A stretch of DNA of 57,182 nucleotides from Neisseria sp. (GTDB lineage Bacteria; Pseudomonadota; Gammaproteobacteria; Burkholderiales; Neisseriaceae), in contig JAUNTY010000014.1 of NCBI GenBank assembly GCA_030538415.1, positions 1 through 57,182 on the forward strand. The letters are read 5' to 3'. Made by a program: the position numbers and the translations under genes. Below the pieces are notes generated by a model, which saw only the letters and a program-made list of their open reading frames with translations, was not told where the DNA came from and ran no database searches. Positions 1-57,182 of the stretch are shown here, piece by piece. Position 1 is the first letter of the stretch; every line of letters starts with the position of its first letter.

Positions 1-54
1 ACTAGGCACCCGCCTGCGCGGGTGCGACGGGCAGGGGAATTTTGCAAAGGTCTC
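1..54. mobile_element. End of an IS5-family-like element (partial)
   Basis: The segment ends in TTTGCAAAGGTCTC (41-54). Its reverse complement GAGACCTTTGCAAA matches the terminal inverted repeat I associate with neisserial IS5-family elements of the IS1106 type. The rest of the element would lie left of the window. A GC-rich hairpin (cacccgcctgcgcgggtg, 7-24) lies just inside the end. The same GAGACCTTTGCAAAA end recurs at 31600. It could be only a relic. Confidence 0.45.
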
Positions 55-57
55 AAA

Positions 58-88
58 CCGTCTGAAAACCAAAAAACTTTCAGACGGC
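58..88. terminator. DUS inverted repeat
   Basis: CCGTCTGAAA and TTTCAGACGG face each other across a short loop. This is the classic neisserial arrangement of paired uptake sequences that can also act as a rho-independent terminator. This copy carries no AAGTGCGGT core. Confidence 0.6.
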
Positions 89-95
89 CTTTGTC

Positions 96-199
96 TATAG
101 TGGAAAAACTTACTCTAATACAAGGCAGCAAGCCGCAGACAGTACAGCTAGTACGGCTAGGCGAAGCAACGCGGTAGTAGAGTAAGTTTTTTCACTATA
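96..199. repeat. Correia-like miniature element (104 bp)
   Basis: The ends form a near-perfect 22-bp inverted repeat, TATAGTGGAAAAACTTACTC at 96 and its complement ending at 199. The interior holds the sequence family caaggc-agc-aagccgcagacagtac-ag that is typical of Correia repeat enclosed elements. Five more members occur at 2280, 14105/14158, 23248, 30258 and 45140. It is flanked by TA, the usual target of this family. It lies downstream of the kefB-like gene, between two DUS hairpins. Confidence 0.75.
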
Positions 200-251
200 T
201 TGAATGTGAGCTCGGGATGCACATTATTCATCCCTGCCCGATAACCAACAA

Positions 252-296
252 GCCGTCTGAAACCGCACTTTCATCGTGCCAAGTTTCAGACGGCCT
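252..296. terminator. DUS-USS hairpin downstream of kefB-like gene
   Basis: GCCGTCTGAAAC pairs with GTTTCAGACGGC. The left arm runs directly into ACCGCACTT, the Haemophilus-type uptake core on the other strand. The inner part GCAC/GTGC can extend the stem. It lies about 40 bp past the stop of the minus-strand antiporter gene and is probably its terminator. Confidence 0.65.
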
Positions 297-333
297 GTTT
301 TTATTTTAATTGACGATAAAACCCGCAGAAAAC

Positions 334-2100
334 CTAATGCCCGCCCTTTCCTTTGCCCGCGTTGCCCAGCAGCAGTGCCCGTCCGGCGAATTCGTCGCCG
401 GCGACTTCCAGCGCGAAGCGTTCGCTGTCGGCGCGGCGCACTTGGGCGGTGATGGTGGCGGCTTCGGCTTTGTCCGCGCCCAACACCTTCAGCGCTTCGT
501 TGCCCATGCTGATGGCGGCATCGAAGGTTTCGCGCACCAGGTAATCGGCTTCGGCCTGCACCAGCGCCAATGCGTGGCGGCGGTCGTTGGCGCGCACAAT
601 CACTTTCACCGTCGGGCAGTGTTGCTTGATATTTTCCACAATCAGGGTGGCGGCAGCGGCGTCGTTGATACACACCAGCACGCAGTCGGCCTGATGCGCT
701 CCGGCGGCGTGCAGGATGTCTTCGCGCGAGCCGTCGCCGTAATACACTTTGAAGCCGTAGTCTGCTGCGCCGCGGATGACATCGGGGTCGTTGTCGATAA
801 TCGAAATGTCTGCGCCGTAGGCAATCGGCGCCTGGCTGGCGATTTGGCCGACGCGGCCGAAGCCGATAATCAACACGTTGCCGCGCAAGTTTTGACCGTC
901 GAGGTTTTCCACGCCGTTGAGGTCGGCGCCGTCCGTGCGGGCAAAGCGCTGCTGCAGAATCAGAAACAGCGGCGTCAGCGCCATCGACAACACCACAATC
1001 GCGGTCATATTGGCATGCACGGTGCTGTTGATCACCCCCTGCGATGCCGCCGCGGCAAACAACACAAAGGCAAACTCGCCGCCCTGCGCCATCATCACCG
1101 CCCTGTCGACCGCATCGGCATGGCTGCTTTTCGCCAGCCGCGCCACCGCATAAATCACCGCCGCTTTGGCCGCCATCAGCGCCAACACGCCGGAAACAAT
1201 CAGTTGCCAGTTTGCCGCCACCACGTTCAAATCCAGCGCCATGCCCACGCCGAGGAAAAACAGCCCGAGCAGCAGGCCGCGAAACGGTTCGATATCGGCT
1301 TCAAGCTGGTGGCGGAAGCTGGATTCCGACAGCAGCACCCCGGCCACAAACGCGCCCATCGCCGTCGACAGGCCGCCGGTTTCCATCAACAGCGCCGCGC
1401 CCAACACCACAAACAGCGCCGCCGCGGTCATCACTTCGCGCGCGCCCGATTTGGCCAGAATGCGGAACAAGGGGTTCAGCAGCCACAAACCCGCGCCAAT
1501 CAAGGCCGCCAGCGACAGCGCCGCAGTGCCGAAGCGCAGCCAGAACGAGGTTTCCGCCGCCGCATGAGCGGGGTCGGTGGGGGCGAGAAAGGCCACAATC
1601 GCCAGCAAAGGCACAATCAGCAAATCTTCAAACAATAAAATCGACACCATCCGCTGCCCGCGCGGCGAGGTCAGCTCGCGCCGCTCCGCCAGCACCTGCA
1701 TCACAATCGCGGTAGAGGTCAGCACAAAGCCCGAGGCGCTGACAAACGCCACCTGCCACGGAAAGCCAAACGCCATGCCCACCAGCGTCAGCATCAGCGC
1801 CGCCAGAATCACCTGCATGCTGCCCAGCCCGAAAATCTGGCGGCGCAAGCCCCACAGGTGCGACGGCTTCATTTCCAGCCCGATGACAAACAAAAACATC
1901 ACCACCCCCAGCTCGGCGATGTGGATAATCGCCTGCGGGTCGTCGAAAAACTTCAGGCCGAAAGGCCCGACCAGCAGCCCCGCCGCCAGATAGCCCAGCA
2001 CCGAGCCCAAACCCAGCCGCTTGAACAAAGGCACGGCCACCACCGCCGCCCCCAGCAATATCACCACGCGAACCAGCTCGCCCGCACCTTCTGCCGCCAT
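334..2100 (-). CDS. kefB: KefB/KefC-type monovalent cation:proton antiporter (CPA2)
   Basis: This 588-residue inner-membrane protein resembles glutathione-gated K+/H+ antiporters, which acidify the cytoplasm to protect against electrophiles. Residues 1 to about 385 are a run of hydrophobic helices with CPA2 features (LGYLAAGLLVGP, the ASGFVLTSTA stretch). A cytoplasmic TrkA-N Rossmann domain follows from about 405, with GFGRVGQ at 413-419 and the acidic IIDND strand end near 436. Length fits KefB/KefC (about 600). Whether it is truly gated by glutathione adducts cannot be read from the sequence. No KefF/G-type partner is adjacent, although a flavodoxin-fold protein of that kind lies at 38481-39038. 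The function fits the electrophile theme of the region. Confidence 0.85.
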   Translation of the reverse strand: MAAEGAGELVRVVILLGAAVVAVPLFKRLGLGSVLGYLAAGLLVGPFGLKFFDDPQAIIHIAELGVVMFLFVIGLEMKPSHLWGLRRQIFGLGSMQVILAALMLTLVGMAFGFPWQVAFVSASGFVLTSTAIVMQVLAERRELTSPRGQRMVSILLFEDLLIVPLLAIVAFLAPTDPAHAAAETSFWLRFGTAALSLAALIGAGLWLLNPLFRILAKSGAREVMTAAALFVVLGAALLMETGGLSTAMGAFVAGVLLSESSFRHQLEADIEPFRGLLLGLFFLGVGMALDLNVVAANWQLIVSGVLALMAAKAAVIYAVARLAKSSHADAVDRAVMMAQGGEFAFVLFAAAASQGVINSTVHANMTAIVVLSMALTPLFLILQQRFARTDGADLNGVENLDGQNLRGNVLIIGFGRVGQIASQAPIAYGADISIIDNDPDVIRGAADYGFKVYYGDGSREDILHAAGAHQADCVLVCINDAAAATLIVENIKQHCPTVKVIVRANDRRHALALVQAEADYLVRETFDAAISMGNEALKVLGADKAEAATITAQVRRADSERFALEVAGDEFAGRALLLGNAGKGKGGH

Positions 2101-2389
2101 AAAACCACCTTGATAAAAATCTGCTGAAAAGATAAACCGTGATGGCAGCGGGAAACCGCCGCATCACCGACAGCGGGATTATCGCCCCGTTCTGCCGATG
2201 CCGCCCGAAACCGCACTTGCGCGCTTCGACGGCCGCTTGATATTTGCAAACGGCATCTTATAACGTATCCGCAACCAAGTATAGTCGGAGAGTAAGTTTA
2301 GTACGGCGTTGGCTCGCCTTGCCGTACTAAACTTACTCTACGACTATAAAATAAACCTGCCCGCCCGAAGCCGCCGTTTTTTACCGCCG
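2101..2389. other. Intergenic region between kefB-like and LysR genes
   Basis: This 289-bp stretch holds the upstream region of the antiporter gene (minus strand) and a short Correia-like element at 2280-2348. It also lies downstream of the LysR gene. No other gene is seen. Confidence 0.5.
2280..2348. repeat. Short Correia-like element (69 bp)
   Basis: It starts TATAGTCGGAGAGTAAGTTT and ends AAACTTACTCTACGACTATA, with an almost completely palindromic interior (gtacggcgttggctcgccttgccgtac). The internal half found in the 104-108 bp copies is missing, so this is an internally deleted family member. It could form a strong cruciform or hairpin downstream of the LysR gene and may serve as its terminator. 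Confidence 0.7.
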
Positions 2390-3295
2390 TCACGCCTGCG
2401 ACGGCCAGACGGCGGCAAAATCCGCCGCCAACCGTTCTAGCAACACTGACACGGCGGGCAGCATGCCGCGGCGGTTGAGGTAGACCGCGTGAATCATGTC
2501 GCTGCCTGCGTCCCAGCCGTCGGGTAGAGCAGAACGCAGTCGCCCTTCCGCCAACTCGCGGCCGATGGCAAACTGCGGCAAAACGGCGATGCCCAACCCG
2601 GCAAGGGCGGCGCGGCGCAGCAAATCCAGGTTGCGGCTGGCGGTTTTGGCCTGATAATGCAACGAATAATGGCCGTGTTTGGGATGTTGCAGCAGCCAGT
2701 CGCCTTCGGGCTGGTGGCTGATGGCGGGGAGATTTTGCAGCTCAGCGGGCTCGGCAACCGCTTGCGGCAGCAAGTCGGGCGCGGCCACCAGCAAACGGCG
2801 CGAAACGGCAAAACGGCGGAAAAACAGCTCGCTATCGGGCGGCGGACATTCGCGCACGCGGATGGCGAAATCCAGCCCTTCTTTGGCGATATCCACAGGG
2901 TGGTTGGCGGGCAACACTTCCAAATCGATGTCGGGATAATCGCGTACAAACGTCGCCAGCATATGATTGACATACAGCTCCAGCAGCTCCGACGGGCAGC
3001 TGAAGCGCACTCTGCCGCGCGGCGTGCTGCTGTGTTGCGCAATCAATTGCCCGGCGGCCTCGGCCTCGGCGCGAATGGCGGCGCAATGCTGGTAATAGAG
3101 CAGACCGATTTGGGTGGGCTGGAAATGCTGGGCGCTGCGTTGCACCAATTTGACCCCGAGCCGCTCTTCCAGCTTGGCCATGCGGCGGCTGAAGGTGGCT
3201 TTGGGCATGCCGAGCTTGCGCGCAGCGGCGCTGAAGCCGCCTTCTTCAATCGCGCGGGCAAACAGATACAAATCGTTCAAATCGTTCAAACGCAT
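2390..3295 (-). CDS. LysR-family transcriptional regulator
   Basis: This 301-residue protein has the typical LysR layout. A winged helix-turn-helix at about 5-65 contains AIEEGGFSAAARKLGMPKAT, and an effector-binding domain runs from about 90. It is divergent from the YcaC-type hydrolase pair at 3505-4921, with a 209-bp shared promoter region. Control of that pair, with autoregulation, is therefore the likely role. The inducer is unknown. The N-terminal NDLYLFARAIEEGGF form resembles regulators of small-molecule detoxification genes (AaeR/CrgA branch). Confidence 0.88.
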   Translation of the reverse strand: MRLNDLNDLYLFARAIEEGGFSAAARKLGMPKATFSRRMAKLEERLGVKLVQRSAQHFQPTQIGLLYYQHCAAIRAEAEAAGQLIAQHSSTPRGRVRFSCPSELLELYVNHMLATFVRDYPDIDLEVLPANHPVDIAKEGLDFAIRVRECPPPDSELFFRRFAVSRRLLVAAPDLLPQAVAEPAELQNLPAISHQPEGDWLLQHPKHGHYSLHYQAKTASRNLDLLRRAALAGLGIAVLPQFAIGRELAEGRLRSALPDGWDAGSDMIHAVYLNRRGMLPAVSVLLERLAADFAAVWPSQA

Positions 3296-3504
3296 TCACA
3301 ATTCCATACTCAAAAAAGGGCGTAGCATGGCTATCTTGTCATGAATCAGGTTGCGGCAATAGCGCAAAATTTGGAACAAGCTGTTCCATTTTTAATGCTG
3401 TACCGTCACTTTTTTTCAGCATATAGTTTTCCTGCCTGCCGTTTTTTTACACACCGAGGCAGCGCCATCAAGATTTATCATTTTTGATATATAAGGAGTG
3501 TTCC

Positions 3505-4185
3505 ATGTCCCAACCTGCAAACTTCAACGGCGCTGCGCCGAAAATCAACCCGGCCGATGCGGCGCTGCTGCTGATCGACCACCAGAGCGGCCTGTTCAAC
3601 ACCGTGCGCGATTTGAATGTGCGCGAGCTGCGCGCCAACGCGGTTACCCTGGCAAAAATTGCCACGCTGGCGAAAATGCCGGTGATCACCACCGCCTCTG
3701 TGCCGCAAGGCCCCAACGGCCCGCTGATTCCTGAAATCCATGAAGCCGCGCCGCATGCGCAATATGTCGCCCGCAAAGGCCAAATCAATTCGTGGGACAA
3801 CCCTGATTTCGCCGCCGCCGTCAAAGCCACCGGCAAAAAACAGCTGATTATCGCCGGCACGATTACCAGCGTCTGCATGGCTTTCCCGGCCATTTCCGCC
3901 ATCGCCGAAGGCTATCAGGTGTTCTGCGTGGTCGATGCCTCGGGCACCTATTCAAAAATGGCGCAGGAAATCACCCTTGCCCGCGTGGTGCAGGCCGGTG
4001 CCGTGCCGATGGACACCGCCGCCGTCTGCTCGGAAATCCAGCAAACCTGGCACCGTGAAGACGCCGCCGAATGGGCAAAAGCCTACGAGCTGATTTTCCC
4101 CGAATACCAATTGCTGATTGAAAGCTACAGCAAAGCGCGCGAAGTGGAGCGCAACGGCGAGCAACTGGATTCCGAACGCGCCTAA
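3505..4185 (+). CDS. YcaC-like isochorismatase-family cysteine hydrolase
   Basis: This 226-residue protein belongs to the isochorismatase-like hydrolases. The nucleophile region GTITSVCMAF puts the cysteine at residue 124, and IDHQSG carries the conserved Asp at 25. It is a paralogue of the next gene, sharing the PNGPL, INSWDN/INAWDN and KATGKKQLIIAG blocks, but it has an extended N-terminus and C-terminus. The start chosen is ATG 3505 because AAGGAG lies 7 bp upstream; a TTG 21 bp earlier would place the RBS inside the gene. Substrate is unknown. It is probably the first gene of a two-gene unit controlled by the divergent LysR. Confidence 0.85.
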   Translation: MSQPANFNGAAPKINPADAALLLIDHQSGLFNTVRDLNVRELRANAVTLAKIATLAKMPVITTASVPQGPNGPLIPEIHEAAPHAQYVARKGQINSWDNPDFAAAVKATGKKQLIIAGTITSVCMAFPAISAIAEGYQVFCVVDASGTYSKMAQEITLARVVQAGAVPMDTAAVCSEIQQTWHREDAAEWAKAYELIFPEYQLLIESYSKAREVERNGEQLDSERA

Positions 4186-4204
4186 ACGCGCATCCTTGTG
4201 ACAG

Positions 4205-4253
4205 GCCGTCTGAAAAGCCTTTGTTAAAAAACAAAAGTGCGGTTGCAGACGGC
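4205..4253. terminator. DUS-USS hairpin between the two hydrolase genes
   Basis: GCCGTCTG pairs with CAGACGGC. The right arm carries AAGTGCGGT followed by a variant DUS (TGCAGACGGC, one base off). It sits between two co-directional genes, so it may reduce rather than abolish read-through. Confidence 0.55.
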
Positions 4254-4288
4254 GTGTTTCAAGCTGTTTTCATTTCAAGGAGATTACT

Positions 4289-4921
4289 ATGTCAAACCCG
4301 AAACCGTATGTTCGCCTCGATAAAAACGATGCCGCCATGCTGCTGGTGGATCACCAAACCGGCTTGCTGTCGCTGGTGCGCGATATCGACCCCGACAAAT
4401 TCAAAAACAACGTCTTGGCAACCGCCGACCTAGCCAAATATTTCGGCTTGCCGACCATTCTTACCACCAGTTTTGAAGACGGCCCCAACGGCCCGTTGGT
4501 GCCCGAATTGAAAGAAACCTTCCCCGATGCGCCGTATATCGCCCGCCCGGGCAACATCAATGCCTGGGATAACGAAGATTTCCTCGCCGCCGTGAAAGCC
4601 ACCGGCAAAAAGCAATTGATTATCGCCGGCGTGGTGACCGAAGTGTGCGTGGCGTTTCCCGCGCTGTCGGCGATTGCAGAAGGCTATGATGTGTTCGTCA
4701 TCACCGATGCCTCAGGCACATTCAACGAAATCACCCGCGATGCCGCATGGCGGCGCATGGAAGCGGCGGGCGTGCAATTGATGTCGTGGTTTGGCGCTGC
4801 CTGCGAACTGCACCGCGACTGGCGCAACGACATCGAAGGATTGGGCGCGCTGTTTGGCAACCACATTCCCGATTACCGCAACCTGATCACCAGCTACACT
4901 TTGATGACCCAAGGCAAGTAA
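4289..4921 (+). CDS. ycaC: YcaC-family cysteine hydrolase
   Basis: This 210-residue protein is very close to what I recall of E. coli YcaC, an octameric or multimeric isochorismatase-superfamily hydrolase of uncertain substrate. The N-terminus PYVRLDKNDAA, the DHQTGLLSLVRDI block (Asp21) and the nucleophile loop VVTEVCVAF (Cys120) are nearly identical to it. HRDWRNDIEGL near the C-terminus is also a YcaC hallmark. An RBS (AAGGAG) precedes the ATG. It follows the larger paralogue by 103 bp and is probably co-transcribed with it. Confidence 0.92.
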   Translation: MSNPKPYVRLDKNDAAMLLVDHQTGLLSLVRDIDPDKFKNNVLATADLAKYFGLPTILTTSFEDGPNGPLVPELKETFPDAPYIARPGNINAWDNEDFLAAVKATGKKQLIIAGVVTEVCVAFPALSAIAEGYDVFVITDASGTFNEITRDAAWRRMEAAGVQLMSWFGAACELHRDWRNDIEGLGALFGNHIPDYRNLITSYTLMTQGK

Positions 4922-4935
4922 GCGATTAACAAAGC

Positions 4936-4974
4936 AGGCCGTCTGAAAAGCAAAAGTGCGGTTTCAGACGGCCT
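4936..4974. terminator. DUS-USS terminator after ycaC
   Basis: AGGCCGTCTGAAA faces TTTCAGACGGCCT, followed by TTTCAT. The right arm contains the fused motif AAGTGCGGTTTCAGACGGC. It lies 15 bp after the ycaC stop. Confidence 0.7.
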
Positions 4975-5063
4975 TTTCATCATGCATAATCCAGTCGCTT
5001 TTATGCCGATTACGCGGTAGTATTTTAACTGATTGAAACCCAAACCAAAGGAAAGGACAGCAC

Positions 5064-5348
5064 ATGAACATTACCCAACAAGACGACGGCAAACACGGTG
5101 CGTTTCTTGCCGAAAGCAACGGCGCGCAGGCGGGCGAGATGACCTACACCTGGGCGGGCGACAAAATGTTTATCATCGACCACACCGATGTCGACGAGGC
5201 GTTTAAAGGCCAGGGCGTGGGGCGCAAGCTCTTGGATGCGGCGGTGGCGTTTGCCCGCGCCAAAAGCATCAAAATCCTGCCGCTGTGCCCGTTTGCCAAA
5301 TCGGTGTTTGACAAAGATGCCAGCATCCGCGACGTGTTGCACGGCTGA
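5064..5348 (+). CDS. Mini-GNAT N-acetyltransferase (YjdJ-like)
   Basis: This 94-residue single-domain protein belongs to the short GNAT-like family (COG2388). The acetyl-CoA loop is seen in VDEAFKGQGVGRKLLDAAVA (about 50-69), followed by KILPLCPFAKSVF. The family is generally thought to acetylate small molecules or proteins, but substrates are mostly unknown. GGAAAGG precedes the ATG. It forms an apparent operon with the next mini-GNAT (12 bp apart), the ChrR-like reductase and the pirin. Confidence 0.8.
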   Translation: MNITQQDDGKHGAFLAESNGAQAGEMTYTWAGDKMFIIDHTDVDEAFKGQGVGRKLLDAAVAFARAKSIKILPLCPFAKSVFDKDASIRDVLHG

Positions 5349-5360
5349 CAGGGGCGCGCC

Positions 5361-5657
5361 ATGAAAAAAGACTACCGCGTTATCGACAATCGGGCTGCCA
5401 AGCGTTTTGAAATCCATCAGGACGGCTACACCGCCTTTGAAGACTACCAATTGTTTGACGGCGGCATCGCCTATCTGCACACCGAAGTGCCGCCGGAGCT
5501 GGGCGGGCGCGGCATCGCCTCGTTTCTGATCAAATACATTCTCGACGATGCCGCCGCCAAAGGGCTGAAAGTCAAACCGATTTGCCCATTGGTGAGAGCC
5601 TATATCGACAAACATCCCGAATACCAAGCGAATTCCACACTGCATCAACCCGATTAA
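5361..5657 (+). CDS. Mini-GNAT N-acetyltransferase
   Basis: This 98-residue protein is a second short GNAT-like protein, distinct from but related to its upstream neighbour. VPPELGGRGIASFLIKYILD is the acetyl-CoA loop and KPICPLVRAYIDKHPEYQ is the usual C-terminal signature of the family. It follows the previous stop by 12 bp and precedes the flavin reductase gene by 10 bp, so translation is probably from one mRNA. The substrate is unknown. Confidence 0.8.
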   Translation: MKKDYRVIDNRAAKRFEIHQDGYTAFEDYQLFDGGIAYLHTEVPPELGGRGIASFLIKYILDDAAAKGLKVKPICPLVRAYIDKHPEYQANSTLHQPD

Positions 5658-5667
5658 GGAAGCCATC

Positions 5668-6204
5668 ATGACCAACATCGCCCTGATTATCGGCAGCCTG
5701 AGCCGCAAATCCATCAACCGCGCCATTGCGCAACACATCGCCGCCCAAGCAGGCGAAAACATTGCCGTCGAGGAAGTGCAGATTGGCGATTTGCCGCTCT
5801 ATACCCAAGATTTGGACGCAGAAGATATTCCCGCTTACGAACGTGTGCGCCGCCAATTGCAAAATGCCGATGCCGTGCTGATTGTCAGCCCCGAACACAA
5901 CCGCAGCATGCCCGCCGCAGTGAAAAACCTGATTGACATCGCCTCGCGCCCGTATGGCAAAAACGTCTGGGCGGGCAAAAAAGTGGCGGTGGTCACGGCC
6001 TCACCGGGCAGCTACGGCGGCATCAACAGCGGCTTGCACCTGCGCCAGAGCCTGCAAATGCTCGGCGCCGATATGCTGATTGCGCCCGAAGTGTTTTTAA
6101 GCCGCGCCAGCGACGCCTTGGATGAAAACGGCAAAGTTGCCGACGCGCGAACCGCCGCTTTTTTAAACAAATTTGCCGCCGCGTTTTACGCTTGGGCGGC
6201 CTGA
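5668..6204 (+). CDS. NADPH-dependent FMN reductase (ChrR/YieF-like quinone reductase)
   Basis: This 178-residue flavodoxin-fold protein has the FMN reductase pattern. GSLSRKSINRAIAQHI is the phosphate loop, SPEHNRSMPAAVKNLIDIAS the flavin-contact segment, and GKKVAVVTASPGSYGG the third strand. These match the ChrR/YieF family, which reduces quinones, chromate and other acceptors by obligate two-electron transfer. It is cytoplasmic, with no signal. It is third in the GNAT-GNAT-reductase-pirin cluster and consistent with a quinone/electrophile response. Confidence 0.85.
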   Translation: MTNIALIIGSLSRKSINRAIAQHIAAQAGENIAVEEVQIGDLPLYTQDLDAEDIPAYERVRRQLQNADAVLIVSPEHNRSMPAAVKNLIDIASRPYGKNVWAGKKVAVVTASPGSYGGINSGLHLRQSLQMLGADMLIAPEVFLSRASDALDENGKVADARTAAFLNKFAAAFYAWAA

Positions 6205-6234
6205 TCCCAAACCTGCCGACAAGAGAGACAACAT

Positions 6235-7134
6235 ATGAATATCGCCAAACTCACCGCCGCCATTAAAGACGTCGGCGGCATTCCCGTCGCCCGCCTGTTG
6301 CCCAAAGGCAGCCGCCGCACCATCGGCGCCTGGTGCTTCCTCGACCACGCAGGCCCCGCCGAATTCGCAGACGATTCAGACGGCCTGCAAGTGGGCGCGC
6401 ATCCGCACACCAATCTGCAAACCTTCACCTGGATGCTTGAAGGCGAAGTGCAGCACCAAGACAGCCTCGGCTTCCGCCAGCTTATCCGCCCGAAACAGGT
6501 CAACCTGATGACCGCGGGCACCGGCGACACACGCGGCATCGCCCACACCGAGCAAACCCCCGACGGCATCAAAAGCCTGCACGCGGTGCAGTTGTGGATC
6601 GCCCTGCCGATGAATCAAGATATCAAACCCGATTTCCAGCATTACCCCGACTTGCCCGAATGGGAAGCCGACGGCGTACGCCACATCCTCACCACCGGCA
6701 GCTTTGATGGCCACCACGCCCCCACCGCCCAATACAGCCCGCTGTTGGGCGTAGACATGCAGTTCGCACAAACAGGCAGCCGCGAAATCAAGGCGCAGGC
6801 AGGCTGGGAATACGGCGTGTTGGTGATTGCAGGGCAGGTGCGCATCGGCGGGCAAAGCTTCGCCGCCGACGAACTGGCGTTTATCGAAGCCAACGGCGCA
6901 GACCGCTTTGCCATCGAAGCCGACGCAGGCAGCCACATCATGCTGCTCGGCGGCGAACCCCTGCCGCACCCGACCCTGATTTGGTGGAACTTCGTCGCCG
7001 ACAGCCGCGACGCCCTCTGCCGCGCCGTCAGCGACTGGAACTGCCTCAGCCCGCGCTTCGGCAAGGAAATCGACCTTGAAGGCAGCAAACTGACCCGCCT
7101 GCTTGCGCCGGACGTGCCAGACGGTTTGAAATAA
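6235..7134 (+). CDS. Pirin-family protein
   Basis: This 299-residue bicupin has the pirin N-domain signature HPHTNLQTFTWMLEGEVQHQDSLG, in which the two His and the Glu are the expected metal ligands. A second cupin half and the pirin C-terminal region (LLGGEPLPHP) follow. Some pirins, such as E. coli YhhW, have quercetinase activity; others are regulators. The sequence does not decide which. It is the last gene of the 5.06-7.13 kb cluster, with AGAGAG upstream of the ATG and a DUS-USS hairpin just after the stop. Confidence 0.88.
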   Translation: MNIAKLTAAIKDVGGIPVARLLPKGSRRTIGAWCFLDHAGPAEFADDSDGLQVGAHPHTNLQTFTWMLEGEVQHQDSLGFRQLIRPKQVNLMTAGTGDTRGIAHTEQTPDGIKSLHAVQLWIALPMNQDIKPDFQHYPDLPEWEADGVRHILTTGSFDGHHAPTAQYSPLLGVDMQFAQTGSREIKAQAGWEYGVLVIAGQVRIGGQSFAADELAFIEANGADRFAIEADAGSHIMLLGGEPLPHPTLIWWNFVADSRDALCRAVSDWNCLSPRFGKEIDLEGSKLTRLLAPDVPDGLK

Positions 7135-7153
7135 GCTTAAAATCAAAACCATG

Positions 7154-7193
7154 AGGCCGTCTGAAACGCGTAAAGTGCGGTTTCAGACGGCCT
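7154..7193. terminator. Bidirectional DUS-USS terminator
   Basis: AGGCCGTCTGAAAC pairs with GTTTCAGACGGCCT, with AAGTGCGGT in the right arm. It lies between the convergent pirin and aldo-keto reductase genes and probably ends both transcripts. Confidence 0.7.
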
Positions 7194-7215
7194 GAGCTTT
7201 TTCTCATTCAACCAA

Positions 7216-8064
7216 TCACAAGCCGAAGCGTTCGAACAACATTTCAATAAACGCCGGATCCTGGTGGTTGGCAATCAGGTTTTTGTCGCTGTCCAAGGCT
7301 TGGATTTGTGCCATTTCGTCATCGCTTAAGGCAAAGTCAAATACGGCCAGATTTTCCGCCATACGTGCCTTGCTGCTGGATTTCGGGATGGCGGTGATGC
7401 CGCTTTGCACCAGGAAACGCAGGGCGATTTGGCTGATGCTTTTGCCGTGTTTTTCGGCGATGGGTTTTAATACGGGGTGGTGGAAAATGTCGTTTTTGCC
7501 CTGTGCCAACGGCGACCAGGCGATGTGTTGGATATGGTATTTTTCCAAAAACGGGCGGATTTCCCGCCGTTGTGAAAATACGTGGGTTTCCAGCTGGCAA
7601 ACCATCGGTGCGACTTCGGCAAAGTGGTGCAAATCCACCAGGCGCTCGCCGTAAAAATTGCTCACGCCGATGGCTTTTGCCTTGCCTGCCTTGTAGGCAT
7701 CCACCACGGCTTGATAGGCAGCGTAGTAGTTGTTAAACGGCTGATGTATCAGCAATAAATCGACATAATCGGTTTGCAGCTTGCGCAAAGATTCCTCGAT
7801 AGACGCCGCCGCTTGTTGATAGCTGCCGGCGTTGCTAATCCACACTTTGGTGGTGATAAACAATTCCTCACGCGGCAGACCGCACTTGGCAATGGCGTTG
7901 CCCACGCCCTCTTCGTTCCAATAGGCCTGGGCGGTGTCAATGTGGCGGTAGCCCGTCGCAATCGCGTCCAGCACCAATTGCTCGCATTCGTCATTGCCGA
8001 TCAAAAACACGCCGTAGCCCAGCATCGGCATTTTCACGCCGTTGGATAAGGTGGTGTATTGCAT
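7216..8064 (-). CDS. Aldo/keto reductase
   Basis: This 282-residue NADPH-dependent reductase has the complete catalytic tetrad of the AKR (beta/alpha)8 barrel. Asp43 and Tyr48 are in HIDTAQAYWNEE, Lys73 in TTKVW, and His107 in LLLIHQPF. The coenzyme signature IPKSS is near residue 237. It acts in the cytoplasm on aldehydes or ketones of unknown identity. It lies downstream of the YahK-like alcohol dehydrogenase, with a 126-bp gap, so it may share that transcript or have its own promoter. AGGAG precedes the ATG on the minus strand. Confidence 0.9.
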   Translation of the reverse strand: MQYTTLSNGVKMPMLGYGVFLIGNDECEQLVLDAIATGYRHIDTAQAYWNEEGVGNAIAKCGLPREELFITTKVWISNAGSYQQAAASIEESLRKLQTDYVDLLLIHQPFNNYYAAYQAVVDAYKAGKAKAIGVSNFYGERLVDLHHFAEVAPMVCQLETHVFSQRREIRPFLEKYHIQHIAWSPLAQGKNDIFHHPVLKPIAEKHGKSISQIALRFLVQSGITAIPKSSSKARMAENLAVFDFALSDDEMAQIQALDSDKNLIANHQDPAFIEMLFERFGL

Positions 8065-8190
8065 TTTTGTGCTCCTTTTAGTGGGGGATTGTCATCAATG
8101 TACACCTGTCGGATATTGAAAATCAACGGCGTTTTGGTAAAGAAACGGCTCACCGGCAAATCGGGCCGACCTTTATCCCACCTGCGCCCA

Positions 8191-9246
8191 TCAAGCCCGC
8201 AGCGAACGGTTGTCAATCACGAAACGGTATTTCACGTCGCCTTTTTCCAGCCTGCGGTAGATTTCGTTGATGTCGGCAATGTTCACCATTTCCACATCGG
8301 ACGCGATGCCGTGTTCGGCGCAAAAATCCAGCAATTCCTGCGTTTGCGGCAGGCCGCCGATGAGCGAACCGGCAACGGACTGGCGGTAGCGCACCAGCGG
8401 CGAGGTGTTGAGGGTGGGCGCGAGCTCGCCCAGATAGCCCACCAGCACCAGCGTACCGTCGCGTTTGAGCGTCGGCAGATAAGGGTTGATGTCGTGCACC
8501 ACCGGCACGGTGTCGATAATCAGGTCAAACTGTTTCGCCGCCTGCGCCATTTGTGCGGCATCACCGGAAACGATGATGTTGTTTGCGCCCAGCCGGTAAG
8601 CATCCTGCGCTTTTTCGGCGGAGCGGCTGAACAGGCTCACTTCTGCCCCCAACGCCCGCGCCAGCTTGATGGCCATGTGGCCGAGACCGCCGAGGCCGAC
8701 CACCGCCACTTTGTCGCCGGCCTTGACGTTCCAGTGACGCAACGGCGACCACACGGTGATGCCCGCGCACAACAAGGGCGCCGCCCCTTTCAAATCCAGC
8801 CCTTGCGGAATGCGCAACACGAAACGCTCGGAAGCGATGATGCTCTCGGAATAGCCGCCGAACAGCAGCTTGCCGTCGTGGCGGTCATGGCAGTCGTAAG
8901 TGAGCGTTGCGCCTTCTTCGCAATATTGCTCGAGGCCGTCCGAACAAGATTCGCAATGGCGGCAGGAATCCACCAGACAGCCCACGCCCACCGTGTCGCC
9001 GACTTTGAATTTGCTTACCGCGCTGCCGACGGCCTTCACCGTGCCGATGATTTCGTGCCCCGGCACCACCGGGTAAGTGGTGAGCCCCCAGTCGTTGTTG
9101 ACGTGGTGCAAATCGGAATGGCATACGCCGCAATAAAGAATCTCAATGTCCACATCGTCGGCGCGCAACGCGCGGCGCTCGAAGCTGAACGGCTCCAGAG
9201 CCGCCTTCACGGTATGGGCGGCATAACCTTTGATGGTTGCTGTCAT
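8191..9246 (-). CDS. Zinc-dependent NAD(P)H aldehyde/alcohol dehydrogenase (YahK-like)
   Basis: This 351-residue medium-chain dehydrogenase closely resembles E. coli YahK, an NADPH-dependent broad-range aldehyde reductase. YCGVCHSDLH holds the catalytic zinc Cys and VPGHEIIG the His-Glu pair. The structural zinc loop is CRHCESCSDGLEQYC, and the Rossmann motif is VGLGGLGHMAIKLA. The C-terminal VKYRFVIDNRSL is a YahK hallmark. The Dabb gene stop lies 1 bp upstream, which indicates an operon. Likely role: detoxification of aldehydes. Confidence 0.92.
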   Translation of the reverse strand: MTATIKGYAAHTVKAALEPFSFERRALRADDVDIEILYCGVCHSDLHHVNNDWGLTTYPVVPGHEIIGTVKAVGSAVSKFKVGDTVGVGCLVDSCRHCESCSDGLEQYCEEGATLTYDCHDRHDGKLLFGGYSESIIASERFVLRIPQGLDLKGAAPLLCAGITVWSPLRHWNVKAGDKVAVVGLGGLGHMAIKLARALGAEVSLFSRSAEKAQDAYRLGANNIIVSGDAAQMAQAAKQFDLIIDTVPVVHDINPYLPTLKRDGTLVLVGYLGELAPTLNTSPLVRYRQSVAGSLIGGLPQTQELLDFCAEHGIASDVEMVNIADINEIYRRLEKGDVKYRFVIDNRSLRA

Positions 9247-9247
9247 G

Positions 9248-9556
9248 TCATTCTCCTTGATTGAAAAAATATTGTGTCACGGTCATATCGGATAAATCGA
9301 TATAAGGCTTGATGTGCTCGCCCAAGGCAAGATGCTGCTCGTTTTGCATGTAATCCTGCCAGTCGGCGGCGCTATCGAAATCCGCCACCATCACAATACC
9401 CGCAGGCTCGCCGGACAACCCCGCATTCTTCGCCACGGAAAAACGGCGCACCGTCGGTATAATGGTCGGAATAGTCGCGAGGGTTTGCACCACGAAATCC
9501 AGATTTTCCCCGCTGCCGGCGGCAAAGGCCGAGGCGATAAAAATATGTCTAAACAT
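9248..9556 (-). CDS. Dabb (stress-responsive alpha/beta barrel) domain protein
   Basis: This 102-residue protein resembles the Dabb/ABM dimeric alpha-beta barrel group. The segments VQTLATIPTIIPTVRRFSVAKN and VMVADFDSAADWQDYMQNEQH are followed by a C-terminal VTQYFF strand. The family includes small dimeric proteins, some of them monooxygenases or cyclases, but most have no known role. It immediately precedes the YahK-like dehydrogenase (1 bp between stop and start), so the two are translationally linked. No signal peptide. Confidence 0.7.
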   Translation of the reverse strand: MFRHIFIASAFAAGSGENLDFVVQTLATIPTIIPTVRRFSVAKNAGLSGEPAGIVMVADFDSAADWQDYMQNEQHLALGEHIKPYIDLSDMTVTQYFFNQGE

Positions 9557-9633
9557 CAGATTCTCCTTACTGTTATTGCCGATTTCAGGAAAATTCTAAC
9601 CGCTCCCGCCGCCGGATGCGTGGCACATTTGCG

Positions 9634-10239
9634 TCATTTTGACGGTCGGCTGTTTTCCAGCAGCTTTTTGCGGATACGGGTCAGCGTTTGGCGCTGCACG
9701 CCGAGATAGGAGCTGAGGTCGGAAACGGAAATGCGCCGGAACAAATCGGGGTATTCCGCCACAAAATGCTCATAGCGGCTTTGCGCATTGCCGAAAATAA
9801 AACCCTCGGTGCGTTTGGCATAGCGGATATAGCCCTCTTGCGACACCAGGCGGAAATAGCGCTCCAGCGCGGGAACCGTGTCAAGACTTTGCTGAAAATG
9901 GGCAAACGGCAGGTTGACCACCACCGCAGGCTCGATGGCGGCAATCGCATACCGGCTCGGAAGCTGCTGCACAAAAGCCAGATAATCGCCGATAAACAGC
10001 CCCGCCGTGCCGAAAAAAGTATTGATTTGATCGCCCTGCGGATTGATGTAATACCCTTTCAGCAAACCTTCGGCGATAAAAGCGATTTTATCAGGCACAA
10101 CATCAGAGGCGCGGTAAACCGCTTTGGGCGGCAGCGTTTCCACGCACAATCCGGCAGCAAACGCAGCCAGCTCCGGCGCGGTGATTTTCGGACACTTCCG
10201 CCGGATATCGTTTAAAAACAATTCAAGAGCATTGGTCAT
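9634..10239 (-). CDS. Crp/Fnr-family transcriptional regulator
   Basis: This 201-residue protein has a cyclic-nucleotide-binding-like beta barrel (about 25-120, with KIAFIAEGLLKGYYI) and a C-terminal winged helix ending SVSDLSSYLGVQRQTLTRIR. The N-terminal cysteines of true Fnr are absent, so it is not an obvious Fe-S oxygen sensor. It is a paralogue of 36825-37421, sharing FLNDI/FLTDI, KCP.IT and ...LGVQRQTLTRIRKKL. It lies upstream of and in the same direction as the Dabb/ADH/AKR genes and may control them. Confidence 0.85.
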   Translation of the reverse strand: MTNALELFLNDIRRKCPKITAPELAAFAAGLCVETLPPKAVYRASDVVPDKIAFIAEGLLKGYYINPQGDQINTFFGTAGLFIGDYLAFVQQLPSRYAIAAIEPAVVVNLPFAHFQQSLDTVPALERYFRLVSQEGYIRYAKRTEGFIFGNAQSRYEHFVAEYPDLFRRISVSDLSSYLGVQRQTLTRIRKKLLENSRPSK

Positions 10240-10297
10240 GATTCCTCCCCGTATCTCGATTCAGTTTAGAGCGCAAGCTTGGACAAGGCAATGGTAA

Positions 10298-10344
10298 AGG
10301 CCGTCTGAAACCGCACTTTGCTTGTGCCAAGTTTCAGACGGCCT
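10298..10344. terminator. DUS-USS hairpin
   Basis: AGGCCGTCTGAAAC pairs with GTTTCAGACGGCCT. The left arm continues as ACCGCACTT, giving the fused motif on the minus strand. It lies between the esterase stop and the Crp/Fnr start and probably ends esterase transcription. Confidence 0.65.
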
Positions 10345-10391
10345 CAGCTGATTGCCCGGCAGTCGGTTTGTCAAACCCGACCGCACTTTTC

Positions 10392-11960
10392 TTAATAAAG
10401 CCCGGTGCTGTCCCAGAAATCGCAGTGATGTCGACGGCGGAACTGGCCGTTCACCATTTTGGCTTCCGGCAGGGTCAGCACCAGATAGTTTTCTTGCTGC
10501 GGGTCAAACCGCTGCCATTTGCTTGCGCTGCCGCCCGCTTGGGCGGCGCTTGTCCACAGGGCGATCATTTCGTCCGACAGTTTTTCCTGTTGCGGATTCA
10601 GTTGGATCGGTATGCCTGCGCCGCCGTGGAAACCTTGAAACAGGTAGGGCAGCTCGAATGTATGCGCCGCGTTGAGCGGGAAGCTGGTCGGTTTGAGGTA
10701 GCTCGGCGCGCTGGGGTCGGCGAATTCATAGGCATAAGTCGGGGTGTGGCGGCTGAGCCATTCGTTTACTTTGGCGGCAGGACAGGCGAACCAGCCGGAG
10801 GTGATGGCGTCGGCAAAGGCTTCAGACGGCGACGGATAATTTTCCGGCGGCAGCGCCTGCGCTATCCGACGGGCGATGTTCTGCCCGTAGGTGCGCGCCA
10901 GCGCTTCAGCATATGCCGGTTTGTCCATCACGTTGCCCGTGGCATTTTCCGGCAGCCCGGCAAAAAACGTGCCTTCGTTTTCCGTGATGCCGTTGATAAA
11001 GGTCACGCGGTTGAAGCGCCCGCTTTGCAGCGCCGCCGCCGGGGTTTCCGGCATAAAATCGCCGTCCACCACCACACCGCCCTTGAGATACGGGGTTTGC
11101 AACGCCAGCACCTGTGCCGTGCTCAAGCCGCGCAGGCAGGCTGCGGCATCTGTGCCGTCGCAGCCCGCCGCTTTGGCAAAAGGCAGCCCTTGTTCTTGCT
11201 GTCTGTCCTGCAAGGTATTTATGGCTTCACGGTTGTTCAGAATCAAGGTGTTGCCGCTCATGGAAATCACATGCTGGAATTTGTCTTTGCCCCACGGCGA
11301 AATCATTTGCGCAATCACGCTCTGCCCGCCGGAAGATTCACCGAAAATGGTCACGTTTTGCGGATCGCCGCCGAAGCGGGCGATGTTGCGCTGCACCCAG
11401 TCGAGGGCGAAGTTCTGATCCATCATGCCGTAATTGGCGACAGGATGGTTTTCCTTGTCGATATCCGGATGGGCAAACGAGCCGAGCAGCCCGACGCGGT
11501 AATTGGGCGTAACCACCACCGCCTTGCCTTCGCGCGCCAGTTTGGTCGGATCGTAGTCATCCGCCGCGCCGACAAACAGCGCACCGCCGTAAATCCACAC
11601 CAGCACCGGCAGCTTGTCGCCCGCCTTGGCATGTTCAGGCGCGAATACGTTTAAATACAGGCAATCTTCGCTGCCGCCCGCCTTGCCGAACACGCCCAAA
11701 TCTGCATTTTGCGCACATTGCGCCGCATATCGGGTGGCATCGCGCACACCCTGCCACGGCGCCACGGGTTGCGGCGGCTGCCAGCGCAATTCACCCACCG
11801 GCGGCCGGGCAAAAGGAATGCCTTTATAGGATTGCACGCCGTCGGCAACGCTGCCGTTCAGACGGCCTGCGTCAATCTGCACGTTTTTTGCCGCCGCCGT
11901 GCCGCCGAATACCAGCGCGGCAACCGCCAAGGCGCTCAACAATGTGGTTTTCAGTTTCAT
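10392..11960 (-). CDS. Exported type B carboxylesterase (pNB-esterase-like)
   Basis: This 522-residue alpha/beta hydrolase has a clear Sec signal peptide (MKLKTTLLSALAVAALVFGG to about AAA24), so it is periplasmic or secreted. The nucleophile elbow is FGESSGGQSV (Ser209), within GGDPQNVTIFGESSGG. The oxyanion loop is VWIYGGALFVG, and Cys82/Cys100 (SEDCLYLNVFAP) form the conserved disulfide pair. Length fits the type B carboxylesterase/para-nitrobenzyl esterase family. The natural ester substrate is unknown. It is monocistronic, divergent from the NAD(P)-binding gene at 12308. Confidence 0.9.
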   Translation of the reverse strand: MKLKTTLLSALAVAALVFGGTAAAKNVQIDAGRLNGSVADGVQSYKGIPFARPPVGELRWQPPQPVAPWQGVRDATRYAAQCAQNADLGVFGKAGGSEDCLYLNVFAPEHAKAGDKLPVLVWIYGGALFVGAADDYDPTKLAREGKAVVVTPNYRVGLLGSFAHPDIDKENHPVANYGMMDQNFALDWVQRNIARFGGDPQNVTIFGESSGGQSVIAQMISPWGKDKFQHVISMSGNTLILNNREAINTLQDRQQEQGLPFAKAAGCDGTDAAACLRGLSTAQVLALQTPYLKGGVVVDGDFMPETPAAALQSGRFNRVTFINGITENEGTFFAGLPENATGNVMDKPAYAEALARTYGQNIARRIAQALPPENYPSPSEAFADAITSGWFACPAAKVNEWLSRHTPTYAYEFADPSAPSYLKPTSFPLNAAHTFELPYLFQGFHGGAGIPIQLNPQQEKLSDEMIALWTSAAQAGGSASKWQRFDPQQENYLVLTLPEAKMVNGQFRRRHHCDFWDSTGLY

Positions 11961-12307
11961 CTTTTGCTCCTGTTAATATCATGGTTGGCATACTGCGTAT
12001 TGATGAGCATATTTTAAGCAGCGGAAACAAGCATGTACAGCGCCGTTTCATTTATACTGAGTGCAAAACGGAAACCGTATGGCGCTCAGTCGATTCCCTG
12101 AAAGCATGCCAAGCGAATTTTGGCATAAGTCAAGCAGATGACGACCGGGCTGCGGCAGCTCGCGCGGCGAGGCAAGATTACGCTTGATAAAATGATGAGG
12201 CCGTCTGAAGCCGCACTTTGGCTTGATTCATGTCTGAAAACGCTTGAAGCCGCACGGCAAATTTCGCTATTCTGGAGGATATCCACTCGGGCAATAAGGA
12301 ATCGAAT
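11961..12307. other. Intergenic region between esterase and NAD(P)-binding gene
   Basis: This 347-bp stretch holds two divergent promoter regions. A DUS-like run at 12198 (AGGCCGTCTGAAGCCGCACT, one base off the fused motif) has no facing arm but is followed by a second partial copy (GTCTGAAAACGCTTGAAGCCGCAC). The TAAGGA RBS of the downstream gene is near 12295. No coding sequence is convincing. Confidence 0.45.
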
Positions 12308-12952
12308 ATGAAAGCAATGATTATCGGCGCCAGCGGCGCAACCGGCAAAGCCTTGTTACAGCAATTGCTGGACGACAGCGCATTCGGGCAAGTCGAGATT
12401 TTCGTGCGCCGTGATGTCGGCATTCAACATCCGAAGCTGAGCGTGCAACGGATTGATTTTGCCGACAGCGCAAGCTGGCGCGACAAGGTGCGCGGCGACG
12501 TGTTGTTTTCCTGCCTCGGCACCACGCTGAAAGCGGCGGGCAGCCAGGCGGCGCAGAAAGTGGTGGATTACGACTACCAGCTCGCGTTTGCCCAAGCTGC
12601 CGCCGCCAATGGGGTCGGCACGCTGGCATTGGTGTCGTCAGGCGGCGCGTCGGCTGCTTCGCGCCTGTTTTACCCGCGCATCAAGGGTGAGCTCGAGCAG
12701 GCGGTGCAGGCGTTGGACTTTGAACGGCTGCTGATTTTCCGCCCGCCGTTGCTGCTGCGCCCCGACAGCGACCGCCCCGCCGAAATCTGGGGCGGTAAAA
12801 TCCTCAAGCGATTGAATGCAATCGGTTTGTTTAAATCACAAACTCCACTGCCGACCGACAAACTCGCCGCCGCGATGATCCGCGCGGTGAAACAGCAGCG
12901 CGTAGGAACACAGATTCTGGAAGCTACGGAGATTTGGCGCTTGCTCGACTGA
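12308..12952 (+). CDS. NAD(P)-binding protein, atypical SDR (YraR/HTATIP2-like)
   Basis: This 214-residue Rossmann protein opens with MIIGASGATGKALLQQLL, the glycine-rich GxxGxxG loop. It continues with DVLFSCLGTTLKAAGSQ and a LVSSGGASAAS segment, as in the short atypical SDRs related to HTATIP2 and E. coli YraR. The catalytic Tyr-x-x-x-Lys is not evident in the usual place; YPRIKGELE may substitute. Function is unknown. The TGA stop lies inside the bidirectional hairpin shared with the convergent LysR gene. Confidence 0.75.
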   Translation: MKAMIIGASGATGKALLQQLLDDSAFGQVEIFVRRDVGIQHPKLSVQRIDFADSASWRDKVRGDVLFSCLGTTLKAAGSQAAQKVVDYDYQLAFAQAAAANGVGTLALVSSGGASAASRLFYPRIKGELEQAVQALDFERLLIFRPPLLLRPDSDRPAEIWGGKILKRLNAIGLFKSQTPLPTDKLAAAMIRAVKQQRVGTQILEATEIWRLLD

Positions 12953-12992
12953 AACCGCACTTTGATATTGAAAGTGCGGTTTCAGACGGCCT
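12949..12992. terminator. Bidirectional USS-DUS terminator containing two stop codons
   Basis: CTGAAACCGCACTTT (12949) and AAAGTGCGGTTTCAG (12971) form a perfect 15-bp stem with a 7-base loop. The right arm continues into the rest of a DUS. The TGA of the left gene (12950-12952) and the TGA of the right, minus-strand LysR gene (12982-12984) both lie in the stem. Confidence 0.8.
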
Positions 12993-13860
12993 GTATTTTA
13001 TCCGCCAGCCACGCCTCACAAAAATCCACATACGCCCGCACGATCGCCGACGGCTGGCGGTGGGCGGCGTAAATCAGGTGCAGCGGATAGCCGGCATCCG
13101 CATAATCGGGCAGAATCTGCACCAGCTCGCCGCTTGCCAGATAAGGCCGCGCCATCAAATCACTAAATTCGCCAATCGCCATGCCTGCCAAGGTGTAGCG
13201 TAATAAGGCACGGCTGTCATTTGAAGAAAACAGAAAGTCGGGTTTGAACTTGTAACTGCCGATTTGGCGGGTATTGCGGCTGCCGTCGGTGTTCGCCCAG
13301 CCAACCAGTGCAAAATGTGGCAAGTCCGCAGGCGTTTGCGGCGTGCCGTATTGCTTGATAAATTCAGGACTTGCCGCCCAAATAGGACGGATTGTCCCAA
13401 TCGGCTTGGCAATCACATCATCGGTGTGCAATTCGCCGATGCGCAACGCCACATCAATGCCGTCTTCAAACAAATCCACCACCCGCTCGCCCGCATGGCA
13501 AAACACTTGTATATCAGGATATTGCCGCTGAAACGCCATCAGTAAATCCCACCACCAGTCAAACGCAGGCGGCAGCGACAGCCGTAATTTGCCCTGCAAT
13601 TTATGCTCCGATTGCACCGCACTTTGTGCTTGCTGGAGCAGCTCAATGCCGACCTGCACTTGTTTGAAAAACTCCTGCCCCTTGGCGGTGAGCTTCACCC
13701 CCAACTTGGAACGTTCCAACAACTGCACCGCCAAATCCCGCTCCAGCTCATTCATCTTGCGGCTTAGGGTAGAAATCGGCACGCCGGTTTTTTCGCTCGC
13801 TGCGGAGAGACTGCCTGCTTGCACGATGCTGATGAAGAGTTTGGTGGCGTTGTAATCCAT
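12982..13860 (-). CDS. LysR-family transcriptional regulator
   Basis: This 292-residue protein has a LysR helix-turn-helix in the first 60 residues (ATKLFISIVQAGSLSAASEK, ISTLSRKMNELE) and an effector domain after about 90. Its last two codons and stop (Ala-Val-stop) are GCCGTCTGA, a DUS belonging to the terminator hairpin. No intact divergent target gene lies next to it; the next gene rightward is a LysR relic and then an arginase-family gene. The upstream box at 13864 resembles those before the nitroreductase relic and the nitronate monooxygenase gene, so it may regulate such genes. Confidence 0.87.
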   Translation of the reverse strand: MDYNATKLFISIVQAGSLSAASEKTGVPISTLSRKMNELERDLAVQLLERSKLGVKLTAKGQEFFKQVQVGIELLQQAQSAVQSEHKLQGKLRLSLPPAFDWWWDLLMAFQRQYPDIQVFCHAGERVVDLFEDGIDVALRIGELHTDDVIAKPIGTIRPIWAASPEFIKQYGTPQTPADLPHFALVGWANTDGSRNTRQIGSYKFKPDFLFSSNDSRALLRYTLAGMAIGEFSDLMARPYLASGELVQILPDYADAGYPLHLIYAAHRQPSAIVRAYVDFCEAWLADKIQAV

Positions 13861-13863
13861 ATT

Positions 13864-13911
13864 ATCTTTCCAAATTTGCTATGCGTATTGCCATTTTTAC
13901 CTATTTTATGC
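13864..13911. promoter_or_regulatory. Possible operator upstream of LysR (ATCTTTCCAAATTTG box)
   Basis: ATCTTTCCAAATTTG followed by an AT-rich stretch resembles the 44-bp repeats at 15359 and 30427, though it is more diverged. It lies 4 bp above the LysR start codon on the minus strand, where an autoregulatory site could be. This is inference. Confidence 0.3.
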
Positions 13912-13983
13912 CCGATTTCAATCGGCGATTTGGCGTTGCGTTGATGGCGGATTTTTGGTCAAACCTACCGCACTTTGTAGAAA

Positions 13984-14019
13984 AGGCCGTCTGAAAACAA
14001 GCATATTTTCAGACGGCCT
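13984..14019. terminator. DUS hairpin downstream of LysR relic
   Basis: AGGCCGTCTGAAAA faces TTTTCAGACGGCCT across a 9-base loop. It lies 3 bp beyond the stop codon of the broken LysR gene on the minus strand, so it was probably that gene's terminator. No USS is present. Confidence 0.65.
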
Positions 14020-14104
14020 CATTCACTCCTGAAACTTTCCCAGCAACCACTCGGTAAATACTTTCAAGCGTAAATTCTGATGTTTGTTCGGCGGATAGAC
14101 CAGA

Positions 14105-14316
14105 TATAGAGGGAAAACTTACTCTAATACAAGGCAGCAAGCCGCAGACAGTACAGATATAGTCGGAGAAATTAGTTTCTGCTACAGCGTTGGCTCGCCT
14201 TGTCGTACTATCTGTACTGTCTGCGGCTCGCCGCCTTGTATCAGAAACTAATTTCTTCGACTATAGTACGGCAAGGCGCAGCAACGCTGTAGTAGGAATT
14301 AAGTTTTCCCTCTATA
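14105..14316. repeat. Correia-like element (outer copy, interrupted)
   Basis: The ends TATAGAGGGAAAACTTACTC and its mate ...AAGTTTTCCCTCTATA define an element split by a second copy at 14158-14265. The outer halves join at cagacagtacaga/gtacggcaaggcg, which matches the uninterrupted interior at 23248. The outer element itself sits in a LysR relic after a TA dinucleotide. Confidence 0.75.
14158..14265. repeat. Correia-like element (inner copy, 108 bp)
   Basis: It begins TATAGTCGGAGAAATTAGTT and ends AACTAATTTCTTCGACTATA. It is inserted in the interior of the outer copy, and the TA at each border is consistent with a duplicated TA target. It is nearly the reverse complement of the copy at 23248-23355. 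Confidence 0.78.
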
Positions 14317-14418
14317 AAACGTCAGCGGCAGATGTTGCCCGCCCTAATGCGGGAGACGAAAAGTGCGCTGGAAATTGTGCGAGAATGAATGGCAGACTTT
14401 GCCCATAAGGAGTAAAAA

Positions 14419-15270
14419 ATGAAAACCATCAGATTGTTATATCCCGATTTCGTCAGCGGCGGCTTGGAAACCTACCATTTCGGGGCAAACCTGCTTGCCC
14501 ACATCCTGCCCGAAAACCCCAAGCAACCGCTGATTAAGGTCAATATCGCCGCGCCGAACGGCGAGCAATACTCCGTTAGCGACGGCATTTACGCCAAGAA
14601 GCAGGTGATTGAAGGCATTCGAAATGCCATGGCGGCGATTGAAGCGGAGCAGCCCGATAAAATCATCACCATCGGCGGCAACTGCATCGTATCGCAAGCC
14701 CCGTTTGATTATCTACACGGGCGTTACGACAAGCTCGGCATCCTCTGGATTGATACCCATCCCGACGTTTCCACCCCGAAAGACGGCTACCCCAATGCCC
14801 ACGCCATGGTGCTCGGGTCGTTGCTGGGCGCAGGCGACGAATCACTCACCGCCTTGATGAAAAACAAAAAATTCAGCGCCGAGCAGATTTTATACGTAGG
14901 CTTGCAACCGATTCACGATTACCAAAAGCAATTTTTAGACCAGCGCGGTGTGCAGTATCAAATTCAGGATCATGCCTTTTTGTCCGACGCTGAAATCAAG
15001 GCGTTCACCGACCGTTTCGAGCATATTCTGGTGCATCTCGACATCGATGTGTTGGACGAACATTTCTTCCACTCCACCTATTTTGCCAACCCCGAGTTAA
15101 CAGGCGATGGCAGCGGTGGCGGAAAAATGACAATGGCGCAACTCTCAACCATGTTGCAACGCATCAGCAGCAACGCCGATGTGGTCGGCTTTACCATCGC
15201 CGAATACCTGCCATTTGATGAACATCATTTGCATAAAATGTTTAAAACCATTGATTTGTTTAATGAATGA
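14419..15270 (+). CDS. Arginase-family (ureohydrolase-like) protein
   Basis: This 283-residue protein has the arginase fold signatures IDTHPD (Asp112, His114, Asp116) and HLDIDVLDE (Asp208, Asp210), which supply Mn2+ ligands in arginase/agmatinase. The first ligand motif, normally GGDHS, reads GGNCIVSQ here (86-93), so the usual first histidine is a cysteine. It may bind one metal or act on a different substrate. It is cytoplasmic and monocistronic, preceded by AAGGAG and followed by a DUS hairpin. Similar proteins exist in Pasteurellaceae as I recall, but no function is known to me. Confidence 0.8.
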   Translation: MKTIRLLYPDFVSGGLETYHFGANLLAHILPENPKQPLIKVNIAAPNGEQYSVSDGIYAKKQVIEGIRNAMAAIEAEQPDKIITIGGNCIVSQAPFDYLHGRYDKLGILWIDTHPDVSTPKDGYPNAHAMVLGSLLGAGDESLTALMKNKKFSAEQILYVGLQPIHDYQKQFLDQRGVQYQIQDHAFLSDAEIKAFTDRFEHILVHLDIDVLDEHFFHSTYFANPELTGDGSGGGKMTMAQLSTMLQRISSNADVVGFTIAEYLPFDEHHLHKMFKTIDLFNE

Positions 15271-15274
15271 CAAA

Positions 15275-15310
15275 AGGCCGTCTGAAAGATTGAAAAGTTT
15301 CAGACGGCCT
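15275..15310. terminator. DUS terminator after arginase-family gene
   Basis: AGGCCGTCTGAAA faces TTTCAGACGGCCT, followed by TTTTTCT. The U-run and the position 5 bp after the stop make this a convincing intrinsic terminator. There is no USS. Confidence 0.75.
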
Positions 15311-15358
15311 TTTTCTCTGTAAGCGGGCAGGTCAAATCTCCTGAAAACCTGCCAATCC

Positions 15359-15402
15359 ATCTTTCCAAATTTGGCAAATATGTTTCTATATTTGCTTATT
15401 CC
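15359..15402. promoter_or_regulatory. 44-bp repeated box with CCAAATTTGG palindrome
   Basis: It runs from ATCTTTCCAAATTTGGCAAA to TTATTCC and is almost identical to 30427-30470, which lies upstream of the nitronate monooxygenase gene. The centre CCAAATTTGG is a perfect palindrome and the rest is AT-rich, as in a promoter plus operator. Here it abuts a truncated nitroreductase gene. Confidence 0.45.
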
Positions 15403-15770
15403 CTGGCGTTACGCGTGAAGACAAACAAGGGCGTGCCAAAATCGTGCGCCGCAATTTTGAGTTTTATGGGGCAAAACACGTTGCCATCTTGTGCGTGCCG
15501 AAAGTCGCTGGCAATGAAGAAGTGATTGCCGGTGATATGGCGATGTTCGCCCAAAATATGATGCTGTCGCTCACCGCTCGTGGCTATGGCAGCATTCCGC
15601 AATTGGCAGTAGGTATGTTTGGCGGTGATATCCGCAAATTCTTGGGCGTGTCGGACGATTACAAAATGCTGTGGGCGGTGTCGTTTGGCGTGCCTGATTG
15701 GGACGCCGTGCCGAATAAACAGCATTTGGGGCGTGTACCCGTTGAAGAGATTGTGAAGTTTCACCGTTGA
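15402..15770 (+). pseudogene. Nitroreductase-family gene, 5' truncated
   Basis: The open frame reads PGVTREDKQGRAKIVRRNFE and continues through AMFAQNMMLSLTARGYGSIP to PVEEIVKFHR and a stop. This is the C-terminal half of a typical nitroreductase (about 220 residues): the FMN-contact helix and the LSVSFGVPD-like strand are present. The N-terminal half, including the FMN-binding HRRSVR-type motif, is missing. An ATG at 15444 would allow a 108-residue product, but without the flavin site it is unlikely to work. The junction falls exactly after the promoter-like box, suggesting a deletion. Confidence 0.7.
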
Positions 15771-15784
15771 TTAAAAGTATAAAA

Positions 15785-15841
15785 AGGCCGTCTGAAACTT
15801 TTTACTTGCTCAAAAAAGCAAAGTGCGGTTTCAGACGGCCT
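15785..15841. terminator. DUS-USS terminator
   Basis: AGGCCGTCTGAAAC...acttgct and agcaAAGTGCGGTTTCAGACGGCC form a long imperfect stem of the loop type seen also at 22285, 23445, 28551 and 56476. It lies between the nitroreductase relic and the convergent cyclophilin-like gene, 6 bp from the latter's stop. Confidence 0.7.
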
Positions 15842-15847
15842 TTAAGT

Positions 15848-16294
15848 TTATTTCACCCGTTCAATCACCACATTCACATTGGCGGGGATGTTTTTCACCT
15901 GTGCGGCGGTGGCGTGGATTTTACCGAGCGGAACTTTGCCTGCCCAGTAATCCATCGGCCCGTAGTAAAACGCCAGCCATTGGCTCGGGTGGTAGTAGCC
16001 CAGCTCCATCAGTTCGGGATCGTCGCCTTTCGGCGCGTTTTGCATCGACAGCGGCTGGCGCAGGGCGTGGTATTTTTCCACGCCGCCGTAGTCGGAAAGC
16101 TTGATGGTCAGTGGCAGTTTGGCGAGAAAGTCGTTGGCGGTCGGGTTGTCGAACATCTGCACGGTAAAATGTTCATTGCCGTATTTCACCTTGATCCGCT
16201 CTTGGCTTAACGCCCGTACATCGGCGGCAGCAGCGGTGGAAATGGCTGCGGCTGTCGCAAAAAGTGCGGTGGCTTTGATGAATGTTTTTCTCAT
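15848..16294 (-). CDS. Exported cyclophilin-like fold protein
   Basis: This 148-residue protein has a Sec signal (MRKTFIKATALFATAAAIST, cleavage near AAAA). The mature domain matches the small cyclophilin-like family: VKYGNEHFTVQMFDNPTAND, FLAKLPLTIKLSDYGG, YYHPSQWLAFYYGP and VPLGKI are its conserved blocks. The family is often found beside aldo-keto reductases and LysR genes, but its function is unknown. It is the last gene of the minus-strand unit 18241-15848. An AAAGTGCGGT core lies within its signal-peptide coding region (16262-16271). Confidence 0.8.
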   Translation of the reverse strand: MRKTFIKATALFATAAAISTAAAADVRALSQERIKVKYGNEHFTVQMFDNPTANDFLAKLPLTIKLSDYGGVEKYHALRQPLSMQNAPKGDDPELMELGYYHPSQWLAFYYGPMDYWAGKVPLGKIHATAAQVKNIPANVNVVIERVK

Positions 16295-16304
16295 GTCTGG
16301 CTCC

Positions 16305-17207
16305 TTAGCGTTGGACGGGGCGGGCGGTCAGCGTGCCATCGGCGTTGAGTTTGCCGCCGAACACGGGGAATATCGCGCCTTCGCCGTAGTGTTCGATCGG
16401 TTTGATGTCCGCCAAAATCTGCATGTCGGCGGCGGAAATTGCAAAATCCGTTTGGGCATTGGCTTGCATATGCGCGCGGTTGGCGGTTTTCGGCAGCGGC
16501 AGCAAGCCCAGTTGCAGGCAGTAGCGGATGCAGAGCTGCGGTACGGACACTTGGTAATGCGCCGCCATCGCCGCCACCGACGGGTTGTTCAGCATTTCGC
16601 CGTGGGCGATGGGCGAATAGGCTTCCACCAGAATGTCTTGCGCTTGGCAGTAGGCAATCAATTCAGACGGGGTGTTGCTGATGTGTGCCAACACTTGATT
16701 GACCATCGGCTTGACCGTGCCGTGGGTGATGAGGTTTTCCAAATCCACCTGCTCAAAATTGGATACGCCGATGGCACGCAGTTTGCCTGCCTGATAGGCT
16801 TCTTCCAACGCCCGCCAGGCGGCAAGATTGCCCTCGAAAAAGTGCTCGCCTTCGCGAAATGCCGTCCACGGCTGCGGGGCGTGAATCAGCATCAAATCAA
16901 TATAATCAATGTCTAAATCCGCCAAAGATTGTTCGATGCCCGCTTTGGCTTCGTGGTAGGTTTTATAGTCCGCTTGTAATTTGCTGGTGACAAACAACTC
17001 GCTGCGTGCCACGCCGCAGGTGCGGATGCCTTCGCCCACGCCCTGTTCGTTGCCGTAGCCTTCGGCGGTGTCGATATGGCGGTAGCCGAGCGAGACCGCA
17101 TCACGCACCGCTTGTGCGGCTTGGTCGTTGTCAATCATCCAGGTGCCAAGCCCGAGTTTGGGAATGGCAACGCCGTTGGATAGGCTGAATGTTTCGTTCA
17201 AAATCAT
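16305..17207 (-). CDS. Aldo/keto reductase
   Basis: This 300-residue AKR has an intact catalytic tetrad. Asp46 and Tyr51 are in HIDTAEGYGNEQ, Lys76 in VTSKL, and His109 in DLMLIHAPQPW. PLPKTANRAHMQANA near the C-terminus is the NADPH-binding segment. It is cytoplasmic, unlike its upstream neighbour. It lies 11 bp after the Tat-type AKR and 10 bp before the cyclophilin-like gene, so all three form an operon probably governed by the divergent LysR at 18366. Confidence 0.9.
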   Translation of the reverse strand: MILNETFSLSNGVAIPKLGLGTWMIDNDQAAQAVRDAVSLGYRHIDTAEGYGNEQGVGEGIRTCGVARSELFVTSKLQADYKTYHEAKAGIEQSLADLDIDYIDLMLIHAPQPWTAFREGEHFFEGNLAAWRALEEAYQAGKLRAIGVSNFEQVDLENLITHGTVKPMVNQVLAHISNTPSELIAYCQAQDILVEAYSPIAHGEMLNNPSVAAMAAHYQVSVPQLCIRYCLQLGLLPLPKTANRAHMQANAQTDFAISAADMQILADIKPIEHYGEGAIFPVFGGKLNADGTLTARPVQR

Positions 17208-17218
17208 GGTATTGCTCC

Positions 17219-18241
17219 TTATTTGCCCACCCCGATTTTGTCGAGGGCGGCAAACTCGGCGGCGGTTAATTTGATGGATGCGGCGGCAATATTTTCTTCC
17301 AAATGCGCCACTTTGCTAGTGCCGGGAATCGGTAAAATCGCCGGACTTTTGTGCAATAACCACGCAATCGCGGCTTGGGCGGGGCTGATGCCTTTGGCTT
17401 GGGCAACGGCGGCGGCAGGGCTGTCGGCTTGTGCCAAATTGCCGTTATCCAGCGGCCACCACGGAATAAAGGCAATGCCGTTCTCTTCGCAATATTTCAC
17501 CACGTCATCGTGTTGGCGGTAAGTCAGGTTGTAGCGGTTTTGTACCGATGCCACGGGGAAATATTTTTGCGCTTCTTTGATTTGCGCCACACTCACTTCG
17601 CTCAAGCCCGCCTGTTTGATCAAACCCATTTCGATAAATTTGGCCATCGCCTGATATTGCTCTTTAGCTGGGCGTTTCGGATCGACCCGGTGCAGCTGCC
17701 ACAAATCCAGTTTGTCCAATTTCAGACGGCGCAAGCTCATGCGGATACATTGTTCCAAATAAGCAGGGTCGCCCAGCTCGTGCCACGGGGCGGTTTGCGG
17801 ATCTTTGCGCACAAAGCCGCCTTTGGTCGCCACCACCAAGCCCTGCGGATACGGGGCAAGCGCTTCGGCAATCAAATCTTCGCTAACAAACGGCCCGTAA
17901 GCATCGGCGGTGTCGATAAAATCCACGCCGAGTTCGGGCAGACGGCGCAACACCCGCAACACTTCCGCTTTGTTTTCCGGCTCACCCCACACCCAGCCCT
18001 TGTCATTGTTGCCGGTGATTTTCAACGCACCGAATCCCAAGCGGTTCACTGTCAGACTGCCGATGTTGATTTTGCCTGCATTGGCGGCATTGACCGCACC
18101 GCTTGGCACGATTTTACGACCGACGGCCGAAGCCGTTCCGCCTTGTGCCATCGCCAACGGCACCGCCGCAACGGCTGCCAAGCCCGCACCGATTTTTAAT
18201 AATTGGCGGCGGTTGGTTTGGATTTCGTTAATGTTGCTCAT
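17219..18241 (-). CDS. Aldo/keto reductase with Tat-type signal
   Basis: The 340-residue protein starts MSNINEIQTNRRQLLKIGAG; the twin-arginine motif NRRQLLK followed by a hydrophobic stretch to about Ala32 indicates Tat export. The mature part is an AKR with Asp110, Tyr115 (IDTADAYG), Lys140 (ATKGG) and His184 (WQLHRVD). I chose ATG 18241 because AAGGAG lies just upstream; an earlier ATG at 18289 adds 16 residues and would bury the RBS. It is first gene of the operon divergent from LysR 18366. A periplasmic AKR is odd since NADPH is cytoplasmic; Tat export could occur with the cofactor bound. Confidence 0.87.
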   Translation of the reverse strand: MSNINEIQTNRRQLLKIGAGLAAVAAVPLAMAQGGTASAVGRKIVPSGAVNAANAGKINIGSLTVNRLGFGALKITGNNDKGWVWGEPENKAEVLRVLRRLPELGVDFIDTADAYGPFVSEDLIAEALAPYPQGLVVATKGGFVRKDPQTAPWHELGDPAYLEQCIRMSLRRLKLDKLDLWQLHRVDPKRPAKEQYQAMAKFIEMGLIKQAGLSEVSVAQIKEAQKYFPVASVQNRYNLTYRQHDDVVKYCEENGIAFIPWWPLDNGNLAQADSPAAAVAQAKGISPAQAAIAWLLHKSPAILPIPGTSKVAHLEENIAAASIKLTAAEFAALDKIGVGK

Positions 18242-18365
18242 TTTTCTGCTCCTTAGTTTGCGTTTCGTTGGGCTTAGTATAGTTTTCATGATTAAAAATA
18301 AAAAATTCTTTGTTTTTATGGTTTATAATGCTTTTTAAGAATGAATAAAACAGGGGGGAAACACG

Positions 18366-19250
18366 ATGGACATCCGCGTACTCAATTATTTTTTGGTGGT
18401 GGCGCAAGAAGAAAACATCACCAAAGCCGCCGAAATCCTGCATACCACCCAGCCGAATGTGTCGCGCCAGTTGGCGGAGTTGGAAGAGCGGTTGGGCAAA
18501 AAACTGTTTGACCGCAGCCGCCGCAAGATGACGTTGACGGAAGAAGGGCTGTTTCTGCAAAAGCGGGCGAAGGAGATTGTGGCGCTGGTCAACCGCACCG
18601 AAAACGAGCTGACGGCGTTTGACCAAGAAGCGGGCGGCACGGTGCATATCGGCGCGGCGGAAACCCACACCATGCGGCTGTTGGGCGATGTGATGATGGC
18701 GCTGCGGCAAAGCCATCCGCAAATCGGGTTTGACCTGTTCAGCGGCAGCACGGCGGAAGTGACCGAGCAGCTCGGCAAAGGATTGCTGGATTTCGGCGTG
18801 TTGGTCGCCCCGGTGGATTTGGGCAAATACGACTATCTCACCCTGCCCATAAAAGACACCTTCGGCATTTTGACCCACTGCGACAGCCCGCTTGCCAAAC
18901 TTGCCGCCGTGACCCCTGCCGACCTGCGCCATCAGCCGGTATTGGTTGCCAAGCAGCAGCTGGAAAGCAATATTTTTTCGGGCTGGCTGGGCGGCGACAT
19001 TCAACACCTGAACGTGGTCGGCACGTTCAACCTGATCACCACCCCCGCCATGCTGGTGGAAAGCGGCTTGGGCAGCGCGTTTACGTTTGACAAACTGGTC
19101 AACACCGAAGGACGCAATCTCTGCTTCCGCCCACTCGAACCCAAAGTCGAAACCGCCCTGCATCTGGTGTGGAAAAAACACCAAATCCTGCCCAAGCCTG
19201 CCAAAGTGTTTTTGGCGCGGGTAAAGGCAATGTGGGCGGCGGAGCATTAA
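18366..19250 (+). CDS. LysR-family transcriptional regulator
   Basis: This 294-residue LysR protein opens MDIRVLNYFLVVAQEENITK, with the recognition helix TTQPNVSRQLAELEERLGK, and has a full effector-binding domain (SGSTAEVTEQLGKGLLDFGV). The intergenic region to the divergent AKR operon is 124 bp and AT-rich, with GGGGGGAA as the RBS of this gene. It probably controls the AKR/AKR/cyclophilin-like operon, an arrangement that recurs in other proteobacteria as I recall. The effector is unknown. Confidence 0.88.
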   Translation: MDIRVLNYFLVVAQEENITKAAEILHTTQPNVSRQLAELEERLGKKLFDRSRRKMTLTEEGLFLQKRAKEIVALVNRTENELTAFDQEAGGTVHIGAAETHTMRLLGDVMMALRQSHPQIGFDLFSGSTAEVTEQLGKGLLDFGVLVAPVDLGKYDYLTLPIKDTFGILTHCDSPLAKLAAVTPADLRHQPVLVAKQQLESNIFSGWLGGDIQHLNVVGTFNLITTPAMLVESGLGSAFTFDKLVNTEGRNLCFRPLEPKVETALHLVWKKHQILPKPAKVFLARVKAMWAAEH

Positions 19251-19300
19251 AGGCAAAGTGCGGTGGGTTTGCCGGTTTTTTGCTGTTTACGGATAGGGAA

Positions 19301-19356
19301 AGGCCGTCTGAAACGTATGCTTGCTTAAAAAAGCAAAGCGTACGTTTCAGACGGCT
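19301..19356. terminator. Bidirectional DUS hairpin
   Basis: AGGCCGTCTGAAACGTATGC...gct and agcaAAGCGTACGTTTCAGACGGC form a long stem (19-20 bp with little mismatch). The USS position here reads AAGCGTACG, so this copy has lost or never had the uptake core, while the loop is that of the USS-bearing family. It lies between convergent LysR genes. Confidence 0.7.
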
Positions 19357-19370
19357 TATCTCTTCTAAAT

Positions 19371-20285
19371 CTATTCTTCTGCCAAAATCCCCTTTATCGC
19401 ACCCCTTAGCCAGCGGTGGGCGGGGTCGTGGTCTTTACGGTTGTGCCACGCTTGGTAATAGAGAAATTCGGGCAGGGGCAAAGGCAGGGGGAAGCGGTGC
19501 AGATTGGGATAAGCGGACAAATCGGCAACCGCGCGACTGGAGATGGTCAGTACCAAATCCGTGCCGCTGATGAGTTTCACCGCCACGCCCCAATGCGGCA
19601 GGGCGGCGGTGAGGTGTAGTTTTTGCTGGCTGTGTCGGGCGACGGCTCGTTCAATTTCGTATTGCACATCAGGACGGGATACGGGCAACACATGCTGACG
19701 GGCAAGCCATTCTTCCAGCGTAAGCAAGCCGTTTTCAGGCAGTATCGCTTTATCCGCCACGCAAACAAAATGCTCGCTAAACAGGCTTTGGCTGTGGATT
19801 TCAGACGGCACTTCGCCCTCGATAAAGGGGCTGAACGCCAAATCCAAGCTCCCATCGGCAAGCTGTGCCAGCATGACATCACGCCCCAGTTGCGACACGG
19901 CAATCTGCATATTGGGGGCGTGCGTGCGCAGGTAGTGCACAAGCGGCGGCAGGATAATCGCTGATGCATAATCCGACATCGCCAAATGAAAACGGCGGTC
20001 GCTGTCGGCAGGATTGAATGCCGCATTGCCAAGCAAGGTGTTCAGATTTGCCAGGGCTTCGTCCAAAGGCAACAGCAGGGTTCGGGCTTTGCTGGTCAGT
20101 TCCATTTTGCCGCCCTGACGAATCAACAAAGGGTCGTCAAAATGCTCGCGCAGCTGTGCCAAAGCGTGGCTTACCGCCGGCTGGCTTTTGTGCAAGCGTT
20201 CGGCAGCGCGGGTAACGTGTTTTTCTTGCAATAAGGCGTGCAAGGTTAAGAACAGATTCAAATCAATGCGGCGTAGCTCGTTCAT
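19371..20285 (-). CDS. LysR-family transcriptional regulator (NahR/LinR-like)
   Basis: This 304-residue protein begins MNELRRIDLNLFLTLHALLQ, with AAERLHKSQPAVSHALAQLR as the helix-turn-helix. The LNLFLTLHAL and NDPAHRWLR-type ending (HDPAHRWLRGAIKGIL) are typical of the NahR/LinR branch, which often responds to aromatic compounds. It is divergent from the EamA transporter and GST genes, with a 170-bp shared region holding a palindrome around a TATAAT. Control of those genes is likely. Confidence 0.88.
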   Translation of the reverse strand: MNELRRIDLNLFLTLHALLQEKHVTRAAERLHKSQPAVSHALAQLREHFDDPLLIRQGGKMELTSKARTLLLPLDEALANLNTLLGNAAFNPADSDRRFHLAMSDYASAIILPPLVHYLRTHAPNMQIAVSQLGRDVMLAQLADGSLDLAFSPFIEGEVPSEIHSQSLFSEHFVCVADKAILPENGLLTLEEWLARQHVLPVSRPDVQYEIERAVARHSQQKLHLTAALPHWGVAVKLISGTDLVLTISSRAVADLSAYPNLHRFPLPLPLPEFLYYQAWHNRKDHDPAHRWLRGAIKGILAEE

Positions 20286-20302
20286 ACCCCCTCCATTTTT
20301 GC

Positions 20303-20323
20303 ATTATTCGTATAATGAATAAT
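20303..20323. promoter_or_regulatory. Palindromic promoter/operator between LysR and EamA genes
   Basis: ATTATTC and GAATAAT face each other around GTATAAT, which contains a perfect -10 hexamer TATAAT. The site lies 18 bp upstream of the LysR start and 130 bp upstream of the transporter gene. A palindrome at a promoter between a divergent LysR and its neighbour is where a LysR protein would be expected to bind; this role is inferred. Confidence 0.45.
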
Positions 20324-20455
20324 AGACATGATTATAAACGATTTCCATTAATTTAACGAATTTTATATGATGACACGCATCACAAGACAGCTATTGAAAA
20401 GCTATTGAAAAGTCGTCTGAAAGCCAATTTCCCATACCGTTAATAAGGAAACATC

Positions 20456-21373
20456 ATGACCCAACACACCGCCTCTTCCGCCCATTGGCAAGATTTGCTC
20501 TTGACCGCACTGGCGCCGATTTTGTTTTCCAGCACTTATGTGGTGGCAACGACAATGCTGCCGCCAGACCGTCCGTTTACCGGGGCGTTGATTCGGGTAT
20601 TGCCTGCGGGCTTGTTGCTGCTGCTGTGGCAACGCAAACTGCCGAAACGCAATGAATGGGGCAAACTGTTCACCTTGGCGATGGTGAACATTACGGCATT
20701 TCAGGCGTTTTTGTTTGTGTCGGCGTATCGTTTGCCGGGCGGGCAAGCGGCGGTGTTATCGGCATTGTCGCCTTTGATGCTGATGTTGCTCGGCGTGGTG
20801 GCGGACAAAGTGCGGTTTGCACCGATTGCAGTGGCGGCTGGTGCAGCTTCGGTGGTCGGTATGGCGCTGTTGATGCTCTCGCCTGATATGGCTTGGGATA
20901 GCATCGGCACGGCGGCGGCATTGTTGGCGGCGGTGATGACGGCACTCGGCATTTGGCTGGTGCGCCGTTGGCAGTTGTCGTTGCCTGTGTTGGCATTGAG
21001 TGGCTGGCAGTTGCTTTTGGGCGGCATCATGCTTGCACCGCTCGCCATAATCTATGACGCGCCGTTGCCCGCACTCGGTGTCAAAGCAATCGCAGGCTAC
21101 GCTTATCTCACCCTGTTTGGCACGATGCTGGCTTATGTGCTGTGGTTTCGCGGTATGCAAAAATTACCGCCTGTGGCAGTGGGAGCGGTTGGGCTGCTGA
21201 GCCCGATTGGGGCGATTGTGTGGGGCTGGGCATTGCTGGGGCAAGCGATTGGCGGACAAGGTCTGGTCGGCTTAGCGGTGGTGTTGGTGAGTATTTTGCT
21301 GATGCAGCGTTATGGGGCTGGTATAAAAAAATCCGCCACAACACACACCGTATTGAATCGTAAACACGTTTAA
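20456..21373 (+). CDS. EamA/DMT-family transporter
   Basis: This 305-residue integral membrane protein has ten predicted helices in two EamA halves. PDRPFTGALIRVLPAGLLLL in the first half and TLFGTMLAYVLWFRGMQKLP in the second are typical. It is similar in type to RhaT/YdcZ-like drug/metabolite exporters such as E. coli RarD/EamA. It is 24 bp upstream of the GST gene and both face the LysR at 19371, suggesting export and conjugation of the same compound class. A USS core (AAAGTGCGGT) occurs in its coding sequence near 20808. Confidence 0.88.
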   Translation: MTQHTASSAHWQDLLLTALAPILFSSTYVVATTMLPPDRPFTGALIRVLPAGLLLLLWQRKLPKRNEWGKLFTLAMVNITAFQAFLFVSAYRLPGGQAAVLSALSPLMLMLLGVVADKVRFAPIAVAAGAASVVGMALLMLSPDMAWDSIGTAAALLAAVMTALGIWLVRRWQLSLPVLALSGWQLLLGGIMLAPLAIIYDAPLPALGVKAIAGYAYLTLFGTMLAYVLWFRGMQKLPPVAVGAVGLLSPIGAIVWGWALLGQAIGGQGLVGLAVVLVSILLMQRYGAGIKKSATTHTVLNRKHV

Positions 21374-21397
21374 TTTCAAAAATACAAGGCATAACAC

Positions 21398-22261
21398 ATG
21401 AACACCATCACCCTAAGTCAAATCAAACTAAGTCAGTCCACACAAAACGCCCTAAGCGGCACGCCCAAGCCCTTGTTTCAGCTTTATTTGGCCGCCGCCT
21501 GCCCGTTTTGTCACCGTGTGTCGCTGGCAATTGCCTTGACGGGCTTGCAAGCTTGGTTTGACATTCGCTACACCGAAGACATCAAGCCCGACAGCGGTTG
21601 GCAAATTCTGCCGGAAAACGAACCACTGTGGCAGGCGGATACCGTCAAAGCCTTGTATCACTTGGCTTCAGACGGCACAAAGCAAGGCTCATCCGTGCCA
21701 CTATTAATTGAAATCGGCAACAAGCGCTTATTGTCCGATTCGTCTGCCGACATGGTGCGCTGGATTAGCACAGGTTTTCATGGTGCGGTGGCGGTCAAAC
21801 ACGACTTGCTCGCAGGCAAAACCCACGCCGAACTAGACGATATTAACCAAACCCTGCACAACCGCTTAAACCGTGCGGTTTACCGCTTACTCAGTAGCGA
21901 AAACCAAGCCGACTATGAGCAGCAACTCAATGATTTGTTTGTTTATCTTGACGAGTGGGAATGCCGTCTGAACGGGCAATATTATGCCTTGGGCGAACAG
22001 CCAAGCGAAGCCGATGTATTTTTGTTGCCCAGTCTGCTGCGTTTTGATGCGATTTATCACCGCCTGTTTTATTGCAGCAAAAAACGCATCGCCGATTATC
22101 CCAACCTTGAACGCTATCGTCGGCAATTACTCAAGCAACCCGAAATCGCCCAAACTTTTGATTTGCAAAGAAGCATGAACCATTATTATTTAAGTGCCTT
22201 ACATTTGAACGGCAAAGCCGTGCGGTTGAATCCGCTGGGGATTGTGCCTGTGTTGGGGTGA
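21398..22261 (+). CDS. Glutathionyl-hydroquinone-reductase-like GST (Xi class)
   Basis: This 287-residue GST-fold protein has the active-site motif CPFCHR (Cys35) where Xi-class enzymes such as E. coli YqjG carry CPWAHR. The C-terminal domain shows the hallmarks LPSLLRFDAIYHRLFYCSKK and RIADYPNL, and the ending NHYYLSALHLNG...NPLGIVPVLG. Xi GSTs remove glutathione from glutathionyl-hydroquinones. The N-terminus is shorter than in YqjG (about 328 residues). It is second in the LysR-controlled EamA-GST unit. Confidence 0.82.
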   Translation: MNTITLSQIKLSQSTQNALSGTPKPLFQLYLAAACPFCHRVSLAIALTGLQAWFDIRYTEDIKPDSGWQILPENEPLWQADTVKALYHLASDGTKQGSSVPLLIEIGNKRLLSDSSADMVRWISTGFHGAVAVKHDLLAGKTHAELDDINQTLHNRLNRAVYRLLSSENQADYEQQLNDLFVYLDEWECRLNGQYYALGEQPSEADVFLLPSLLRFDAIYHRLFYCSKKRIADYPNLERYRRQLLKQPEIAQTFDLQRSMNHYYLSALHLNGKAVRLNPLGIVPVLG

Positions 22262-22284
22262 GGTGTTTTTTGAATGGGAATTGA

Positions 22285-22341
22285 AGGCCGTCTGAAACCG
22301 CACTTTGCTTTTTTTAAGCAAGTAAAGGTTTCAGACGGCCT
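22285..22341. terminator. DUS-USS terminator after GST
   Basis: AGGCCGTCTGAAACCGCACT...tgctttttttaagca...GGTTTCAGACGGCCT. The left arm holds the fused DUS-USS, and the right arm pairs with it imperfectly. It is 24 bp after the GST stop. Confidence 0.7.
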
Positions 22342-22468
22342 TGTTATCATTGCTAAAATCACACGTTCCCAACGCTATAAGCGGGCTACGCTTGCTCTGT
22401 TCCCAAACATAAAAACGGATTGTGTCGAAACCGAAAAATCGACCCGTCAGGGCGTTGTGTGGTATGGG

Positions 22469-23209
22469 TTAAAACCCGAGTTTCGGGTCGGCAATAATGA
22501 AAGCCGGTACGCCAATCACTATGAAAGCGGCATCTCCCGCCAGCGTGAACGGCGTCAACACAATATTTCTCAACAGTTTCGGCCCGCTAACCACCTTCTT
22601 ACGCTCGACTGTCTGCAATTTCACCGGCACATACTGTTCAAAGCGATAATTTTGCTTCACTTGCAGCGGTTTATCGTACATTTGTCCAGTTGGTGAAAAG
22701 CAACGTTCATATGTCGTCAATGACGATTCTTGGCTTACCTGACGAAAGCGCAATGCCAGCAAAACTTTATTTTCTTGTGCCGCCTGTTTGTTGTTTGGGC
22801 TTGTATCAAGCGGATATCTGAGACAAAAGCGGCTGTTGAATTTTCCGGCTGTATCTTCAATCGTTACCGGCAATTCAGACAATGCAGTCAGCCGCTCCCT
22901 CTCCTTGACTGAAAAAATCTGATAGCGGTGTTGCAGCTTCGCATTCAAAACGGACAGCAATCTTTCTGATGCTTGCGGCTCCACTACATACCAGTAGCGC
23001 TCGCCCATCATGACCAGGCTGCCTTGTTGCAATTGCCCGCTGTCGGTACGGATATGACCGAAAGCATGCACCTTGTCTTCACCCAAACGGTGGTAAATCT
23101 CTTGCGTACTCACCGCCGAGCCTCCGCCCGACCACATCGCGCTGGTACAACCGCCCGCCGATAAAGCCGCAGACAGTAACAGCACCAGTTTCAAACATTT
23201 CTTCATCAT
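22469..23209 (-). CDS. Hypothetical lipoprotein
   Basis: The 246-residue protein has a lipoprotein signal: MMKKCLKLVLLLSAALSAGG followed by Cys21, so lipidation and membrane anchoring are likely. No known domain is recognised. Mid-protein it carries ERLTALSELPVTIEDTAGKF and a Cys pair (FCLRYPL, RCFSPTGQ). The C-terminus has a hydrophobic stretch NIVLTPFTLAGDAAFIVIGV, which may be a second membrane contact. A GAGCGG RBS precedes the ATG. It stands alone, between a plus-strand GST and a Correia-like element. Confidence 0.75.
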   Translation of the reverse strand: MMKKCLKLVLLLSAALSAGGCTSAMWSGGGSAVSTQEIYHRLGEDKVHAFGHIRTDSGQLQQGSLVMMGERYWYVVEPQASERLLSVLNAKLQHRYQIFSVKERERLTALSELPVTIEDTAGKFNSRFCLRYPLDTSPNNKQAAQENKVLLALRFRQVSQESSLTTYERCFSPTGQMYDKPLQVKQNYRFEQYVPVKLQTVERKKVVSGPKLLRNIVLTPFTLAGDAAFIVIGVPAFIIADPKLGF

Positions 23210-23247
23210 GCCGCTCTCCTTTTCAGATTAATACGCCGAAACAACTA

Positions 23248-23355
23248 TATAGTCGGAGAAATTAGATTCTGATACAAGGCGGCGAGCCGCAGACAGTACA
23301 GATAGTACGACAAGGCGAGCCAACGCCGTAGCAGAAACTAATTTCTTCGACTATA
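23248..23355. repeat. Correia-like element (108 bp)
   Basis: TATAGTCGGAGAAATTAGAT at the left pairs with ACTAATTTCTTCGACTATA at the right. The interior caaggcggcgagccgcagacagtacag is the family core. It is nearly identical in reverse to the inner element at 14158. It lies upstream of the lipoprotein gene, where such elements often contribute promoter or processing sites. Confidence 0.78.
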
Positions 23356-23444
23356 GCATGTTGCAGAAGATCAAACCTAGTATTTCGAAATATGCAAAAA
23401 GTGCGGTTGATGTATATAGGTTACTACAATTTATGCAAAAATAC

Positions 23445-23500
23445 ATGCCGTCTGAAACCGCACTTTGCTTTTTTAAGCAAGTAAAAGTTTCAGACGGCAT
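23445..23500. terminator. DUS-USS hairpin downstream of the NfsB-like gene
   Basis: ATGCCGTCTGAAACCGCACT...gcttttttaagc...AGTTTCAGACGGCAT. This is an AT-type DUS with the fused USS in the left arm. It lies 28 bp beyond the stop of the minus-strand nitroreductase and is probably its terminator. Confidence 0.7.
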
Positions 23501-23527
23501 GATTACTACCACCAACCGTATTATGAC

Positions 23528-24187
23528 TTAACCCACAACCTGCACCACATCGTCAAATTCGCGGCGGTTTTTGCGGGCGATTTCACGGGCACGGTAGCCG
23601 AAGCTTGCCATCACCGACACGCCCCATTCGGCAGGGTCAAACACGCCTGCGTCTGCCAACAGCTGATTGACGGCGGCATAGTCAAAGCCTTCCATCGGGC
23701 AGGAATCAATGCCCAGCATGGCGGCGGCGGTCATCATGTTGGCAAGGGCGAGGTAGGTTTGTTTGCTTGCCCAGTCAAACAGGGTGCGTTCGTTGCCTGT
23801 CACAGCAATATCGTTTTGGTGGAAATTGAGATAAGCCGGCATTTTTTGTGCGAAATCTTCTGCCGTCCAGTCTTGGCGTATAAATGCCTCACGCAAAAAT
23901 TCGCTGTCCATACGGGCGTTTTTCTTTGCCAAAATCACCAGCAAATGGCTGGCGTTGTCGGCGGAATCCGCCAGCCCGAAGGCAATCGGTTTTAATTTTT
24001 GGCGTAGGGCTGGGTCTTGCAACACCACGAATTTCCACGGCTCAGAGCCGACGGAGCTGGGCGAGCGGATGCCGCATTCCAAGATGGTGCGGAAATCGTC
24101 ATCGCTGATTTTGCGGGCGGGGTCGTAATTGCGGGTGGAGACGCGGCGGTGAAAGATGTCTAATGCTTGTTCACGGTTTAATAACAT
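23528..24187 (-). CDS. NfsB-like NAD(P)H nitroreductase
   Basis: This 219-residue protein has nitroreductase-fold signatures. HRRVSTRNYDPARKISDDDF carries the FMN phosphate contacts, and IRSPSSVGSEPWKFVVLQD is the conserved flavin segment. TYLALANMMTAAAMLGIDSC with PMEGFD follows. Such enzymes reduce nitroaromatics and quinones with FMN. No signal, so cytoplasmic. Its downstream hairpin ends the transcript; the exported DJ-1 protein gene lies 93 bp upstream in the same direction and may be co-transcribed. Confidence 0.9.
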   Translation of the reverse strand: MLLNREQALDIFHRRVSTRNYDPARKISDDDFRTILECGIRSPSSVGSEPWKFVVLQDPALRQKLKPIAFGLADSADNASHLLVILAKKNARMDSEFLREAFIRQDWTAEDFAQKMPAYLNFHQNDIAVTGNERTLFDWASKQTYLALANMMTAAAMLGIDSCPMEGFDYAAVNQLLADAGVFDPAEWGVSVMASFGYRAREIARKNRREFDDVVQVVG

Positions 24188-24280
24188 GGGGTTTTCCTTG
24201 AATAAGGTTGAATAAGGTTGAATAAAAAAAGCGGCTGATCACAACCGCTTAAGTTAAAAAATCAGAGAGGATTATGTGGC

Positions 24281-25168
24281 TTATTTTTTAGCCGCTACTT
24301 GCGTGTCCAAAATCTTAATCATTTCACGGGCAAGCTGATGGTCGCTGAACGGGTTTTGACCTGTCACCAAATTGCGATCTACCACCACATAATCGGCACT
24401 GTCGCCACCCACGCTCACGTTTGCCCCGGCCGCACGCAATGCGTCCTCCATATAGAATTCAATCTTGCCTTGCAGCCAGTCTTCCACGCCTTTTTCTTCA
24501 AGGGTGGAGTACACGGTCATGTTGTAGCCTTTGAAAATCCAGTCTTTCGCCAAACGCTGGGCGATGGCGGTGTCGCCGTTCACCATCGCCTGACGGAAGG
24601 CGGCAGGGTTATCCAAGGCAGCGGCAAAGGCAATCGGGCCGTGGCACAGCATGGCAATCGCCTGATTTTTGCTTTGGAAGTGGCGCAAGGCTTTGCCCAG
24701 ATTTTCGTCCTGCATCAAATCCACCATCGGGCCGTGCCCGCCCGGCACATACAAGCCGTCGTATTGGTTGAGGTTTTTGATCGCTTCCGCCAATTTGGTC
24801 GGTTTTTGCATAGACGGGTGAGTCAGGGCGAAGGTCATCGCTTGGCTCATTTTCTCCGCGCTGTTGCCGAACAAGGCAGGATTGATGGAATTTTTATCCA
24901 CAGGCGGCGTGTTGCCGTCAGGCGTGGCGACCACCACTTCATAGCCCGCCTTGATTAATTCTTGCGCAGGCTCGGTCAGCTCACCCAAAAAATAGCCCGT
25001 GCGGTGGATACGGCCGTCTTTGAATGTCAATTCATCGGCACTGGTGGTCACTAATAACACTTTGCCTTTGCTCGGCACGTTGCTGCTTGCGGCGGTGTCT
25101 GCCAAGGCAGGGGTGGCAACGGCTAAGCCTAACGCCAAGGCAATGGTAGATACGGTTTTTTTCAACAT
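24281..25168 (-). CDS. Exported DJ-1/PfpI-family protein
   Basis: This 295-residue protein has a Sec signal (MLKKTVSTIALALGLAVATP to ALA). The mature part is a class I glutamine-amidotransferase-like DJ-1 fold. The nucleophile elbow AMLCHGP has Cys175-His176, Glu residues follow the TTSADELTFKDGR segment, and YVPGGHGPMVDL is a signature of the Hsp31/YhbO group. Relatives act as glyoxalase III, deglycase or chaperone; which applies is not determinable here. A periplasmic location is unusual for the family. Its upstream region contains one of the two 64-bp direct repeats. Confidence 0.85.
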   Translation of the reverse strand: MLKKTVSTIALALGLAVATPALADTAASSNVPSKGKVLLVTTSADELTFKDGRIHRTGYFLGELTEPAQELIKAGYEVVVATPDGNTPPVDKNSINPALFGNSAEKMSQAMTFALTHPSMQKPTKLAEAIKNLNQYDGLYVPGGHGPMVDLMQDENLGKALRHFQSKNQAIAMLCHGPIAFAAALDNPAAFRQAMVNGDTAIAQRLAKDWIFKGYNMTVYSTLEEKGVEDWLQGKIEFYMEDALRAAGANVSVGGDSADYVVVDRNLVTGQNPFSDHQLAREMIKILDTQVAAKK

Positions 25169-25218
25169 GGTTTGCTCCTAAATAGATAAGGTCAGATAAA
25201 TGATTTGCTTCGGAAAGT

Positions 25219-25282
25219 ATTATCAACGACAAGGCGTTTAATCACAATGAATGAATAATTGATACAGCATTCCGTTTTTTGG
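25219..25282. repeat. Direct repeat, left copy, upstream of DJ-1-like gene
   Basis: It runs from ATTATCAAC to CCGTTTTTTGG. The central AATGAATGAATAATTGATAC and following ACAGCATT match the right copy at 27123 with few changes. It is AT-rich and placed like a promoter/operator. Confidence 0.6.
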
Positions 25283-25310
25283 CATGATTGGTGGGGATGT
25301 GGTTTGACAA

Positions 25311-25356
25311 ATGCCGTCTGAAACTTGGCACATCAAAGTGCGGTTTCAGACGGCAT
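25311..25356. terminator. DUS-USS hairpin (AT type)
   Basis: ATGCCGTCTGAAAC faces AAGTGCGGTTTCAGACGGCAT with loop ttggcacatca. It lies 30 bp to the right of the left direct repeat, upstream of the TetR gene. It is the last DUS before the DUS-free TetR-nfsA segment. Confidence 0.65.
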
Positions 25357-25506
25357 ATTTCATATAAGCAGCTCTATGTTTCCACTTTCACCCGCTTGCC
25401 AATATCGTCCAAGGGCAATCAAAGAACTAAATGAAGCAACTGTAATTCTTGACCAATCATTCCATAATTGCTAAGATGATGACTGTTTTCACTATGGGAG
25501 AGTCTT

Positions 25507-26088
25507 ATGGCAGGCAGACCGAGAGAGTTTGATGACCAACTCGTGATACAGGCGGCTATGGATGCGTTTTGGCGAAACGGCTTCGAAGCGACATCAACTC
25601 AGGAACTCGTCGAGCGTACCGGGCTGGGTCGTGGAAGCCTGTATGCGGCTTTCGGTAATAAAGAAAATCTCTACCATGAAGCCCTGCGCCGTTATCACAG
25701 CTCAAGCATTGAGTTTCACGAGGCTGTATTCAGCCAGGCCGGTAATGTTAAGGACAGGTTGCGCAGGCTGCTTGAAAAAGGTATTGAACTGGATTTCAGC
25801 AACATTGAGCGCAACGGCTGTATGGCAATATTCTCTCCCCTGGAAAGAGCCGCTAAAGATAAAACCGTTGCAGAACTCAGCCGCAGTTATATCAAAAAAC
25901 TTGAGGCAATGTTCACCAGGCTTTTCGCCGCCGGGATTGCTGCCGGGGAATTTGAGGCCGAACGGCAACCTGAAGTTATGGCTAAGGCATTCATGTGCGC
26001 CTATTTCGGTTTTCGGGTGTTCGGCAGGATTGTGCATGAACCTGAATATCAACGGGATGCAATTGAAGCGTTAATAATGAGCATTTAG
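25507..26088 (+). CDS. TetR/AcrR-family transcriptional regulator
   Basis: This 193-residue protein starts MAGRPREFDDQLVIQAAMDA and carries the TetR helix-turn-helix TSTQELVERTGLGRGSLYAAFGNKENLY. The C-terminal ligand domain resembles the TetR_C group, ending FRVFGRIVHEPEYQRDAIEA. It lies just upstream of and co-directional with the NfsA-like gene it probably represses. Codon choice looks less GC3-biased than its neighbours and the pair has no DUS, hinting at acquisition from outside the genus, perhaps an enterobacterium. Confidence 0.9.
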   Translation: MAGRPREFDDQLVIQAAMDAFWRNGFEATSTQELVERTGLGRGSLYAAFGNKENLYHEALRRYHSSSIEFHEAVFSQAGNVKDRLRRLLEKGIELDFSNIERNGCMAIFSPLERAAKDKTVAELSRSYIKKLEAMFTRLFAAGIAAGEFEAERQPEVMAKAFMCAYFGFRVFGRIVHEPEYQRDAIEALIMSI

Positions 26089-26091
26089 TTC

Positions 26092-26115
26092 AAAGACCAT
26101 GCGGTCTTTTTATTT
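26092..26115 (+). terminator. Intrinsic terminator after TetR gene
   Basis: AAAGACC-atgc-GGTCTTT is followed by TTTATTT. It is a conventional enterobacterial-type terminator, not a DUS hairpin, 4 bp after the TetR stop. Confidence 0.75.
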
Positions 26116-26160
26116 ACCAAATTATTGAATGATCGTTACATTATTCACAGGAGAAAATGA

Positions 26161-27003
26161 ATGTTTGAAGATTTAAACAAAGATCAACTGATTACTGCCC
26201 GTTACGGTGAGAAAGCGCGACCAGAAAATATCATCTGGAATGCGCAGATAAAAGGGTTGCTCAGCCATCGTTCCGTCAGGAATTTTTCACAGCAAGCCCT
26301 GCCGGAATACTGGTTTGAGACGCTTGTAGCGGCCGCTCAGTCTGCTTCAACCTCCTCAAATCTCCAGCAATGGAGCATGGTGGCAGTGACAGATCCCGCG
26401 CTAAAGGCGCAGGTCAGAAAGCTTTCTGCCGGAGACAAAGGTCTGGCGAACGGCTACATTGAGGAAGCGCCTGCGATACTGCTTTGGATTGCAGACTTGT
26501 CGCGAAATCACGATATAACCGTCTCAGACGGGCTTACTCCGGATGTGCATGATTACCTTGATTCATTTGTTATGGCGACAGTTGATGCCGCACTGGCTTC
26601 ACAAAATGCAACTGTGGCGGCAGAGTCAATAGGGCTAGGGACGGTTTATATAGGTGCGGCACGCAACAAGGCTAAAGAGCTGGCCGAGCTTATTCAGCTT
26701 CCGCCCCATAGCTATGTTGTATGCGGTCTGGTGATCGGATGGCCTGCGGCTGACAGCGACGTAGCCATACGTCCGCGCCTACCTCAAAGCGTGGTGGCTC
26801 ATCATAATCAATACAGCACTTGTGATTTTGAGGCTCACGTCAGAAGTTATGAAGAGGCATTCCATACGTTCAGGGAAGGTTTGGGAATGAAAGATAAAAC
26901 CTGGAAACAGGCGGTTCAAGGCGCAGCGACCAGCCTCGATTATATGGATGGGCGCCAGAACCTCCGCGCCACGCTTGAAGAGCGCGGGTTCGGTTTTAAA
27001 TAA
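26161..27003 (+). CDS. NfsA-like NADPH-dependent flavin oxidoreductase
   Basis: This 280-residue nitroreductase-fold protein has SHRSVRNFSQQALPEYWFET as the FMN phosphate site, AAQSASTSSNLQQWSMVAV as the flavin segment, and GLGTVYIGAARNKAKELAEL. The C-terminal extension with LEERGFGFK matches the NfsA/FRP subgroup (about 240-250 residues, slightly longer here). The pair TetR plus this enzyme suggests an inducible quinone/nitro-reductase module. It has its own promoter region after the TetR terminator. DUS-free and likely transferred. Confidence 0.85.
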   Translation: MFEDLNKDQLITARYGEKARPENIIWNAQIKGLLSHRSVRNFSQQALPEYWFETLVAAAQSASTSSNLQQWSMVAVTDPALKAQVRKLSAGDKGLANGYIEEAPAILLWIADLSRNHDITVSDGLTPDVHDYLDSFVMATVDAALASQNATVAAESIGLGTVYIGAARNKAKELAELIQLPPHSYVVCGLVIGWPAADSDVAIRPRLPQSVVAHHNQYSTCDFEAHVRSYEEAFHTFREGLGMKDKTWKQAVQGAATSLDYMDGRQNLRATLEERGFGFK

Positions 27004-27122
27004 GCATTTTATCAGCCAGCCTTAAGCGTGGAATACCACGCTTTCGTCAAGTGACACAGGGGGAATGCGGATATTTGCTTCATCATAGCCTCAAAAATAG
27101 TGTATTGCTTATCTTGAGTGCC

Positions 27123-27186
27123 ATTATCAACAACAACTAATCTAATAACAATGAATGGATAATTGATACAGCATTTCATTTTTTGA
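27123..27186. repeat. Direct repeat, right copy, upstream of LysR
   Basis: It runs from ATTATCAAC to TTCATTTTTTGA. The core AATGAATGGATAATTGATAC and following ACAGCATT correspond to the left copy at 25219. It lies 43 bp before the LysR start and probably represents that gene's promoter/operator. Confidence 0.6.
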
Positions 27187-27228
27187 GATAATAAAGCCAA
27201 AAAAGCAGCCTGCCAAAAAGGAGCAGCC

Positions 27229-28125
27229 ATGAATCGTTTTGAAGCCTTAAAAGTATTCTGCACCGCCGCCGAAACCCTGCATTTCAAGCAAGCCGCCCTG
27301 CATTTGTCGGTGTCGCCGCAAGTGGTGAGCCGTCAGGTGGGCGAGTTGGAAAACGCCTTGGGCGAAGTTTTGTTCCAACGCAATAGCCGCAGCGTGCGAT
27401 TGACCCCGTTTGGCGAACAGTTTTACCTGCACGCCAAGCAGATTTTGGACGACAGCGAACGGCTGTTTGCCAACCATATCAACAACGAAAACGACATGGC
27501 GGGCGTGGTGCGGATTACGTCGGTCACGCTGATGCAAAGCCAACGGATTATTGACGAGCTGCTGGCACGCTGTGCGGCTTATCCTGATTTGGTGCTGGAC
27601 TGGCGAACGGGCGAAATCCGTAGCAATGTGGTGGAAGAGCAGATTGACATCGGCGTGCGTGTCGGCGTGGTGCAGGACAACCGTTTTATCGTCAAACGCA
27701 TCTGCCCGATGGGGGCGAAAGTGGTGGCAAGCCCAAGCCTGATTACCAAGCTCGGCACGCCGCGCGACCTGCACGATTTGCAGTACAACTTCCCCTTGAG
27801 CGCCCACATCAACGCCAACGACGGGCGTTTGTGGCCGTGGCAGTTTAAAAACGGCGTGCAGTTCACCCCTAAAAATCCCCGCTTTATCGCCGCCACAGCA
27901 GACATGGAAATCGCCGCCACCTTGAGCGGACGGGTGTTCAGCCATCTTGCCGACCACATCGCCCTGCCGTATATCAAACGGGGCGAACTGGTGTCGGTGC
28001 TGGACGAACACGCCGTGTATCCGTGGGAATTGTTTGTTTACCGCACCCCCAAGCCCTTCACCCCGCCAAGGGTGAAAAAAGTGTTTCTGTGGCTTACGGA
28101 GATTTTGGAGGGGGAGTATCGGTGA
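27229..28125 (+). CDS. LysR-family transcriptional regulator
   Basis: This 298-residue protein starts MNRFEALKVFCTAAETLHFK, with LHLSVSPQVVSRQVGELENA as the recognition region and a complete effector domain. It ends in VKKVFLWLTEILEGEYR. AAAAGGAG precedes the ATG. The DJ-1-like gene on the other side of the TetR-nfsA segment has a matching upstream repeat, so this LysR and that gene were probably once neighbours in divergent orientation. A similar protein lies at 32092. A broken copy of its own 3' end follows at 28247. Confidence 0.88.
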   Translation: MNRFEALKVFCTAAETLHFKQAALHLSVSPQVVSRQVGELENALGEVLFQRNSRSVRLTPFGEQFYLHAKQILDDSERLFANHINNENDMAGVVRITSVTLMQSQRIIDELLARCAAYPDLVLDWRTGEIRSNVVEEQIDIGVRVGVVQDNRFIVKRICPMGAKVVASPSLITKLGTPRDLHDLQYNFPLSAHINANDGRLWPWQFKNGVQFTPKNPRFIAATADMEIAATLSGRVFSHLADHIALPYIKRGELVSVLDEHAVYPWELFVYRTPKPFTPPRVKKVFLWLTEILEGEYR

Positions 28126-28159
28126 ACGGTGTTTTTTTTATTTAACTGGCTGATTTTGT

Positions 28160-28238
28160 GCTAAATTGAGCTAACTCCGACAAGGCGGAGAATAAATAAC
28201 TGCTACAGCCTGTAGCAGTTTTGCCGTACTAATTTAGC
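28160..28238. repeat. Degenerate Correia-like or hairpin repeat
   Basis: GCTAAATT and AATTTAGC terminate a 79-bp segment with an inner CTGCTACAG/CTGTAGCAG hairpin and a fragment ttgccgtacta that recurs in the Correia-like elements. The TATAG ends are missing. It separates the LysR gene from its broken duplicate end. Confidence 0.35.
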
Positions 28239-28246
28239 CTGTTGCG

Positions 28247-28349
28247 CCAGCTTGTTTGTCTACCGCACCCCCAAGCCCTTCGTCCCACCGCGAGTAAAAA
28301 AGGTGTTTTAATGGTTGGCGGAGATTTTTGAGGGGGGGTATCGGTGAAT
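28247..28349 (+). pseudogene. Duplicated fragment of a LysR 3' end
   Basis: The segment runs parallel to 28031-28134, the last 30 or so codons of the LysR gene. Both contain TTGTTTGT(C/T)TACCGCACCC, CCCAAGCCCTTC, GAGTAAAAAAGGTGTTT versus GGTGAAAAAAGTGTTT, and end GGTATCGGTGAA(T/C)GGTGTT. In this copy the frame is broken by TAA after GTGTTT. It is a relic of a duplicated or replaced LysR gene. Confidence 0.7.
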
Positions 28350-28418
28350 GGTGTTGTTCCATTTAATACATAGCACCCAAAGATGAAAAACTGCGACAAG
28401 CTGTCGCAGTTTGTCCGT

Positions 28419-28505
28419 CCCATCGGCGTATCGGATTATCCGCTTTTGCTGCCAAAAGACGAACTGCAAACCTTGGTGTTGAATGAATTGAATAAGGAAA
28501 TATAG
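28419..28505 (+). pseudogene. C-terminal relic, possibly of a DUF1016/YhcG-type nuclease
   Basis: The frame reads PIGVSDYPLLLPKDELQTLV, then LNELNKEI and a stop. It resembles the PIGVS-Y-L...LP..LQ..L tail I associate with DUF1016 (YhcG, PD-(D/E)XK fold) proteins. A short open frame can be extended upstream to ATG 28383 (40 codons), but the preceding bases also form a ctgcgaca/tgtcgcag hairpin. Identification is tentative. Confidence 0.35.
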
Positions 28506-28550
28506 CAGGCGTTTATAAGCTCCGCAAAATCTACTTCTTTGTTATCGCAA

Positions 28551-28608
28551 ATGCCGTCTGAAACTTTTTACTTGCTTAAAAAAAGCAAAGTGCGGTTTCA
28601 GACGGCAT
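28551..28608. terminator. DUS-USS terminator downstream of mdaB
   Basis: ATGCCGTCTGAAAC...cttgcttaaaaaaagca...AAGTGCGGTTTCAGACGGCAT. It lies 14 bp beyond the mdaB stop on the minus strand. Confidence 0.7.
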
Positions 28609-28621
28609 TTCCTAAATTTCG

Positions 28622-29209
28622 CTATTTAGCCTCGCCAAACACCCGTTCCAAATGCGCAGCATAATCGGCGATAAAGCGTTCCACTTGCGGATTTTTAATC
28701 ACGTCGTTACAGATAAAAGTCGGCAAGCGGCTTAGCCCTAAAAATTCGTTGGCTTTGTGAAAGTGCATATATAAGCCGTCCACGCCCCTGCCTTCAAAAA
28801 AGTCGTTCGGGCGGTCAAAGGCTTCAATCGGGGCGTTCCATGTTAATGAAAGCATATGCTTTTTGCCTTGCAACAAGCCGCCGCTGCCGTAGCCTTCGGT
28901 AGGCGAAGTGCGGTGGCGACCGTCTGATTGGTAGAGTTTGCCGTAGCCTGCGGTGAAAATTTCGTCAATGTATTTTTTCACCGTCCACGGCTCGCCCATC
29001 CACCAGCCCGGCATTTGCCAGACCACGGCATCCATCACTTCAAATTTGGCAACTTCGGCGGCGATGTCGTAGCCGTCGTCAATCACCGTTTCTTGAATGT
29101 GGTGTCCCAACTTGCTCAATGTGTCTTTGGCGGTTTGGTGCAGGGTGTGGTTGAGTCTGCCTGCGGAATGCCCGAAGGATTTACCGCCGTCCAATAATAA
29201 AATATTCAT
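28622..29209 (-). CDS. mdaB: NAD(P)H:quinone oxidoreductase MdaB
   Basis: This 195-residue flavodoxin-fold protein matches E. coli MdaB (193 residues) along its length. WQMPGWWMGEPWTVKKYIDE, YGSGGLLQGKKHMLSLTWNA and the HKANEFLG...LPTFICNDVIK blocks are near identical to what I recall. MdaB reduces quinones by two electrons with FAD. It is divergent from LysR 29361 across 151 bp containing a TAGTATAAA/TTTATACTA inverted repeat, so it is the probable target of that regulator. Confidence 0.93.
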   Translation of the reverse strand: MNILLLDGGKSFGHSAGRLNHTLHQTAKDTLSKLGHHIQETVIDDGYDIAAEVAKFEVMDAVVWQMPGWWMGEPWTVKKYIDEIFTAGYGKLYQSDGRHRTSPTEGYGSGGLLQGKKHMLSLTWNAPIEAFDRPNDFFEGRGVDGLYMHFHKANEFLGLSRLPTFICNDVIKNPQVERFIADYAAHLERVFGEAK

Positions 29210-29283
29210 TGTTTTCCTTGTTAATCAATTCGTTAAAGTAAATATTTGCACTCATCTGATTGAATGCTGTGTTTGAATGTGTG

Positions 29284-29313
29284 TAGTATAAAAAACTTCT
29301 ATTATTTATACTA
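29284..29313. promoter_or_regulatory. Inverted repeat operator candidate between mdaB and LysR
   Basis: TAGTATAAA and TTTATACTA form a 9-bp perfect inverted repeat separated by 12 bp. It lies midway between the divergent mdaB and LysR genes, as expected for a LysR binding site. The role is inferred from position only. Confidence 0.45.
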
Positions 29314-29360
29314 ATGATAATTTATGATAGCTGATATTGATTTTTACGATATGAGAAACG

Positions 29361-30281
29361 ATGAAAGTCCTACACCAATTTGATTTAAACCTGCTCAAAG
29401 CCTTTGATGTGTTGATGGACGAACGCAATGTCAGCCGTGCCGCCGAGCGGCTCAACCTGACCCAGTCGGCGATGAGCGGTATGCTTGCCCGCCTGCGCGA
29501 AGGCTTGGGCGACCCCTTGTTTGTGCGCGCGCAGCGGGGCATTGTGCCGACCGAGCGTGCCTTGTCGCTCGCCGAGCCGATTAAAAGCACGCTCGCCCGC
29601 ATTGACGGCATATTGCAGCCTGCCGAATTTGACCCCGCCACCGCCAAAATGACCCTGCGTGTTGCCGCCACCGATTATTCCATGAGCGCGGTGATGGTGC
29701 ATTTCGTGGCAAAACTCGCCCTGCTTGCGCCCAATATCAAAGTCGCCTTGCTGCCGCTAACGCCCGATTTGCCGCAGCAACTCTCCCAAGGCAAACTGGA
29801 TTTAGCCCTGCTTGTGCCGAGCGAGGGGGCGGATTATCTGCACCTTAAACCCTTGTATGACGAGCATTATTTGTGCGCCATGCGTGCCGACCACCCCTTG
29901 GCGGCGAATGCCGAACTGACTCTCGCCGACTACTGCCAAGCCGAACACATTCTCGCTTCGCCCGTCGGCGGCGGATTTTCGGGCGTGAGCGATATGGCGT
30001 TGGCAAAACAGGGGCTGAAACGCAATGTGAAAGTTTCGCTGAATAACTTTTTGCTGTTGCCACAACTGCTGCAACACAGCGACATGATCGCCACCGTGCC
30101 ATCACGCTTAACCGCACTTTTGCCCAACATCAAACACTTCCCCACGCCCCTGCCCGTGCAAGGCTTCACCAAATACATCGCTTGGCACGACCGCACCCAC
30201 AACGACCCCGCCCACCGCTGGCTGAGGGGGTTGGTTGGGGAAGTGTGTCGGGGGTTTTATAGTCGTTCCAATTTAGATTGA
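29361..30281 (+). CDS. LysR-family transcriptional regulator with element-derived C-terminus
   Basis: This 306-residue NahR/LinR-type protein has LNLLKAFDVLMDERNVSRAA at the N-terminus, LTQSAMSGMLARLREGLGDP as the recognition region, and NDPAHRWLRGLVGEVCRGF near the C-terminus. The gene then runs into a Correia-like element at 30258, so the last residues YSRSNLD and the TGA come from that element. The extra tail is short and the regulator is probably functional. It is divergent from mdaB. A USS core is in its coding sequence near 30111. Confidence 0.88.
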   Translation: MKVLHQFDLNLLKAFDVLMDERNVSRAAERLNLTQSAMSGMLARLREGLGDPLFVRAQRGIVPTERALSLAEPIKSTLARIDGILQPAEFDPATAKMTLRVAATDYSMSAVMVHFVAKLALLAPNIKVALLPLTPDLPQQLSQGKLDLALLVPSEGADYLHLKPLYDEHYLCAMRADHPLAANAELTLADYCQAEHILASPVGGGFSGVSDMALAKQGLKRNVKVSLNNFLLLPQLLQHSDMIATVPSRLTALLPNIKHFPTPLPVQGFTKYIAWHDRTHNDPAHRWLRGLVGEVCRGFYSRSNLD

Positions 30282-30363
30282 TACAGCGCTGCTGCGCCTT
30301 GCCATACTATCTGTACTGTCTGCGGCTTGCTGCCTTGTCTCAATCTAAATTGAAACGACTATA
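30258..30363. repeat. Correia-like element (106 bp) overlapping a LysR 3' end
   Basis: The ends are TATAGTCGTTCCAATTTAGA and its complement ...TCTAAATTGAAACGACTATA. The interior has the family core in reverse (gtactgtctgcggcttgctgccttg). It inserted at or just before the original LysR stop codon. Confidence 0.78.
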
Positions 30364-30373
30364 GCTGCATGAT

Positions 30374-30407
30374 GCCGTCTGAAAGTTGAAATAGGCTTTC
30401 AGACGGC
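30374..30407. terminator. DUS terminator
   Basis: GCCGTCTGAAAG pairs with CTTTCAGACGGC and is followed by CTTTTTATTT. It is a good plus-strand intrinsic terminator for the LysR gene, and now lies beyond the inserted element. No USS. Confidence 0.75.
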
Positions 30408-30426
30408 CTTTTTATTTCCTTTATTC

Positions 30427-30470
30427 ATCTTTCCAAATTTGGCAAATATGTTTCTATTTTTGCCCATTCC
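30427..30470. promoter_or_regulatory. 44-bp repeated box with CCAAATTTGG palindrome
   Basis: It is almost identical to 15359-15402 (ATCTTTCCAAATTTGGCAAA...). It lies 57 bp upstream of the nitronate monooxygenase-like gene, so it likely contains that gene's operator or promoter. Confidence 0.5.
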
Positions 30471-30526
30471 GTTCTGAATTTAACTGCGTAAAATAAGCTT
30501 AATTGAATCTAATTGGGAAGACCATC

Positions 30527-31489
30527 ATGAGCAACCGTATCACCGAACTATTAAATATCCGCTATCCGCTGTTTCAAGCACCGATGTATTTTCTGACCAA
30601 TGCCGAGCTGGTCGCCGCCGTCTCCAATGCGGGCGGATTGGGCATCATCGGGCCGAATGCGGGGCAGGCCGAACCGGCGAAAAACCGTTGGGACGCGTTG
30701 GAAAAAATGCGTGCCGAAATCCGCAAAACCAAAAGCCTGACCGACAAACCGTTTGCCGCCACGCTGATCAACGGCGCAGACATGAGCTTTTGGCAGCCGA
30801 CCGCCGAAATGCTGGCGGAAGAAGGCGTGCCGGCGGTGTTGATTAACGAAGTACTCGATCCCGAGATTTTCGATTTTTTCAAAAGCCACCACATCAAAAC
30901 CCTGTACCGCGCCCTCACCCCGACCATCGCCAATTCGCAACAGGCGGAGCGCTTGGGCGCGGACATCATCATCGCCACCGGCTTTGACGAAGGCGGTACT
31001 GTTCCCACTAGGGTGATTGGCACTTTCAGCATTGTGCCGATGATTGCCGATGCGGTTGGCATTCCGGTGGTGGCAACCGGCGGCGTGGGCGATGTGCGCG
31101 GCGTGCGTGCGGCGTTGGCATTGGGGGCGGAAGGGGTGTCGGTGGGCAGCTTGTTCATCACCGCCGCAGAATGCCCGGCCGACGACAAAGTGAAGCAATT
31201 GATTGTGAACTCGACCGCCGAAGATTTGATTTTATTCCGCACCCTGCCCGCCTATTACCGCACCTTGCCGACCGAAAACGGGCAAAAACTGGCGGCGATG
31301 GAAGAAGAAGGGGCGAGCCGCGAAGCCTTGTTTGCCGCCATGAACGGCTACCATTCGCTGTGGCAGGCGATGCGTTTGGGCAATCTGGACAAAGGCGTGG
31401 TCTCGGTGGGAACAGGCATTTCGATGATCAAAGCCGTGCGCCCCGCCGCTGAGATTGTGGCGGATTTGATGCGGGATTTCGGCGAATAA
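30527..31489 (+). CDS. Nitronate monooxygenase-like flavoprotein
   Basis: This 320-residue FMN-type TIM barrel of the NMO/2-nitropropane dioxygenase/FabK family shows YPLFQAPMYF at the N-terminus, SNAGGLGIIGPNAG as a flavin loop, and VVATGGVGDVRGVRAALALG with AEGVSVGS as the phosphate site. The catalytic segment normally EAGGH reads DEGGTVPT, so the usual His is absent and the reaction may differ from nitronate oxidation. I chose ATG 30527 over an upstream TTG. A relic of a second copy lies at 31954. Confidence 0.85.
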   Translation: MSNRITELLNIRYPLFQAPMYFLTNAELVAAVSNAGGLGIIGPNAGQAEPAKNRWDALEKMRAEIRKTKSLTDKPFAATLINGADMSFWQPTAEMLAEEGVPAVLINEVLDPEIFDFFKSHHIKTLYRALTPTIANSQQAERLGADIIIATGFDEGGTVPTRVIGTFSIVPMIADAVGIPVVATGGVGDVRGVRAALALGAEGVSVGSLFITAAECPADDKVKQLIVNSTAEDLILFRTLPAYYRTLPTENGQKLAAMEEEGASREALFAAMNGYHSLWQAMRLGNLDKGVVSVGTGISMIKAVRPAAEIVADLMRDFGE

Positions 31490-31599
31490 TTAAAGTGCGG
31501 TTAGGCAATTGGTAACGTAAATACAAACACTTACCGCACGCCTTACAGCACGTGTCATGCGGGCAAAGCCCAATTGATTGAAGCAGAATAAAACATGCC

Positions 31600-31793
31600 G
31601 AGACCTTTGCAAAATACCTTTTGCTGCATCGCAAAAGCATCCGCTCCGTCATTCCGGCGCAGGCCGGAATCTACTGCTCGCCATGAAAACCCATTTGAAA
31701 TCAAACAATTGAATTTTGGAAAAATGGATTCCGGCCTGCGCCGGAATGACGGATGTAATGGATATTTCCGAGAAAAAAGTATTTTGTAAAAAG
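31600..31793. mobile_element. Mini-element with IS5-like end and dRS3-like repeats
   Basis: It begins GAGACCTTTGCAAAATACC, the same terminal sequence as at 54-41. Two inverted copies of ATTCCGGCGCAGGCCGGAAT (31651-31670 and, in the GCGCCGG orientation, 31728-31747) are extended by CGTC and GACG outside. The right border TATTTTGTAAAAAGC is a poor match of the left end. It may be a remnant made of a dRS3-like repeat pair and an IS end. Confidence 0.5.
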
Positions 31794-31827
31794 CTGATGC
31801 CGTCTGAAACTTTTCAGACGGCATCAG
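31794..31827. terminator. AT-DUS hairpin
   Basis: CTGATGCCGTCTGAAA faces TTTCAGACGGCATCAG, a 16-bp stem with almost no loop. No USS. It is isolated from genes on both sides. Confidence 0.65.
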
Positions 31828-31953
31828 TCTTTGTCGCTTCCATTTATGCCTCGCAATTGTTAATACATTATTTATCTTTATCTTGAAAAAGTTTCAACTA
31901 TAACCAAAACTTTTCCCTAAAATGGGAAAAGATAAAAGTATAAATTTCATTTT

Positions 31954-32033
31954 GCCGCAATGCTGATTAACGGGCGGACATGCGCTTTTGGCAGCCGTTT
32001 GCCGATATGCCGGTGAGATTGTGGCGGGGTTGT
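31954..32033 (+). pseudogene. Collapsed relic of a nitronate monooxygenase gene
   Basis: TTGCCGCAATGCTGATTAAC, CGGGCGGACATGCGCTTTTG and GCAGCCGTTTGCCGA correspond to the codons for FAATLINGADMSFWQPTA in the intact gene (near 30757). The sequence then jumps to CGGTGAGATTGTGGCGGGGT, the AEIVADLM region near its 3' end, and stops at TGA. About 630 bp of the gene are deleted between. Confidence 0.7.
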
Positions 32034-32054
32034 GAGCGCTGATTTAGGACGCAA

Positions 32055-32100
32055 AGGCCGTCTGAAACCGCACTTTGCCGGTGCGAAAGTTTCAGACGGC
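32055..32100. terminator. DUS-USS terminator overlapping LysR stop
   Basis: AGGCCGTCTGAAACCGCACT...ccggtgcgaaAGTTTCAGACGGC. The minus-strand LysR stop codon is the TGA of the right-hand DUS (complement of 32092-32094), so termination signal and coding end overlap. Confidence 0.75.
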
Positions 32101-32994
32101 GAAACGCTGCTGCAAAATATCGGCGAGCAGCTCGAACACGATTTTGACCCGCGCGGGGGTGACGTTGCGTTGCGGGCGGTAGAGGTAAAGCGGCCAGGCG
32201 ATTTTCGGCAAATCCGGCAGCAGCTCGACCAGTTCGCCGCGTTCGAGATCGGAGCGACAAGCCCATTCCAACAGTTGCACGGCGGCGATGCCGGAGCGGG
32301 CGGCTTGCAGGTTGTGGTGGATGTCGCTGGTGCTGAAAGCGATATTTTTCGGGGTGATTTGCACATCGTCGGCAAAGCGCCACGGCCACGGGCGGCCGGT
32401 GTTACCGTTGATCATGTCGGAAAGCGGGTAGTTTTCCAACTGCCGCACATCTATCGGCAGGCCGCAGCGTTCGATCAGCGCGGGGGCGGCGACGATTTTT
32501 TCTGTTAGGCTGCCGATTTGTTTGGCAATCAGGCGGCTGTCGTTGAGGAAGCCCACCCGTATGCCGATGTCGATGCGCTCTTCCACCACATTCAGGCGCA
32601 CGTTGTCGCTGTGCCAGTCGAGGCGGATATTCGGCCAGGCTTGCAAGGCGTGCAGCAATTCGCCCAATAAGCTGGTGTCGCAGGCGAGTTCGGGAATATT
32701 GACCCGCACCATGCCGCGCATGCCTTCGGAATCGGGGCGGACGGCCTGCAAAAACAGTTTGTCGCTGTCGTCGAGCAACTGCTTGGCCTGCGGCAGAAAC
32801 TGCGCGCCGAATTCGGTCAGCGTGATTTGGCGGGTGTTGCGCTGAAACAGCGATTCGCCCAAAAAACGCTCCAATTCGGCAATGGTGCGCGTTACGGCGG
32901 CAGGCGAGAGCCCCAGCCGTTGGGCGGTGTCTTTGAATTTCAGGGTGTCGGCGGTGGTGCAGAAAATCTGCAGCGCTTCCAGTTTGCTTTGCAT
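32092..32994 (-). CDS. LysR-family transcriptional regulator
   Basis: This 300-residue protein starts MQSKLEALQIFCTTADTLKF and is related to the LysR at 27229 (same LEALKVFCTAAETLxFK pattern). The recognition region is LGLSPAAVTRTIAELERFLG. The C-terminal codons RFAV-stop include a DUS (GCCGTCTGA). It is divergent from the SDR gene at 33143 over 148 bp and is probably its regulator. Confidence 0.88.
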   Translation of the reverse strand: MQSKLEALQIFCTTADTLKFKDTAQRLGLSPAAVTRTIAELERFLGESLFQRNTRQITLTEFGAQFLPQAKQLLDDSDKLFLQAVRPDSEGMRGMVRVNIPELACDTSLLGELLHALQAWPNIRLDWHSDNVRLNVVEERIDIGIRVGFLNDSRLIAKQIGSLTEKIVAAPALIERCGLPIDVRQLENYPLSDMINGNTGRPWPWRFADDVQITPKNIAFSTSDIHHNLQAARSGIAAVQLLEWACRSDLERGELVELLPDLPKIAWPLYLYRPQRNVTPARVKIVFELLADILQQRFAV

Positions 32995-33142
32995 GGTTTG
33001 CGTTTACATTGTTTCAATGGTGAAATAATAAAATTCAGAATAAGCGGTTTACTTGAAATTATACCTTGTCTATGATTTTGTCAAGCATCGGCAGGCTATC
33101 GCGATCGGCTTGCCCGTTATATCGGCGAATAAGGAGTGAAAA

Positions 33143-33943
33143 ATGAAACGTAAATTTGCCATTGTGACCGGCGGCTCGGCCGGTATCGGGCTGGAAATTG
33201 CCCGCCTGCTGGCGCAAGATGATTATGATTTGCTGCTTATCGGCGCCAGCGGCAGGGTATCGGGCGCAGCAGAAACATTGGCGCAATACGGCACGCAGGT
33301 GACCGCACTTCAAGCCGATTTAAGCAGCGAGGCGGGCAATCAGGCGGTGTTGGATGCGGTGAAGCAACACGGCAAGCCTGTAGATGTGGCGGTGCTTAAT
33401 GCCGGGATTGCCATCGGCGGCGCCTTTGTCGATCAGCCGCTCGAGCGCCATCTGCAACTGCTGGCGCTCAACATCACCTCACCGGTGCGCCTGACTTACG
33501 GCTTGTTGCCCGACATGATTGCGCGCGGCGGCGGCAAATTTTTGTTTGTCAGCTCGTTGTCGGCAACCACGCCGACGCCGTATGAAAGCGTATACGGCCC
33601 GTCGAAAGCGTTTTTGAGCTCGTTTGCCAACAGTATTCGCGAAGAGCTCAAAGAGCAAGGCATACAGATTACCACGCTGCACCCCGGCGCAACCGCCACC
33701 GAATTCCACGCCCGCGCCGGCATGCAGACCACGGCATTTGGCGACAACAGTTGGAAAAACAGCCCCGAATTGGTCGCCAAACAAGGCTATGAAGCCTTAC
33801 TGGCAGGCAAAACCAATGTGGTCGGCGGCGATGAAGCCACGCAGCAGGCTTGGTTTACCAACCGCAGCATGGATGAAGAAGAAAAAGCCCGCATCCACGC
33901 CCAGCGCGCCATGCCGAATTCACCGTTGCCACGGGGCATGTGA
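33143..33943 (+). CDS. SDR-family oxidoreductase
   Basis: This 266-residue classical short-chain dehydrogenase has TGGSAGIGLEIA (9-20) as the NAD(P) loop, LNAGIA (NNAG position), Ser near 138, and the YxxxK pair Tyr151/Lys155 in VYGPSKAF. It is cytoplasmic. It resembles the DltE/YbbO-like group of SDRs of unknown substrate. AAGGAG precedes the ATG. The downstream MBL lipoprotein gene starts 56 bp later, so they may form an operon under the divergent LysR. Confidence 0.88.
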   Translation: MKRKFAIVTGGSAGIGLEIARLLAQDDYDLLLIGASGRVSGAAETLAQYGTQVTALQADLSSEAGNQAVLDAVKQHGKPVDVAVLNAGIAIGGAFVDQPLERHLQLLALNITSPVRLTYGLLPDMIARGGGKFLFVSSLSATTPTPYESVYGPSKAFLSSFANSIREELKEQGIQITTLHPGATATEFHARAGMQTTAFGDNSWKNSPELVAKQGYEALLAGKTNVVGGDEATQQAWFTNRSMDEEEKARIHAQRAMPNSPLPRGM

Positions 33944-33999
33944 CGGCGCTTTTTCACCCACTCGATGAACCCCCGACACCAGCAAGGACAAACAATTCA

Positions 34000-35109
34000 A
34001 TGAAAAAATGGCAACGTTACAGCCTTTATACCTTGACCGCACTTGCCATTGCCGCCGCTGCCGCAGGCTGCCAAGTCTACCGCAATATCGGCGCCCTGCC
34101 CGATGAAGCGCGCTTCACCCAACTCGATTATTACCGCGACGGGCGCTTTCACAATCTATATGACGAACTGGTGTTTTATCCGGAGCAAGCCAGCGGCGAA
34201 GGCGGCTGGTTGCGCCACCACGGCTACACTCCCGCTGCCCGTCTGCCGATGGTCGCGCTCGACCAAAACAGCTTCGGACAAGCCGAAGATTTTGCCTACT
34301 ACTGGCTGGGGCACGGCAGCGCCATTTTGGAACTGGGTGGCAAACGCCTCATCATTGACCCGGTATTGGACAATGCCGCGCCGCTCAACCTGCCGTTTAT
34401 CGTGCCGCGTTTCCAAGCCGCGCCGATTGCCCGCAACGCCTTGCCTGCCGCTGATATCGTGTTGATCACCCACGACCACTACGACCATTTGGAAGCCGCC
34501 ACCATCCGCCATCTGGCGGACAAGATACCGCACTTTGTTGCTCCCTTGGGCGTCGGCGCGCGTTTGCAGTCATGGGGCGTTGCCGCCGAAAAAATCACCG
34601 AATTGGGCTGGGGCGAAGCGGCGGACATCGACGGCCTGACCTTGCATGCCGAAACCGCATTGCATTACTCCTCGCGCTGGCGCAACGACCGCGACAAAAC
34701 CCTGTGGGCATCGTTTGTAATCGAAGGAGCAGGCAAACGCCTGTTTTGGAGCGGCGACTCCGGCTACGGCAAACATTTCGCCGACATCGGCGCCAAACAC
34801 CGCCGTTTTGACCTGGCGTTTATCGAAATCGACGCCGCCAACCCCGGCTGGCCGAACACCCATATGTTCCCCGAACAAGCGGTGCAAGCCGCCCTGGATC
34901 TGAACGCCGACCGCATGCTGCCCATCCATTGGGGCGTATTCAGCCTCGGGCGCAACCACTGGAACGATTCCATCAAACGCGCCCAGCAAAGCGCCGTCGA
35001 AAAAAACCTGCCGCTGGACGTCCCCAAAATGGGCGAAAAATACCAGCCGCCGCATTTTCAAAACGACCACTGGTGGCAAAACCCCGCCTTGTTGCGCGAC
35101 GGGCAGTAA
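34000..35109 (+). CDS. MBL-fold metal-dependent hydrolase, lipoprotein
   Basis: This 369-residue protein starts MKKWQRYSLYTLTALAIAAA with Cys24 after AAG, a lipoprotein signal. The MBL core has THDHYDHL (His158, His160, Asp162, His163), the Asp in WSGDSGYG, and the C-terminal HWGVF. The layout matches the UlaG/NAPE-PLD-like beta-lactamase-fold group. Substrate is unknown. I chose ATG 34000 over a GTG overlapping the previous stop, because the ATG gives a proper lipoprotein signal and AAGGA is upstream. A USS core lies in its signal-coding region (34036-34044). Confidence 0.85.
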   Translation: MKKWQRYSLYTLTALAIAAAAAGCQVYRNIGALPDEARFTQLDYYRDGRFHNLYDELVFYPEQASGEGGWLRHHGYTPAARLPMVALDQNSFGQAEDFAYYWLGHGSAILELGGKRLIIDPVLDNAAPLNLPFIVPRFQAAPIARNALPAADIVLITHDHYDHLEAATIRHLADKIPHFVAPLGVGARLQSWGVAAEKITELGWGEAADIDGLTLHAETALHYSSRWRNDRDKTLWASFVIEGAGKRLFWSGDSGYGKHFADIGAKHRRFDLAFIEIDAANPGWPNTHMFPEQAVQAALDLNADRMLPIHWGVFSLGRNHWNDSIKRAQQSAVEKNLPLDVPKMGEKYQPPHFQNDHWWQNPALLRDGQ

Positions 35110-35128
35110 ACAGGCGATTATCGGCAAC

Positions 35129-35169
35129 AGGCCGTCTGAAAGCACTCAAAGTGCGGTTTCAGACGGCCT
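35129..35169. terminator. DUS-USS terminator
   Basis: AGGCCGTCTGAAAG faces AAGTGCGGTTTCAGACGGCCT. It lies 20 bp after the MBL gene stop, followed by TTGTTATT. Confidence 0.7.
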
Positions 35170-35282
35170 TGTTATTCCGCCCTTCCCCATACGCCCCCAA
35201 AAACCGCAAGAATCGGGTCGCTTTTCGTTGTCTGCCTCTTCATAATGAGTGCAAGTTTAGACAAACAGAAAAAGAGAAAAAT

Positions 35283-36113
35283 ATGCGCCGTGAAGACCAG
35301 CAATTTGCCCGTATCGCCAAAGCCATTGAATATCTGTATGACCATGCAGACGAACAGCCCAGCCTTGAGATGGCGGCAGCGCAAGTGTATTTGAGCCCCG
35401 AGCATTTTTTGCGTCAGTTTCAGGCGTGGGCGGGGGTGAGCCCGAAAAAATTTTTGCAATACATCAGCGTGGAGCGTGCCAAGCAAGTTTTGCAAAATCA
35501 GGGCAATATGCAGGAGGCGGCTTTTGCCGGGGGCTTGAGCAGCGCGGGGCGGCTGCATGATTTGTTTGTCCGCATCGAAGGCATGACGCCGGGCGAATAC
35601 AAAAACGACGGGGCGGGGCTGGCGATTGATTATGCCTTTGCCGACACGCCTTTCGGCGGCGTGCTGATTGCGGCCACCCAGCGGGGCGTGTGTTTTATGG
35701 CATTTGATGACGACGGCACGGCATTGGCGGCGTTGAGTAAGGAGTTTCCCCACGCAGCATTGCAGGCAAAACACAGCCGTTTTCATGATGAAGCCTTGGC
35801 GTTTTTTCAACAATCGTCCGCCAAAAATCCGATTCATCTGCATTTAAAAGGCACGCCGTTTCAATTAAAAGTATGGCAGGCATTGCTCGGCATCAGAGAG
35901 GGCGGGCTGGCGAGCTATGGCGATATTGCCGAACGCATCGGCAAACCGAGTGCCAGCCGTGCGGTGGGGACGGCGGTGGGAGCAAATCCTGTGGCGGTGT
36001 TGATTCCCTGCCATCGGGTGATTCGGCAAAGCGGGGTCATCGGCGGTTACCGCTGGGTGCGCGGGCGGAAAATGGCATTGTTAGGGCAGGAAATTGGAGC
36101 AGATAATGGCTAA
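35283..36113 (+). CDS. AraC-type HTH/methylated-DNA-protein cysteine methyltransferase (Ada-like)
   Basis: This 276-residue protein has an AraC-type helix-turn-helix pair in residues 10-107 (LEMAAAQVYLSPEHFLRQFQ; FAGGLSSAGRLHDLF). A DNA alkyltransferase domain follows, with IPCHRVI holding acceptor Cys243, SYGDIAERIGKPSASRAVGT, and the terminal GYRWV. It lacks the N-terminal zinc/methylphosphotriester domain of E. coli Ada, so it cannot sense damage by that route; the C-terminal cysteine remains for O6-alkylguanine repair. It overlaps alkB by 8 bp. ATG 35283 follows AAAGAGAAAA, a weak RBS. Confidence 0.88.
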   Translation: MRREDQQFARIAKAIEYLYDHADEQPSLEMAAAQVYLSPEHFLRQFQAWAGVSPKKFLQYISVERAKQVLQNQGNMQEAAFAGGLSSAGRLHDLFVRIEGMTPGEYKNDGAGLAIDYAFADTPFGGVLIAATQRGVCFMAFDDDGTALAALSKEFPHAALQAKHSRFHDEALAFFQQSSAKNPIHLHLKGTPFQLKVWQALLGIREGGLASYGDIAERIGKPSASRAVGTAVGANPVAVLIPCHRVIRQSGVIGGYRWVRGRKMALLGQEIGADNG

Positions 36114-36753
36114 TTTGGATTTGTTTGCGCTTGAAACGGCACTCAGCGCGTCGCCCGACGACAATTTGTTGCCTTATGACGGCATCGTCAATGATTACGG
36201 CGTGATTTTTGAGCGGCAAACGGCAGACGCGTATTACCAGCAACTTCTGCACCATATCCCTTGGCGGCATGATGAAGCGCTGATCTTCGGCAAACACATC
36301 ATCACCGACCGTCAAGTGGCATGGTATGGCGATGCGCATTTTGATTACACCTATTCCGGGGCGACCCGCACGGCACTACTGTGGAACGACACCCTGCTTG
36401 CCATCAAGCACCAAGTAGAAACGCTGATGAAACCGATTAGCCCGACGGTATTTAATTCCTGCCTGCTCAATTTATACCCCACCGGCCAGCAAGGCATGGC
36501 GTGGCACAGCGACGACGAAGCAGGCTTGGGGAAAAACGCCACCATTGCCTCGCTGAGCTTCGGTGCGGTACGCAAATTCGCACTCAAACACCGCAGCCGA
36601 CAGCACAAATGCGAAATGCTGCTGGAGCACGGCCAGCTTATCGTCATGCGCGGCACAACCCAAAGCCACTGGCTGCACGCGGTGATGAAAACCGCCAAAG
36701 TGCATACGCCGAGAATCAACCTCACCTTTCGCACCATGATTGACGGCGGATAA
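36106..36753 (+). CDS. alkB: AlkB-type alpha-ketoglutarate-dependent dioxygenase
   Basis: The 215-residue protein has the AlkB iron site HSDDE (His134, Asp136) and distal His191 in HWLHAVMK, with the 2-oxoglutarate arginines in TPRINLTFR (Arg203, Arg209). NLYPTGQQGMAWHSDD is a clear family signature. It oxidatively reverses alkylated bases such as 1-meA and 3-meC. ATG 36106 overlaps the end of the Ada-like gene, indicating coupled translation, and gives a repair operon in place of the ada-alkB pair of E. coli. Confidence 0.9.
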   Translation: MANLDLFALETALSASPDDNLLPYDGIVNDYGVIFERQTADAYYQQLLHHIPWRHDEALIFGKHIITDRQVAWYGDAHFDYTYSGATRTALLWNDTLLAIKHQVETLMKPISPTVFNSCLLNLYPTGQQGMAWHSDDEAGLGKNATIASLSFGAVRKFALKHRSRQHKCEMLLEHGQLIVMRGTTQSHWLHAVMKTAKVHTPRINLTFRTMIDGG

Positions 36754-36771
36754 GCCCGCACAGAATTAAAC

Positions 36772-36819
36772 AGGCCGTCTGAAAGTTTCGCACAAGCCAA
36801 GTGCGGTTTCAGACGGCCT
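36772..36819. terminator. Bidirectional DUS-USS terminator
   Basis: AGGCCGTCTGAAAG...tttcgcacaagcc...AAGTGCGGTTTCAGACGGCC, followed by TTTTCC. It lies between the convergent alkB and Crp/Fnr genes (stop 6 bp beyond). Confidence 0.72.
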
Positions 36820-36824
36820 TTTCC

Positions 36825-37421
36825 TCAACTGCTCTTTTGCCCCAGCTTCTTGCGAATTCTGGTCAGGCTCTGCCGTTGGATGCCCAAATACGAGCTTAAA
36901 TCCGACAGCGAGATGCGTTCAAATAAATTAGGATTTTGTTCGACAAAATGCAGGTAACGGCTTTCCGCGTCGATGGATTGCAGCGCTTCGGTGCGCAGGC
37001 GGAAATTGTGGAAGCCGAGTTCGGCAAGCAGGCGGTAGTAGCGTTCCAAGCGGGGGATTTGCTCGAGGCTCTTTTGGAAATGCTCGAAAGAGAGATTGAC
37101 CACGGTGGTCGGCTCCAATGCCTGCAAGCAGTAACGGCTGGGGATTTGGCGGGCGAACGCCAGATAATCGCCGACGGGATAGCCCTCCGCGCCGAAATAA
37201 ATCACGTTCACATCGCCGCCCACGTCGCTGTAAAAGCCCTTCACCAAGCCTTTGACGATAAAGCCCAGCTGCGGCGGCACGCTGTCGGCTTGGCGGTAAA
37301 TCTCCCGCGCGGCAAGCTGCTGCACGCGCAAGCCTCGGGCGAATTGTGCCAACTCCGTTTCGGTGATCAGCGGGCATTTTTGTTTGATGTCGGTTAAAAA
37401 TGCGGCAATGGCTTGGCTCAT
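36825..37421 (-). CDS. Crp/Fnr-family transcriptional regulator
   Basis: The 198-residue protein is a paralogue of the regulator at 9634. An N-terminal cNMP-like barrel (QLGFIVKGLVKGFYSDVGGD) is followed by a C-terminal HTH in SLSDLSSYLGIQRQSLTRIR. It lacks the Fnr cysteine cluster. Its target is not evident. It lies upstream of no co-directional gene; the neighbours are convergent alkB and the ABM monooxygenase. A downstream DUS-USS hairpin ends it. Confidence 0.84.
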   Translation of the reverse strand: MSQAIAAFLTDIKQKCPLITETELAQFARGLRVQQLAAREIYRQADSVPPQLGFIVKGLVKGFYSDVGGDVNVIYFGAEGYPVGDYLAFARQIPSRYCLQALEPTTVVNLSFEHFQKSLEQIPRLERYYRLLAELGFHNFRLRTEALQSIDAESRYLHFVEQNPNLFERISLSDLSSYLGIQRQSLTRIRKKLGQKSS

Positions 37422-37491
37422 GGTTTCCCCCTGTGCGGTTTCGGATTATTTTAGACCGCATTAGACCGCACTTTGGGGGGAAACGCAAAAG

Positions 37492-37521
37492 GCCGTCTGA
37501 AAAAACGGTGTTTCAGACGGC
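37492..37521. terminator. DUS hairpin
   Basis: GCCGTCTGAAA faces TTTCAGACGGC, then ATTTTCTT. It is 7 bp from the stop of the ABM gene on the minus strand; just left of it, at 37464-37473, is a lone USS core (ACCGCACTTT). Confidence 0.65.
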
Positions 37522-37527
37522 ATTTTC

Positions 37528-37923
37528 TTATTTATCCATTTTCTGCAAAAAATCCGTTTGGGTTTGAAACACAATCGGCGTCAATTCCACCGCCTCACGC
37601 GCCTGTAGCATCGGCATCGCCTGCTTTAAAAAAGCTTGGAAACGCGGTTTGGCATGGTAGGCATTCATCGCATCGGCGCTCTTGAATATTTCAAACAGAT
37701 AAATTTGGTTCGGATTGGCTTTGTCTTGTGAGGCAAACGCCGCGAGAAAATCCGGCTCGGTGCGCACCGCTTCTTTGATTTCCGCCGCCAATGCCGTCTG
37801 AAAGCGGTCAAGCTGCGTCGGGTCGATGGTGAGTTTGACCGTGTGCACGAAATCTTGGGCAAATGCGGTGGCACTCAATGCGGCAAATGCGGCGGTTAAG
37901 ACGGCTTTTTTGATGAAATTCAT
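37528..37923 (-). CDS. Exported antibiotic-biosynthesis-monooxygenase (ABM)-domain protein
   Basis: This 131-residue protein has a Sec signal (MNFIKKAVLTAAFAALSATA to FAQ). The mature part is an ABM fold: VHTVKLTIDPTQLDRFQTAL, EPDFLAAFASQDKANPNQIY, LFEIFKSADAMNAYHAKPRF. ABM proteins include YgiN-type quinol monooxygenases. Catalysis cannot be confirmed from the sequence. The gene's 5' side carries a 133-bp structured repeat (37949-38081), starting 26 bp above the ATG. Confidence 0.82.
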   Translation of the reverse strand: MNFIKKAVLTAAFAALSATAFAQDFVHTVKLTIDPTQLDRFQTALAAEIKEAVRTEPDFLAAFASQDKANPNQIYLFEIFKSADAMNAYHAKPRFQAFLKQAMPMLQAREAVELTPIVFQTQTDFLQKMDK

Positions 37924-37948
37924 GGTATTACTCCTATTAACTTGAATG

Positions 37949-38081
37949 AAAGTGCGGTCACAAAAACGTGAGTTTTTGAACGTCGGCTATGCCGACGGTG
38001 CCGCAGGCATAGCAATCGTGTTAGCGATTGCGTATAGTTTATCGGAGGTTTTGAGAGGCTACCTGACACCTAAGTGTCAGG
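37949..38081. repeat. 133-bp structured repeat, copy 1
   Basis: It begins with a USS core (AAAGTGCGGTCAC) and contains several hairpins in series: CAAAAACgtgaGTTTTTG, GTCGGCtatGCCGAC, an ATCG/CGAT-type pair around tgttag, and CCTGACACcttaaGTGTCAGG-like (38062-38081). A near copy lies at 39838-39969. Both are just upstream of a minus-strand gene, so the transcribed leader of that gene would contain the hairpins. Confidence 0.6.
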
Positions 38082-38137
38082 TACGGAAAATTTTGCGGAT
38101 TTTTGGCGAAAACCAACCGCTTGCGGGCTTGAAAAAA

Positions 38138-38163
38138 GCCGTCTGAAAAATCTTTCAGACGGC
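38138..38163. terminator. DUS hairpin
   Basis: GCCGTCTGAAA faces TTTCAGACGGC with a short loop, followed by CTTTTTATC. It lies 12 bp from the stop of the YciI-like gene. Confidence 0.65.
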
Positions 38164-38174
38164 CTTTTTATCAT

Positions 38175-38471
38175 TTACCCCACAAACTTCCCAATATCCG
38201 CCGCCGCCATTTTCGGGGCGAATTCGCGGATTTCGTAGCGGGCGAAATTCGGGTAGTAGCAGTCTTCGTTTAAAATCGCTTCCAGTTGCTCGCGGCTGTC
38301 GGTGTGGGCGATGATGACGCCGTTGTGTTTGTCGGTGTCGGTATAGGGGCCGAGCAGCAGGAAGTTGCCGGCTGCAAAATATTTTTGGAACCAAGCGGCG
38401 TGTTGCGGGAACATTTCCGCTTGCTGCGCCTCGGTAACGTCGTCGTTGACGGTGATGTTGATGATGTACAT
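38175..38471 (-). CDS. YciI-like protein
   Basis: This 98-residue dimeric alpha+beta barrel candidate has the YciI pattern: MYIINITVNDDVTEAQQAEM, FLLLGPYTDTDKHNGVII and ILNEDCYYPNFARYEIREFA. The His-Asp pair of the family may be His near 25 and Asp near 58. Function is unknown in the family. It lies 10 bp after the flavodoxin-fold gene, at the end of an operon of SDR, flavodoxin-fold protein and YciI-like protein. Confidence 0.78.
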   Translation of the reverse strand: MYIINITVNDDVTEAQQAEMFPQHAAWFQKYFAAGNFLLLGPYTDTDKHNGVIIAHTDSREQLEAILNEDCYYPNFARYEIREFAPKMAAADIGKFVG

Positions 38472-38480
38472 GGCGGCTCC

Positions 38481-39038
38481 TTATAAGCTGTTCAAATACG
38501 CGACCACACGCTCGGCGTGTTGTTCCGCTGCCTGTTTCATTTCGGCAAGTTTGGCGGTATCGGCACGGTTGGCGTAGGACACGCCGCCGGTGTAGATGTA
38601 GCCTGCCCATTCGAGGCCGGTGAGCGCGGCGGTTTGTTTCAGCGGCGGCAGGAAGGCTTCAATCGGGTAGCCTTGAATGCCGCCTTCGACATACATCGAT
38701 TCGGGCGCGCCGCTGGTGAATGAGGCGACGATTTTTTTGCCGCGCAATTTGTCGCCGGTGGCGCCGTGCGAAAAGCCGTGCACGAACACGTCTTCAAACC
38801 ATTTTTTCATCAGGCTTGGCACGCCGTACCAAAAAATCGGGAATTGCAGCACGATAATATCGGCGTTCACCAATTTCTGCTGTTCGGCGGCGACGTCGAA
38901 TTGGTAGTTCGGGTAGAGTTTGTCGAGATAATCGAATTGGGCTTCGGGCAGCAACTGTTCTAATTTTTCCAAGATGATTTTGTTGGCAAACGAGTTGTCG
39001 AGATCGTTGTGTCCGGAGACGATTAAGATGTTTTTCAT
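38481..39038 (-). CDS. Flavodoxin-fold NAD(P)H oxidoreductase (KefF/YheR-like)
   Basis: This 185-residue protein has NQO-type features: LIVSGHNDLDNSFANKIILE at the phosphate loop, VLQFPIFWYGVPSLMKKWFE and FTSGAPESMYVEGG. It belongs to the group containing KefF, KefG and other two-electron quinone reductases. If it served as a Kef ancillary protein the KefB-like antiporter at 334-2100 would be a candidate partner, but they are not linked. It is the middle gene of the SDR operon. Confidence 0.84.
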   Translation of the reverse strand: MKNILIVSGHNDLDNSFANKIILEKLEQLLPEAQFDYLDKLYPNYQFDVAAEQQKLVNADIIVLQFPIFWYGVPSLMKKWFEDVFVHGFSHGATGDKLRGKKIVASFTSGAPESMYVEGGIQGYPIEAFLPPLKQTAALTGLEWAGYIYTGGVSYANRADTAKLAEMKQAAEQHAERVVAYLNSL

Positions 39039-39059
39039 TTTTGATTTCCTTGTTGTTTG

Positions 39060-39809
39060 TTAAGCAGTCATGCCGCCATCGACGGCGTAATCCGAGCCGG
39101 TGACGAAAGCGGCTTCGTCGGAGGCGATAAAGGCAACCACGGCGGCGACTTCTTCCGTCGTGCCGAATCTGCCCAACGGTATCATCGCTTCTACGCGGGC
39201 TTTGTGGGCGGCGCGCTCTGCGGGTGTTTGCTCGGTTTTGTCGTAAATCGGTGTCCAAATCGGCCCGACCGCAATCGAATTGACCCGCACGCCGTCCGCC
39301 GCCCATTCGCGCGCCAAGGCTTTGCTGAACGCGGTGACTGCCGCTTTGCTCGCCGAGTAAATCGACATATTGGCCAGCGGACGGTTTGCCACGCTGGAAG
39401 AAATGTTCACCACATTGCCTTTGGCACGTTGCAGCAGCGGATACGCCAAGCGGCTTAATTCCGCCACCGCGCCCATATTGATTGCAAAGGTTTTTTCATA
39501 TTCGGCATGGTTCGATTGGGCAAGCGGCGTAACAGGTGCGGCACCGGCGTTGTTAACCAACACATCCAACCCGCCGAACTTGGCTTCGGTTTCCGCCAGC
39601 ACACGGCTGAGATCGTCGCCGTTGGTCATATCCGCCACGCTGTATGCGATATTGGCGTGCATCGCCGCGGTTTCCTGCAAGGCTTGTGCGCCACGCCCGA
39701 TAATCATCACGTTTGCACCCTCTGCGGCCAAACGCAAGGCAATCGCCTGCCCGATACCGCTGCCGCCGCCGGTGACCAATGCGGTTTTACGCTGAAATCT
39801 GTTGTTCAT
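39060..39809 (-). CDS. SDR-family oxidoreductase
   Basis: This 249-residue classical SDR has TGGGSGIGQAIA (13-24), NNAGA (86-90), Ser138 and Tyr151/Lys155 (YSASKAAV), plus the C-terminal GSDYAVDGGMTA typical of 3-oxoacyl-ACP-reductase-like SDRs. I chose ATG 39809 (AGGAGC upstream) over an ATG 30 bp earlier. It is first gene of the operon with the flavodoxin-fold and YciI-like genes. The second structured repeat (39838) ends 29 bp above the start. Confidence 0.88.
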   Translation of the reverse strand: MNNRFQRKTALVTGGGSGIGQAIALRLAAEGANVMIIGRGAQALQETAAMHANIAYSVADMTNGDDLSRVLAETEAKFGGLDVLVNNAGAAPVTPLAQSNHAEYEKTFAINMGAVAELSRLAYPLLQRAKGNVVNISSSVANRPLANMSIYSASKAAVTAFSKALAREWAADGVRVNSIAVGPIWTPIYDKTEQTPAERAAHKARVEAMIPLGRFGTTEEVAAVVAFIASDEAAFVTGSDYAVDGGMTA

Positions 39810-39837
39810 TTTATTGCTCCTGTTTGGGTGTTTATTC

Positions 39838-39969
39838 AAAGTGCGGTCACAAAAACGTGCGTTTTTGAACGCCGGCTATGCCGACGGTGCCGCAGGCACA
39901 GCCATCGTGTTAGCGATTGCGTATAGTTTACGGCGGGTTTGGCGGGGCGACCTGACACCTAGGTGTCAG
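39838..39969. repeat. 133-bp structured repeat, copy 2
   Basis: It aligns almost without gaps to 37949-38081: CAAAAACGtgcGTTTTTG, GCCGGCtatGCCGAC, GTGCCGCAGGCAC and CCTGACACctaGGTGTCAG (39951-39969). Differences are often compensatory, as in GTCGGC/GCCGGC. It starts with a USS core. It lies upstream of the SDR operon. Confidence 0.6.
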
Positions 39970-40013
39970 CTTTGCAGATTTTTTTGGGCGTTGTGCCGTG
40001 GGTAAATAAAATA

Positions 40014-40060
40014 AGGCCGTCTGAAACTTCACACTATCAAAGTGCGGTTTCAGACGGCCT
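40014..40060. terminator. DUS-USS terminator after LysR
   Basis: AGGCCGTCTGAAAC...ttcacactatca...AAGTGCGGTTTCAGACGGCC. It lies 4 bp from the LysR stop on the minus strand. Confidence 0.7.
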
Positions 40061-40064
40061 TGTT

Positions 40065-40973
40065 TTATCTCACCCGCAACGCCGCCACCAACGCTGCGAA
40101 CACCGCCGAATCCGCCCGTCGGCTGGGGTAGTAGAGATGATAGCCCGTGTAGGACATCGCCCAGTCTTGCAAAATGGGCGTGAGTTTGCCGCTGCTTACG
40201 CTGGCTTGCGCCACGTCTTCGGGCAGCCAGGCTATGCCTTTGCCCGCTTCGGCGACAGCGATAAAAAGTGCATTTTGGTTGCTGATAAATTGTCCGCCTA
40301 TATGGCTATTGGGATGGATTTTGACAATCTTGTCTTTAGCGGGGTCTTTAAATTCCCACGTCATCAGGTTTTCCAAAGTCGGCAGGCGGTAGGCGAGGCA
40401 GCAATGTTGGCTTAAGTCAAACGGGGTTTTCGGTGTGCCGTGGCGTGCCAAATAGTCGGGGCTGGCAAGGGTTTGCATGGTTAAATCCGCCGATACCCGC
40501 ACCGCAATCATGTCTTTCGCCACTTCGTCGCCCAAGCGGATGCCGACGTCAAAACGCTCGGAAACGATGTCGCTAAAGCGGTTTTCGGCGATGATTTCCA
40601 GCGCCACCTCAGGATAATCCTGCATAAAGCCAATCAGGCGCTCTTTTAATACATAGTTCAGCGAATGCTCGTTGCCGTTGATGCGGATTTTGCCCTGCAT
40701 TTTGTCGGCGTGTAAGTCGTTCAAGGCTTCGTTCAGGCCGGCAAACAGCGGTTCGATTTTTTGGCGCAAGGCTTCCCCTGCGGCGGTGGTGGAGACGCTG
40801 CGGGTGGTGCGTTCAAGCAGTTTGGTTTTCAGGCGGTTTTCCAGCGTGCGAATGGTGTAGCTGAGCGCCGATTGTGATACGCCTGCTTGGGCGGCGGCTT
40901 TGGTGAAGCTGCCTGTGTTTGCCACCAGCAAAAAGGCTTTGAGGTCGTCTAGGTTTTCTATTGGATTTTCCAT
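40065..40973 (-). CDS. LysR-family transcriptional regulator
   Basis: This 302-residue protein begins MENPIENLDDLKAFLLVANT, with AGVSQSALSYTIRTLENRLK as the recognition region and TTRSVSTTAAGEAL following. This is the AaeR/CrgA-like branch seen beside small redox genes. It is divergent from the NmrA-like/NTF2-like/hydrolase operon with 146 bp between, containing ttaattaag and cttaatcaa blocks that could form the binding site. Confidence 0.87.
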   Translation of the reverse strand: MENPIENLDDLKAFLLVANTGSFTKAAAQAGVSQSALSYTIRTLENRLKTKLLERTTRSVSTTAAGEALRQKIEPLFAGLNEALNDLHADKMQGKIRINGNEHSLNYVLKERLIGFMQDYPEVALEIIAENRFSDIVSERFDVGIRLGDEVAKDMIAVRVSADLTMQTLASPDYLARHGTPKTPFDLSQHCCLAYRLPTLENLMTWEFKDPAKDKIVKIHPNSHIGGQFISNQNALFIAVAEAGKGIAWLPEDVAQASVSSGKLTPILQDWAMSYTGYHLYYPSRRADSAVFAALVAALRVR

Positions 40974-41119
40974 TTTTATACCGCACTTTGGCTGTTTTTT
41001 GGGGCGTATTCTTGGATTAATTAAGAAACTGCATTGATAAACCCATGCAATTTTACCCTATTTATTTGCTTAATCAAACGGTCTAAACTACGCTTCATCA
41101 AATCAACGAGGAACAAAAC

Positions 41120-41692
41120 ATGAACAAGATCTTAATCATCGGCGCAACAGGCAGCTTGGCGCAAACGGTGATTGCTGCGGCTGAAAAAAATCCCAAATTG
41201 CAATTAACCCTGTTTGCACGCCATCCCGAAAAACTTTCAGACGGCCTCAAAGCCAATCATCGCGTGATTCAAGGTTCGGCGTTGAATATCAACGATTTAA
41301 CCGCTGCCATCAAGGGGCAAGACGTGGTGTATATCAATTTGGCGGGCGATTTGGGCGCGATGGCACGCAATATCGTGCAGGTGATGCAAGCCGAAAAGGT
41401 GAAACGGCTGATTGCGATTAGCTCTATCGGCATTTATGATGAACCTGTGAAAACGGTGCTCAAGCCCTATCGTGCCTTGGCGGACGTGGTGGAGCAATCA
41501 GGCTTGGATTACACCATTTTGCGCCCCGACTGGTTTACCCACGGCAATGAAATTGATTACGTTCTCACGCCCAAAAACCAAGCCGAGCGGGGAAGTGCGG
41601 TATCGCGCAAAAGCATTGCCGATTTCGTCTGCAAGCTGTTTGTGTCGCCTGATAAATTTATCGGCGAGAATTTAAATATCAGCAAAGTTTAA
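41120..41692 (+). CDS. NAD(P)H-binding protein (NmrA/atypical SDR)
   Basis: The 190-residue protein opens ILIIGATGSLAQTVIAAAEK, the Rossmann loop of atypical SDRs. It continues LFARHPEKLSDGL, IKGQDVVYINLAGDLG and RLIAISSIGIYDEPVKTVLK, and has LRPDWFTHG near the C-terminus. It lacks the classical YxxxK. The family includes NAD(P)H sensors and flavin/biliverdin-type reductases, with function uncertain. A DUS-like AGACGGC occurs in its coding sequence near 41240. It is first of an apparent three-gene operon. Confidence 0.83.
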   Translation: MNKILIIGATGSLAQTVIAAAEKNPKLQLTLFARHPEKLSDGLKANHRVIQGSALNINDLTAAIKGQDVVYINLAGDLGAMARNIVQVMQAEKVKRLIAISSIGIYDEPVKTVLKPYRALADVVEQSGLDYTILRPDWFTHGNEIDYVLTPKNQAERGSAVSRKSIADFVCKLFVSPDKFIGENLNISKV

Positions 41693-41765
41693 GGGCGTGA
41701 TACGCCAAATCAGCCGATTCAGACGGCAAATCTCTTTAACTCAATATCTTAAATAAGGAATCAGC

Positions 41766-42206
41766 ATGAACATCCAACAAATCCAAGACCGTTTTGCCAT
41801 CAAACATTTGGTCGACCACTTCTCCAATCTCGCCGACGAAAAACGCGTGGAAGAGCAAAAACCGCTGTTCACCGAAGATGCCACGGTCAACACCTACATC
41901 AACGGCGAACTGGTGTTCGAAATGCACGGGCGCGAGCAAATCGGCCAGGTGTTCACCGACTATCTGGCGGGCTTTGACAAGGTGTATCACCTCAACGGCC
42001 AGCAAACCGTCGAATTCAGCAGCGACAACGCCGCCGAAGGCATCACCTACTGCCAAGTGGCTTTAACCTTTGCAAAAGACGGCAAGGCGATGATGCTCAG
42101 CCACTATGTGCGTTATGAAGACAGCTACCGCAAAGTGGGCGGCGAATGGCTGATTGCCAAACGGATTGCCAAATTTTTGATTAGCGAAGAGCGGGAAATG
42201 GGTTAA
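41766..42206 (+). CDS. NTF2-like (SnoaL-type) protein
   Basis: The 146-residue cone-fold protein has IQDRFAIKHLVDHFSNLADE, LFTEDATVNTYINGE, a GREQIGQVFTDYLAGF segment and HYVRYEDSYRKVGGEWLIAK, typical of SnoaL-like domains. These bind or isomerise small polycyclic molecules, but role and substrate are unknown. Its TAA shares an A with the ATG of the next gene (TAATG, 42204-42208), so translation of the two is coupled. Confidence 0.82.
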   Translation: MNIQQIQDRFAIKHLVDHFSNLADEKRVEEQKPLFTEDATVNTYINGELVFEMHGREQIGQVFTDYLAGFDKVYHLNGQQTVEFSSDNAAEGITYCQVALTFAKDGKAMMLSHYVRYEDSYRKVGGEWLIAKRIAKFLISEEREMG

Positions 42207-43303
42207 TGATGAAAAATTTCTTTAAAATCGGCTTGCTCGCATTCGCACTAGGCACTTCCGCCTTTGCTGCCGAACCGCTGCAAATCCAAACCCAAGGCAG
42301 CTTTACCGTCGGCGGCAGCTATGTCACCCACGAGGGCACGTTTAGCCCAAACAATTTTATCGCCCCCGACGGACAGCGCGCTTATGGTGATTTTGCTTAT
42401 GTCAAATATCAAACCCCGGTGAATGCCAACAAATATCCGCTGATTTTCCAACACGGCGGCGCGCAGTCTTCCCGCACCTGGGAAACCACGGTAGACGGGC
42501 GCGAAGGCTTTGATACCCTGTTTTTACGCCAAGGTTACAGCGTTTATCTGCTCGACCAGCCGCGCAGCGGTAAATCCAATTTATCCACCCAAGCCATTAC
42601 GCCCGAAACGCCGTGGGTGAGCAACCCGATGTATGGCGATAAAACGCTCTATATTTTATCCCGTATCGGGCATTATGATGACCAAGGCAACCCCGTGCCG
42701 AACGCCCAATTTCCCGCAGGCGAAGAGAATTATCAAGCCTTTCAACAAAGCTGGACAATTGGTTCGGGGCCGTTGGATAACAATTTAAATGCCGATGTGC
42801 TGGCACAATTGGTTAATCAACAAAAAGACGGTGCAGTGCTGGTCACCCATTCGATGGGCGGCACAATAGGCTGGCGAACCGCGCTGCGCAGCGATAAAGT
42901 CAGAGCCATCATTGCCTACGAGCCGGGCGGCACGCCGTTTGTGTTCCCCGAAAGCGAAATGCCGAAAATCACCCAAGCCCGCTTCGAAGCCTTGAGTGCC
43001 GGCGCGATGGGCGTAGCGATGGATGAGTTTCTGAAGCTGACCAAAATTCCGATGATTTTGTATTACGGCGATTACATCAAGGTGGGTTCCGATAACGTCG
43101 GTGAAGACAAATGGGGCACGGAGCTGGAGATGGCGAAGCAATTCGTCGCCGCCATCAACCGCCACGGCGGCGATGCCACGCTGGTGCACCTGCCTGAAAT
43201 CGGCATCAAAGGCAACTCGCATTTTTTGATGGGCGAAAAAAACAATGCGCAATTGGTGGAAATGGCCGCGGAATGGCTGAAAGCGAAAGGTTTGGATCGA
43301 TAA
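42206..43303 (+). CDS. Exported alpha/beta hydrolase
   Basis: This 365-residue protein has a signal peptide (MMKNFFKIGLLAFALGTSAF-AA) and an alpha/beta-hydrolase nucleophile elbow THSMGG (Ser216). The oxyanion segment is FQHGGAQSSRTWE near 82, a conserved DQPRSGKS lies after beta-4, and a PEIGIKGNSHF His is near the C-terminus. The GNSHF and large lid region resemble epoxide-hydrolase/esterase relatives known from Pasteurellaceae and Neisseria as I recall. It is the third gene of the LysR-controlled unit. A GTTAATG overlap starts it; ATG 42209 is an alternative. Confidence 0.84.
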   Translation: MMKNFFKIGLLAFALGTSAFAAEPLQIQTQGSFTVGGSYVTHEGTFSPNNFIAPDGQRAYGDFAYVKYQTPVNANKYPLIFQHGGAQSSRTWETTVDGREGFDTLFLRQGYSVYLLDQPRSGKSNLSTQAITPETPWVSNPMYGDKTLYILSRIGHYDDQGNPVPNAQFPAGEENYQAFQQSWTIGSGPLDNNLNADVLAQLVNQQKDGAVLVTHSMGGTIGWRTALRSDKVRAIIAYEPGGTPFVFPESEMPKITQARFEALSAGAMGVAMDEFLKLTKIPMILYYGDYIKVGSDNVGEDKWGTELEMAKQFVAAINRHGGDATLVHLPEIGIKGNSHFLMGEKNNAQLVEMAAEWLKAKGLDR

Positions 43304-43334
43304 ACCGCTTTGGATTGGCGATGCGTTGATAAAG

Positions 43335-43377
43335 GCCGTCTGAAACCGCACTTTGATAGTGTTAAGTTTCAGACGGC
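43335..43377. terminator. DUS-USS terminator
   Basis: GCCGTCTGAAAC runs into ACCGCACTT. The facing arm is AGTTTCAGACGGC, followed by ATTTTGTTATTTT, a good T-run. It lies 31 bp after the hydrolase stop and is also downstream of the minus-strand membrane protein gene. Confidence 0.75.
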
Positions 43378-43392
43378 ATTTTGTTATTTTAA

Positions 43393-44094
43393 CTAAATAA
43401 TATGCTTATTATTTTCTGCACGCTGTATTAAAAAATCATGGCAACTAAAATCAATTATTCTAAAAAGTTTGTTAATGGCAGCCTCATAGCTCCATACAGC
43501 TAAATATGCAAACACCGTAATAAGCAATATTACAGATAGCTCCATAAGATAATCGAAAGAGAATATTTTATTGGTGATTGCATATGAACTCATATATAAA
43601 TAACCCGCCCAGAAAAGACCAACCACCCATTTAAGCGCCTTGATTTTTGATTGAGTACGACTTTCAAACAAGGAAACTGACTCTTTTAAATAGGTCATCT
43701 CGGTATCAGAAAAATTTCTTTTTTTCAAATGGTTTAATGCGATTTCAATATCCTTTTCAGAAATATCATCATTTCCATAAATGCTAGGCAGGGGAAAGGC
43801 AAGCAAAAATATGGGGAAAGCAGATGAAAACAACAAAACCATATTTTTAATTTCAGACAGCTCGGCTGGCAAAGACGCAGCAAACTGTATTCCTAGCCAC
43901 ATAAAAATCATTGAAAAAACAATCCAAATTATTGTTGTGTTTAATTTGATGTTGATACCCATCTTAAGAAATTTAATTGGTAACCAAATAACTTTCTTTA
44001 TTTGATTTAGTAGCTGCATTTTTGCCTGTTTTTCATTGAGCAAGCCAAATTCAACCACCTCAATAAATTTAGAAGCCTCTGTGAATGTTTTCAT
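43393..44094 (-). CDS. Hypothetical four-helix membrane protein
   Basis: This 233-residue protein has four predicted membrane helices (about 53-75 TTIIWIVFSMIFMWLGIQFA, 85-103, 155-180, 188-208) and charged loops. One of these is a KEKDIEIALNHLKKRNF segment typical of regulatory soluble loops. I recognise no family. The gene is markedly AT-rich compared with its neighbours and uses AT-rich codons, suggesting later acquisition. Its ATG region on the minus strand is AT-rich. It lies next to the GlxA-type regulator with no obvious link. Confidence 0.7.
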   Translation of the reverse strand: MKTFTEASKFIEVVEFGLLNEKQAKMQLLNQIKKVIWLPIKFLKMGINIKLNTTIIWIVFSMIFMWLGIQFAASLPAELSEIKNMVLLFSSAFPIFLLAFPLPSIYGNDDISEKDIEIALNHLKKRNFSDTEMTYLKESVSLFESRTQSKIKALKWVVGLFWAGYLYMSSYAITNKIFSFDYLMELSVILLITVFAYLAVWSYEAAINKLFRIIDFSCHDFLIQRAENNKHII

Positions 44095-44170
44095 AGTTTC
44101 TCCAGAAATAAATTCAATTGTTATGACATTGCTAAAAATTTAAAACACAACTTTTGACAATATTCTTTTA

Positions 44171-45121
44171 TCAAACTTCCCCAAACACCCGCCGCCACTG
44201 TTTCGGACTCACGCCAAATCTTTGCTTGAAATGCTGCCTGAAACTGGTGGCATTTTGAAAGCCGACTTGTTCGCTGATTTGCTCCACCGACAAGCCGCTG
44301 CCCTCCAGCAATTCCTGACTGCGGGCAAGGCGCGCCTGTATCAGCCATTGGGCGAAACTGATGCCCGTGGCGTGTTTGAAATGGCGGGTAAAGGTACTGC
44401 GGCTCATGTGGGTGTGGGCGGCGAGCATGTCAATGTGGTGTGGCTGATGCAGGTGTTCACGCAGATAATCCAGTAGTTGGTTGATTTGGCTGTCGTGGGT
44501 GGATTTGGGCATCGGCTGCTGAATAAACTGGGCTTGTCCGCCTTCACGGTGCGGCGGAATCACCATCATACGGGCAAGCTGGTTGGCGGTGCGGCTGCCG
44601 TAATGTTGCCGTACCAAATGCAAACAACAATCCAGCCCCGCCGCAGCCCCTGCCGATGTGGTGAGATTGCGGTCGGTGAGATACAGCCGATTGGTGTCCA
44701 GCCGCACTTTGGGGAAACGCTCACAAAAATCCTGCTCCGCCAGCCAATGCGTTACCGCCGCCCGACCGTCCAAGATCCCTGCATACGCCAGCACATAAGT
44801 GCCGTAGCACAAGCCGACAATCTGTCTGCCCTGTTGGTGCGCCGTGCGTAATTTGGCAAGCAGGCGTTCATCAGGCGGTATTGCAGTGTCCGCCCAGCCT
44901 GCAATCACAATCATATCCGCCGTATCCAGCAAATCCAAACCGCCGTCCACAGGTAAAATCAGACCCACATCCGCCTGCTTGGCTTGACCGTCTAGCGAGG
45001 CAGTCTGCACATCAAACAGCTTTTTCCCCTGTAATTCAGCTTTAAAAATCGCCTGCGGTGCGTTGAACACAAAGGCATTAAAACGCTCATAAGCATACAA
45101 AACCACTTTTGGTAGGCTCAT
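44171..45121 (-). CDS. GlxA-family transcriptional regulator (DJ-1/PfpI domain plus AraC HTH)
   Basis: The 316-residue protein has a PfpI-like domain (residues 1-180: VVLYAYERFNAFVFNAPQAI, IVGLCYGTYVLAYAG with the amidotransferase-type Cys) and a C-terminal AraC HTH (from about 215: MLAAHTHMSRSTFTRHFKHA, QISEQVGFQNATSFRQHFKQ, FGVSPKQWRRVF). This is the GlxA/YdeO-like two-domain group. It is divergent from the exported MBL hydrolase at 45350. Function of the PfpI domain here is probably ligand sensing. Confidence 0.87.
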   Translation of the reverse strand: MSLPKVVLYAYERFNAFVFNAPQAIFKAELQGKKLFDVQTASLDGQAKQADVGLILPVDGGLDLLDTADMIVIAGWADTAIPPDERLLAKLRTAHQQGRQIVGLCYGTYVLAYAGILDGRAAVTHWLAEQDFCERFPKVRLDTNRLYLTDRNLTTSAGAAAGLDCCLHLVRQHYGSRTANQLARMMVIPPHREGGQAQFIQQPMPKSTHDSQINQLLDYLREHLHQPHHIDMLAAHTHMSRSTFTRHFKHATGISFAQWLIQARLARSQELLEGSGLSVEQISEQVGFQNATSFRQHFKQRFGVSPKQWRRVFGEV

Positions 45122-45139
45122 CGTTTATCCTTATCAAAA

Positions 45140-45246
45140 TATAGCGGAGGAAGTTGGGCAGTGCTACTAGGAAAACAAGCGAAGATAGTACAAGTAGTAC
45201 AGCGAGCGAGTTTGACAACGTAGCACAAACCAAATTCCTTCGCTAT
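45140..45246. repeat. Diverged Correia-like element (107 bp)
   Basis: It starts TATAGCGGAGGAAGTTGG and ends TTCCTTCGCTAT. The interior still shows agatagtacaagtagtacagcg, a drifted version of the family core. It lies in the divergent promoter region of the GlxA and MBL genes, 19 bp upstream of the GlxA gene, and may affect expression of both. Confidence 0.65.
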
Positions 45247-45349
45247 GTTTGACCTGATTATTGCGATTAATGACTTTTAGGTCAATGGTTTTTGTGTTAC
45301 CCATTCTTTAAAATACGCTTCAATCTTTCATCATCAATCAGGAAACATT

Positions 45350-46258
45350 ATGAAGCTCAGCCAAATTTTCACCCCCATCTTGGCAACCGCACTTGCCGTC
45401 GCCACCCTTAGCACCACCGCCGCAGCACAAGTTACCGCACAAACCACGCAGACAATTCAAACAACCGCCAGCCAAAACAGCTTCCAGCATATCCGCAATG
45501 CCACCGCCAAAATCCACTATGCAGGCAAAACTTTTTTGCTTGACCCAATGCTTGCCAAAAAAGGGGCGTATGCAGGTTTTGAAGGCACGGTAAACAGCCA
45601 GCTTCGCAATCCGCTCATTGAATTACCGATGCCGTCTGAAAACGTATTCAAAGGCGTAGATGCGGTGATTGTGACCCACACCCATTTAGACCATTGGGAC
45701 GATGCGGCACAAAAACAGCTGCCCAAAAATCTGCCGATTATCGTGCAAAATCAAAGCGATGCCGACATTGTGCGTTCGCAAGGTTTTAGTGATGTGCGTG
45801 TGCTGTCAAACGAATTGGATTTTGACGGCGTGAAACTTGCCAAAACAGGCGGCGCACACGGCACGGTAGCCATGTACGCCATACCGCAACTGGCAGGCTT
45901 GCTCGGTGATGCCATGGGCGTGGTGCTGCAAGCAGGCGGACAAGACACGCTCTACATCGCAGGCGATACGCTGTGGACGGCAGATGTGAACAAAGCCATT
46001 CACCGCTACCAGCCCAACATCGTGGTGCTGAACACAGGCTACGCCCGCATTGAAGGCTTGGACGGCGGCATTATTATGGGCACGGCAGATGTGGAGCGAG
46101 CCACGCAAATGCTGCCCAACGCCAAAATCATCGCCGTGCATATGGACGCCGTAAACCACGCCACCGTCAGCCGTAAGGATTTACGCCGGTTTGTGCAGGA
46201 AAAAGGGATTGCGGATAAGGTGGTGATTCCGAATGATGGGGAGATTGTGGGGTTTTGA
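45350..46258 (+). CDS. Exported MBL-fold metallo-hydrolase (UlaG-like)
   Basis: The 302-residue protein has a signal peptide (about 1-26, ending TTAAA-Q) and an MBL core: VTHTHLDHWDD (His110, His112, Asp114, His115), a following NQSDADIVRSQGFSDVRVLS, AGDTLW and the terminal VHMDAVNH. It matches the UlaG-like lactonase/hydrolase group. Substrate is unknown. It is divergent from the GlxA-type regulator, probably its controller. A USS core occurs near 45386 in the signal-peptide coding region. Confidence 0.84.
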   Translation: MKLSQIFTPILATALAVATLSTTAAAQVTAQTTQTIQTTASQNSFQHIRNATAKIHYAGKTFLLDPMLAKKGAYAGFEGTVNSQLRNPLIELPMPSENVFKGVDAVIVTHTHLDHWDDAAQKQLPKNLPIIVQNQSDADIVRSQGFSDVRVLSNELDFDGVKLAKTGGAHGTVAMYAIPQLAGLLGDAMGVVLQAGGQDTLYIAGDTLWTADVNKAIHRYQPNIVVLNTGYARIEGLDGGIIMGTADVERATQMLPNAKIIAVHMDAVNHATVSRKDLRRFVQEKGIADKVVIPNDGEIVGF

Positions 46259-46284
46259 GTGGTTCAGCCAATTGAATAATAATT

Positions 46285-46324
46285 CCGTCTGAAACCGCAC
46301 TTTAATGTGCCAAGTTTCAGACGG
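46285..46324. terminator. DUS-USS terminator after MBL gene
   Basis: CCGTCTGAAACCGCACTT with one base missing from the first arm, facing AGTTTCAGACGG. It lies 27 bp after the MBL stop. Confidence 0.6.
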
Positions 46325-46417
46325 CATTTCTGCCTTCATCATCATGACAAACAATCAGCGAAAATGCTAAAATAATCACCAATTTACCCTAAAAACAACG
46401 TGCTAAGGTGTGGAATA

Positions 46418-47422
46418 ATGCATAAAAACGAAATCATCCGAGCCTCTGCGGTGGAATACCTCACCTTTATCGCCGCCACCGGCGACGGCGGTGTCAATGC
46501 GGTGTATGCCGATGAAAATATCTGGCTGTCGCAAAAGATGATGGCGGAGTTGTATGATGTAAAAGTACATACCGTAAATTATCATTTAAAACAGATCTTT
46601 GCCGATAATGAGCTAGACGAGCAATCAGTTATTCGAAAATTTCGAATAACTGCCGCCGACGGCAAAAACTACCAAACCCAGCATTACAACCTCTCCGCCA
46701 TTATCGCCGTCGGCTATAAAACCAATTCCGAAAGAGCGGTGCAGTTTCGCAAATGGGCGACGCAAATCATCGAATCGTTCACCATCAAAGGCTTTGCGAT
46801 GGACGACGAACGCCTGAAAAACGACGGCACGATTTTGGGCAAAAAGTACTTTGAAGAACAGCTTGCCCGCATCCGCGAAATCCGCTTATCCGAACGCAAG
46901 TTCTACCAAAAAATCACCGACATCTACGCCACCGCCATTGATTACGACCGCAGCGCCGGCACCACCCAACGCTTTTTCGCCAGCGTGCAAAACAAGCTGC
47001 ATTGGGCAATCCACGGACAAACCGCCGCCGAAGTCATCTACCACCGAGCCGATGCCGACAAAGAAAATATGGGCTTAACCAGTTGGCAAGACGCACCACA
47101 CGGCAAAATCCAGCAGTTTGACGTGATCGTCGCCAAAAATTATCTGAACGAATCCGAAATGGCACAACTGCAACGCCTCGTTTCCGCTTATCTCGACATC
47201 GCCGAAGACATGGCAACCCGCCAAATTCCCATGACCATGGCAGATTGGGAAACCCGCCTCAACCGCTTTTTGGAATTTACCGACCGCGCCGTGTTGCAAG
47301 ACGCAGGCAAAATCACCGCTGAAATTGCTAAGGCTCACGCATTAAGTGAGTTTGAGAAATATCGGCTGGTGCAGGATCGGTTGTTTGAAAGTGATTTTGA
47401 TCGGTTTTTGGGCGGGGAGTAA
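46418..47422 (+). CDS. RhuM-family protein
   Basis: The 334-residue protein belongs to the RhuM (virulence) family, recognised from NVWLSQKMMAELYDVKVHTV-type N-terminal HTH-like region, followed by NYHLKQIFADNELDEQSVIR, GKNYQTQHYNLSAIIAVGYK and ERAVQFRKWATQIIESFTIK, then a C-terminal helical domain. First described on Salmonella SPI-3; function is unknown. In other genomes it occurs near restriction or toxin loci, but here it stands alone between DUS-USS hairpins. The ATG at 46418 is preceded by only a weak RBS. AAGGTG lies upstream. Confidence 0.85.
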   Translation: MHKNEIIRASAVEYLTFIAATGDGGVNAVYADENIWLSQKMMAELYDVKVHTVNYHLKQIFADNELDEQSVIRKFRITAADGKNYQTQHYNLSAIIAVGYKTNSERAVQFRKWATQIIESFTIKGFAMDDERLKNDGTILGKKYFEEQLARIREIRLSERKFYQKITDIYATAIDYDRSAGTTQRFFASVQNKLHWAIHGQTAAEVIYHRADADKENMGLTSWQDAPHGKIQQFDVIVAKNYLNESEMAQLQRLVSAYLDIAEDMATRQIPMTMADWETRLNRFLEFTDRAVLQDAGKITAEIAKAHALSEFEKYRLVQDRLFESDFDRFLGGE

Positions 47423-47430
47423 TACAGAAT

Positions 47431-47472
47431 GCCGTCTGAAACCGCACTTTGATAGTGTTAAGTTTCAGACGG
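47431..47472. terminator. DUS-USS terminator
   Basis: GCCGTCTGAAACCGCACTT followed by tgatagtgtta and AGTTTCAGACGGC. It lies 8 bp after the RhuM stop and 56 bp before the stop of the convergent exported redox operon, so it may serve both. Confidence 0.7.
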
Positions 47473-47527
47473 CCTTATCTTGAAAAACCGCTGTAAAAGT
47501 AGGAAAACTCCGTGACGAAGCCTGTTT

Positions 47528-48247
47528 TTATTTGGTTTGCTGATTCAGCAGGCGTTTTGCGTTATCGCCGAGTGTGCGGTTGTGCCGCCCTACCACATCA
47601 ACAATGGCGTGTAATTGCGCTTCGCTTATCCCTGTGTTACGGCTGATGTTGAAATGTGCGTTCAGTTGCGGTTCGACGCCCGGCATGGACGCCAAGGCGG
47701 CTACGGTCACGATTTCCCGTTCTTGCCAGTCGAGCAAATCGCTGGCAAAAATATCGCCGAACAAATGGGTTTTCAAATAGCGGTCGATGTCGGCGGAAAG
47801 GGCAATATTCACCGGCGCACCCACCAATTTCGTTTGCGTTGCCGTGCCTAATTGCAATATATCGGTATCGGCAGGCAGCGGGGTGGCAAGGCGGCCTTCG
47901 GGCGTTGCTTTGCCTTGTTGGCGGCGTTGCTCCAGCGTTTCGTGCAGCGTTGCCAAGGCGTTCAGGCTGCGCGGGAAACCGCAATAAGCATACAGTTGCA
48001 CCATCACGTCTTTGATTTCATTGACACTGACGCCATTGTCCAAGGCGTTGTTTAAGGCAATCTTGAGCGCTTCGGTATTGCCGCTTGCGGTTAAGGCGGC
48101 GATGTTGGCAAAGGCGTATTGTTTGGCGGATAACGCTGTTTGGGCTTGCTCAATGTTCATGTCGGTTTCCATGGTTTGCGTTTGTGCCATTGCTGTGCCC
48201 AAGGGTAACAACAGCGGACACAGTAAAATGAGCCAGATTTTTTTCAT
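47528..48247 (-). CDS. Exported carboxymuconolactone decarboxylase-family protein
   Basis: The 239-residue protein carries a Sec signal (MKKIWLILLCPLLLPLGTAM-AQ). The CMD/AhpD fold is shown by LKIALNNALDNGVSVNEIKD, VMVQLYAYCGFPRSLNALAT and SDLLDWQEREIVTVAALASM. A CxxC-type peroxidase motif is missing; there is one Cys (AYCG). In AhpD relatives two Cys are needed, so activity is unclear. It is the last gene of the four-gene exported unit 50749-47528. Confidence 0.82.
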   Translation of the reverse strand: MKKIWLILLCPLLLPLGTAMAQTQTMETDMNIEQAQTALSAKQYAFANIAALTASGNTEALKIALNNALDNGVSVNEIKDVMVQLYAYCGFPRSLNALATLHETLEQRRQQGKATPEGRLATPLPADTDILQLGTATQTKLVGAPVNIALSADIDRYLKTHLFGDIFASDLLDWQEREIVTVAALASMPGVEPQLNAHFNISRNTGISEAQLHAIVDVVGRHNRTLGDNAKRLLNQQTK

Positions 48248-48282
48248 GTTTATGCTCCATTGTTTTGCGAAGACTGCCGCTG

Positions 48283-48780
48283 TTATTCAGGTAACCGGCG
48301 GTATTGCTCGTCGGAAACGGGTTCAAGCCAGTTCACATTTTTGCCTTGCTCGTCATAGGCGGTGATGGCCAAATGGGTCATGGCGGTATCGGGTGCCGCA
48401 CCGTGCCAGTGTTTGATGCCTGCGGGGCATTCCACCACATCACCCGCTTTGATAACCTGAATCGGCTTGCCCCATTCCTGCGTATAACCTACGCCTTGGG
48501 TCACCACCAGTTTCTGCCCTTTGGGGTGCGTGTGCCAATGGGAGCGGGCGGCGGGTTCAAACGTTACGTAGGCGGCGGAAACATTACTGTTTTCGTCCTG
48601 ATCAAACAGGGGATCGATACGCGATCTGCCGGTAAAAAATTGCGCCGGCCCTTGAATCGAGGCTTGAGTGCCTGCGGGTTTGATGATTTGTTGTTTGCTT
48701 GCTGTGTCTTGTGCCATTGCATTGCCTGCCATGATTAATGTCAAAAGAAGAGAAAGAGACATTGCGGTTTGTCGTTTCAT
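48283..48780 (-). CDS. Exported cupin-domain protein
   Basis: The 165-residue protein has a signal peptide (MKRQTAMSLSLLLTLIMAGN-AMA). The single cupin domain shows SHWHTHPKGQKLVVTQGVGYTQEW (metal-binding His cluster) and CPAGIKHWHGAAPDTAMTHL. The family binds divalent metal and often accompanies CMD proteins and AKRs in the same operons. Function is unknown. It lies 35 bp upstream of the CMD gene and 57 bp downstream of the flavodoxin-fold gene. Confidence 0.85.
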   Translation of the reverse strand: MKRQTAMSLSLLLTLIMAGNAMAQDTASKQQIIKPAGTQASIQGPAQFFTGRSRIDPLFDQDENSNVSAAYVTFEPAARSHWHTHPKGQKLVVTQGVGYTQEWGKPIQVIKAGDVVECPAGIKHWHGAAPDTAMTHLAITAYDEQGKNVNWLEPVSDEQYRRLPE

Positions 48781-48837
48781 CAGAAATCTCCTAACTGTTT
48801 GATTATTTTTGCCGAAACACTGCCGACCAGCGTACTG

Positions 48838-49491
48838 TTAACTTTGCAAACGCTGAATCAGCGCCTGCTGGTATTCAGGCAGCCTGCTACTGCTGGCGCT
48901 TTCAAACACCAACGGCGGCAAATAGCTCATGCCGCAATGCAGGGCGGTGGCTTTCATCGGCAGGAATACATCGGCAAGCGGCACGCCGATGCGGCCGTTC
49001 GCGCCGTAAGTGGAGCTGCCGCCCGCTGCGGTGGACACCACCAGCATTTCTTTGCCCCGCCAGCGGTCGGGGCCGACACTGCCCCACACATCGTTGAGCC
49101 AGGCTTTCAGCATCGGCGTGATGTTGAACCAGTGGGTCGGGAACACAAACACAATGCGGTCGTGCTGGTTCATCAGGCGGGTTTCCGCCGCCACGTCAAT
49201 CGTGCCGACATCGTTGCCGTAAATCAAATCCAAATGCCGCACGGTGATGCCGTCGACGCTTTGGGCGGCTTCATACAGGCCTTTGGTGAGGGTGGAGCGT
49301 TCAAAATAGGGATGCGACACCAACACCAAGGTGCGCATATTGCGATTATTGTTCGGCATATTGTCTCCTGTTGAAGCGGCTGGTGCAGCGGTTTGGGCGC
49401 TGCCGTTGTTTTGGGCGTGGCAGGCGGATACCGCACCCAAGGCGGCAAGTCCGGCCGCCGCTTTTAAGACGTTGCGTCTGGCTTTATCCAT
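48838..49491 (-). CDS. Flavodoxin-fold NAD(P)H-type oxidoreductase, Tat/lipoprotein signal
   Basis: The 217-residue protein begins MDKARRNVLKAAAGLAALGA-VSAC. The ARRNVLK twin-arginine motif and a possible lipobox (VSAC, Cys24) suggest Tat export, maybe as a lipoprotein. The flavodoxin fold shows TLVLVSHPYFERSTLTKGLY, VFPTHWFNITPMLKAWLNDV and STAAGGSSTYGANG. It is the second gene of the exported redox operon. A cytoplasmic cofactor could be loaded before Tat export. Confidence 0.83.
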   Translation of the reverse strand: MDKARRNVLKAAAGLAALGAVSACHAQNNGSAQTAAPAASTGDNMPNNNRNMRTLVLVSHPYFERSTLTKGLYEAAQSVDGITVRHLDLIYGNDVGTIDVAAETRLMNQHDRIVFVFPTHWFNITPMLKAWLNDVWGSVGPDRWRGKEMLVVSTAAGGSSTYGANGRIGVPLADVFLPMKATALHCGMSYLPPLVFESASSSRLPEYQQALIQRLQS

Positions 49492-49504
49492 CGTTTGTTC
49501 TCCT

Positions 49505-49672
49505 TGCTAGGGCTTCCTGACAATTCGATTTACGGGTGCTTTTTGCCCCTGAAAACGCACCTGCTGCGTTAAAAAGCCTCGCAAGATGTCCAATCTTGCT
49601 GCGTTTTTTGCCTTGCATCTGCATTTTCAGGAACAAAAATCCCCTCATAAACAAATTGTCAGGAAGCCCTAG
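49505..49672. repeat. Inverted-repeat miniature element (MITE-like, 168 bp)
   Basis: The ends CTAGGGCTTCCTGACAATT and AATTGTCAGGAAGCCCTAG are a perfect 19-bp inverted repeat. Inside, CCTGAAAACGCA mirrors TGCATTTTCAGG and CAAGATgtccaATCTTG is a central hairpin. It has no coding capacity. It lies in the 265-bp gap between the first two genes of the exported redox operon. The family differs from the Correia-like elements. Confidence 0.75.
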
Positions 49673-49756
49673 GCCGTCTGAAAAATTTTTTAAAATCAGA
49701 CCGCACTTACTGTATAAATTCAGGCTGTATGAATCCAGGTTATATGAAGTCTGGCT

Positions 49757-50749
49757 TTATTCGCCGCCGAAGGTGGAAAATTTGCGTTGTTTGTCTAATT
49801 TGGCAAACTGCGCCATTTCGTCCGCCGTCAGTTCAAAATCGAAAATCTCGATATTTTCCCGAATGTGTGCGGGGTTGCTTGAGCCCGGAATAGCGATATT
49901 GCCCGCCTGCAACTGCCAACGCAGAATGGTTTGCGCCGGTGTTTTGCCGTGGGTTTCGGCAACAGCTCGAATGACAGGGTCGGCAAACAGCGTGTCTTTG
50001 CCGCCTTGCCCGTAGCTGTTGCGTCCGCCCAACGGATACCAGGCTTCCATTTGCGTGCCGTAGTTTTTCAGAAACGCTTTGGTGTGGTTGTCTTGGTTGT
50101 ATGGATGCACTTCGTTTTGCACCACCGCAGGCGGTATGGTGGCGACCTGCATGATTTCGCCGAACGTTTTGCGGTGATAATTCGATAATCCGATGGTGCG
50201 TAATTTGCCTTGTTGCACAAAGCGTTCCATCACCTGCCACGCCTCTTGGTCATGGCGGTCGGGGGCGTGCAACAGCAGCAAATCGATATAATCGGTGCCG
50301 AGCAAACGCAGCCGTTCATTGATGGCGTTTTCGGCGTTGGCATAATCGGCGCTGCCGTAAATTTTGGTGGTGATAAAAATTTGATCACGGGCGATAGCCG
50401 ATTGCTTCACCGCACGCCCGACCGCTTCTTCATTGCGGTACATTTTTGCCGTATCGATCAGCCGATAGCCGCTTTGCAAGGCATGGCTGACAGAATTTGC
50501 CGCCTGCTCGGGGGTAAGCGTCCACATGCCGATGCCGATAATCGGCATTTCGATACCGTTATTCAGCAATACGCTGCGTTTGTTGAAATCAAAAGGGTGA
50601 AAGGCGGTGCTGCCTGTGTTTGCTGCCGCTGTGTTTGCTGTTGTGGCATGGGCGGCGGTTTTTTCCGCTTCGGCACGGCAGGCGGGCAATAATGACAATG
50701 CGGCAAGCCCTGCGGCGGTTTTCAGTAGATTACGTCTGGCCCGGTTCAT
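49757..50749 (-). CDS. Exported aldo/keto reductase, Tat/lipoprotein signal
   Basis: The 330-residue protein begins MNRARRNLLKTAAGLAALSL-LPAC: a twin-arginine motif (ARRNLLK) and lipobox LPAC with Cys24. The mature AKR has GIGMWTL, LIDTAKMYRNEEAVG (Asp and Tyr of the tetrad), FITTKIYG (Lys) and LLLLHAPDRH (His), and PGSSNPAHIRENIEIFDFEL. It is the first gene of the minus-strand unit, divergent from the AraC gene at 51048, with a 298-bp promoter region between. The N-terminus is very like that of the flavodoxin-fold gene, which hints at signal duplication. Confidence 0.85.
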   Translation of the reverse strand: MNRARRNLLKTAAGLAALSLLPACRAEAEKTAAHATTANTAAANTGSTAFHPFDFNKRSVLLNNGIEMPIIGIGMWTLTPEQAANSVSHALQSGYRLIDTAKMYRNEEAVGRAVKQSAIARDQIFITTKIYGSADYANAENAINERLRLLGTDYIDLLLLHAPDRHDQEAWQVMERFVQQGKLRTIGLSNYHRKTFGEIMQVATIPPAVVQNEVHPYNQDNHTKAFLKNYGTQMEAWYPLGGRNSYGQGGKDTLFADPVIRAVAETHGKTPAQTILRWQLQAGNIAIPGSSNPAHIRENIEIFDFELTADEMAQFAKLDKQRKFSTFGGE

Positions 50750-51047
50750 TTTCGCTCTCCTTTATTACCCTATTTTTAGCGCGGCAGAATTTCCACCGTG
50801 GCGTTCAGTTTCATGCATCGCTACGCCGTCGGTTTTTATGGGCTTATTATGTATTCAAATGCTCACCAAGCGGCTGCCTAAAACTCCAGCATTATTGTCT
50901 AAAATTACAAATATCAATATAAACGGTTTTATCCGTCTTTCCAGCCCTGTAAAATAAGGCAATAAAACGAGCGGATTTAACGACTTTTTTAGATAAATTT
51001 GTAATTTTAGAGATTAATTGTCAATGTATAAAATTTTAGGGGATCAG

Positions 51048-51932
51048 ATGAATAATCCATTATTAAAACGGGTGCAACGCCATGCGGTTGATTTGAATCC
51101 TGCCCAAACCCATTATCCGATCCACGGGATTTTGCCCGACATCACGCCTTACCGCTTTTTTGCGCCCACACCGCCTGATGTCTGCGTGGAAGCACCGTTT
51201 TGCGCTTTTGTATTGCAGGGCGAAAAAGAAGTGCTTGCCGACAAACAGCGACAACATCTGCATGGCGGTCAATTTAACTTGTCGGTGATTGACATGCCGA
51301 TCACCAGCCGCATTACCAAAGCCAGCAAAGATGAACCTTATTACGGCTTGGTGGTGCGTTTGAATCTGGATGACATCGGCGAATTTATCCGCCGACACGG
51401 GTTAAGCGCCCCCAAACACGACAATCCGCCCAAAATAGCCGTCATAGAGCAAGTGGCACAGCTTAATAATGTGCTTTGCCGCTGGTTGGACTTGCTGGAC
51501 ACGCCCTCCGCCGCCCCTGTATTGGCAACGCTGTATCGGCAGGAATTTTATTTTTGGCTGCTTAATCAGCCGGAAAGCATCATGCTGTTTCATGCCACTC
51601 AAAGCGACAGCCATGCCAACAAAATCAGCAAGGCAACCGAATGGATTCGTGCAAATTTCAGGCAGCCCATCTCCATCAAAGCGCTGGCGCAAAGCGTCGC
51701 ACTCAGCCAATCGGGTTTTCACCACCATTTCGCCCGACTGACAGGCTTAACCCCCTTGCAATTTCAAAAACAACTGCGTTTGCAAGAAGCAAGGCGATTA
51801 ATGTTGCGCGGCGAAGATGCCGCCAGCGCCTGCATTGAAGTCGGCTACGAAAGCAGCAGTCAGTTTTCACGCGAATACCGCCGCTGCTTCGGTAATCCGC
51901 CGAAAAAAGACATTGAATTATTACAACCATAA
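51048..51932 (+). CDS. AraC-family transcriptional regulator
   Basis: The 294-residue protein has an N-terminal AraC-type ligand domain (IHGILPDITPYRFFAPTPPD, FCAFVLQGEKEVLADKQ) and a C-terminal HTH pair: PISIKALAQSVALSQSGFHH, HHFARLTGLTPLQFQKQLRL and CIEVGYESSSQFSREYRRCF. ATG 51048 follows AGGGGA by 5 bp; ATG 51024 is an alternative. It is divergent from the four-gene exported redox operon and probably controls it. Confidence 0.87.
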   Translation: MNNPLLKRVQRHAVDLNPAQTHYPIHGILPDITPYRFFAPTPPDVCVEAPFCAFVLQGEKEVLADKQRQHLHGGQFNLSVIDMPITSRITKASKDEPYYGLVVRLNLDDIGEFIRRHGLSAPKHDNPPKIAVIEQVAQLNNVLCRWLDLLDTPSAAPVLATLYRQEFYFWLLNQPESIMLFHATQSDSHANKISKATEWIRANFRQPISIKALAQSVALSQSGFHHHFARLTGLTPLQFQKQLRLQEARRLMLRGEDAASACIEVGYESSSQFSREYRRCFGNPPKKDIELLQP

Positions 51933-51997
51933 TCAGCCTGCCTGTAAGCGGTGAAAAATAACCGTTTCCGCACTTTAACTGATTAAATGGATTGGCA

Positions 51998-52045
51998 AGG
52001 CCGTCTGAAACCGCACTTTCATCGTGCGAAAGTTTCAGACGGCCT
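51998..52045. terminator. DUS-USS terminator overlapping LysR stop
   Basis: AGGCCGTCTGAAACCGCACT...catcgtgcgaaAGTTTCAGACGGCC. The minus-strand LysR ends in GCC GTC TGA (Ala-Val-stop), which is the right-hand DUS (52035-52043). Confidence 0.75.
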
Positions 52046-52976
52046 TGTTTTGTTCCCAATAAGGCACTTCGCCGTAGATTTCAATAAAGAAATCCAGCAC
52101 CGCACGCACATTCAGCGGCACATGGCGGGAATTGGGGTAGATTGCGTGGATATAGAGCTGTTCTGCTTTGATGCTAAACGCATGGTCGGGCAGCAGCTTG
52201 ACCAATTGCCCTGATTGAATGTATTCGCCGATGCTCCATTCGGGCATTAAAAGAATACCCATGCCGTTTAATGCCCAAGTAATCAGCGCTTCGGCGTTGT
52301 TAGAGAATAATTTGGCTTGGGCGGGCAATTTCTGCCATTCGCCGTCCACTTGGGCAAGCCAATACTGTATGCCGTTTGCGCCTTTATACAGCAAGCCTTG
52401 GTGGTGGATTAAATCTTGCGGACACTGCGGCGGGGAATGCCGTGTCAGATAGTCGGGCGAACAGGCGAGCAGGTAGCGTTCTTTGCCGAAAATGCGAGCT
52501 TTGAGCGAAGAATCCGCCAAGCCGCTGATGCGGAAAATCAAGTCTGCCGTGCCGCCCAGCGGATTGATAAAATCATCGCTTTGGCTTAATTCAATGTGCA
52601 AATCGGGGTGGCGTTTTAAGAGTTCGGGCAGATAAGGCACGATATGGCGCTGGGCGAAAATCACGGGGGCGTTGATGCGCACCAAGCCGCTGGGTTCACG
52701 CCCCCGCTCTTGCAGCCGTTGTTGGGCATGATGCCATTGTCCGGTGATTTCACGCGCGTAATCCAGCAACATCAAGCCCGCTTCGGTGGCGGCGACGCTG
52801 CGGGTGCTGCGGTAAAACAGCTGCTGCCCCAAGGCTTCTTCCATTTGGTAAATGGTGCGGGACACCAATGACGGCGAAACCTGTTCGTCACGGGCGACGG
52901 TGGATAAATTACCGCTTTCGCAGACTTGGATAAAAATCTTTAAATCACGAATGCTGATGTGTTCGTAGGCTTTCAT
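52035..52976 (-). CDS. LysR-family transcriptional regulator
   Basis: The 313-residue protein begins MKAYEHISIRDLKIFIQVCE and has VARDEQVSPSLVSRTIYQME as the recognition region. TRSVAATEAGLMLLDYAREI and a full effector domain follow. The final AV-stop is DUS-encoded. It is divergent from the paired YdcZ-like transporter genes across 189 bp and likely controls them. A USS-only hairpin lies in this region. Confidence 0.88.
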   Translation of the reverse strand: MKAYEHISIRDLKIFIQVCESGNLSTVARDEQVSPSLVSRTIYQMEEALGQQLFYRSTRSVAATEAGLMLLDYAREITGQWHHAQQRLQERGREPSGLVRINAPVIFAQRHIVPYLPELLKRHPDLHIELSQSDDFINPLGGTADLIFRISGLADSSLKARIFGKERYLLACSPDYLTRHSPPQCPQDLIHHQGLLYKGANGIQYWLAQVDGEWQKLPAQAKLFSNNAEALITWALNGMGILLMPEWSIGEYIQSGQLVKLLPDHAFSIKAEQLYIHAIYPNSRHVPLNVRAVLDFFIEIYGEVPYWEQNKAV

Positions 52977-53112
52977 TTGTGCACTTCCTGCAAAGGTGTT
53001 TGTTAAATTATAGCATTTTTTTCAAAAAAGAAATCTTTTATACTGCCAAGCCTTGGGAAGATTGAAAAACGACGGGTTTAAGACGGCGTTTTTTATTCTG
53101 ATGAGTCACGTT

Positions 53113-53147
53113 AAGTGCGGTGATGGTTATCACAGTAAACCGCACTT
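53113..53147 (+). terminator. USS-only hairpin with T-run upstream of ydcZ pair
   Basis: AAGTGCGGT and ACCGCACTT face each other across a 17-base spacer that itself has a GTGATGGTTATCAC hairpin. It is followed by TTTTTATTTTT, as in an intrinsic terminator. It lies only 18 bp before the start of the first YdcZ gene, so it could attenuate that gene or be a leftover of a deleted gene's end. No DUS is present. Confidence 0.6.
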
Positions 53148-53165
53148 TTTATTTTTAAGGTAACT

Positions 53166-53606
53166 ATGCAGTTTTTATTGATTTTATTGGTGATTGCGGG
53201 CGGCATGGGCTTGTCGGTGGAAGCGGGTTTGCTCGGCCCCTTGGGCCAGGAAGTGGGCAAATTGTGGGCAAGCCTGAGCGTTTTCGGCGTGGGGTCGGTG
53301 CTGACCTTTTTGCTGATGCTGTTTTTTTCGCCACGAAACAGCCCGTCTGTTTTTGCACAGCCAAGTTGGACACTGACGGGCGGTATTTTGGGCGCGGCTT
53401 GGCTGGTGGTTTTGACCATGGCTGTGCCCGTCATCGGTATTGCGATGACCATGGTCGCCGTGCTCGCCGGGCAGGTGTTTAAAAGCATGGTGATTGACCA
53501 CTTCGGCTGGTTTGGTATGTCGGCACGCAAAATCAACCGCAAACGGCTGATTGCGTTGGGGCTGATTGTGTTGGCGTTGGTTTTTATTATGTTGGGAGAT
53601 GCGTGA
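53166..53606 (+). CDS. DMT-family transporter, DUF606/YdcZ-type (short subunit 1)
   Basis: The 146-residue membrane protein has about five hydrophobic helices, of the DUF606/YdcZ family (about 140-150 residues): MQFLLILLVIAGGMGLSVEA, LTGGILGAAWLVVLTMAVPV, AVLAGQVFKSMVIDHFGWFG. Paired YdcZ proteins probably act as heterodimeric small drug/metabolite exporters. The TGA stop overlaps the next start (TGATG, 53604-53608), so both subunits are co-translated. LysR 52035 is the likely regulator. Confidence 0.84.
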   Translation: MQFLLILLVIAGGMGLSVEAGLLGPLGQEVGKLWASLSVFGVGSVLTFLLMLFFSPRNSPSVFAQPSWTLTGGILGAAWLVVLTMAVPVIGIAMTMVAVLAGQVFKSMVIDHFGWFGMSARKINRKRLIALGLIVLALVFIMLGDA

Positions 53607-54085
53607 TGTCGGTGATGATGATTTTGATGGTGTTGCTTGCGATTGCAGGCGGGGCGATGCTCAGCGTTCAGTCTGCCGTCAATAGCCGCTTGGGCAGTCA
53701 GGTCGGGGTGTTTAAAAGTGCGTTTTTGACCTTTGCGATAGGCGCAATGATCACGGCATTGTTGATTTTTTATTTTGAACCGAACCATGAAAAAACCCTG
53801 ATGGATGTGCCGAAATGGCAATTATTGGGGGCAATGTTCGGCGTGCCTTATCTCGTCATCATGGTGATTGCGGTGCAACGCATTGGCGCAGCAGTGGCAA
53901 CGGTGGCGGTGATCTTCGGGCAATTGCTGATGAGCGTGCTGATTGACCATTTCGGTTGGTTCGGCAATGACATCATTCCCTTCTCGCCCTACCGCCTGCT
54001 TGCGGTCATCTGCTTGGGGCTGGCATTGTATTTTATTTATTCAAGTGCCAAACAACCTGCGGCGGTGCATTCGGTTGCCGAGTGA
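53606..54085 (+). CDS. DMT-family transporter, DUF606/YdcZ-type (short subunit 2)
   Basis: The 159-residue membrane protein is homologous to the preceding gene: AIAGGAMLSVQSAVNSRLGS, MFGVPYLVIMVIAVQRIGAA, VIFGQLLMSVLIDHFGWFGN share the glycine-rich helices and the DHFGWFG ending. ATG 53606 (shared A with TGA) is chosen over a GTG 3 bp earlier. Subunit pairs of this kind are known for the YdcZ/EmrE-like DUF606 proteins. Confidence 0.84.
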   Translation: MSVMMILMVLLAIAGGAMLSVQSAVNSRLGSQVGVFKSAFLTFAIGAMITALLIFYFEPNHEKTLMDVPKWQLLGAMFGVPYLVIMVIAVQRIGAAVATVAVIFGQLLMSVLIDHFGWFGNDIIPFSPYRLLAVICLGLALYFIYSSAKQPAAVHSVAE

Positions 54086-54123
54086 TGTGGTTGCGGGATG
54101 TTGCGGAAGCACAGAAAATAAAG

Positions 54124-54174
54124 GCCGTCTGAAACGTTTGTTTGCTTGAAAAGCAAAGTGCGGTTTCAGACGGC
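54124..54174. terminator. Bidirectional DUS-USS terminator
   Basis: GCCGTCTGAAACGTTTGTTTGCTT and AAGCAAAGTGCGGTTTCAGACGGC in shorter view: a long imperfect stem of the tgctt/aagca loop family. It lies between convergent YdcZ and Fe-ADH genes. The right arm holds the fused motif AAGTGCGGTTTCAGACGGC. Confidence 0.72.
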
Positions 54175-54218
54175 ATTTTCAGTATTGAAATCTTGCTAAA
54201 AAGGTCGCGGATAGCGCA

Positions 54219-55397
54219 TCAGAGCGTCATTTTATAGATTTGATACATATCCGCTTCATGCAAGGTTTTTGCCGAACCGATTTTACCGTTTACCGCCAGA
54301 CCACACAGCGTTGCCATCTGTTGCAATTGCTCGTCGCTCGGCGTAATGCCCAGTTCGGTTAGTGAGGTCGGCATGGCGATGCTGCGGTAAAAATCTTCCA
54401 TCGCTTCAATGCCTTTCAAGGCGATTTCTGGCTCACTGCCGTCTGCGTCCACCCCCATCACGTTTTGTGCAAAACGCACAAACGGCGCAAGGCAATCTTG
54501 ATAGACATAACGCGCCCAGCTGCCCCAAATCGCCGCCAAGCCCGCGCCGTGTGCCACATCAAACATGCCGCCGACTTCGTGTTCCAGCATATGCGTCGCC
54601 CAATCGCCGCCGCCGTTGCCGCAACCGGTCAAATCATTATGCGCCAAACTGCCTGCCCACATGATTTCTGCTCGGGCGGCGTAATCGTTGGGGTTGCGAT
54701 GCAGGATTTGGGCGTTGTGCATCACGGTGCGCATTAATGCCTCGGCAATGCTGGTGGTGATTTCCATTTTGCCGCCTGTGGTGAAATAGCGTTCCATGGT
54801 GTGCATCAAAATATCAACGCAGCCGCTGGCGGTTTGATAATCAGGCAGGGTTAAGGTTAATTCAGGATTCATAACGGCGAATTTCGGGCGTGATAAATCA
54901 TCGTCATAAGCCCGTTTGATTCCCCCTTCATCTTTGGTGATGACCGAGCCGCCGCTCATTTCGCTGCCCGCGGCGGCAATGGTTAATACCACGCCAAGCG
55001 GCAGGCAGGCGCGTGCTTTGCGGCTGTGTTCAAACAGATCCCACACATCGCCGTCTTCCGCTGCGCCGTAGCCGATGGCTTTGGCGGAATCAATCACGCT
55101 GCCGCCGCCGACCGCCAAAATAAAATCCACCTGTTCACGACGGCAGAGTTCAATGCCTTGGTAAACCAATGATAAACGCGGATTCGGCACAACACCGCCG
55201 AGTTCTACGCTTGCGATACCGGCAACTGCCAAGGCGTTTTTCACTCGAGCCAACAGCCCTGAACGAATCACACTGCCGCTGCCGTAATGCAGCAATACTT
55301 TTTTGGCATTCAATGCCCGAATTAAATCACCGACCTGAGTTTCGCTTTGTTTGCCGAAAATCACCTTGGTGGGGGCGAAATAGGTAAAATTGTTCAT
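54219..55397 (-). CDS. Iron-containing alcohol dehydrogenase
   Basis: The 392-residue protein is a group III dehydrogenase of the butanol dehydrogenase/YqhD type. FILAVGGGSVIDSAKAIGYG holds the NAD(P) GGGS motif, and iron ligands are expected in CVDILMHTMERYF (Asp, His) and in FDVAHGAGLAAIWGSWARY (His pair). VIFGKQSETQVG at the N-terminus fits. It likely reduces aldehydes with NADPH. AGGAGC precedes the ATG. It is divergent from LysR 55525, with a TTATGTACATAA palindrome in the 127-bp gap. Confidence 0.92.
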   Translation of the reverse strand: MNNFTYFAPTKVIFGKQSETQVGDLIRALNAKKVLLHYGSGSVIRSGLLARVKNALAVAGIASVELGGVVPNPRLSLVYQGIELCRREQVDFILAVGGGSVIDSAKAIGYGAAEDGDVWDLFEHSRKARACLPLGVVLTIAAAGSEMSGGSVITKDEGGIKRAYDDDLSRPKFAVMNPELTLTLPDYQTASGCVDILMHTMERYFTTGGKMEITTSIAEALMRTVMHNAQILHRNPNDYAARAEIMWAGSLAHNDLTGCGNGGGDWATHMLEHEVGGMFDVAHGAGLAAIWGSWARYVYQDCLAPFVRFAQNVMGVDADGSEPEIALKGIEAMEDFYRSIAMPTSLTELGITPSDEQLQQMATLCGLAVNGKIGSAKTLHEADMYQIYKMTL

Positions 55398-55479
55398 TTT
55401 CTGCTCCTGTTTATCAATGTGTTTGAAGGGGTTGCCAATGGCTTATTTGCTGACTTGAAGGGCAGTATAAATCAAGTTA

Positions 55480-55491
55480 TTATGTACATAA
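55480..55491. promoter_or_regulatory. Palindrome TTATGTACATAA between Fe-ADH and LysR
   Basis: A 12-bp perfect palindrome lies in the divergent promoter region, about 34 bp before the LysR start, in an AT-rich context. It could be the operator of the LysR protein; this is inferred. Confidence 0.4.
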
Positions 55492-55524
55492 ATAGCTATA
55501 ATTTAAAAATACTGTTAGGTTTTT

Positions 55525-56475
55525 ATGAACAATATTTCATGGCGTGGCATTCGTGCTTTCTTGCAGGTCGCCGAGAGCGGCAGCTTTACCGCAGCAGCCG
55601 ATGCAACAGGCTTATCCAAAGCCAACATCAGCCAATTGGTCAGTGAATTGGAGCGGCAGCTTGGCGTGCAACTGCTCTACCGCACCACCCGCCGCCTGCA
55701 ACTGACCGAAATCGGCAAAGGCTATCACGCACGTTGCGAGCAGGCGATAGCCGCATTGGATGCGGCAGCGGAATGGGCAATGCAGTCCACCAATGCCGTA
55801 AAAGGCGTGATTCGGGTCAATTCGGTAGGCGGAGTCGTCGGTGAAAATCTCATTGCCCCCTTGTTGCTGGCATTCCAACGCCGCTATCCCGAAGTGGAGG
55901 TGCGCCTGGACTTTTCCAGCATACGCGTGGATTTGATTGACGGGCATTATGATTTGGTGATTCGGATGGGCGATTTGCCGGATTCCACCTTGATGGTACA
56001 AAAATTACACAACTTTACCACCCACTACGTTGCCACGCCCGAATTGTTGGCTCGTTATCCTGCGATCAATCATCCTGACGACCTAAAAAACCTGCCACTG
56101 ATTTGCGGCAGCGTCGATCACTGGCAATTCAGTAAAAACGGCACAAAAGCAAGCATCAACGTAGAAAAAGGCTTACGTATCAACAGCGGCAAAGCCTTGC
56201 GGCACGCCGCCCTGGCAGGCATGGGCGTGGTGCGCAACAGCGATATTTATGTGGCGGCAGACATCGCCCGCGGCGATTTGACCGACATATTGGCAGGCTG
56301 GTCGCCCCCCATTGCCATTTCCATGATTAGCCCGCCGCTGCAACACCAATTAAAACGGGTCAGCACCTTGCAAGCATGGCTGAAACAACACTTTGCCCAC
56401 GGCTATCGGCAAATATTGCAACAGGGGGCGGAGCAGAGTTTGTGGACTGCGGAATTTGAATGTTTCAATGAATAA
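55525..56475 (+). CDS. LysR-family transcriptional regulator
   Basis: The 316-residue protein begins MNNISWRGIRAFLQVAESGS, with TGLSKANISQLVSELERQLG as the recognition region. TTRRLQLTEIGKGYHARCEQ and a full effector domain follow. The RAFLQVAESGSFTAAA pattern is the AaeR/CrgA branch. It is divergent from the Fe-ADH gene and is its probable regulator. A DUS-USS hairpin follows the stop directly. Confidence 0.88.
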   Translation: MNNISWRGIRAFLQVAESGSFTAAADATGLSKANISQLVSELERQLGVQLLYRTTRRLQLTEIGKGYHARCEQAIAALDAAAEWAMQSTNAVKGVIRVNSVGGVVGENLIAPLLLAFQRRYPEVEVRLDFSSIRVDLIDGHYDLVIRMGDLPDSTLMVQKLHNFTTHYVATPELLARYPAINHPDDLKNLPLICGSVDHWQFSKNGTKASINVEKGLRINSGKALRHAALAGMGVVRNSDIYVAADIARGDLTDILAGWSPPIAISMISPPLQHQLKRVSTLQAWLKQHFAHGYRQILQQGAEQSLWTAEFECFNE

Positions 56476-56532
56476 ATGCCGTCTGAAACCGCACTTTGCT
56501 TCTTCAAGCAAATAAAAAATTTCAGACGGCAT
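56476..56532. terminator. Bidirectional DUS-USS terminator (AT type)
   Basis: ATGCCGTCTGAAACCGCACT...gcttcttcaagca...TTTCAGACGGCAT. It lies directly after the LysR stop and 16 bp before the stop of the convergent GST gene. Confidence 0.72.
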
Positions 56533-56547
56533 AGTCATCTCAATATT

Positions 56548-57182
56548 TTAAGCAAACACCACTTTCTCAAACCTTGCCACATACTCCACCACCTGTGGCT
56601 TGGTTTTCAGATAATCGCCCACCGCCCAGTCAAAATCACTCGCCAGCCAATTGGCAAACAAGCCAGCAATCGTGGCATCAATCGTCGTCGGTGTATCGCC
56701 AAAGAAAAACGGCTTGTCACCCAAATATGCCAGCACCGCGTCAATATCGGCAATCGCAAAAGTGTAAATCTGCTCGGTAGAATGACGACCCAAGCCATGC
56801 CCGTGCATTTCACTGCGCACGTTTTCACGCATGGCGGCGGCAATCGCAGGCTTCATCTCGCTAGGTGCACCGCCCAGCATCTCGTTCATCAAAAATGCTT
56901 CGCCAGCCACATCAAGAAAACGGGCATACACCCCCGCCCAATACGTCCGTTCCTCCAACATCACCCGAAACGCCCGCCCCACCGCTTGCTGCTCGGCAGT
57001 CAAAGTGCGGTCAATATCCAGCGAATAATGTTCGCTCAAATACGCCTTAATCAATTCGCTATCCGCAATCAACCGCTCGCCGTCTTGCAACACAGGCACT
57101 TTGCCCTTGGGCATTTTGGAAAAATCCGCCACATAGTCAAGCTCGTATTTCGCACCGCTCATGGCAAGCAGGGCTTCGGCTT
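56548..57182 (-). CDS. Glutathione S-transferase-family protein (partial, N-terminus beyond window)
   Basis: The readable part is 204 residues plus seven codons to the edge; the frame stays open to 57182, so the start lies to the right. The N-terminal thioredoxin-like part ends ...GKVPVLQDGERLIADSELIK, with the GSH-contacting cis-Pro and Asp-Ser pair (VPVL, DSELI). The helical C-domain holds FFFGDTPTTIDATIAGLFAN, a common GST_C motif. An AAAGTGCGGT core lies in the coding sequence near 57001. The missing N-terminus would hold the catalytic Ser/Tyr/Cys. Confidence 0.85.
   Translation of the reverse strand, partial: AEALLAMSGAKYELDYVADFSKMPKGKVPVLQDGERLIADSELIKAYLSEHYSLDIDRTLTAEQQAVGRAFRVMLEERTYWAGVYARFLDVAGEAFLMNEMLGGAPSEMKPAIAAAMRENVRSEMHGHGLGRHSTEQIYTFAIADIDAVLAYLGDKPFFFGDTPTTIDATIAGLFANWLASDFDWAVGDYLKTKPQVVEYVARFEKVVFA

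What the first reader, a model, noticed from the sequence alone, without database searches (positions are those of the whole stretch)
252..56532. DUS and Haemophilus-type USS fused into one 19-bp motif in most terminators
By eye I counted 19 perfect copies of AAGTGCGGTTTCAGACGGC or its complement, plus three one-base variants, across the window. AAGTGCGGT is the Haemophilus-type uptake core and GCCGTCTGAA is the neisserial one; they abut exactly, with no spacer. Each hairpin has DUS on both arms, but only one arm carries the USS, except at 12949-12985. Free USS cores also occur in several genes (near 16262, 20808, 30111, 33302, 34036, 45386, 57001). A genome that displays both uptake dialects could favour DNA exchange with both families, or recruit Pasteurellaceae DNA. 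This is the most unusual pattern in the window.
Basis: partly seen in the sequence, partly recalled or inferred. Interest (0 to 1): 0.85.

Follow-up and report, generated by a model that had tools for sequence, protein, structure and literature searches.

The report
Gene islands tagged for two families
A stretch of Neisseria-type DNA carries, fused into its gene-end hairpins, the DNA-uptake passwords of two unrelated bacterial families, and matching islands occur in both families, so it looks like a shared gene pool traded by free-DNA uptake across a very wide evolutionary gap.

Summary
The motif is real: 19 exact fused 19-mers, 24 with up to 3 mismatches (chance 0.05), plus 24 free USS cores. 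It is not a genome trait: in this DUS-type genome USS is at chance outside three tracts, this contig, C29 38-65 kb and C31 23-29 kb. The same fused hairpins occur in four Pasteurellaceae genomes, in islands that hold much of their few DUS copies. A single-contig genome of the same genus (G046) and Chelonobacter oris share 43.8 kb of such islands at 93-99% identity, including 16.3 kb at 99.1%. Shared-block ends sit on DUS or fused motifs far above chance (13 of 24 at DUS, 1.3 expected); at three seams one hairpin in G046 stands where Chelonobacter has two copies with extra DNA between. Best reading: a bilingual pool of accessory gene cassettes, with no integrase seen, moving by natural transformation between Neisseriaceae and Pasteurellaceae, the fused hairpin being uptake tag for both and recombination seam. 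Dual uptake and termination are inferred, not tested. Nine searches of an open-licence paper library found no description of it.

The parts
1..57182 (.). Bilingual cassette island (whole contig C35): LysR/AraC/TetR regulators next to redox and detoxification enzymes, transporters, RhuM-like and other accessory genes
   Evidence: Pfam scans of 60 ORFs, 52 with a match; USS9 47, DUS10 67
252..294 (+). fused DUS-USS hairpin, exact 19-mer
2200..2218 (+). degenerate fused arm (2 mismatches), second DUS arm degenerate
4205..4253 (-). fused hairpin, 1 mismatch in the DUS half
4938..4972 (-). fused hairpin, exact
7156..7191 (-). fused hairpin, exact
10300..10342 (+). fused hairpin, exact
12200..12218 (+). 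fused arm, 1 mismatch in the USS half; no second DUS arm; exact copy in the Testudinibacter sp. homologue
12944..12990 (.). fused hairpin with USS on both arms, one DUS arm degenerate
15787..15839 (-). fused hairpin, exact
22287..22339 (+). fused hairpin, exact
23447..23498 (+). fused hairpin, exact
25313..25354 (-). fused hairpin, exact
28553..28606 (-). fused hairpin, exact; also at the end of the 89% homologue in a Moraxella MAG contig
32057..32100 (+). fused hairpin, exact
35131..35167 (-). fused hairpin, exact
36774..36817 (-). fused hairpin, exact
40016..40058 (-). fused hairpin, exact
43335..43377 (+). fused hairpin, exact
46284..46325 (+). fused hairpin, 1 mismatch; exact copy at the matching end of the Pasteurella testudinis homologue (88% over 1131 bp)
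47431..47473 (+). fused hairpin, exact
52000..52043 (+). fused hairpin, exact
54124..54174 (-). fused hairpin, exact
56478..56530 (+). fused hairpin, exact
53113..53147 (.). pair of free USS cores facing each other (plain USS inverted repeat)
7879..57011 (.). 24 free USS9 cores starting at 7879, 10380, 13616, 13967, 16262, 19256, 20808, 23399, 28906, 30111, 31493, 33302, 34036, 34527, 37465, 37950, 39839, 40980, 41593, 45386, 49700, 53113, 53139, 57003; 12 of 24 inside ORFs of a hand-made list
30258..30363 (.). dispersed repeat (TATAGTCGTT...) found in many genomes of the genus, also in the Testudinibacter aquarius island at 94.5%
31585..31825 (.). second dispersed repeat shared with other contigs of the same assembly (88-95%)
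37952..38045 (+). match to Rfam RF02902 (Aggregatibacter sRNA 22), beginning inside a free USS (37950-37958)
39841..39937 (+). second match to Rfam RF02902, beginning inside a free USS (39839-39847)

Best explanation
The window is part of a pool of accessory gene cassettes that moves between Neisseriaceae and Pasteurellaceae by natural transformation. On average one fused hairpin per 2.5 kb bounds units of a few genes: its outer stem is a neisserial DUS pair, its inner part holds a Hin-type USS abutting the DUS. Shown: both signals dense inside islands and the foreign signal at or near chance outside them, in both families; very recent sharing between G046 and Chelonobacter oris; block ends concentrated on these motifs. 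Inferred: each family's uptake machinery takes up cassette DNA by its own signal; the shared hairpins then serve as homology for inserting, swapping or deleting cassettes; repeated residence in both families keeps both signals.
For: Neisseria side: USS9 is clearly above its reversed control in 2 of 83 Neisseriaceae, G000 98 vs 16 and G046 77 vs 28; the other 81 have at most 36. In G000, 79 of 98 copies lie in three tracts. Pasteurellaceae side: four genomes with 2803-3192 USS9 hold exact fused copies; in Chelonobacter 75 of 90 DUS10 lie in C13 18-87 kb and 9 more in C2 81-88 kb, none in the C13 flanks binned (0-17.5 and 87.5-100 kb). Recent sharing: 16343 bp at 99.09%, 7246 at 98.90%, 4912 at 98.74%, 4307 at 98.28%, between three chromosomal sites of G046 and one Chelonobacter island. 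Seams: 13 of 24 block ends within 10 bp of a DUS10 in either genome (null 1.3, maximum 6 in 5000 draws), 9 of 24 at a fused motif of up to 2 mismatches (null 0.6, maximum 5); three seams read out. Of 17 ends intergenic in Chelonobacter, 10 fall at DUS (13.1% expected) and 8 at fused motifs (6.4%). Traffic mark: a repeat common in the genus lies in the T. aquarius island, with partial copies in P. testudinis. Island GC bins mostly 0.49-0.60 against 0.42-0.51 in the Chelonobacter flanks. ComP_DUS receptor family in 3 of 3 genomes of the genus scanned and 0 of 4 Pasteurellaceae. None of 60 window ORFs matched an integrase, transposase or conjugation family.
Against: No uptake was measured; N. meningitidis was not significantly transformed by USS DNA alone (PMC3630211, passages). 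The 99% sharing is shown for G046, not the window, whose blocks of 300 bp or more with the fetched Pasteurellaceae and MAG loci reach 80-89%. G129 and G123 hold DUS-rich tracts with almost no USS, and G124 holds both signals unfused, so fusion is not required for transfer. The predicted decay of the foreign half was not significant (mismatches DUS:USS 20:23 in Neisseria, 58:42 in Pasteurellaceae; p 0.27). AT tracts of the extended USS do not discriminate. None of the 7 fused hairpins in 40000-57182 was called by a generic terminator scan, which found no excess of sites (27 vs 28.7), and 3 of 24 sites lie between divergent ORFs of my list. BLAST extends alignments into shared repeats, inflating the seam signal. 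tRNA genes lie near some edges, as for site-specific elements. G000 is a 106-contig draft with 2.17% estimated contamination.
Confidence: 0.65

Rival explanations
1. Passive composite repeat: a DUS hairpin once picked up a USS-like loop by chance and was copied along with cassettes; the USS half does nothing in Neisseria and the DUS half nothing in Pasteurellaceae.
For: Several loop types recur at different sites. One-mismatch relatives such as AAGTGCAGT before TTCAGACGGC exist in ordinary G046 DNA. Decay test not significant.
Against: 24 free USS cores in the window away from the hairpins, 0.48 expected for all USS9; USS9 and DUS10 conserved across families more than local identity predicts (19 of 55 vs 5.7; 24 of 35 vs 2.7, fused sites included and with alignment-end bias).
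Confidence: 0.16
2. Carriage by an ordinary mobile element (ICE, plasmid or phage), with uptake signals accumulating later.
For: Large clustered accessory regions. tRNA genes lie about 2.5 kb left of the Chelonobacter C13 island, about 1 kb left of the first USS of the C31 tract, and about 0.4 kb from a lone fused copy in G046.
Against: No integrase, transposase, relaxase or phage structural family among 60 window ORFs; for a 19.9-kb part no phage match and one plasmid match covering 5%; no viral contig with the exact 19-mer; blocks lie at three dispersed G046 sites in shuffled order.
Confidence: 0.1
3. A third, unsampled host reads both signals and is the source; the islands are exports from it.
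For: Both signals at high density in one DNA; a Moraxella MAG with fused copies and one ComP_DUS hit.
Against: None of 83 Neisseriaceae has genome-wide USS (maximum 98) and none of 140 Pasteurellaceae genome-wide DUS (maximum 90); the Moraxella MAG has only 91 USS9 (control 58) and 23 DUS10 (control 5).
Confidence: 0.06
4. Assembly or binning artefact.
For: G000 is a draft with 2.17% contamination.
Against: G046 is a single 2.95-Mb contig with the islands inside; C29 and Chelonobacter C13 pass from host-type to island DNA within one contig; the window shares dispersed repeats with other G000 contigs.
Confidence: 0.03

Closest known systems
Uptake-signal terminators (Kingsford 2007, PMC1852404)
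   Same: Inverted uptake-signal pairs form gene-end hairpins in Neisseria (DUS) and in Pasteurellaceae (USS) (passages)
   Different: In the passages seen each genome uses its own signal; here both signals sit in one hairpin
Haemophilus-Neisseria gene transfer (Kroll 1998; not held; known from citations and recall)
   Same: Chromosomal genes moved between the two families
   Different: Called rare in PMC3630211, though PMC3868556 speaks of ample evidence for transfer from such neighbours; here tens of kb, many cassettes, several hosts, both signals fused
DUS-dialect islands and ICEs in Neisseriaceae (PMC7371117)
   Same: Islands recognised by a foreign uptake dialect; overlapping dyads of two DUS dialects (passages)
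   Different: Those dyads are within one family and the elements have integrase and conjugation genes; here two families and none seen in the window
Integron cassettes (recalled)
   Same: Arrays of small accessory gene units bounded by a shared hairpin-forming sequence
   Different: No integron integrase family among the ORFs scanned; seams fit homologous recombination at the hairpins
Minimal mobile elements of Neisseria (recalled; papers only seen as listing)
   Same: Gene-sized replaceable units moved by transformation
   Different: Those (recalled) lie between conserved genes within a genus; these cross families

Membership tests
Uptake-signal intrinsic terminator | inverted pair of uptake signals forming a stable hairpin | tested here: met
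   21 of 23 hairpins have an exact second DUS arm; 8 of 23 folded, all 8 stable, z -6.6 to -9.0
Uptake-signal intrinsic terminator | position at gene 3' ends | tested here: met
   of 24 sites: 15 tail-to-tail, 5 behind one gene, 3 between divergent ORFs, 1 at the contig edge; hand-made ORF list
Uptake-signal intrinsic terminator | T-rich tail / termination | tested here: inconclusive
   in 40000-57182 the generic scan listed none of 7 fused hairpins and no excess of sites (27 vs 28.7); its short-loop rule may exclude these two-tier hairpins; termination itself not tested
Hin-type USS | exact 9-bp core at about one per kb | tested here: met
   47 in 57 kb; 2803-3192 per genome in four Pasteurellaceae; not met in the rest of G000
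Hin-type USS | AT tracts 3' of the core | tested here: inconclusive
   weak in islands and in the Chelonobacter and T. aquarius host DNA alike
Hin-type USS | promotes uptake by Pasteurellaceae | not testable with these tools
   needs an assay
Neisserial DUS (AG/AT dialects) | GCCGTCTGAA with AG or AT prefix | tested here: met
   58 of 67 in the window
Integrative conjugative element | integrase and conjugation genes | tested here: not met
   none among 60 window ORFs; other islands only sampled, 30 ORFs
Integrative conjugative element | insertion at a tRNA gene | tested here: inconclusive
   tRNA genes near but not at the edges of the Chelonobacter C13 island and the C31 tract; none in the fetched C29 or in the three large G046 tracts scanned
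Integron | integron integrase | tested here: not met
   no integrase family among 60 window ORFs
Integron | attC sites | not tested
   not searched

The most novel reading that the evidence does not exclude
A recombinase-free, integron-like cassette system run by the recipients' own competence: the fused DUS-USS hairpin is a dual passport read by two unrelated uptake machines and also the attachment site at which cassettes are inserted, exchanged or lost, linking the accessory genomes of a beta- and a gammaproteobacterial family.
Probability: 0.4. Interest if true: 0.92.

Novelty: new variant of a known kind. Interest (0 to 1): 0.85.

Why it matters
Uptake signals are thought to keep each family's DNA exchange largely to itself, and exchange between N. 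meningitidis and H. influenzae has been called rare (PMC3630211). A gene pool that carries both signals would be a standing bridge across that barrier, would help explain how accessory regulators, redox enzymes and restriction-modification systems spread between families, and gives a direct test of whether uptake signals can be selected or driven as dual tags. It also offers a simple genomic screen: the other family's signal marks imported DNA.

Tried and rejected
Genome-wide bilingualism: rejected. Artefact: judged unlikely. Vector by phage or plasmid: no support for the 19.9-kb part tested or for the 19-mer in viral contigs. Asymmetric decay of the foreign half: tested, not significant. Extended-USS AT tracts as proof of Pasteurellaceae residence: not discriminating; the A before the core is 0.61 in free copies of G000 islands, 0.68 in Chelonobacter host DNA, 0.62 in T. 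aquarius host DNA, but 0.46 and 0.47 in free copies of the G046 and Chelonobacter islands. Conservation of the fused motif across homologous cassettes: 5 of 11 vs 0.11 expected, but several alignments are about 60% identical and reach the motif at their end, so I give it little weight. Rfam: RF02902 twice in the window, absent from 420 kb of other loci; left unexplained. A recalled Correia-type repeat end was searched in a script and gave nothing. Tandem repeats: two short arrays, unrelated. Gene trees for the direction of each transfer were not made. The DUS-rich Pasteurellaceae G217 and G130 were tested only for the 19-mer, not inspected. On re-checking I raised the mobile-element rival from 0.09 to 0.10 because of tRNA genes near some edges and lowered the passive-repeat rival from 0.17 to 0.16.

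Absence from print rests on searches of an open-licence library only; Kroll 1998 was not held. The genus of G000 is not named by the tools; Neisseria is inferred from 4058 DUS10 copies and ComP_DUS.
Full report
Observation. The 19-mer occurs exactly 19 times in the window and 24 times with up to three mismatches (shuffle expectation 0.05). USS9 occurs 47 times (expectation 0.48) and DUS10 67 times. Of the 47 USS9, 23 belong to fused sites and 24 are free, 12 of these in ORFs of a hand-made list. The 24 fused sites form 23 hairpins; 21 of 23 have an exact second DUS arm. RNA folding of 8 of the 23 gives stable hairpins (z -6.6 to -9.0): seven have an outer DUS stem with an inner stem from USS or loop bases, and the one at 12940-12995 pairs USS with USS. 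Of the 24 sites, 15 are tail-to-tail, 5 lie behind one gene, 3 between divergent ORFs and 1 at the contig edge. A generic terminator scan of 40000-57182 listed none of the 7 fused hairpins there, so 'terminator' rests on position, hairpin and the known habit of both families.

It is an island, not a genome trait. The window is the whole of contig C35 of a 2.84-Mb, 106-contig assembly whose name is withheld; I infer Neisseria from its DUS and ComP_DUS genes. All 30 exact fused copies lie in C29, C31 and C35. Of 98 USS9 copies, 47 are in C35, 25 in C29 38.4-65.3 kb and 7 in C31 22.8-28.7 kb; 19 remain elsewhere, and the reversed control gives 16 genome-wide. DUS10 occurs 4058 times. In 2.5-kb bins C29 has no USS from 2.5 to 37.5 kb and then 0 to 4 per bin. 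The island's DUS prefixes differ from the host's: AG 39, AT 19 in the window and AG 14, AT 11 in the C29 island, against AG 55, AT 3 and AG 53, AT 6 in the host parts fetched. This suggests arrival from DNA of another dialect background.

The mirror image in Pasteurellaceae. A scan of genome contigs found the exact 19-mer in 29 stretches: Chelonobacter oris, Pasteurella testudinis, Testudinibacter aquarius and Testudinibacter sp. BK221 (one family), a Moraxella MAG and one unnamed MAG. The four Pasteurellaceae carry 2803 to 3192 USS9 each but only 18 to 90 DUS10. In Chelonobacter 75 of 90 lie in C13 18-87 kb and 9 in C2 81-88 kb; C13 bins on either side, fetched to 100 kb, have none. In the main stretches fetched from the others lie 53 of 74 (P. 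testudinis), 13 of 18 (T. aquarius) and 13 of 29 (Testudinibacter sp.), so DUS is thinner in Testudinibacter. Chelonobacter island bins have GC mostly 0.49-0.60 (one 0.37) against 0.42-0.51 around them. Over families: 3 of 83 Neisseriaceae have the exact 19-mer (30, 24 and 1 copies); USS9 stands out only in G000 and G046. Of 140 Pasteurellaceae, 10 have 18 or more DUS10 and the other 130 at most 15. Six of those ten, and one more, lie outside the four named species; with up to two mismatches the 19-mer occurs there 0 or 1 times.

Recent exchange. G046, a single 2.95-Mb contig of the same genus, and Chelonobacter share blocks of 16,343 bp at 99.09%, 7,246 at 98.90%, 4,912 at 98.74%, 4,307 at 98.28%, 3,438 at 98.23% and 2,458 at 98.50%, and six smaller ones of 93-98%; together they cover 43.8 of the 73 kb between 17.5 and 90.5 kb of Chelonobacter C13. 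In G046 they lie at three distant sites, in Chelonobacter in one island. A further 3.0-kb block at 95.3% lies on Chelonobacter C2. The window itself is older: its blocks of 300 bp or more with the fetched Pasteurellaceae and MAG loci reach 80-89% (one 171-bp stretch is 91.2%), gene-sized and scattered over non-matching positions. For a 19.9-kb part the best-scoring match in the genus outside G000 is G046 at 81%, and in Pasteurellaceae P. testudinis at 88% (the tool scored only a few first-look candidates per genome).

Seams. Of 24 block ends, 13 lie within 10 bp of a DUS10 in either genome and 9 within 10 bp of a fused motif of up to two mismatches; random points within the blocks give 1.3 and 0.6, with maxima 6 and 5 in 5000 draws. 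Of the 17 ends that are intergenic on the Chelonobacter side, 10 are at DUS (13.1% of intergenic positions) and 8 at fused motifs (6.4%). At G046 2241483, 1168442 and 1324303 a single fused hairpin joins flanks that in Chelonobacter sit at two separate copies about 2.2, 4.5 and 7.9 kb apart. The last gap holds type I restriction-modification genes. Gain or loss by recombination between hairpin copies explains this most simply. Alignment programs extend into shared repeats, so the exact figures are inflated; 11 of 24 ends are not near a DUS10.

Contents. Of 60 window ORFs scanned (a few are alternative frames), 52 have a Pfam match: 10 LysR, 2 AraC and 1 TetR regulators, and enzymes such as aldo/keto reductases, short-chain dehydrogenases, flavodoxin-like and nitroreductase proteins, GST, cupin, pirin, DJ-1, plus transporters; none matched an integrase, transposase, conjugation or phage structural family. 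Twenty ORFs from Chelonobacter C13 (one a helicase gene left of the island) and ten from C29 (two left of the island) show the same kind, plus DNA methylase and type I restriction genes.

Traffic in both directions is hinted. A repeat of about 106 bp found in many genomes of the genus occurs in the window and, at 94.5%, in the T. aquarius island, with partial copies in P. testudinis. Two matches to an Aggregatibacter RNA family start inside free USS copies of the window, though that family was not found in 420 kb of other fetched loci, Pasteurellaceae included. Pasteurellaceae G129 and G123 hold DUS-rich tracts nearly without USS, apparently plain imports, and G124 C6 55-75 kb holds both signals (9 USS9, 11 DUS10) unfused.

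Mechanism and limits. ComP_DUS, the DUS receptor family, was found in G000, G046 and G012, once in the Moraxella MAG, and in none of the four Pasteurellaceae. I infer that each family takes up cassette DNA by its own signal and that the hairpins supply homology. Not shown: uptake by either half, termination, direction of individual transfers. Against: N. meningitidis is not significantly transformed by USS DNA alone, which fits a need for DUS on the same fragment but does not prove it; the decay test did not reach significance; tRNA genes near some edges leave room for an ordinary element.

Known work. Hairpins built from one family's signal are known (passages), as are intergeneric transfers (cited; original not held) and dyads of two DUS dialects in Neisseriaceae elements (passages). 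Nine searches of the paper library, of which I saw listings and passages only, showed no description of a fused DUS-USS hairpin or of bilingual islands; most subscription papers are not held.

Noticed in passing
L105-L106 (G129:C1 2280-2305 kb); L109 (G123:C12 120-135 kb): Two other Pasteurellaceae hold DUS-rich tracts with hardly any USS (17 DUS10 to 3 USS9; 18 to 1): apparently plain Neisseria imports without the fused motif.
   Followed up: partly
L107 (G124:C6 55-75 kb): A Pasteurellaceae tract with both signals (9 USS9, 11 DUS10) but no fused copy.
   Followed up: partly
L054, G000:C31 26537-26627: A cluster of an 18-bp overlapping form (AAGTGCGGTTCAGACGGC) in which the two cores share one base; the same form is seen in P. 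testudinis L049.
   Followed up: no
window 37952-38045 and 39841-39937: Two matches to the Aggregatibacter RNA family RF02902, each beginning inside a free USS and next to the start of a minus-strand ORF; perhaps a shared regulatory leader.
   Followed up: partly
window 53113-53147: Two facing free USS cores form a plain USS inverted repeat between two divergent genes.
   Followed up: no
G000:C58 5193-5920; G046:C1 2164724-2165456; G012:C1 1009774-1010559: Two ComP_DUS-family genes in tandem, and a third weaker match elsewhere (below the cut-off in G012), in each of the three genomes of the genus scanned.
   Followed up: no
G041, G065, G066: The reversed control pattern of the USS is itself frequent (100, 118 and 129 copies), perhaps part of some repeat.
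   Followed up: no
L069 12121-19699 (Chelonobacter C13 52-60 kb): Type I restriction-modification genes lie between two fused-hairpin copies and are absent at the matching seam of G046.
   Followed up: yes
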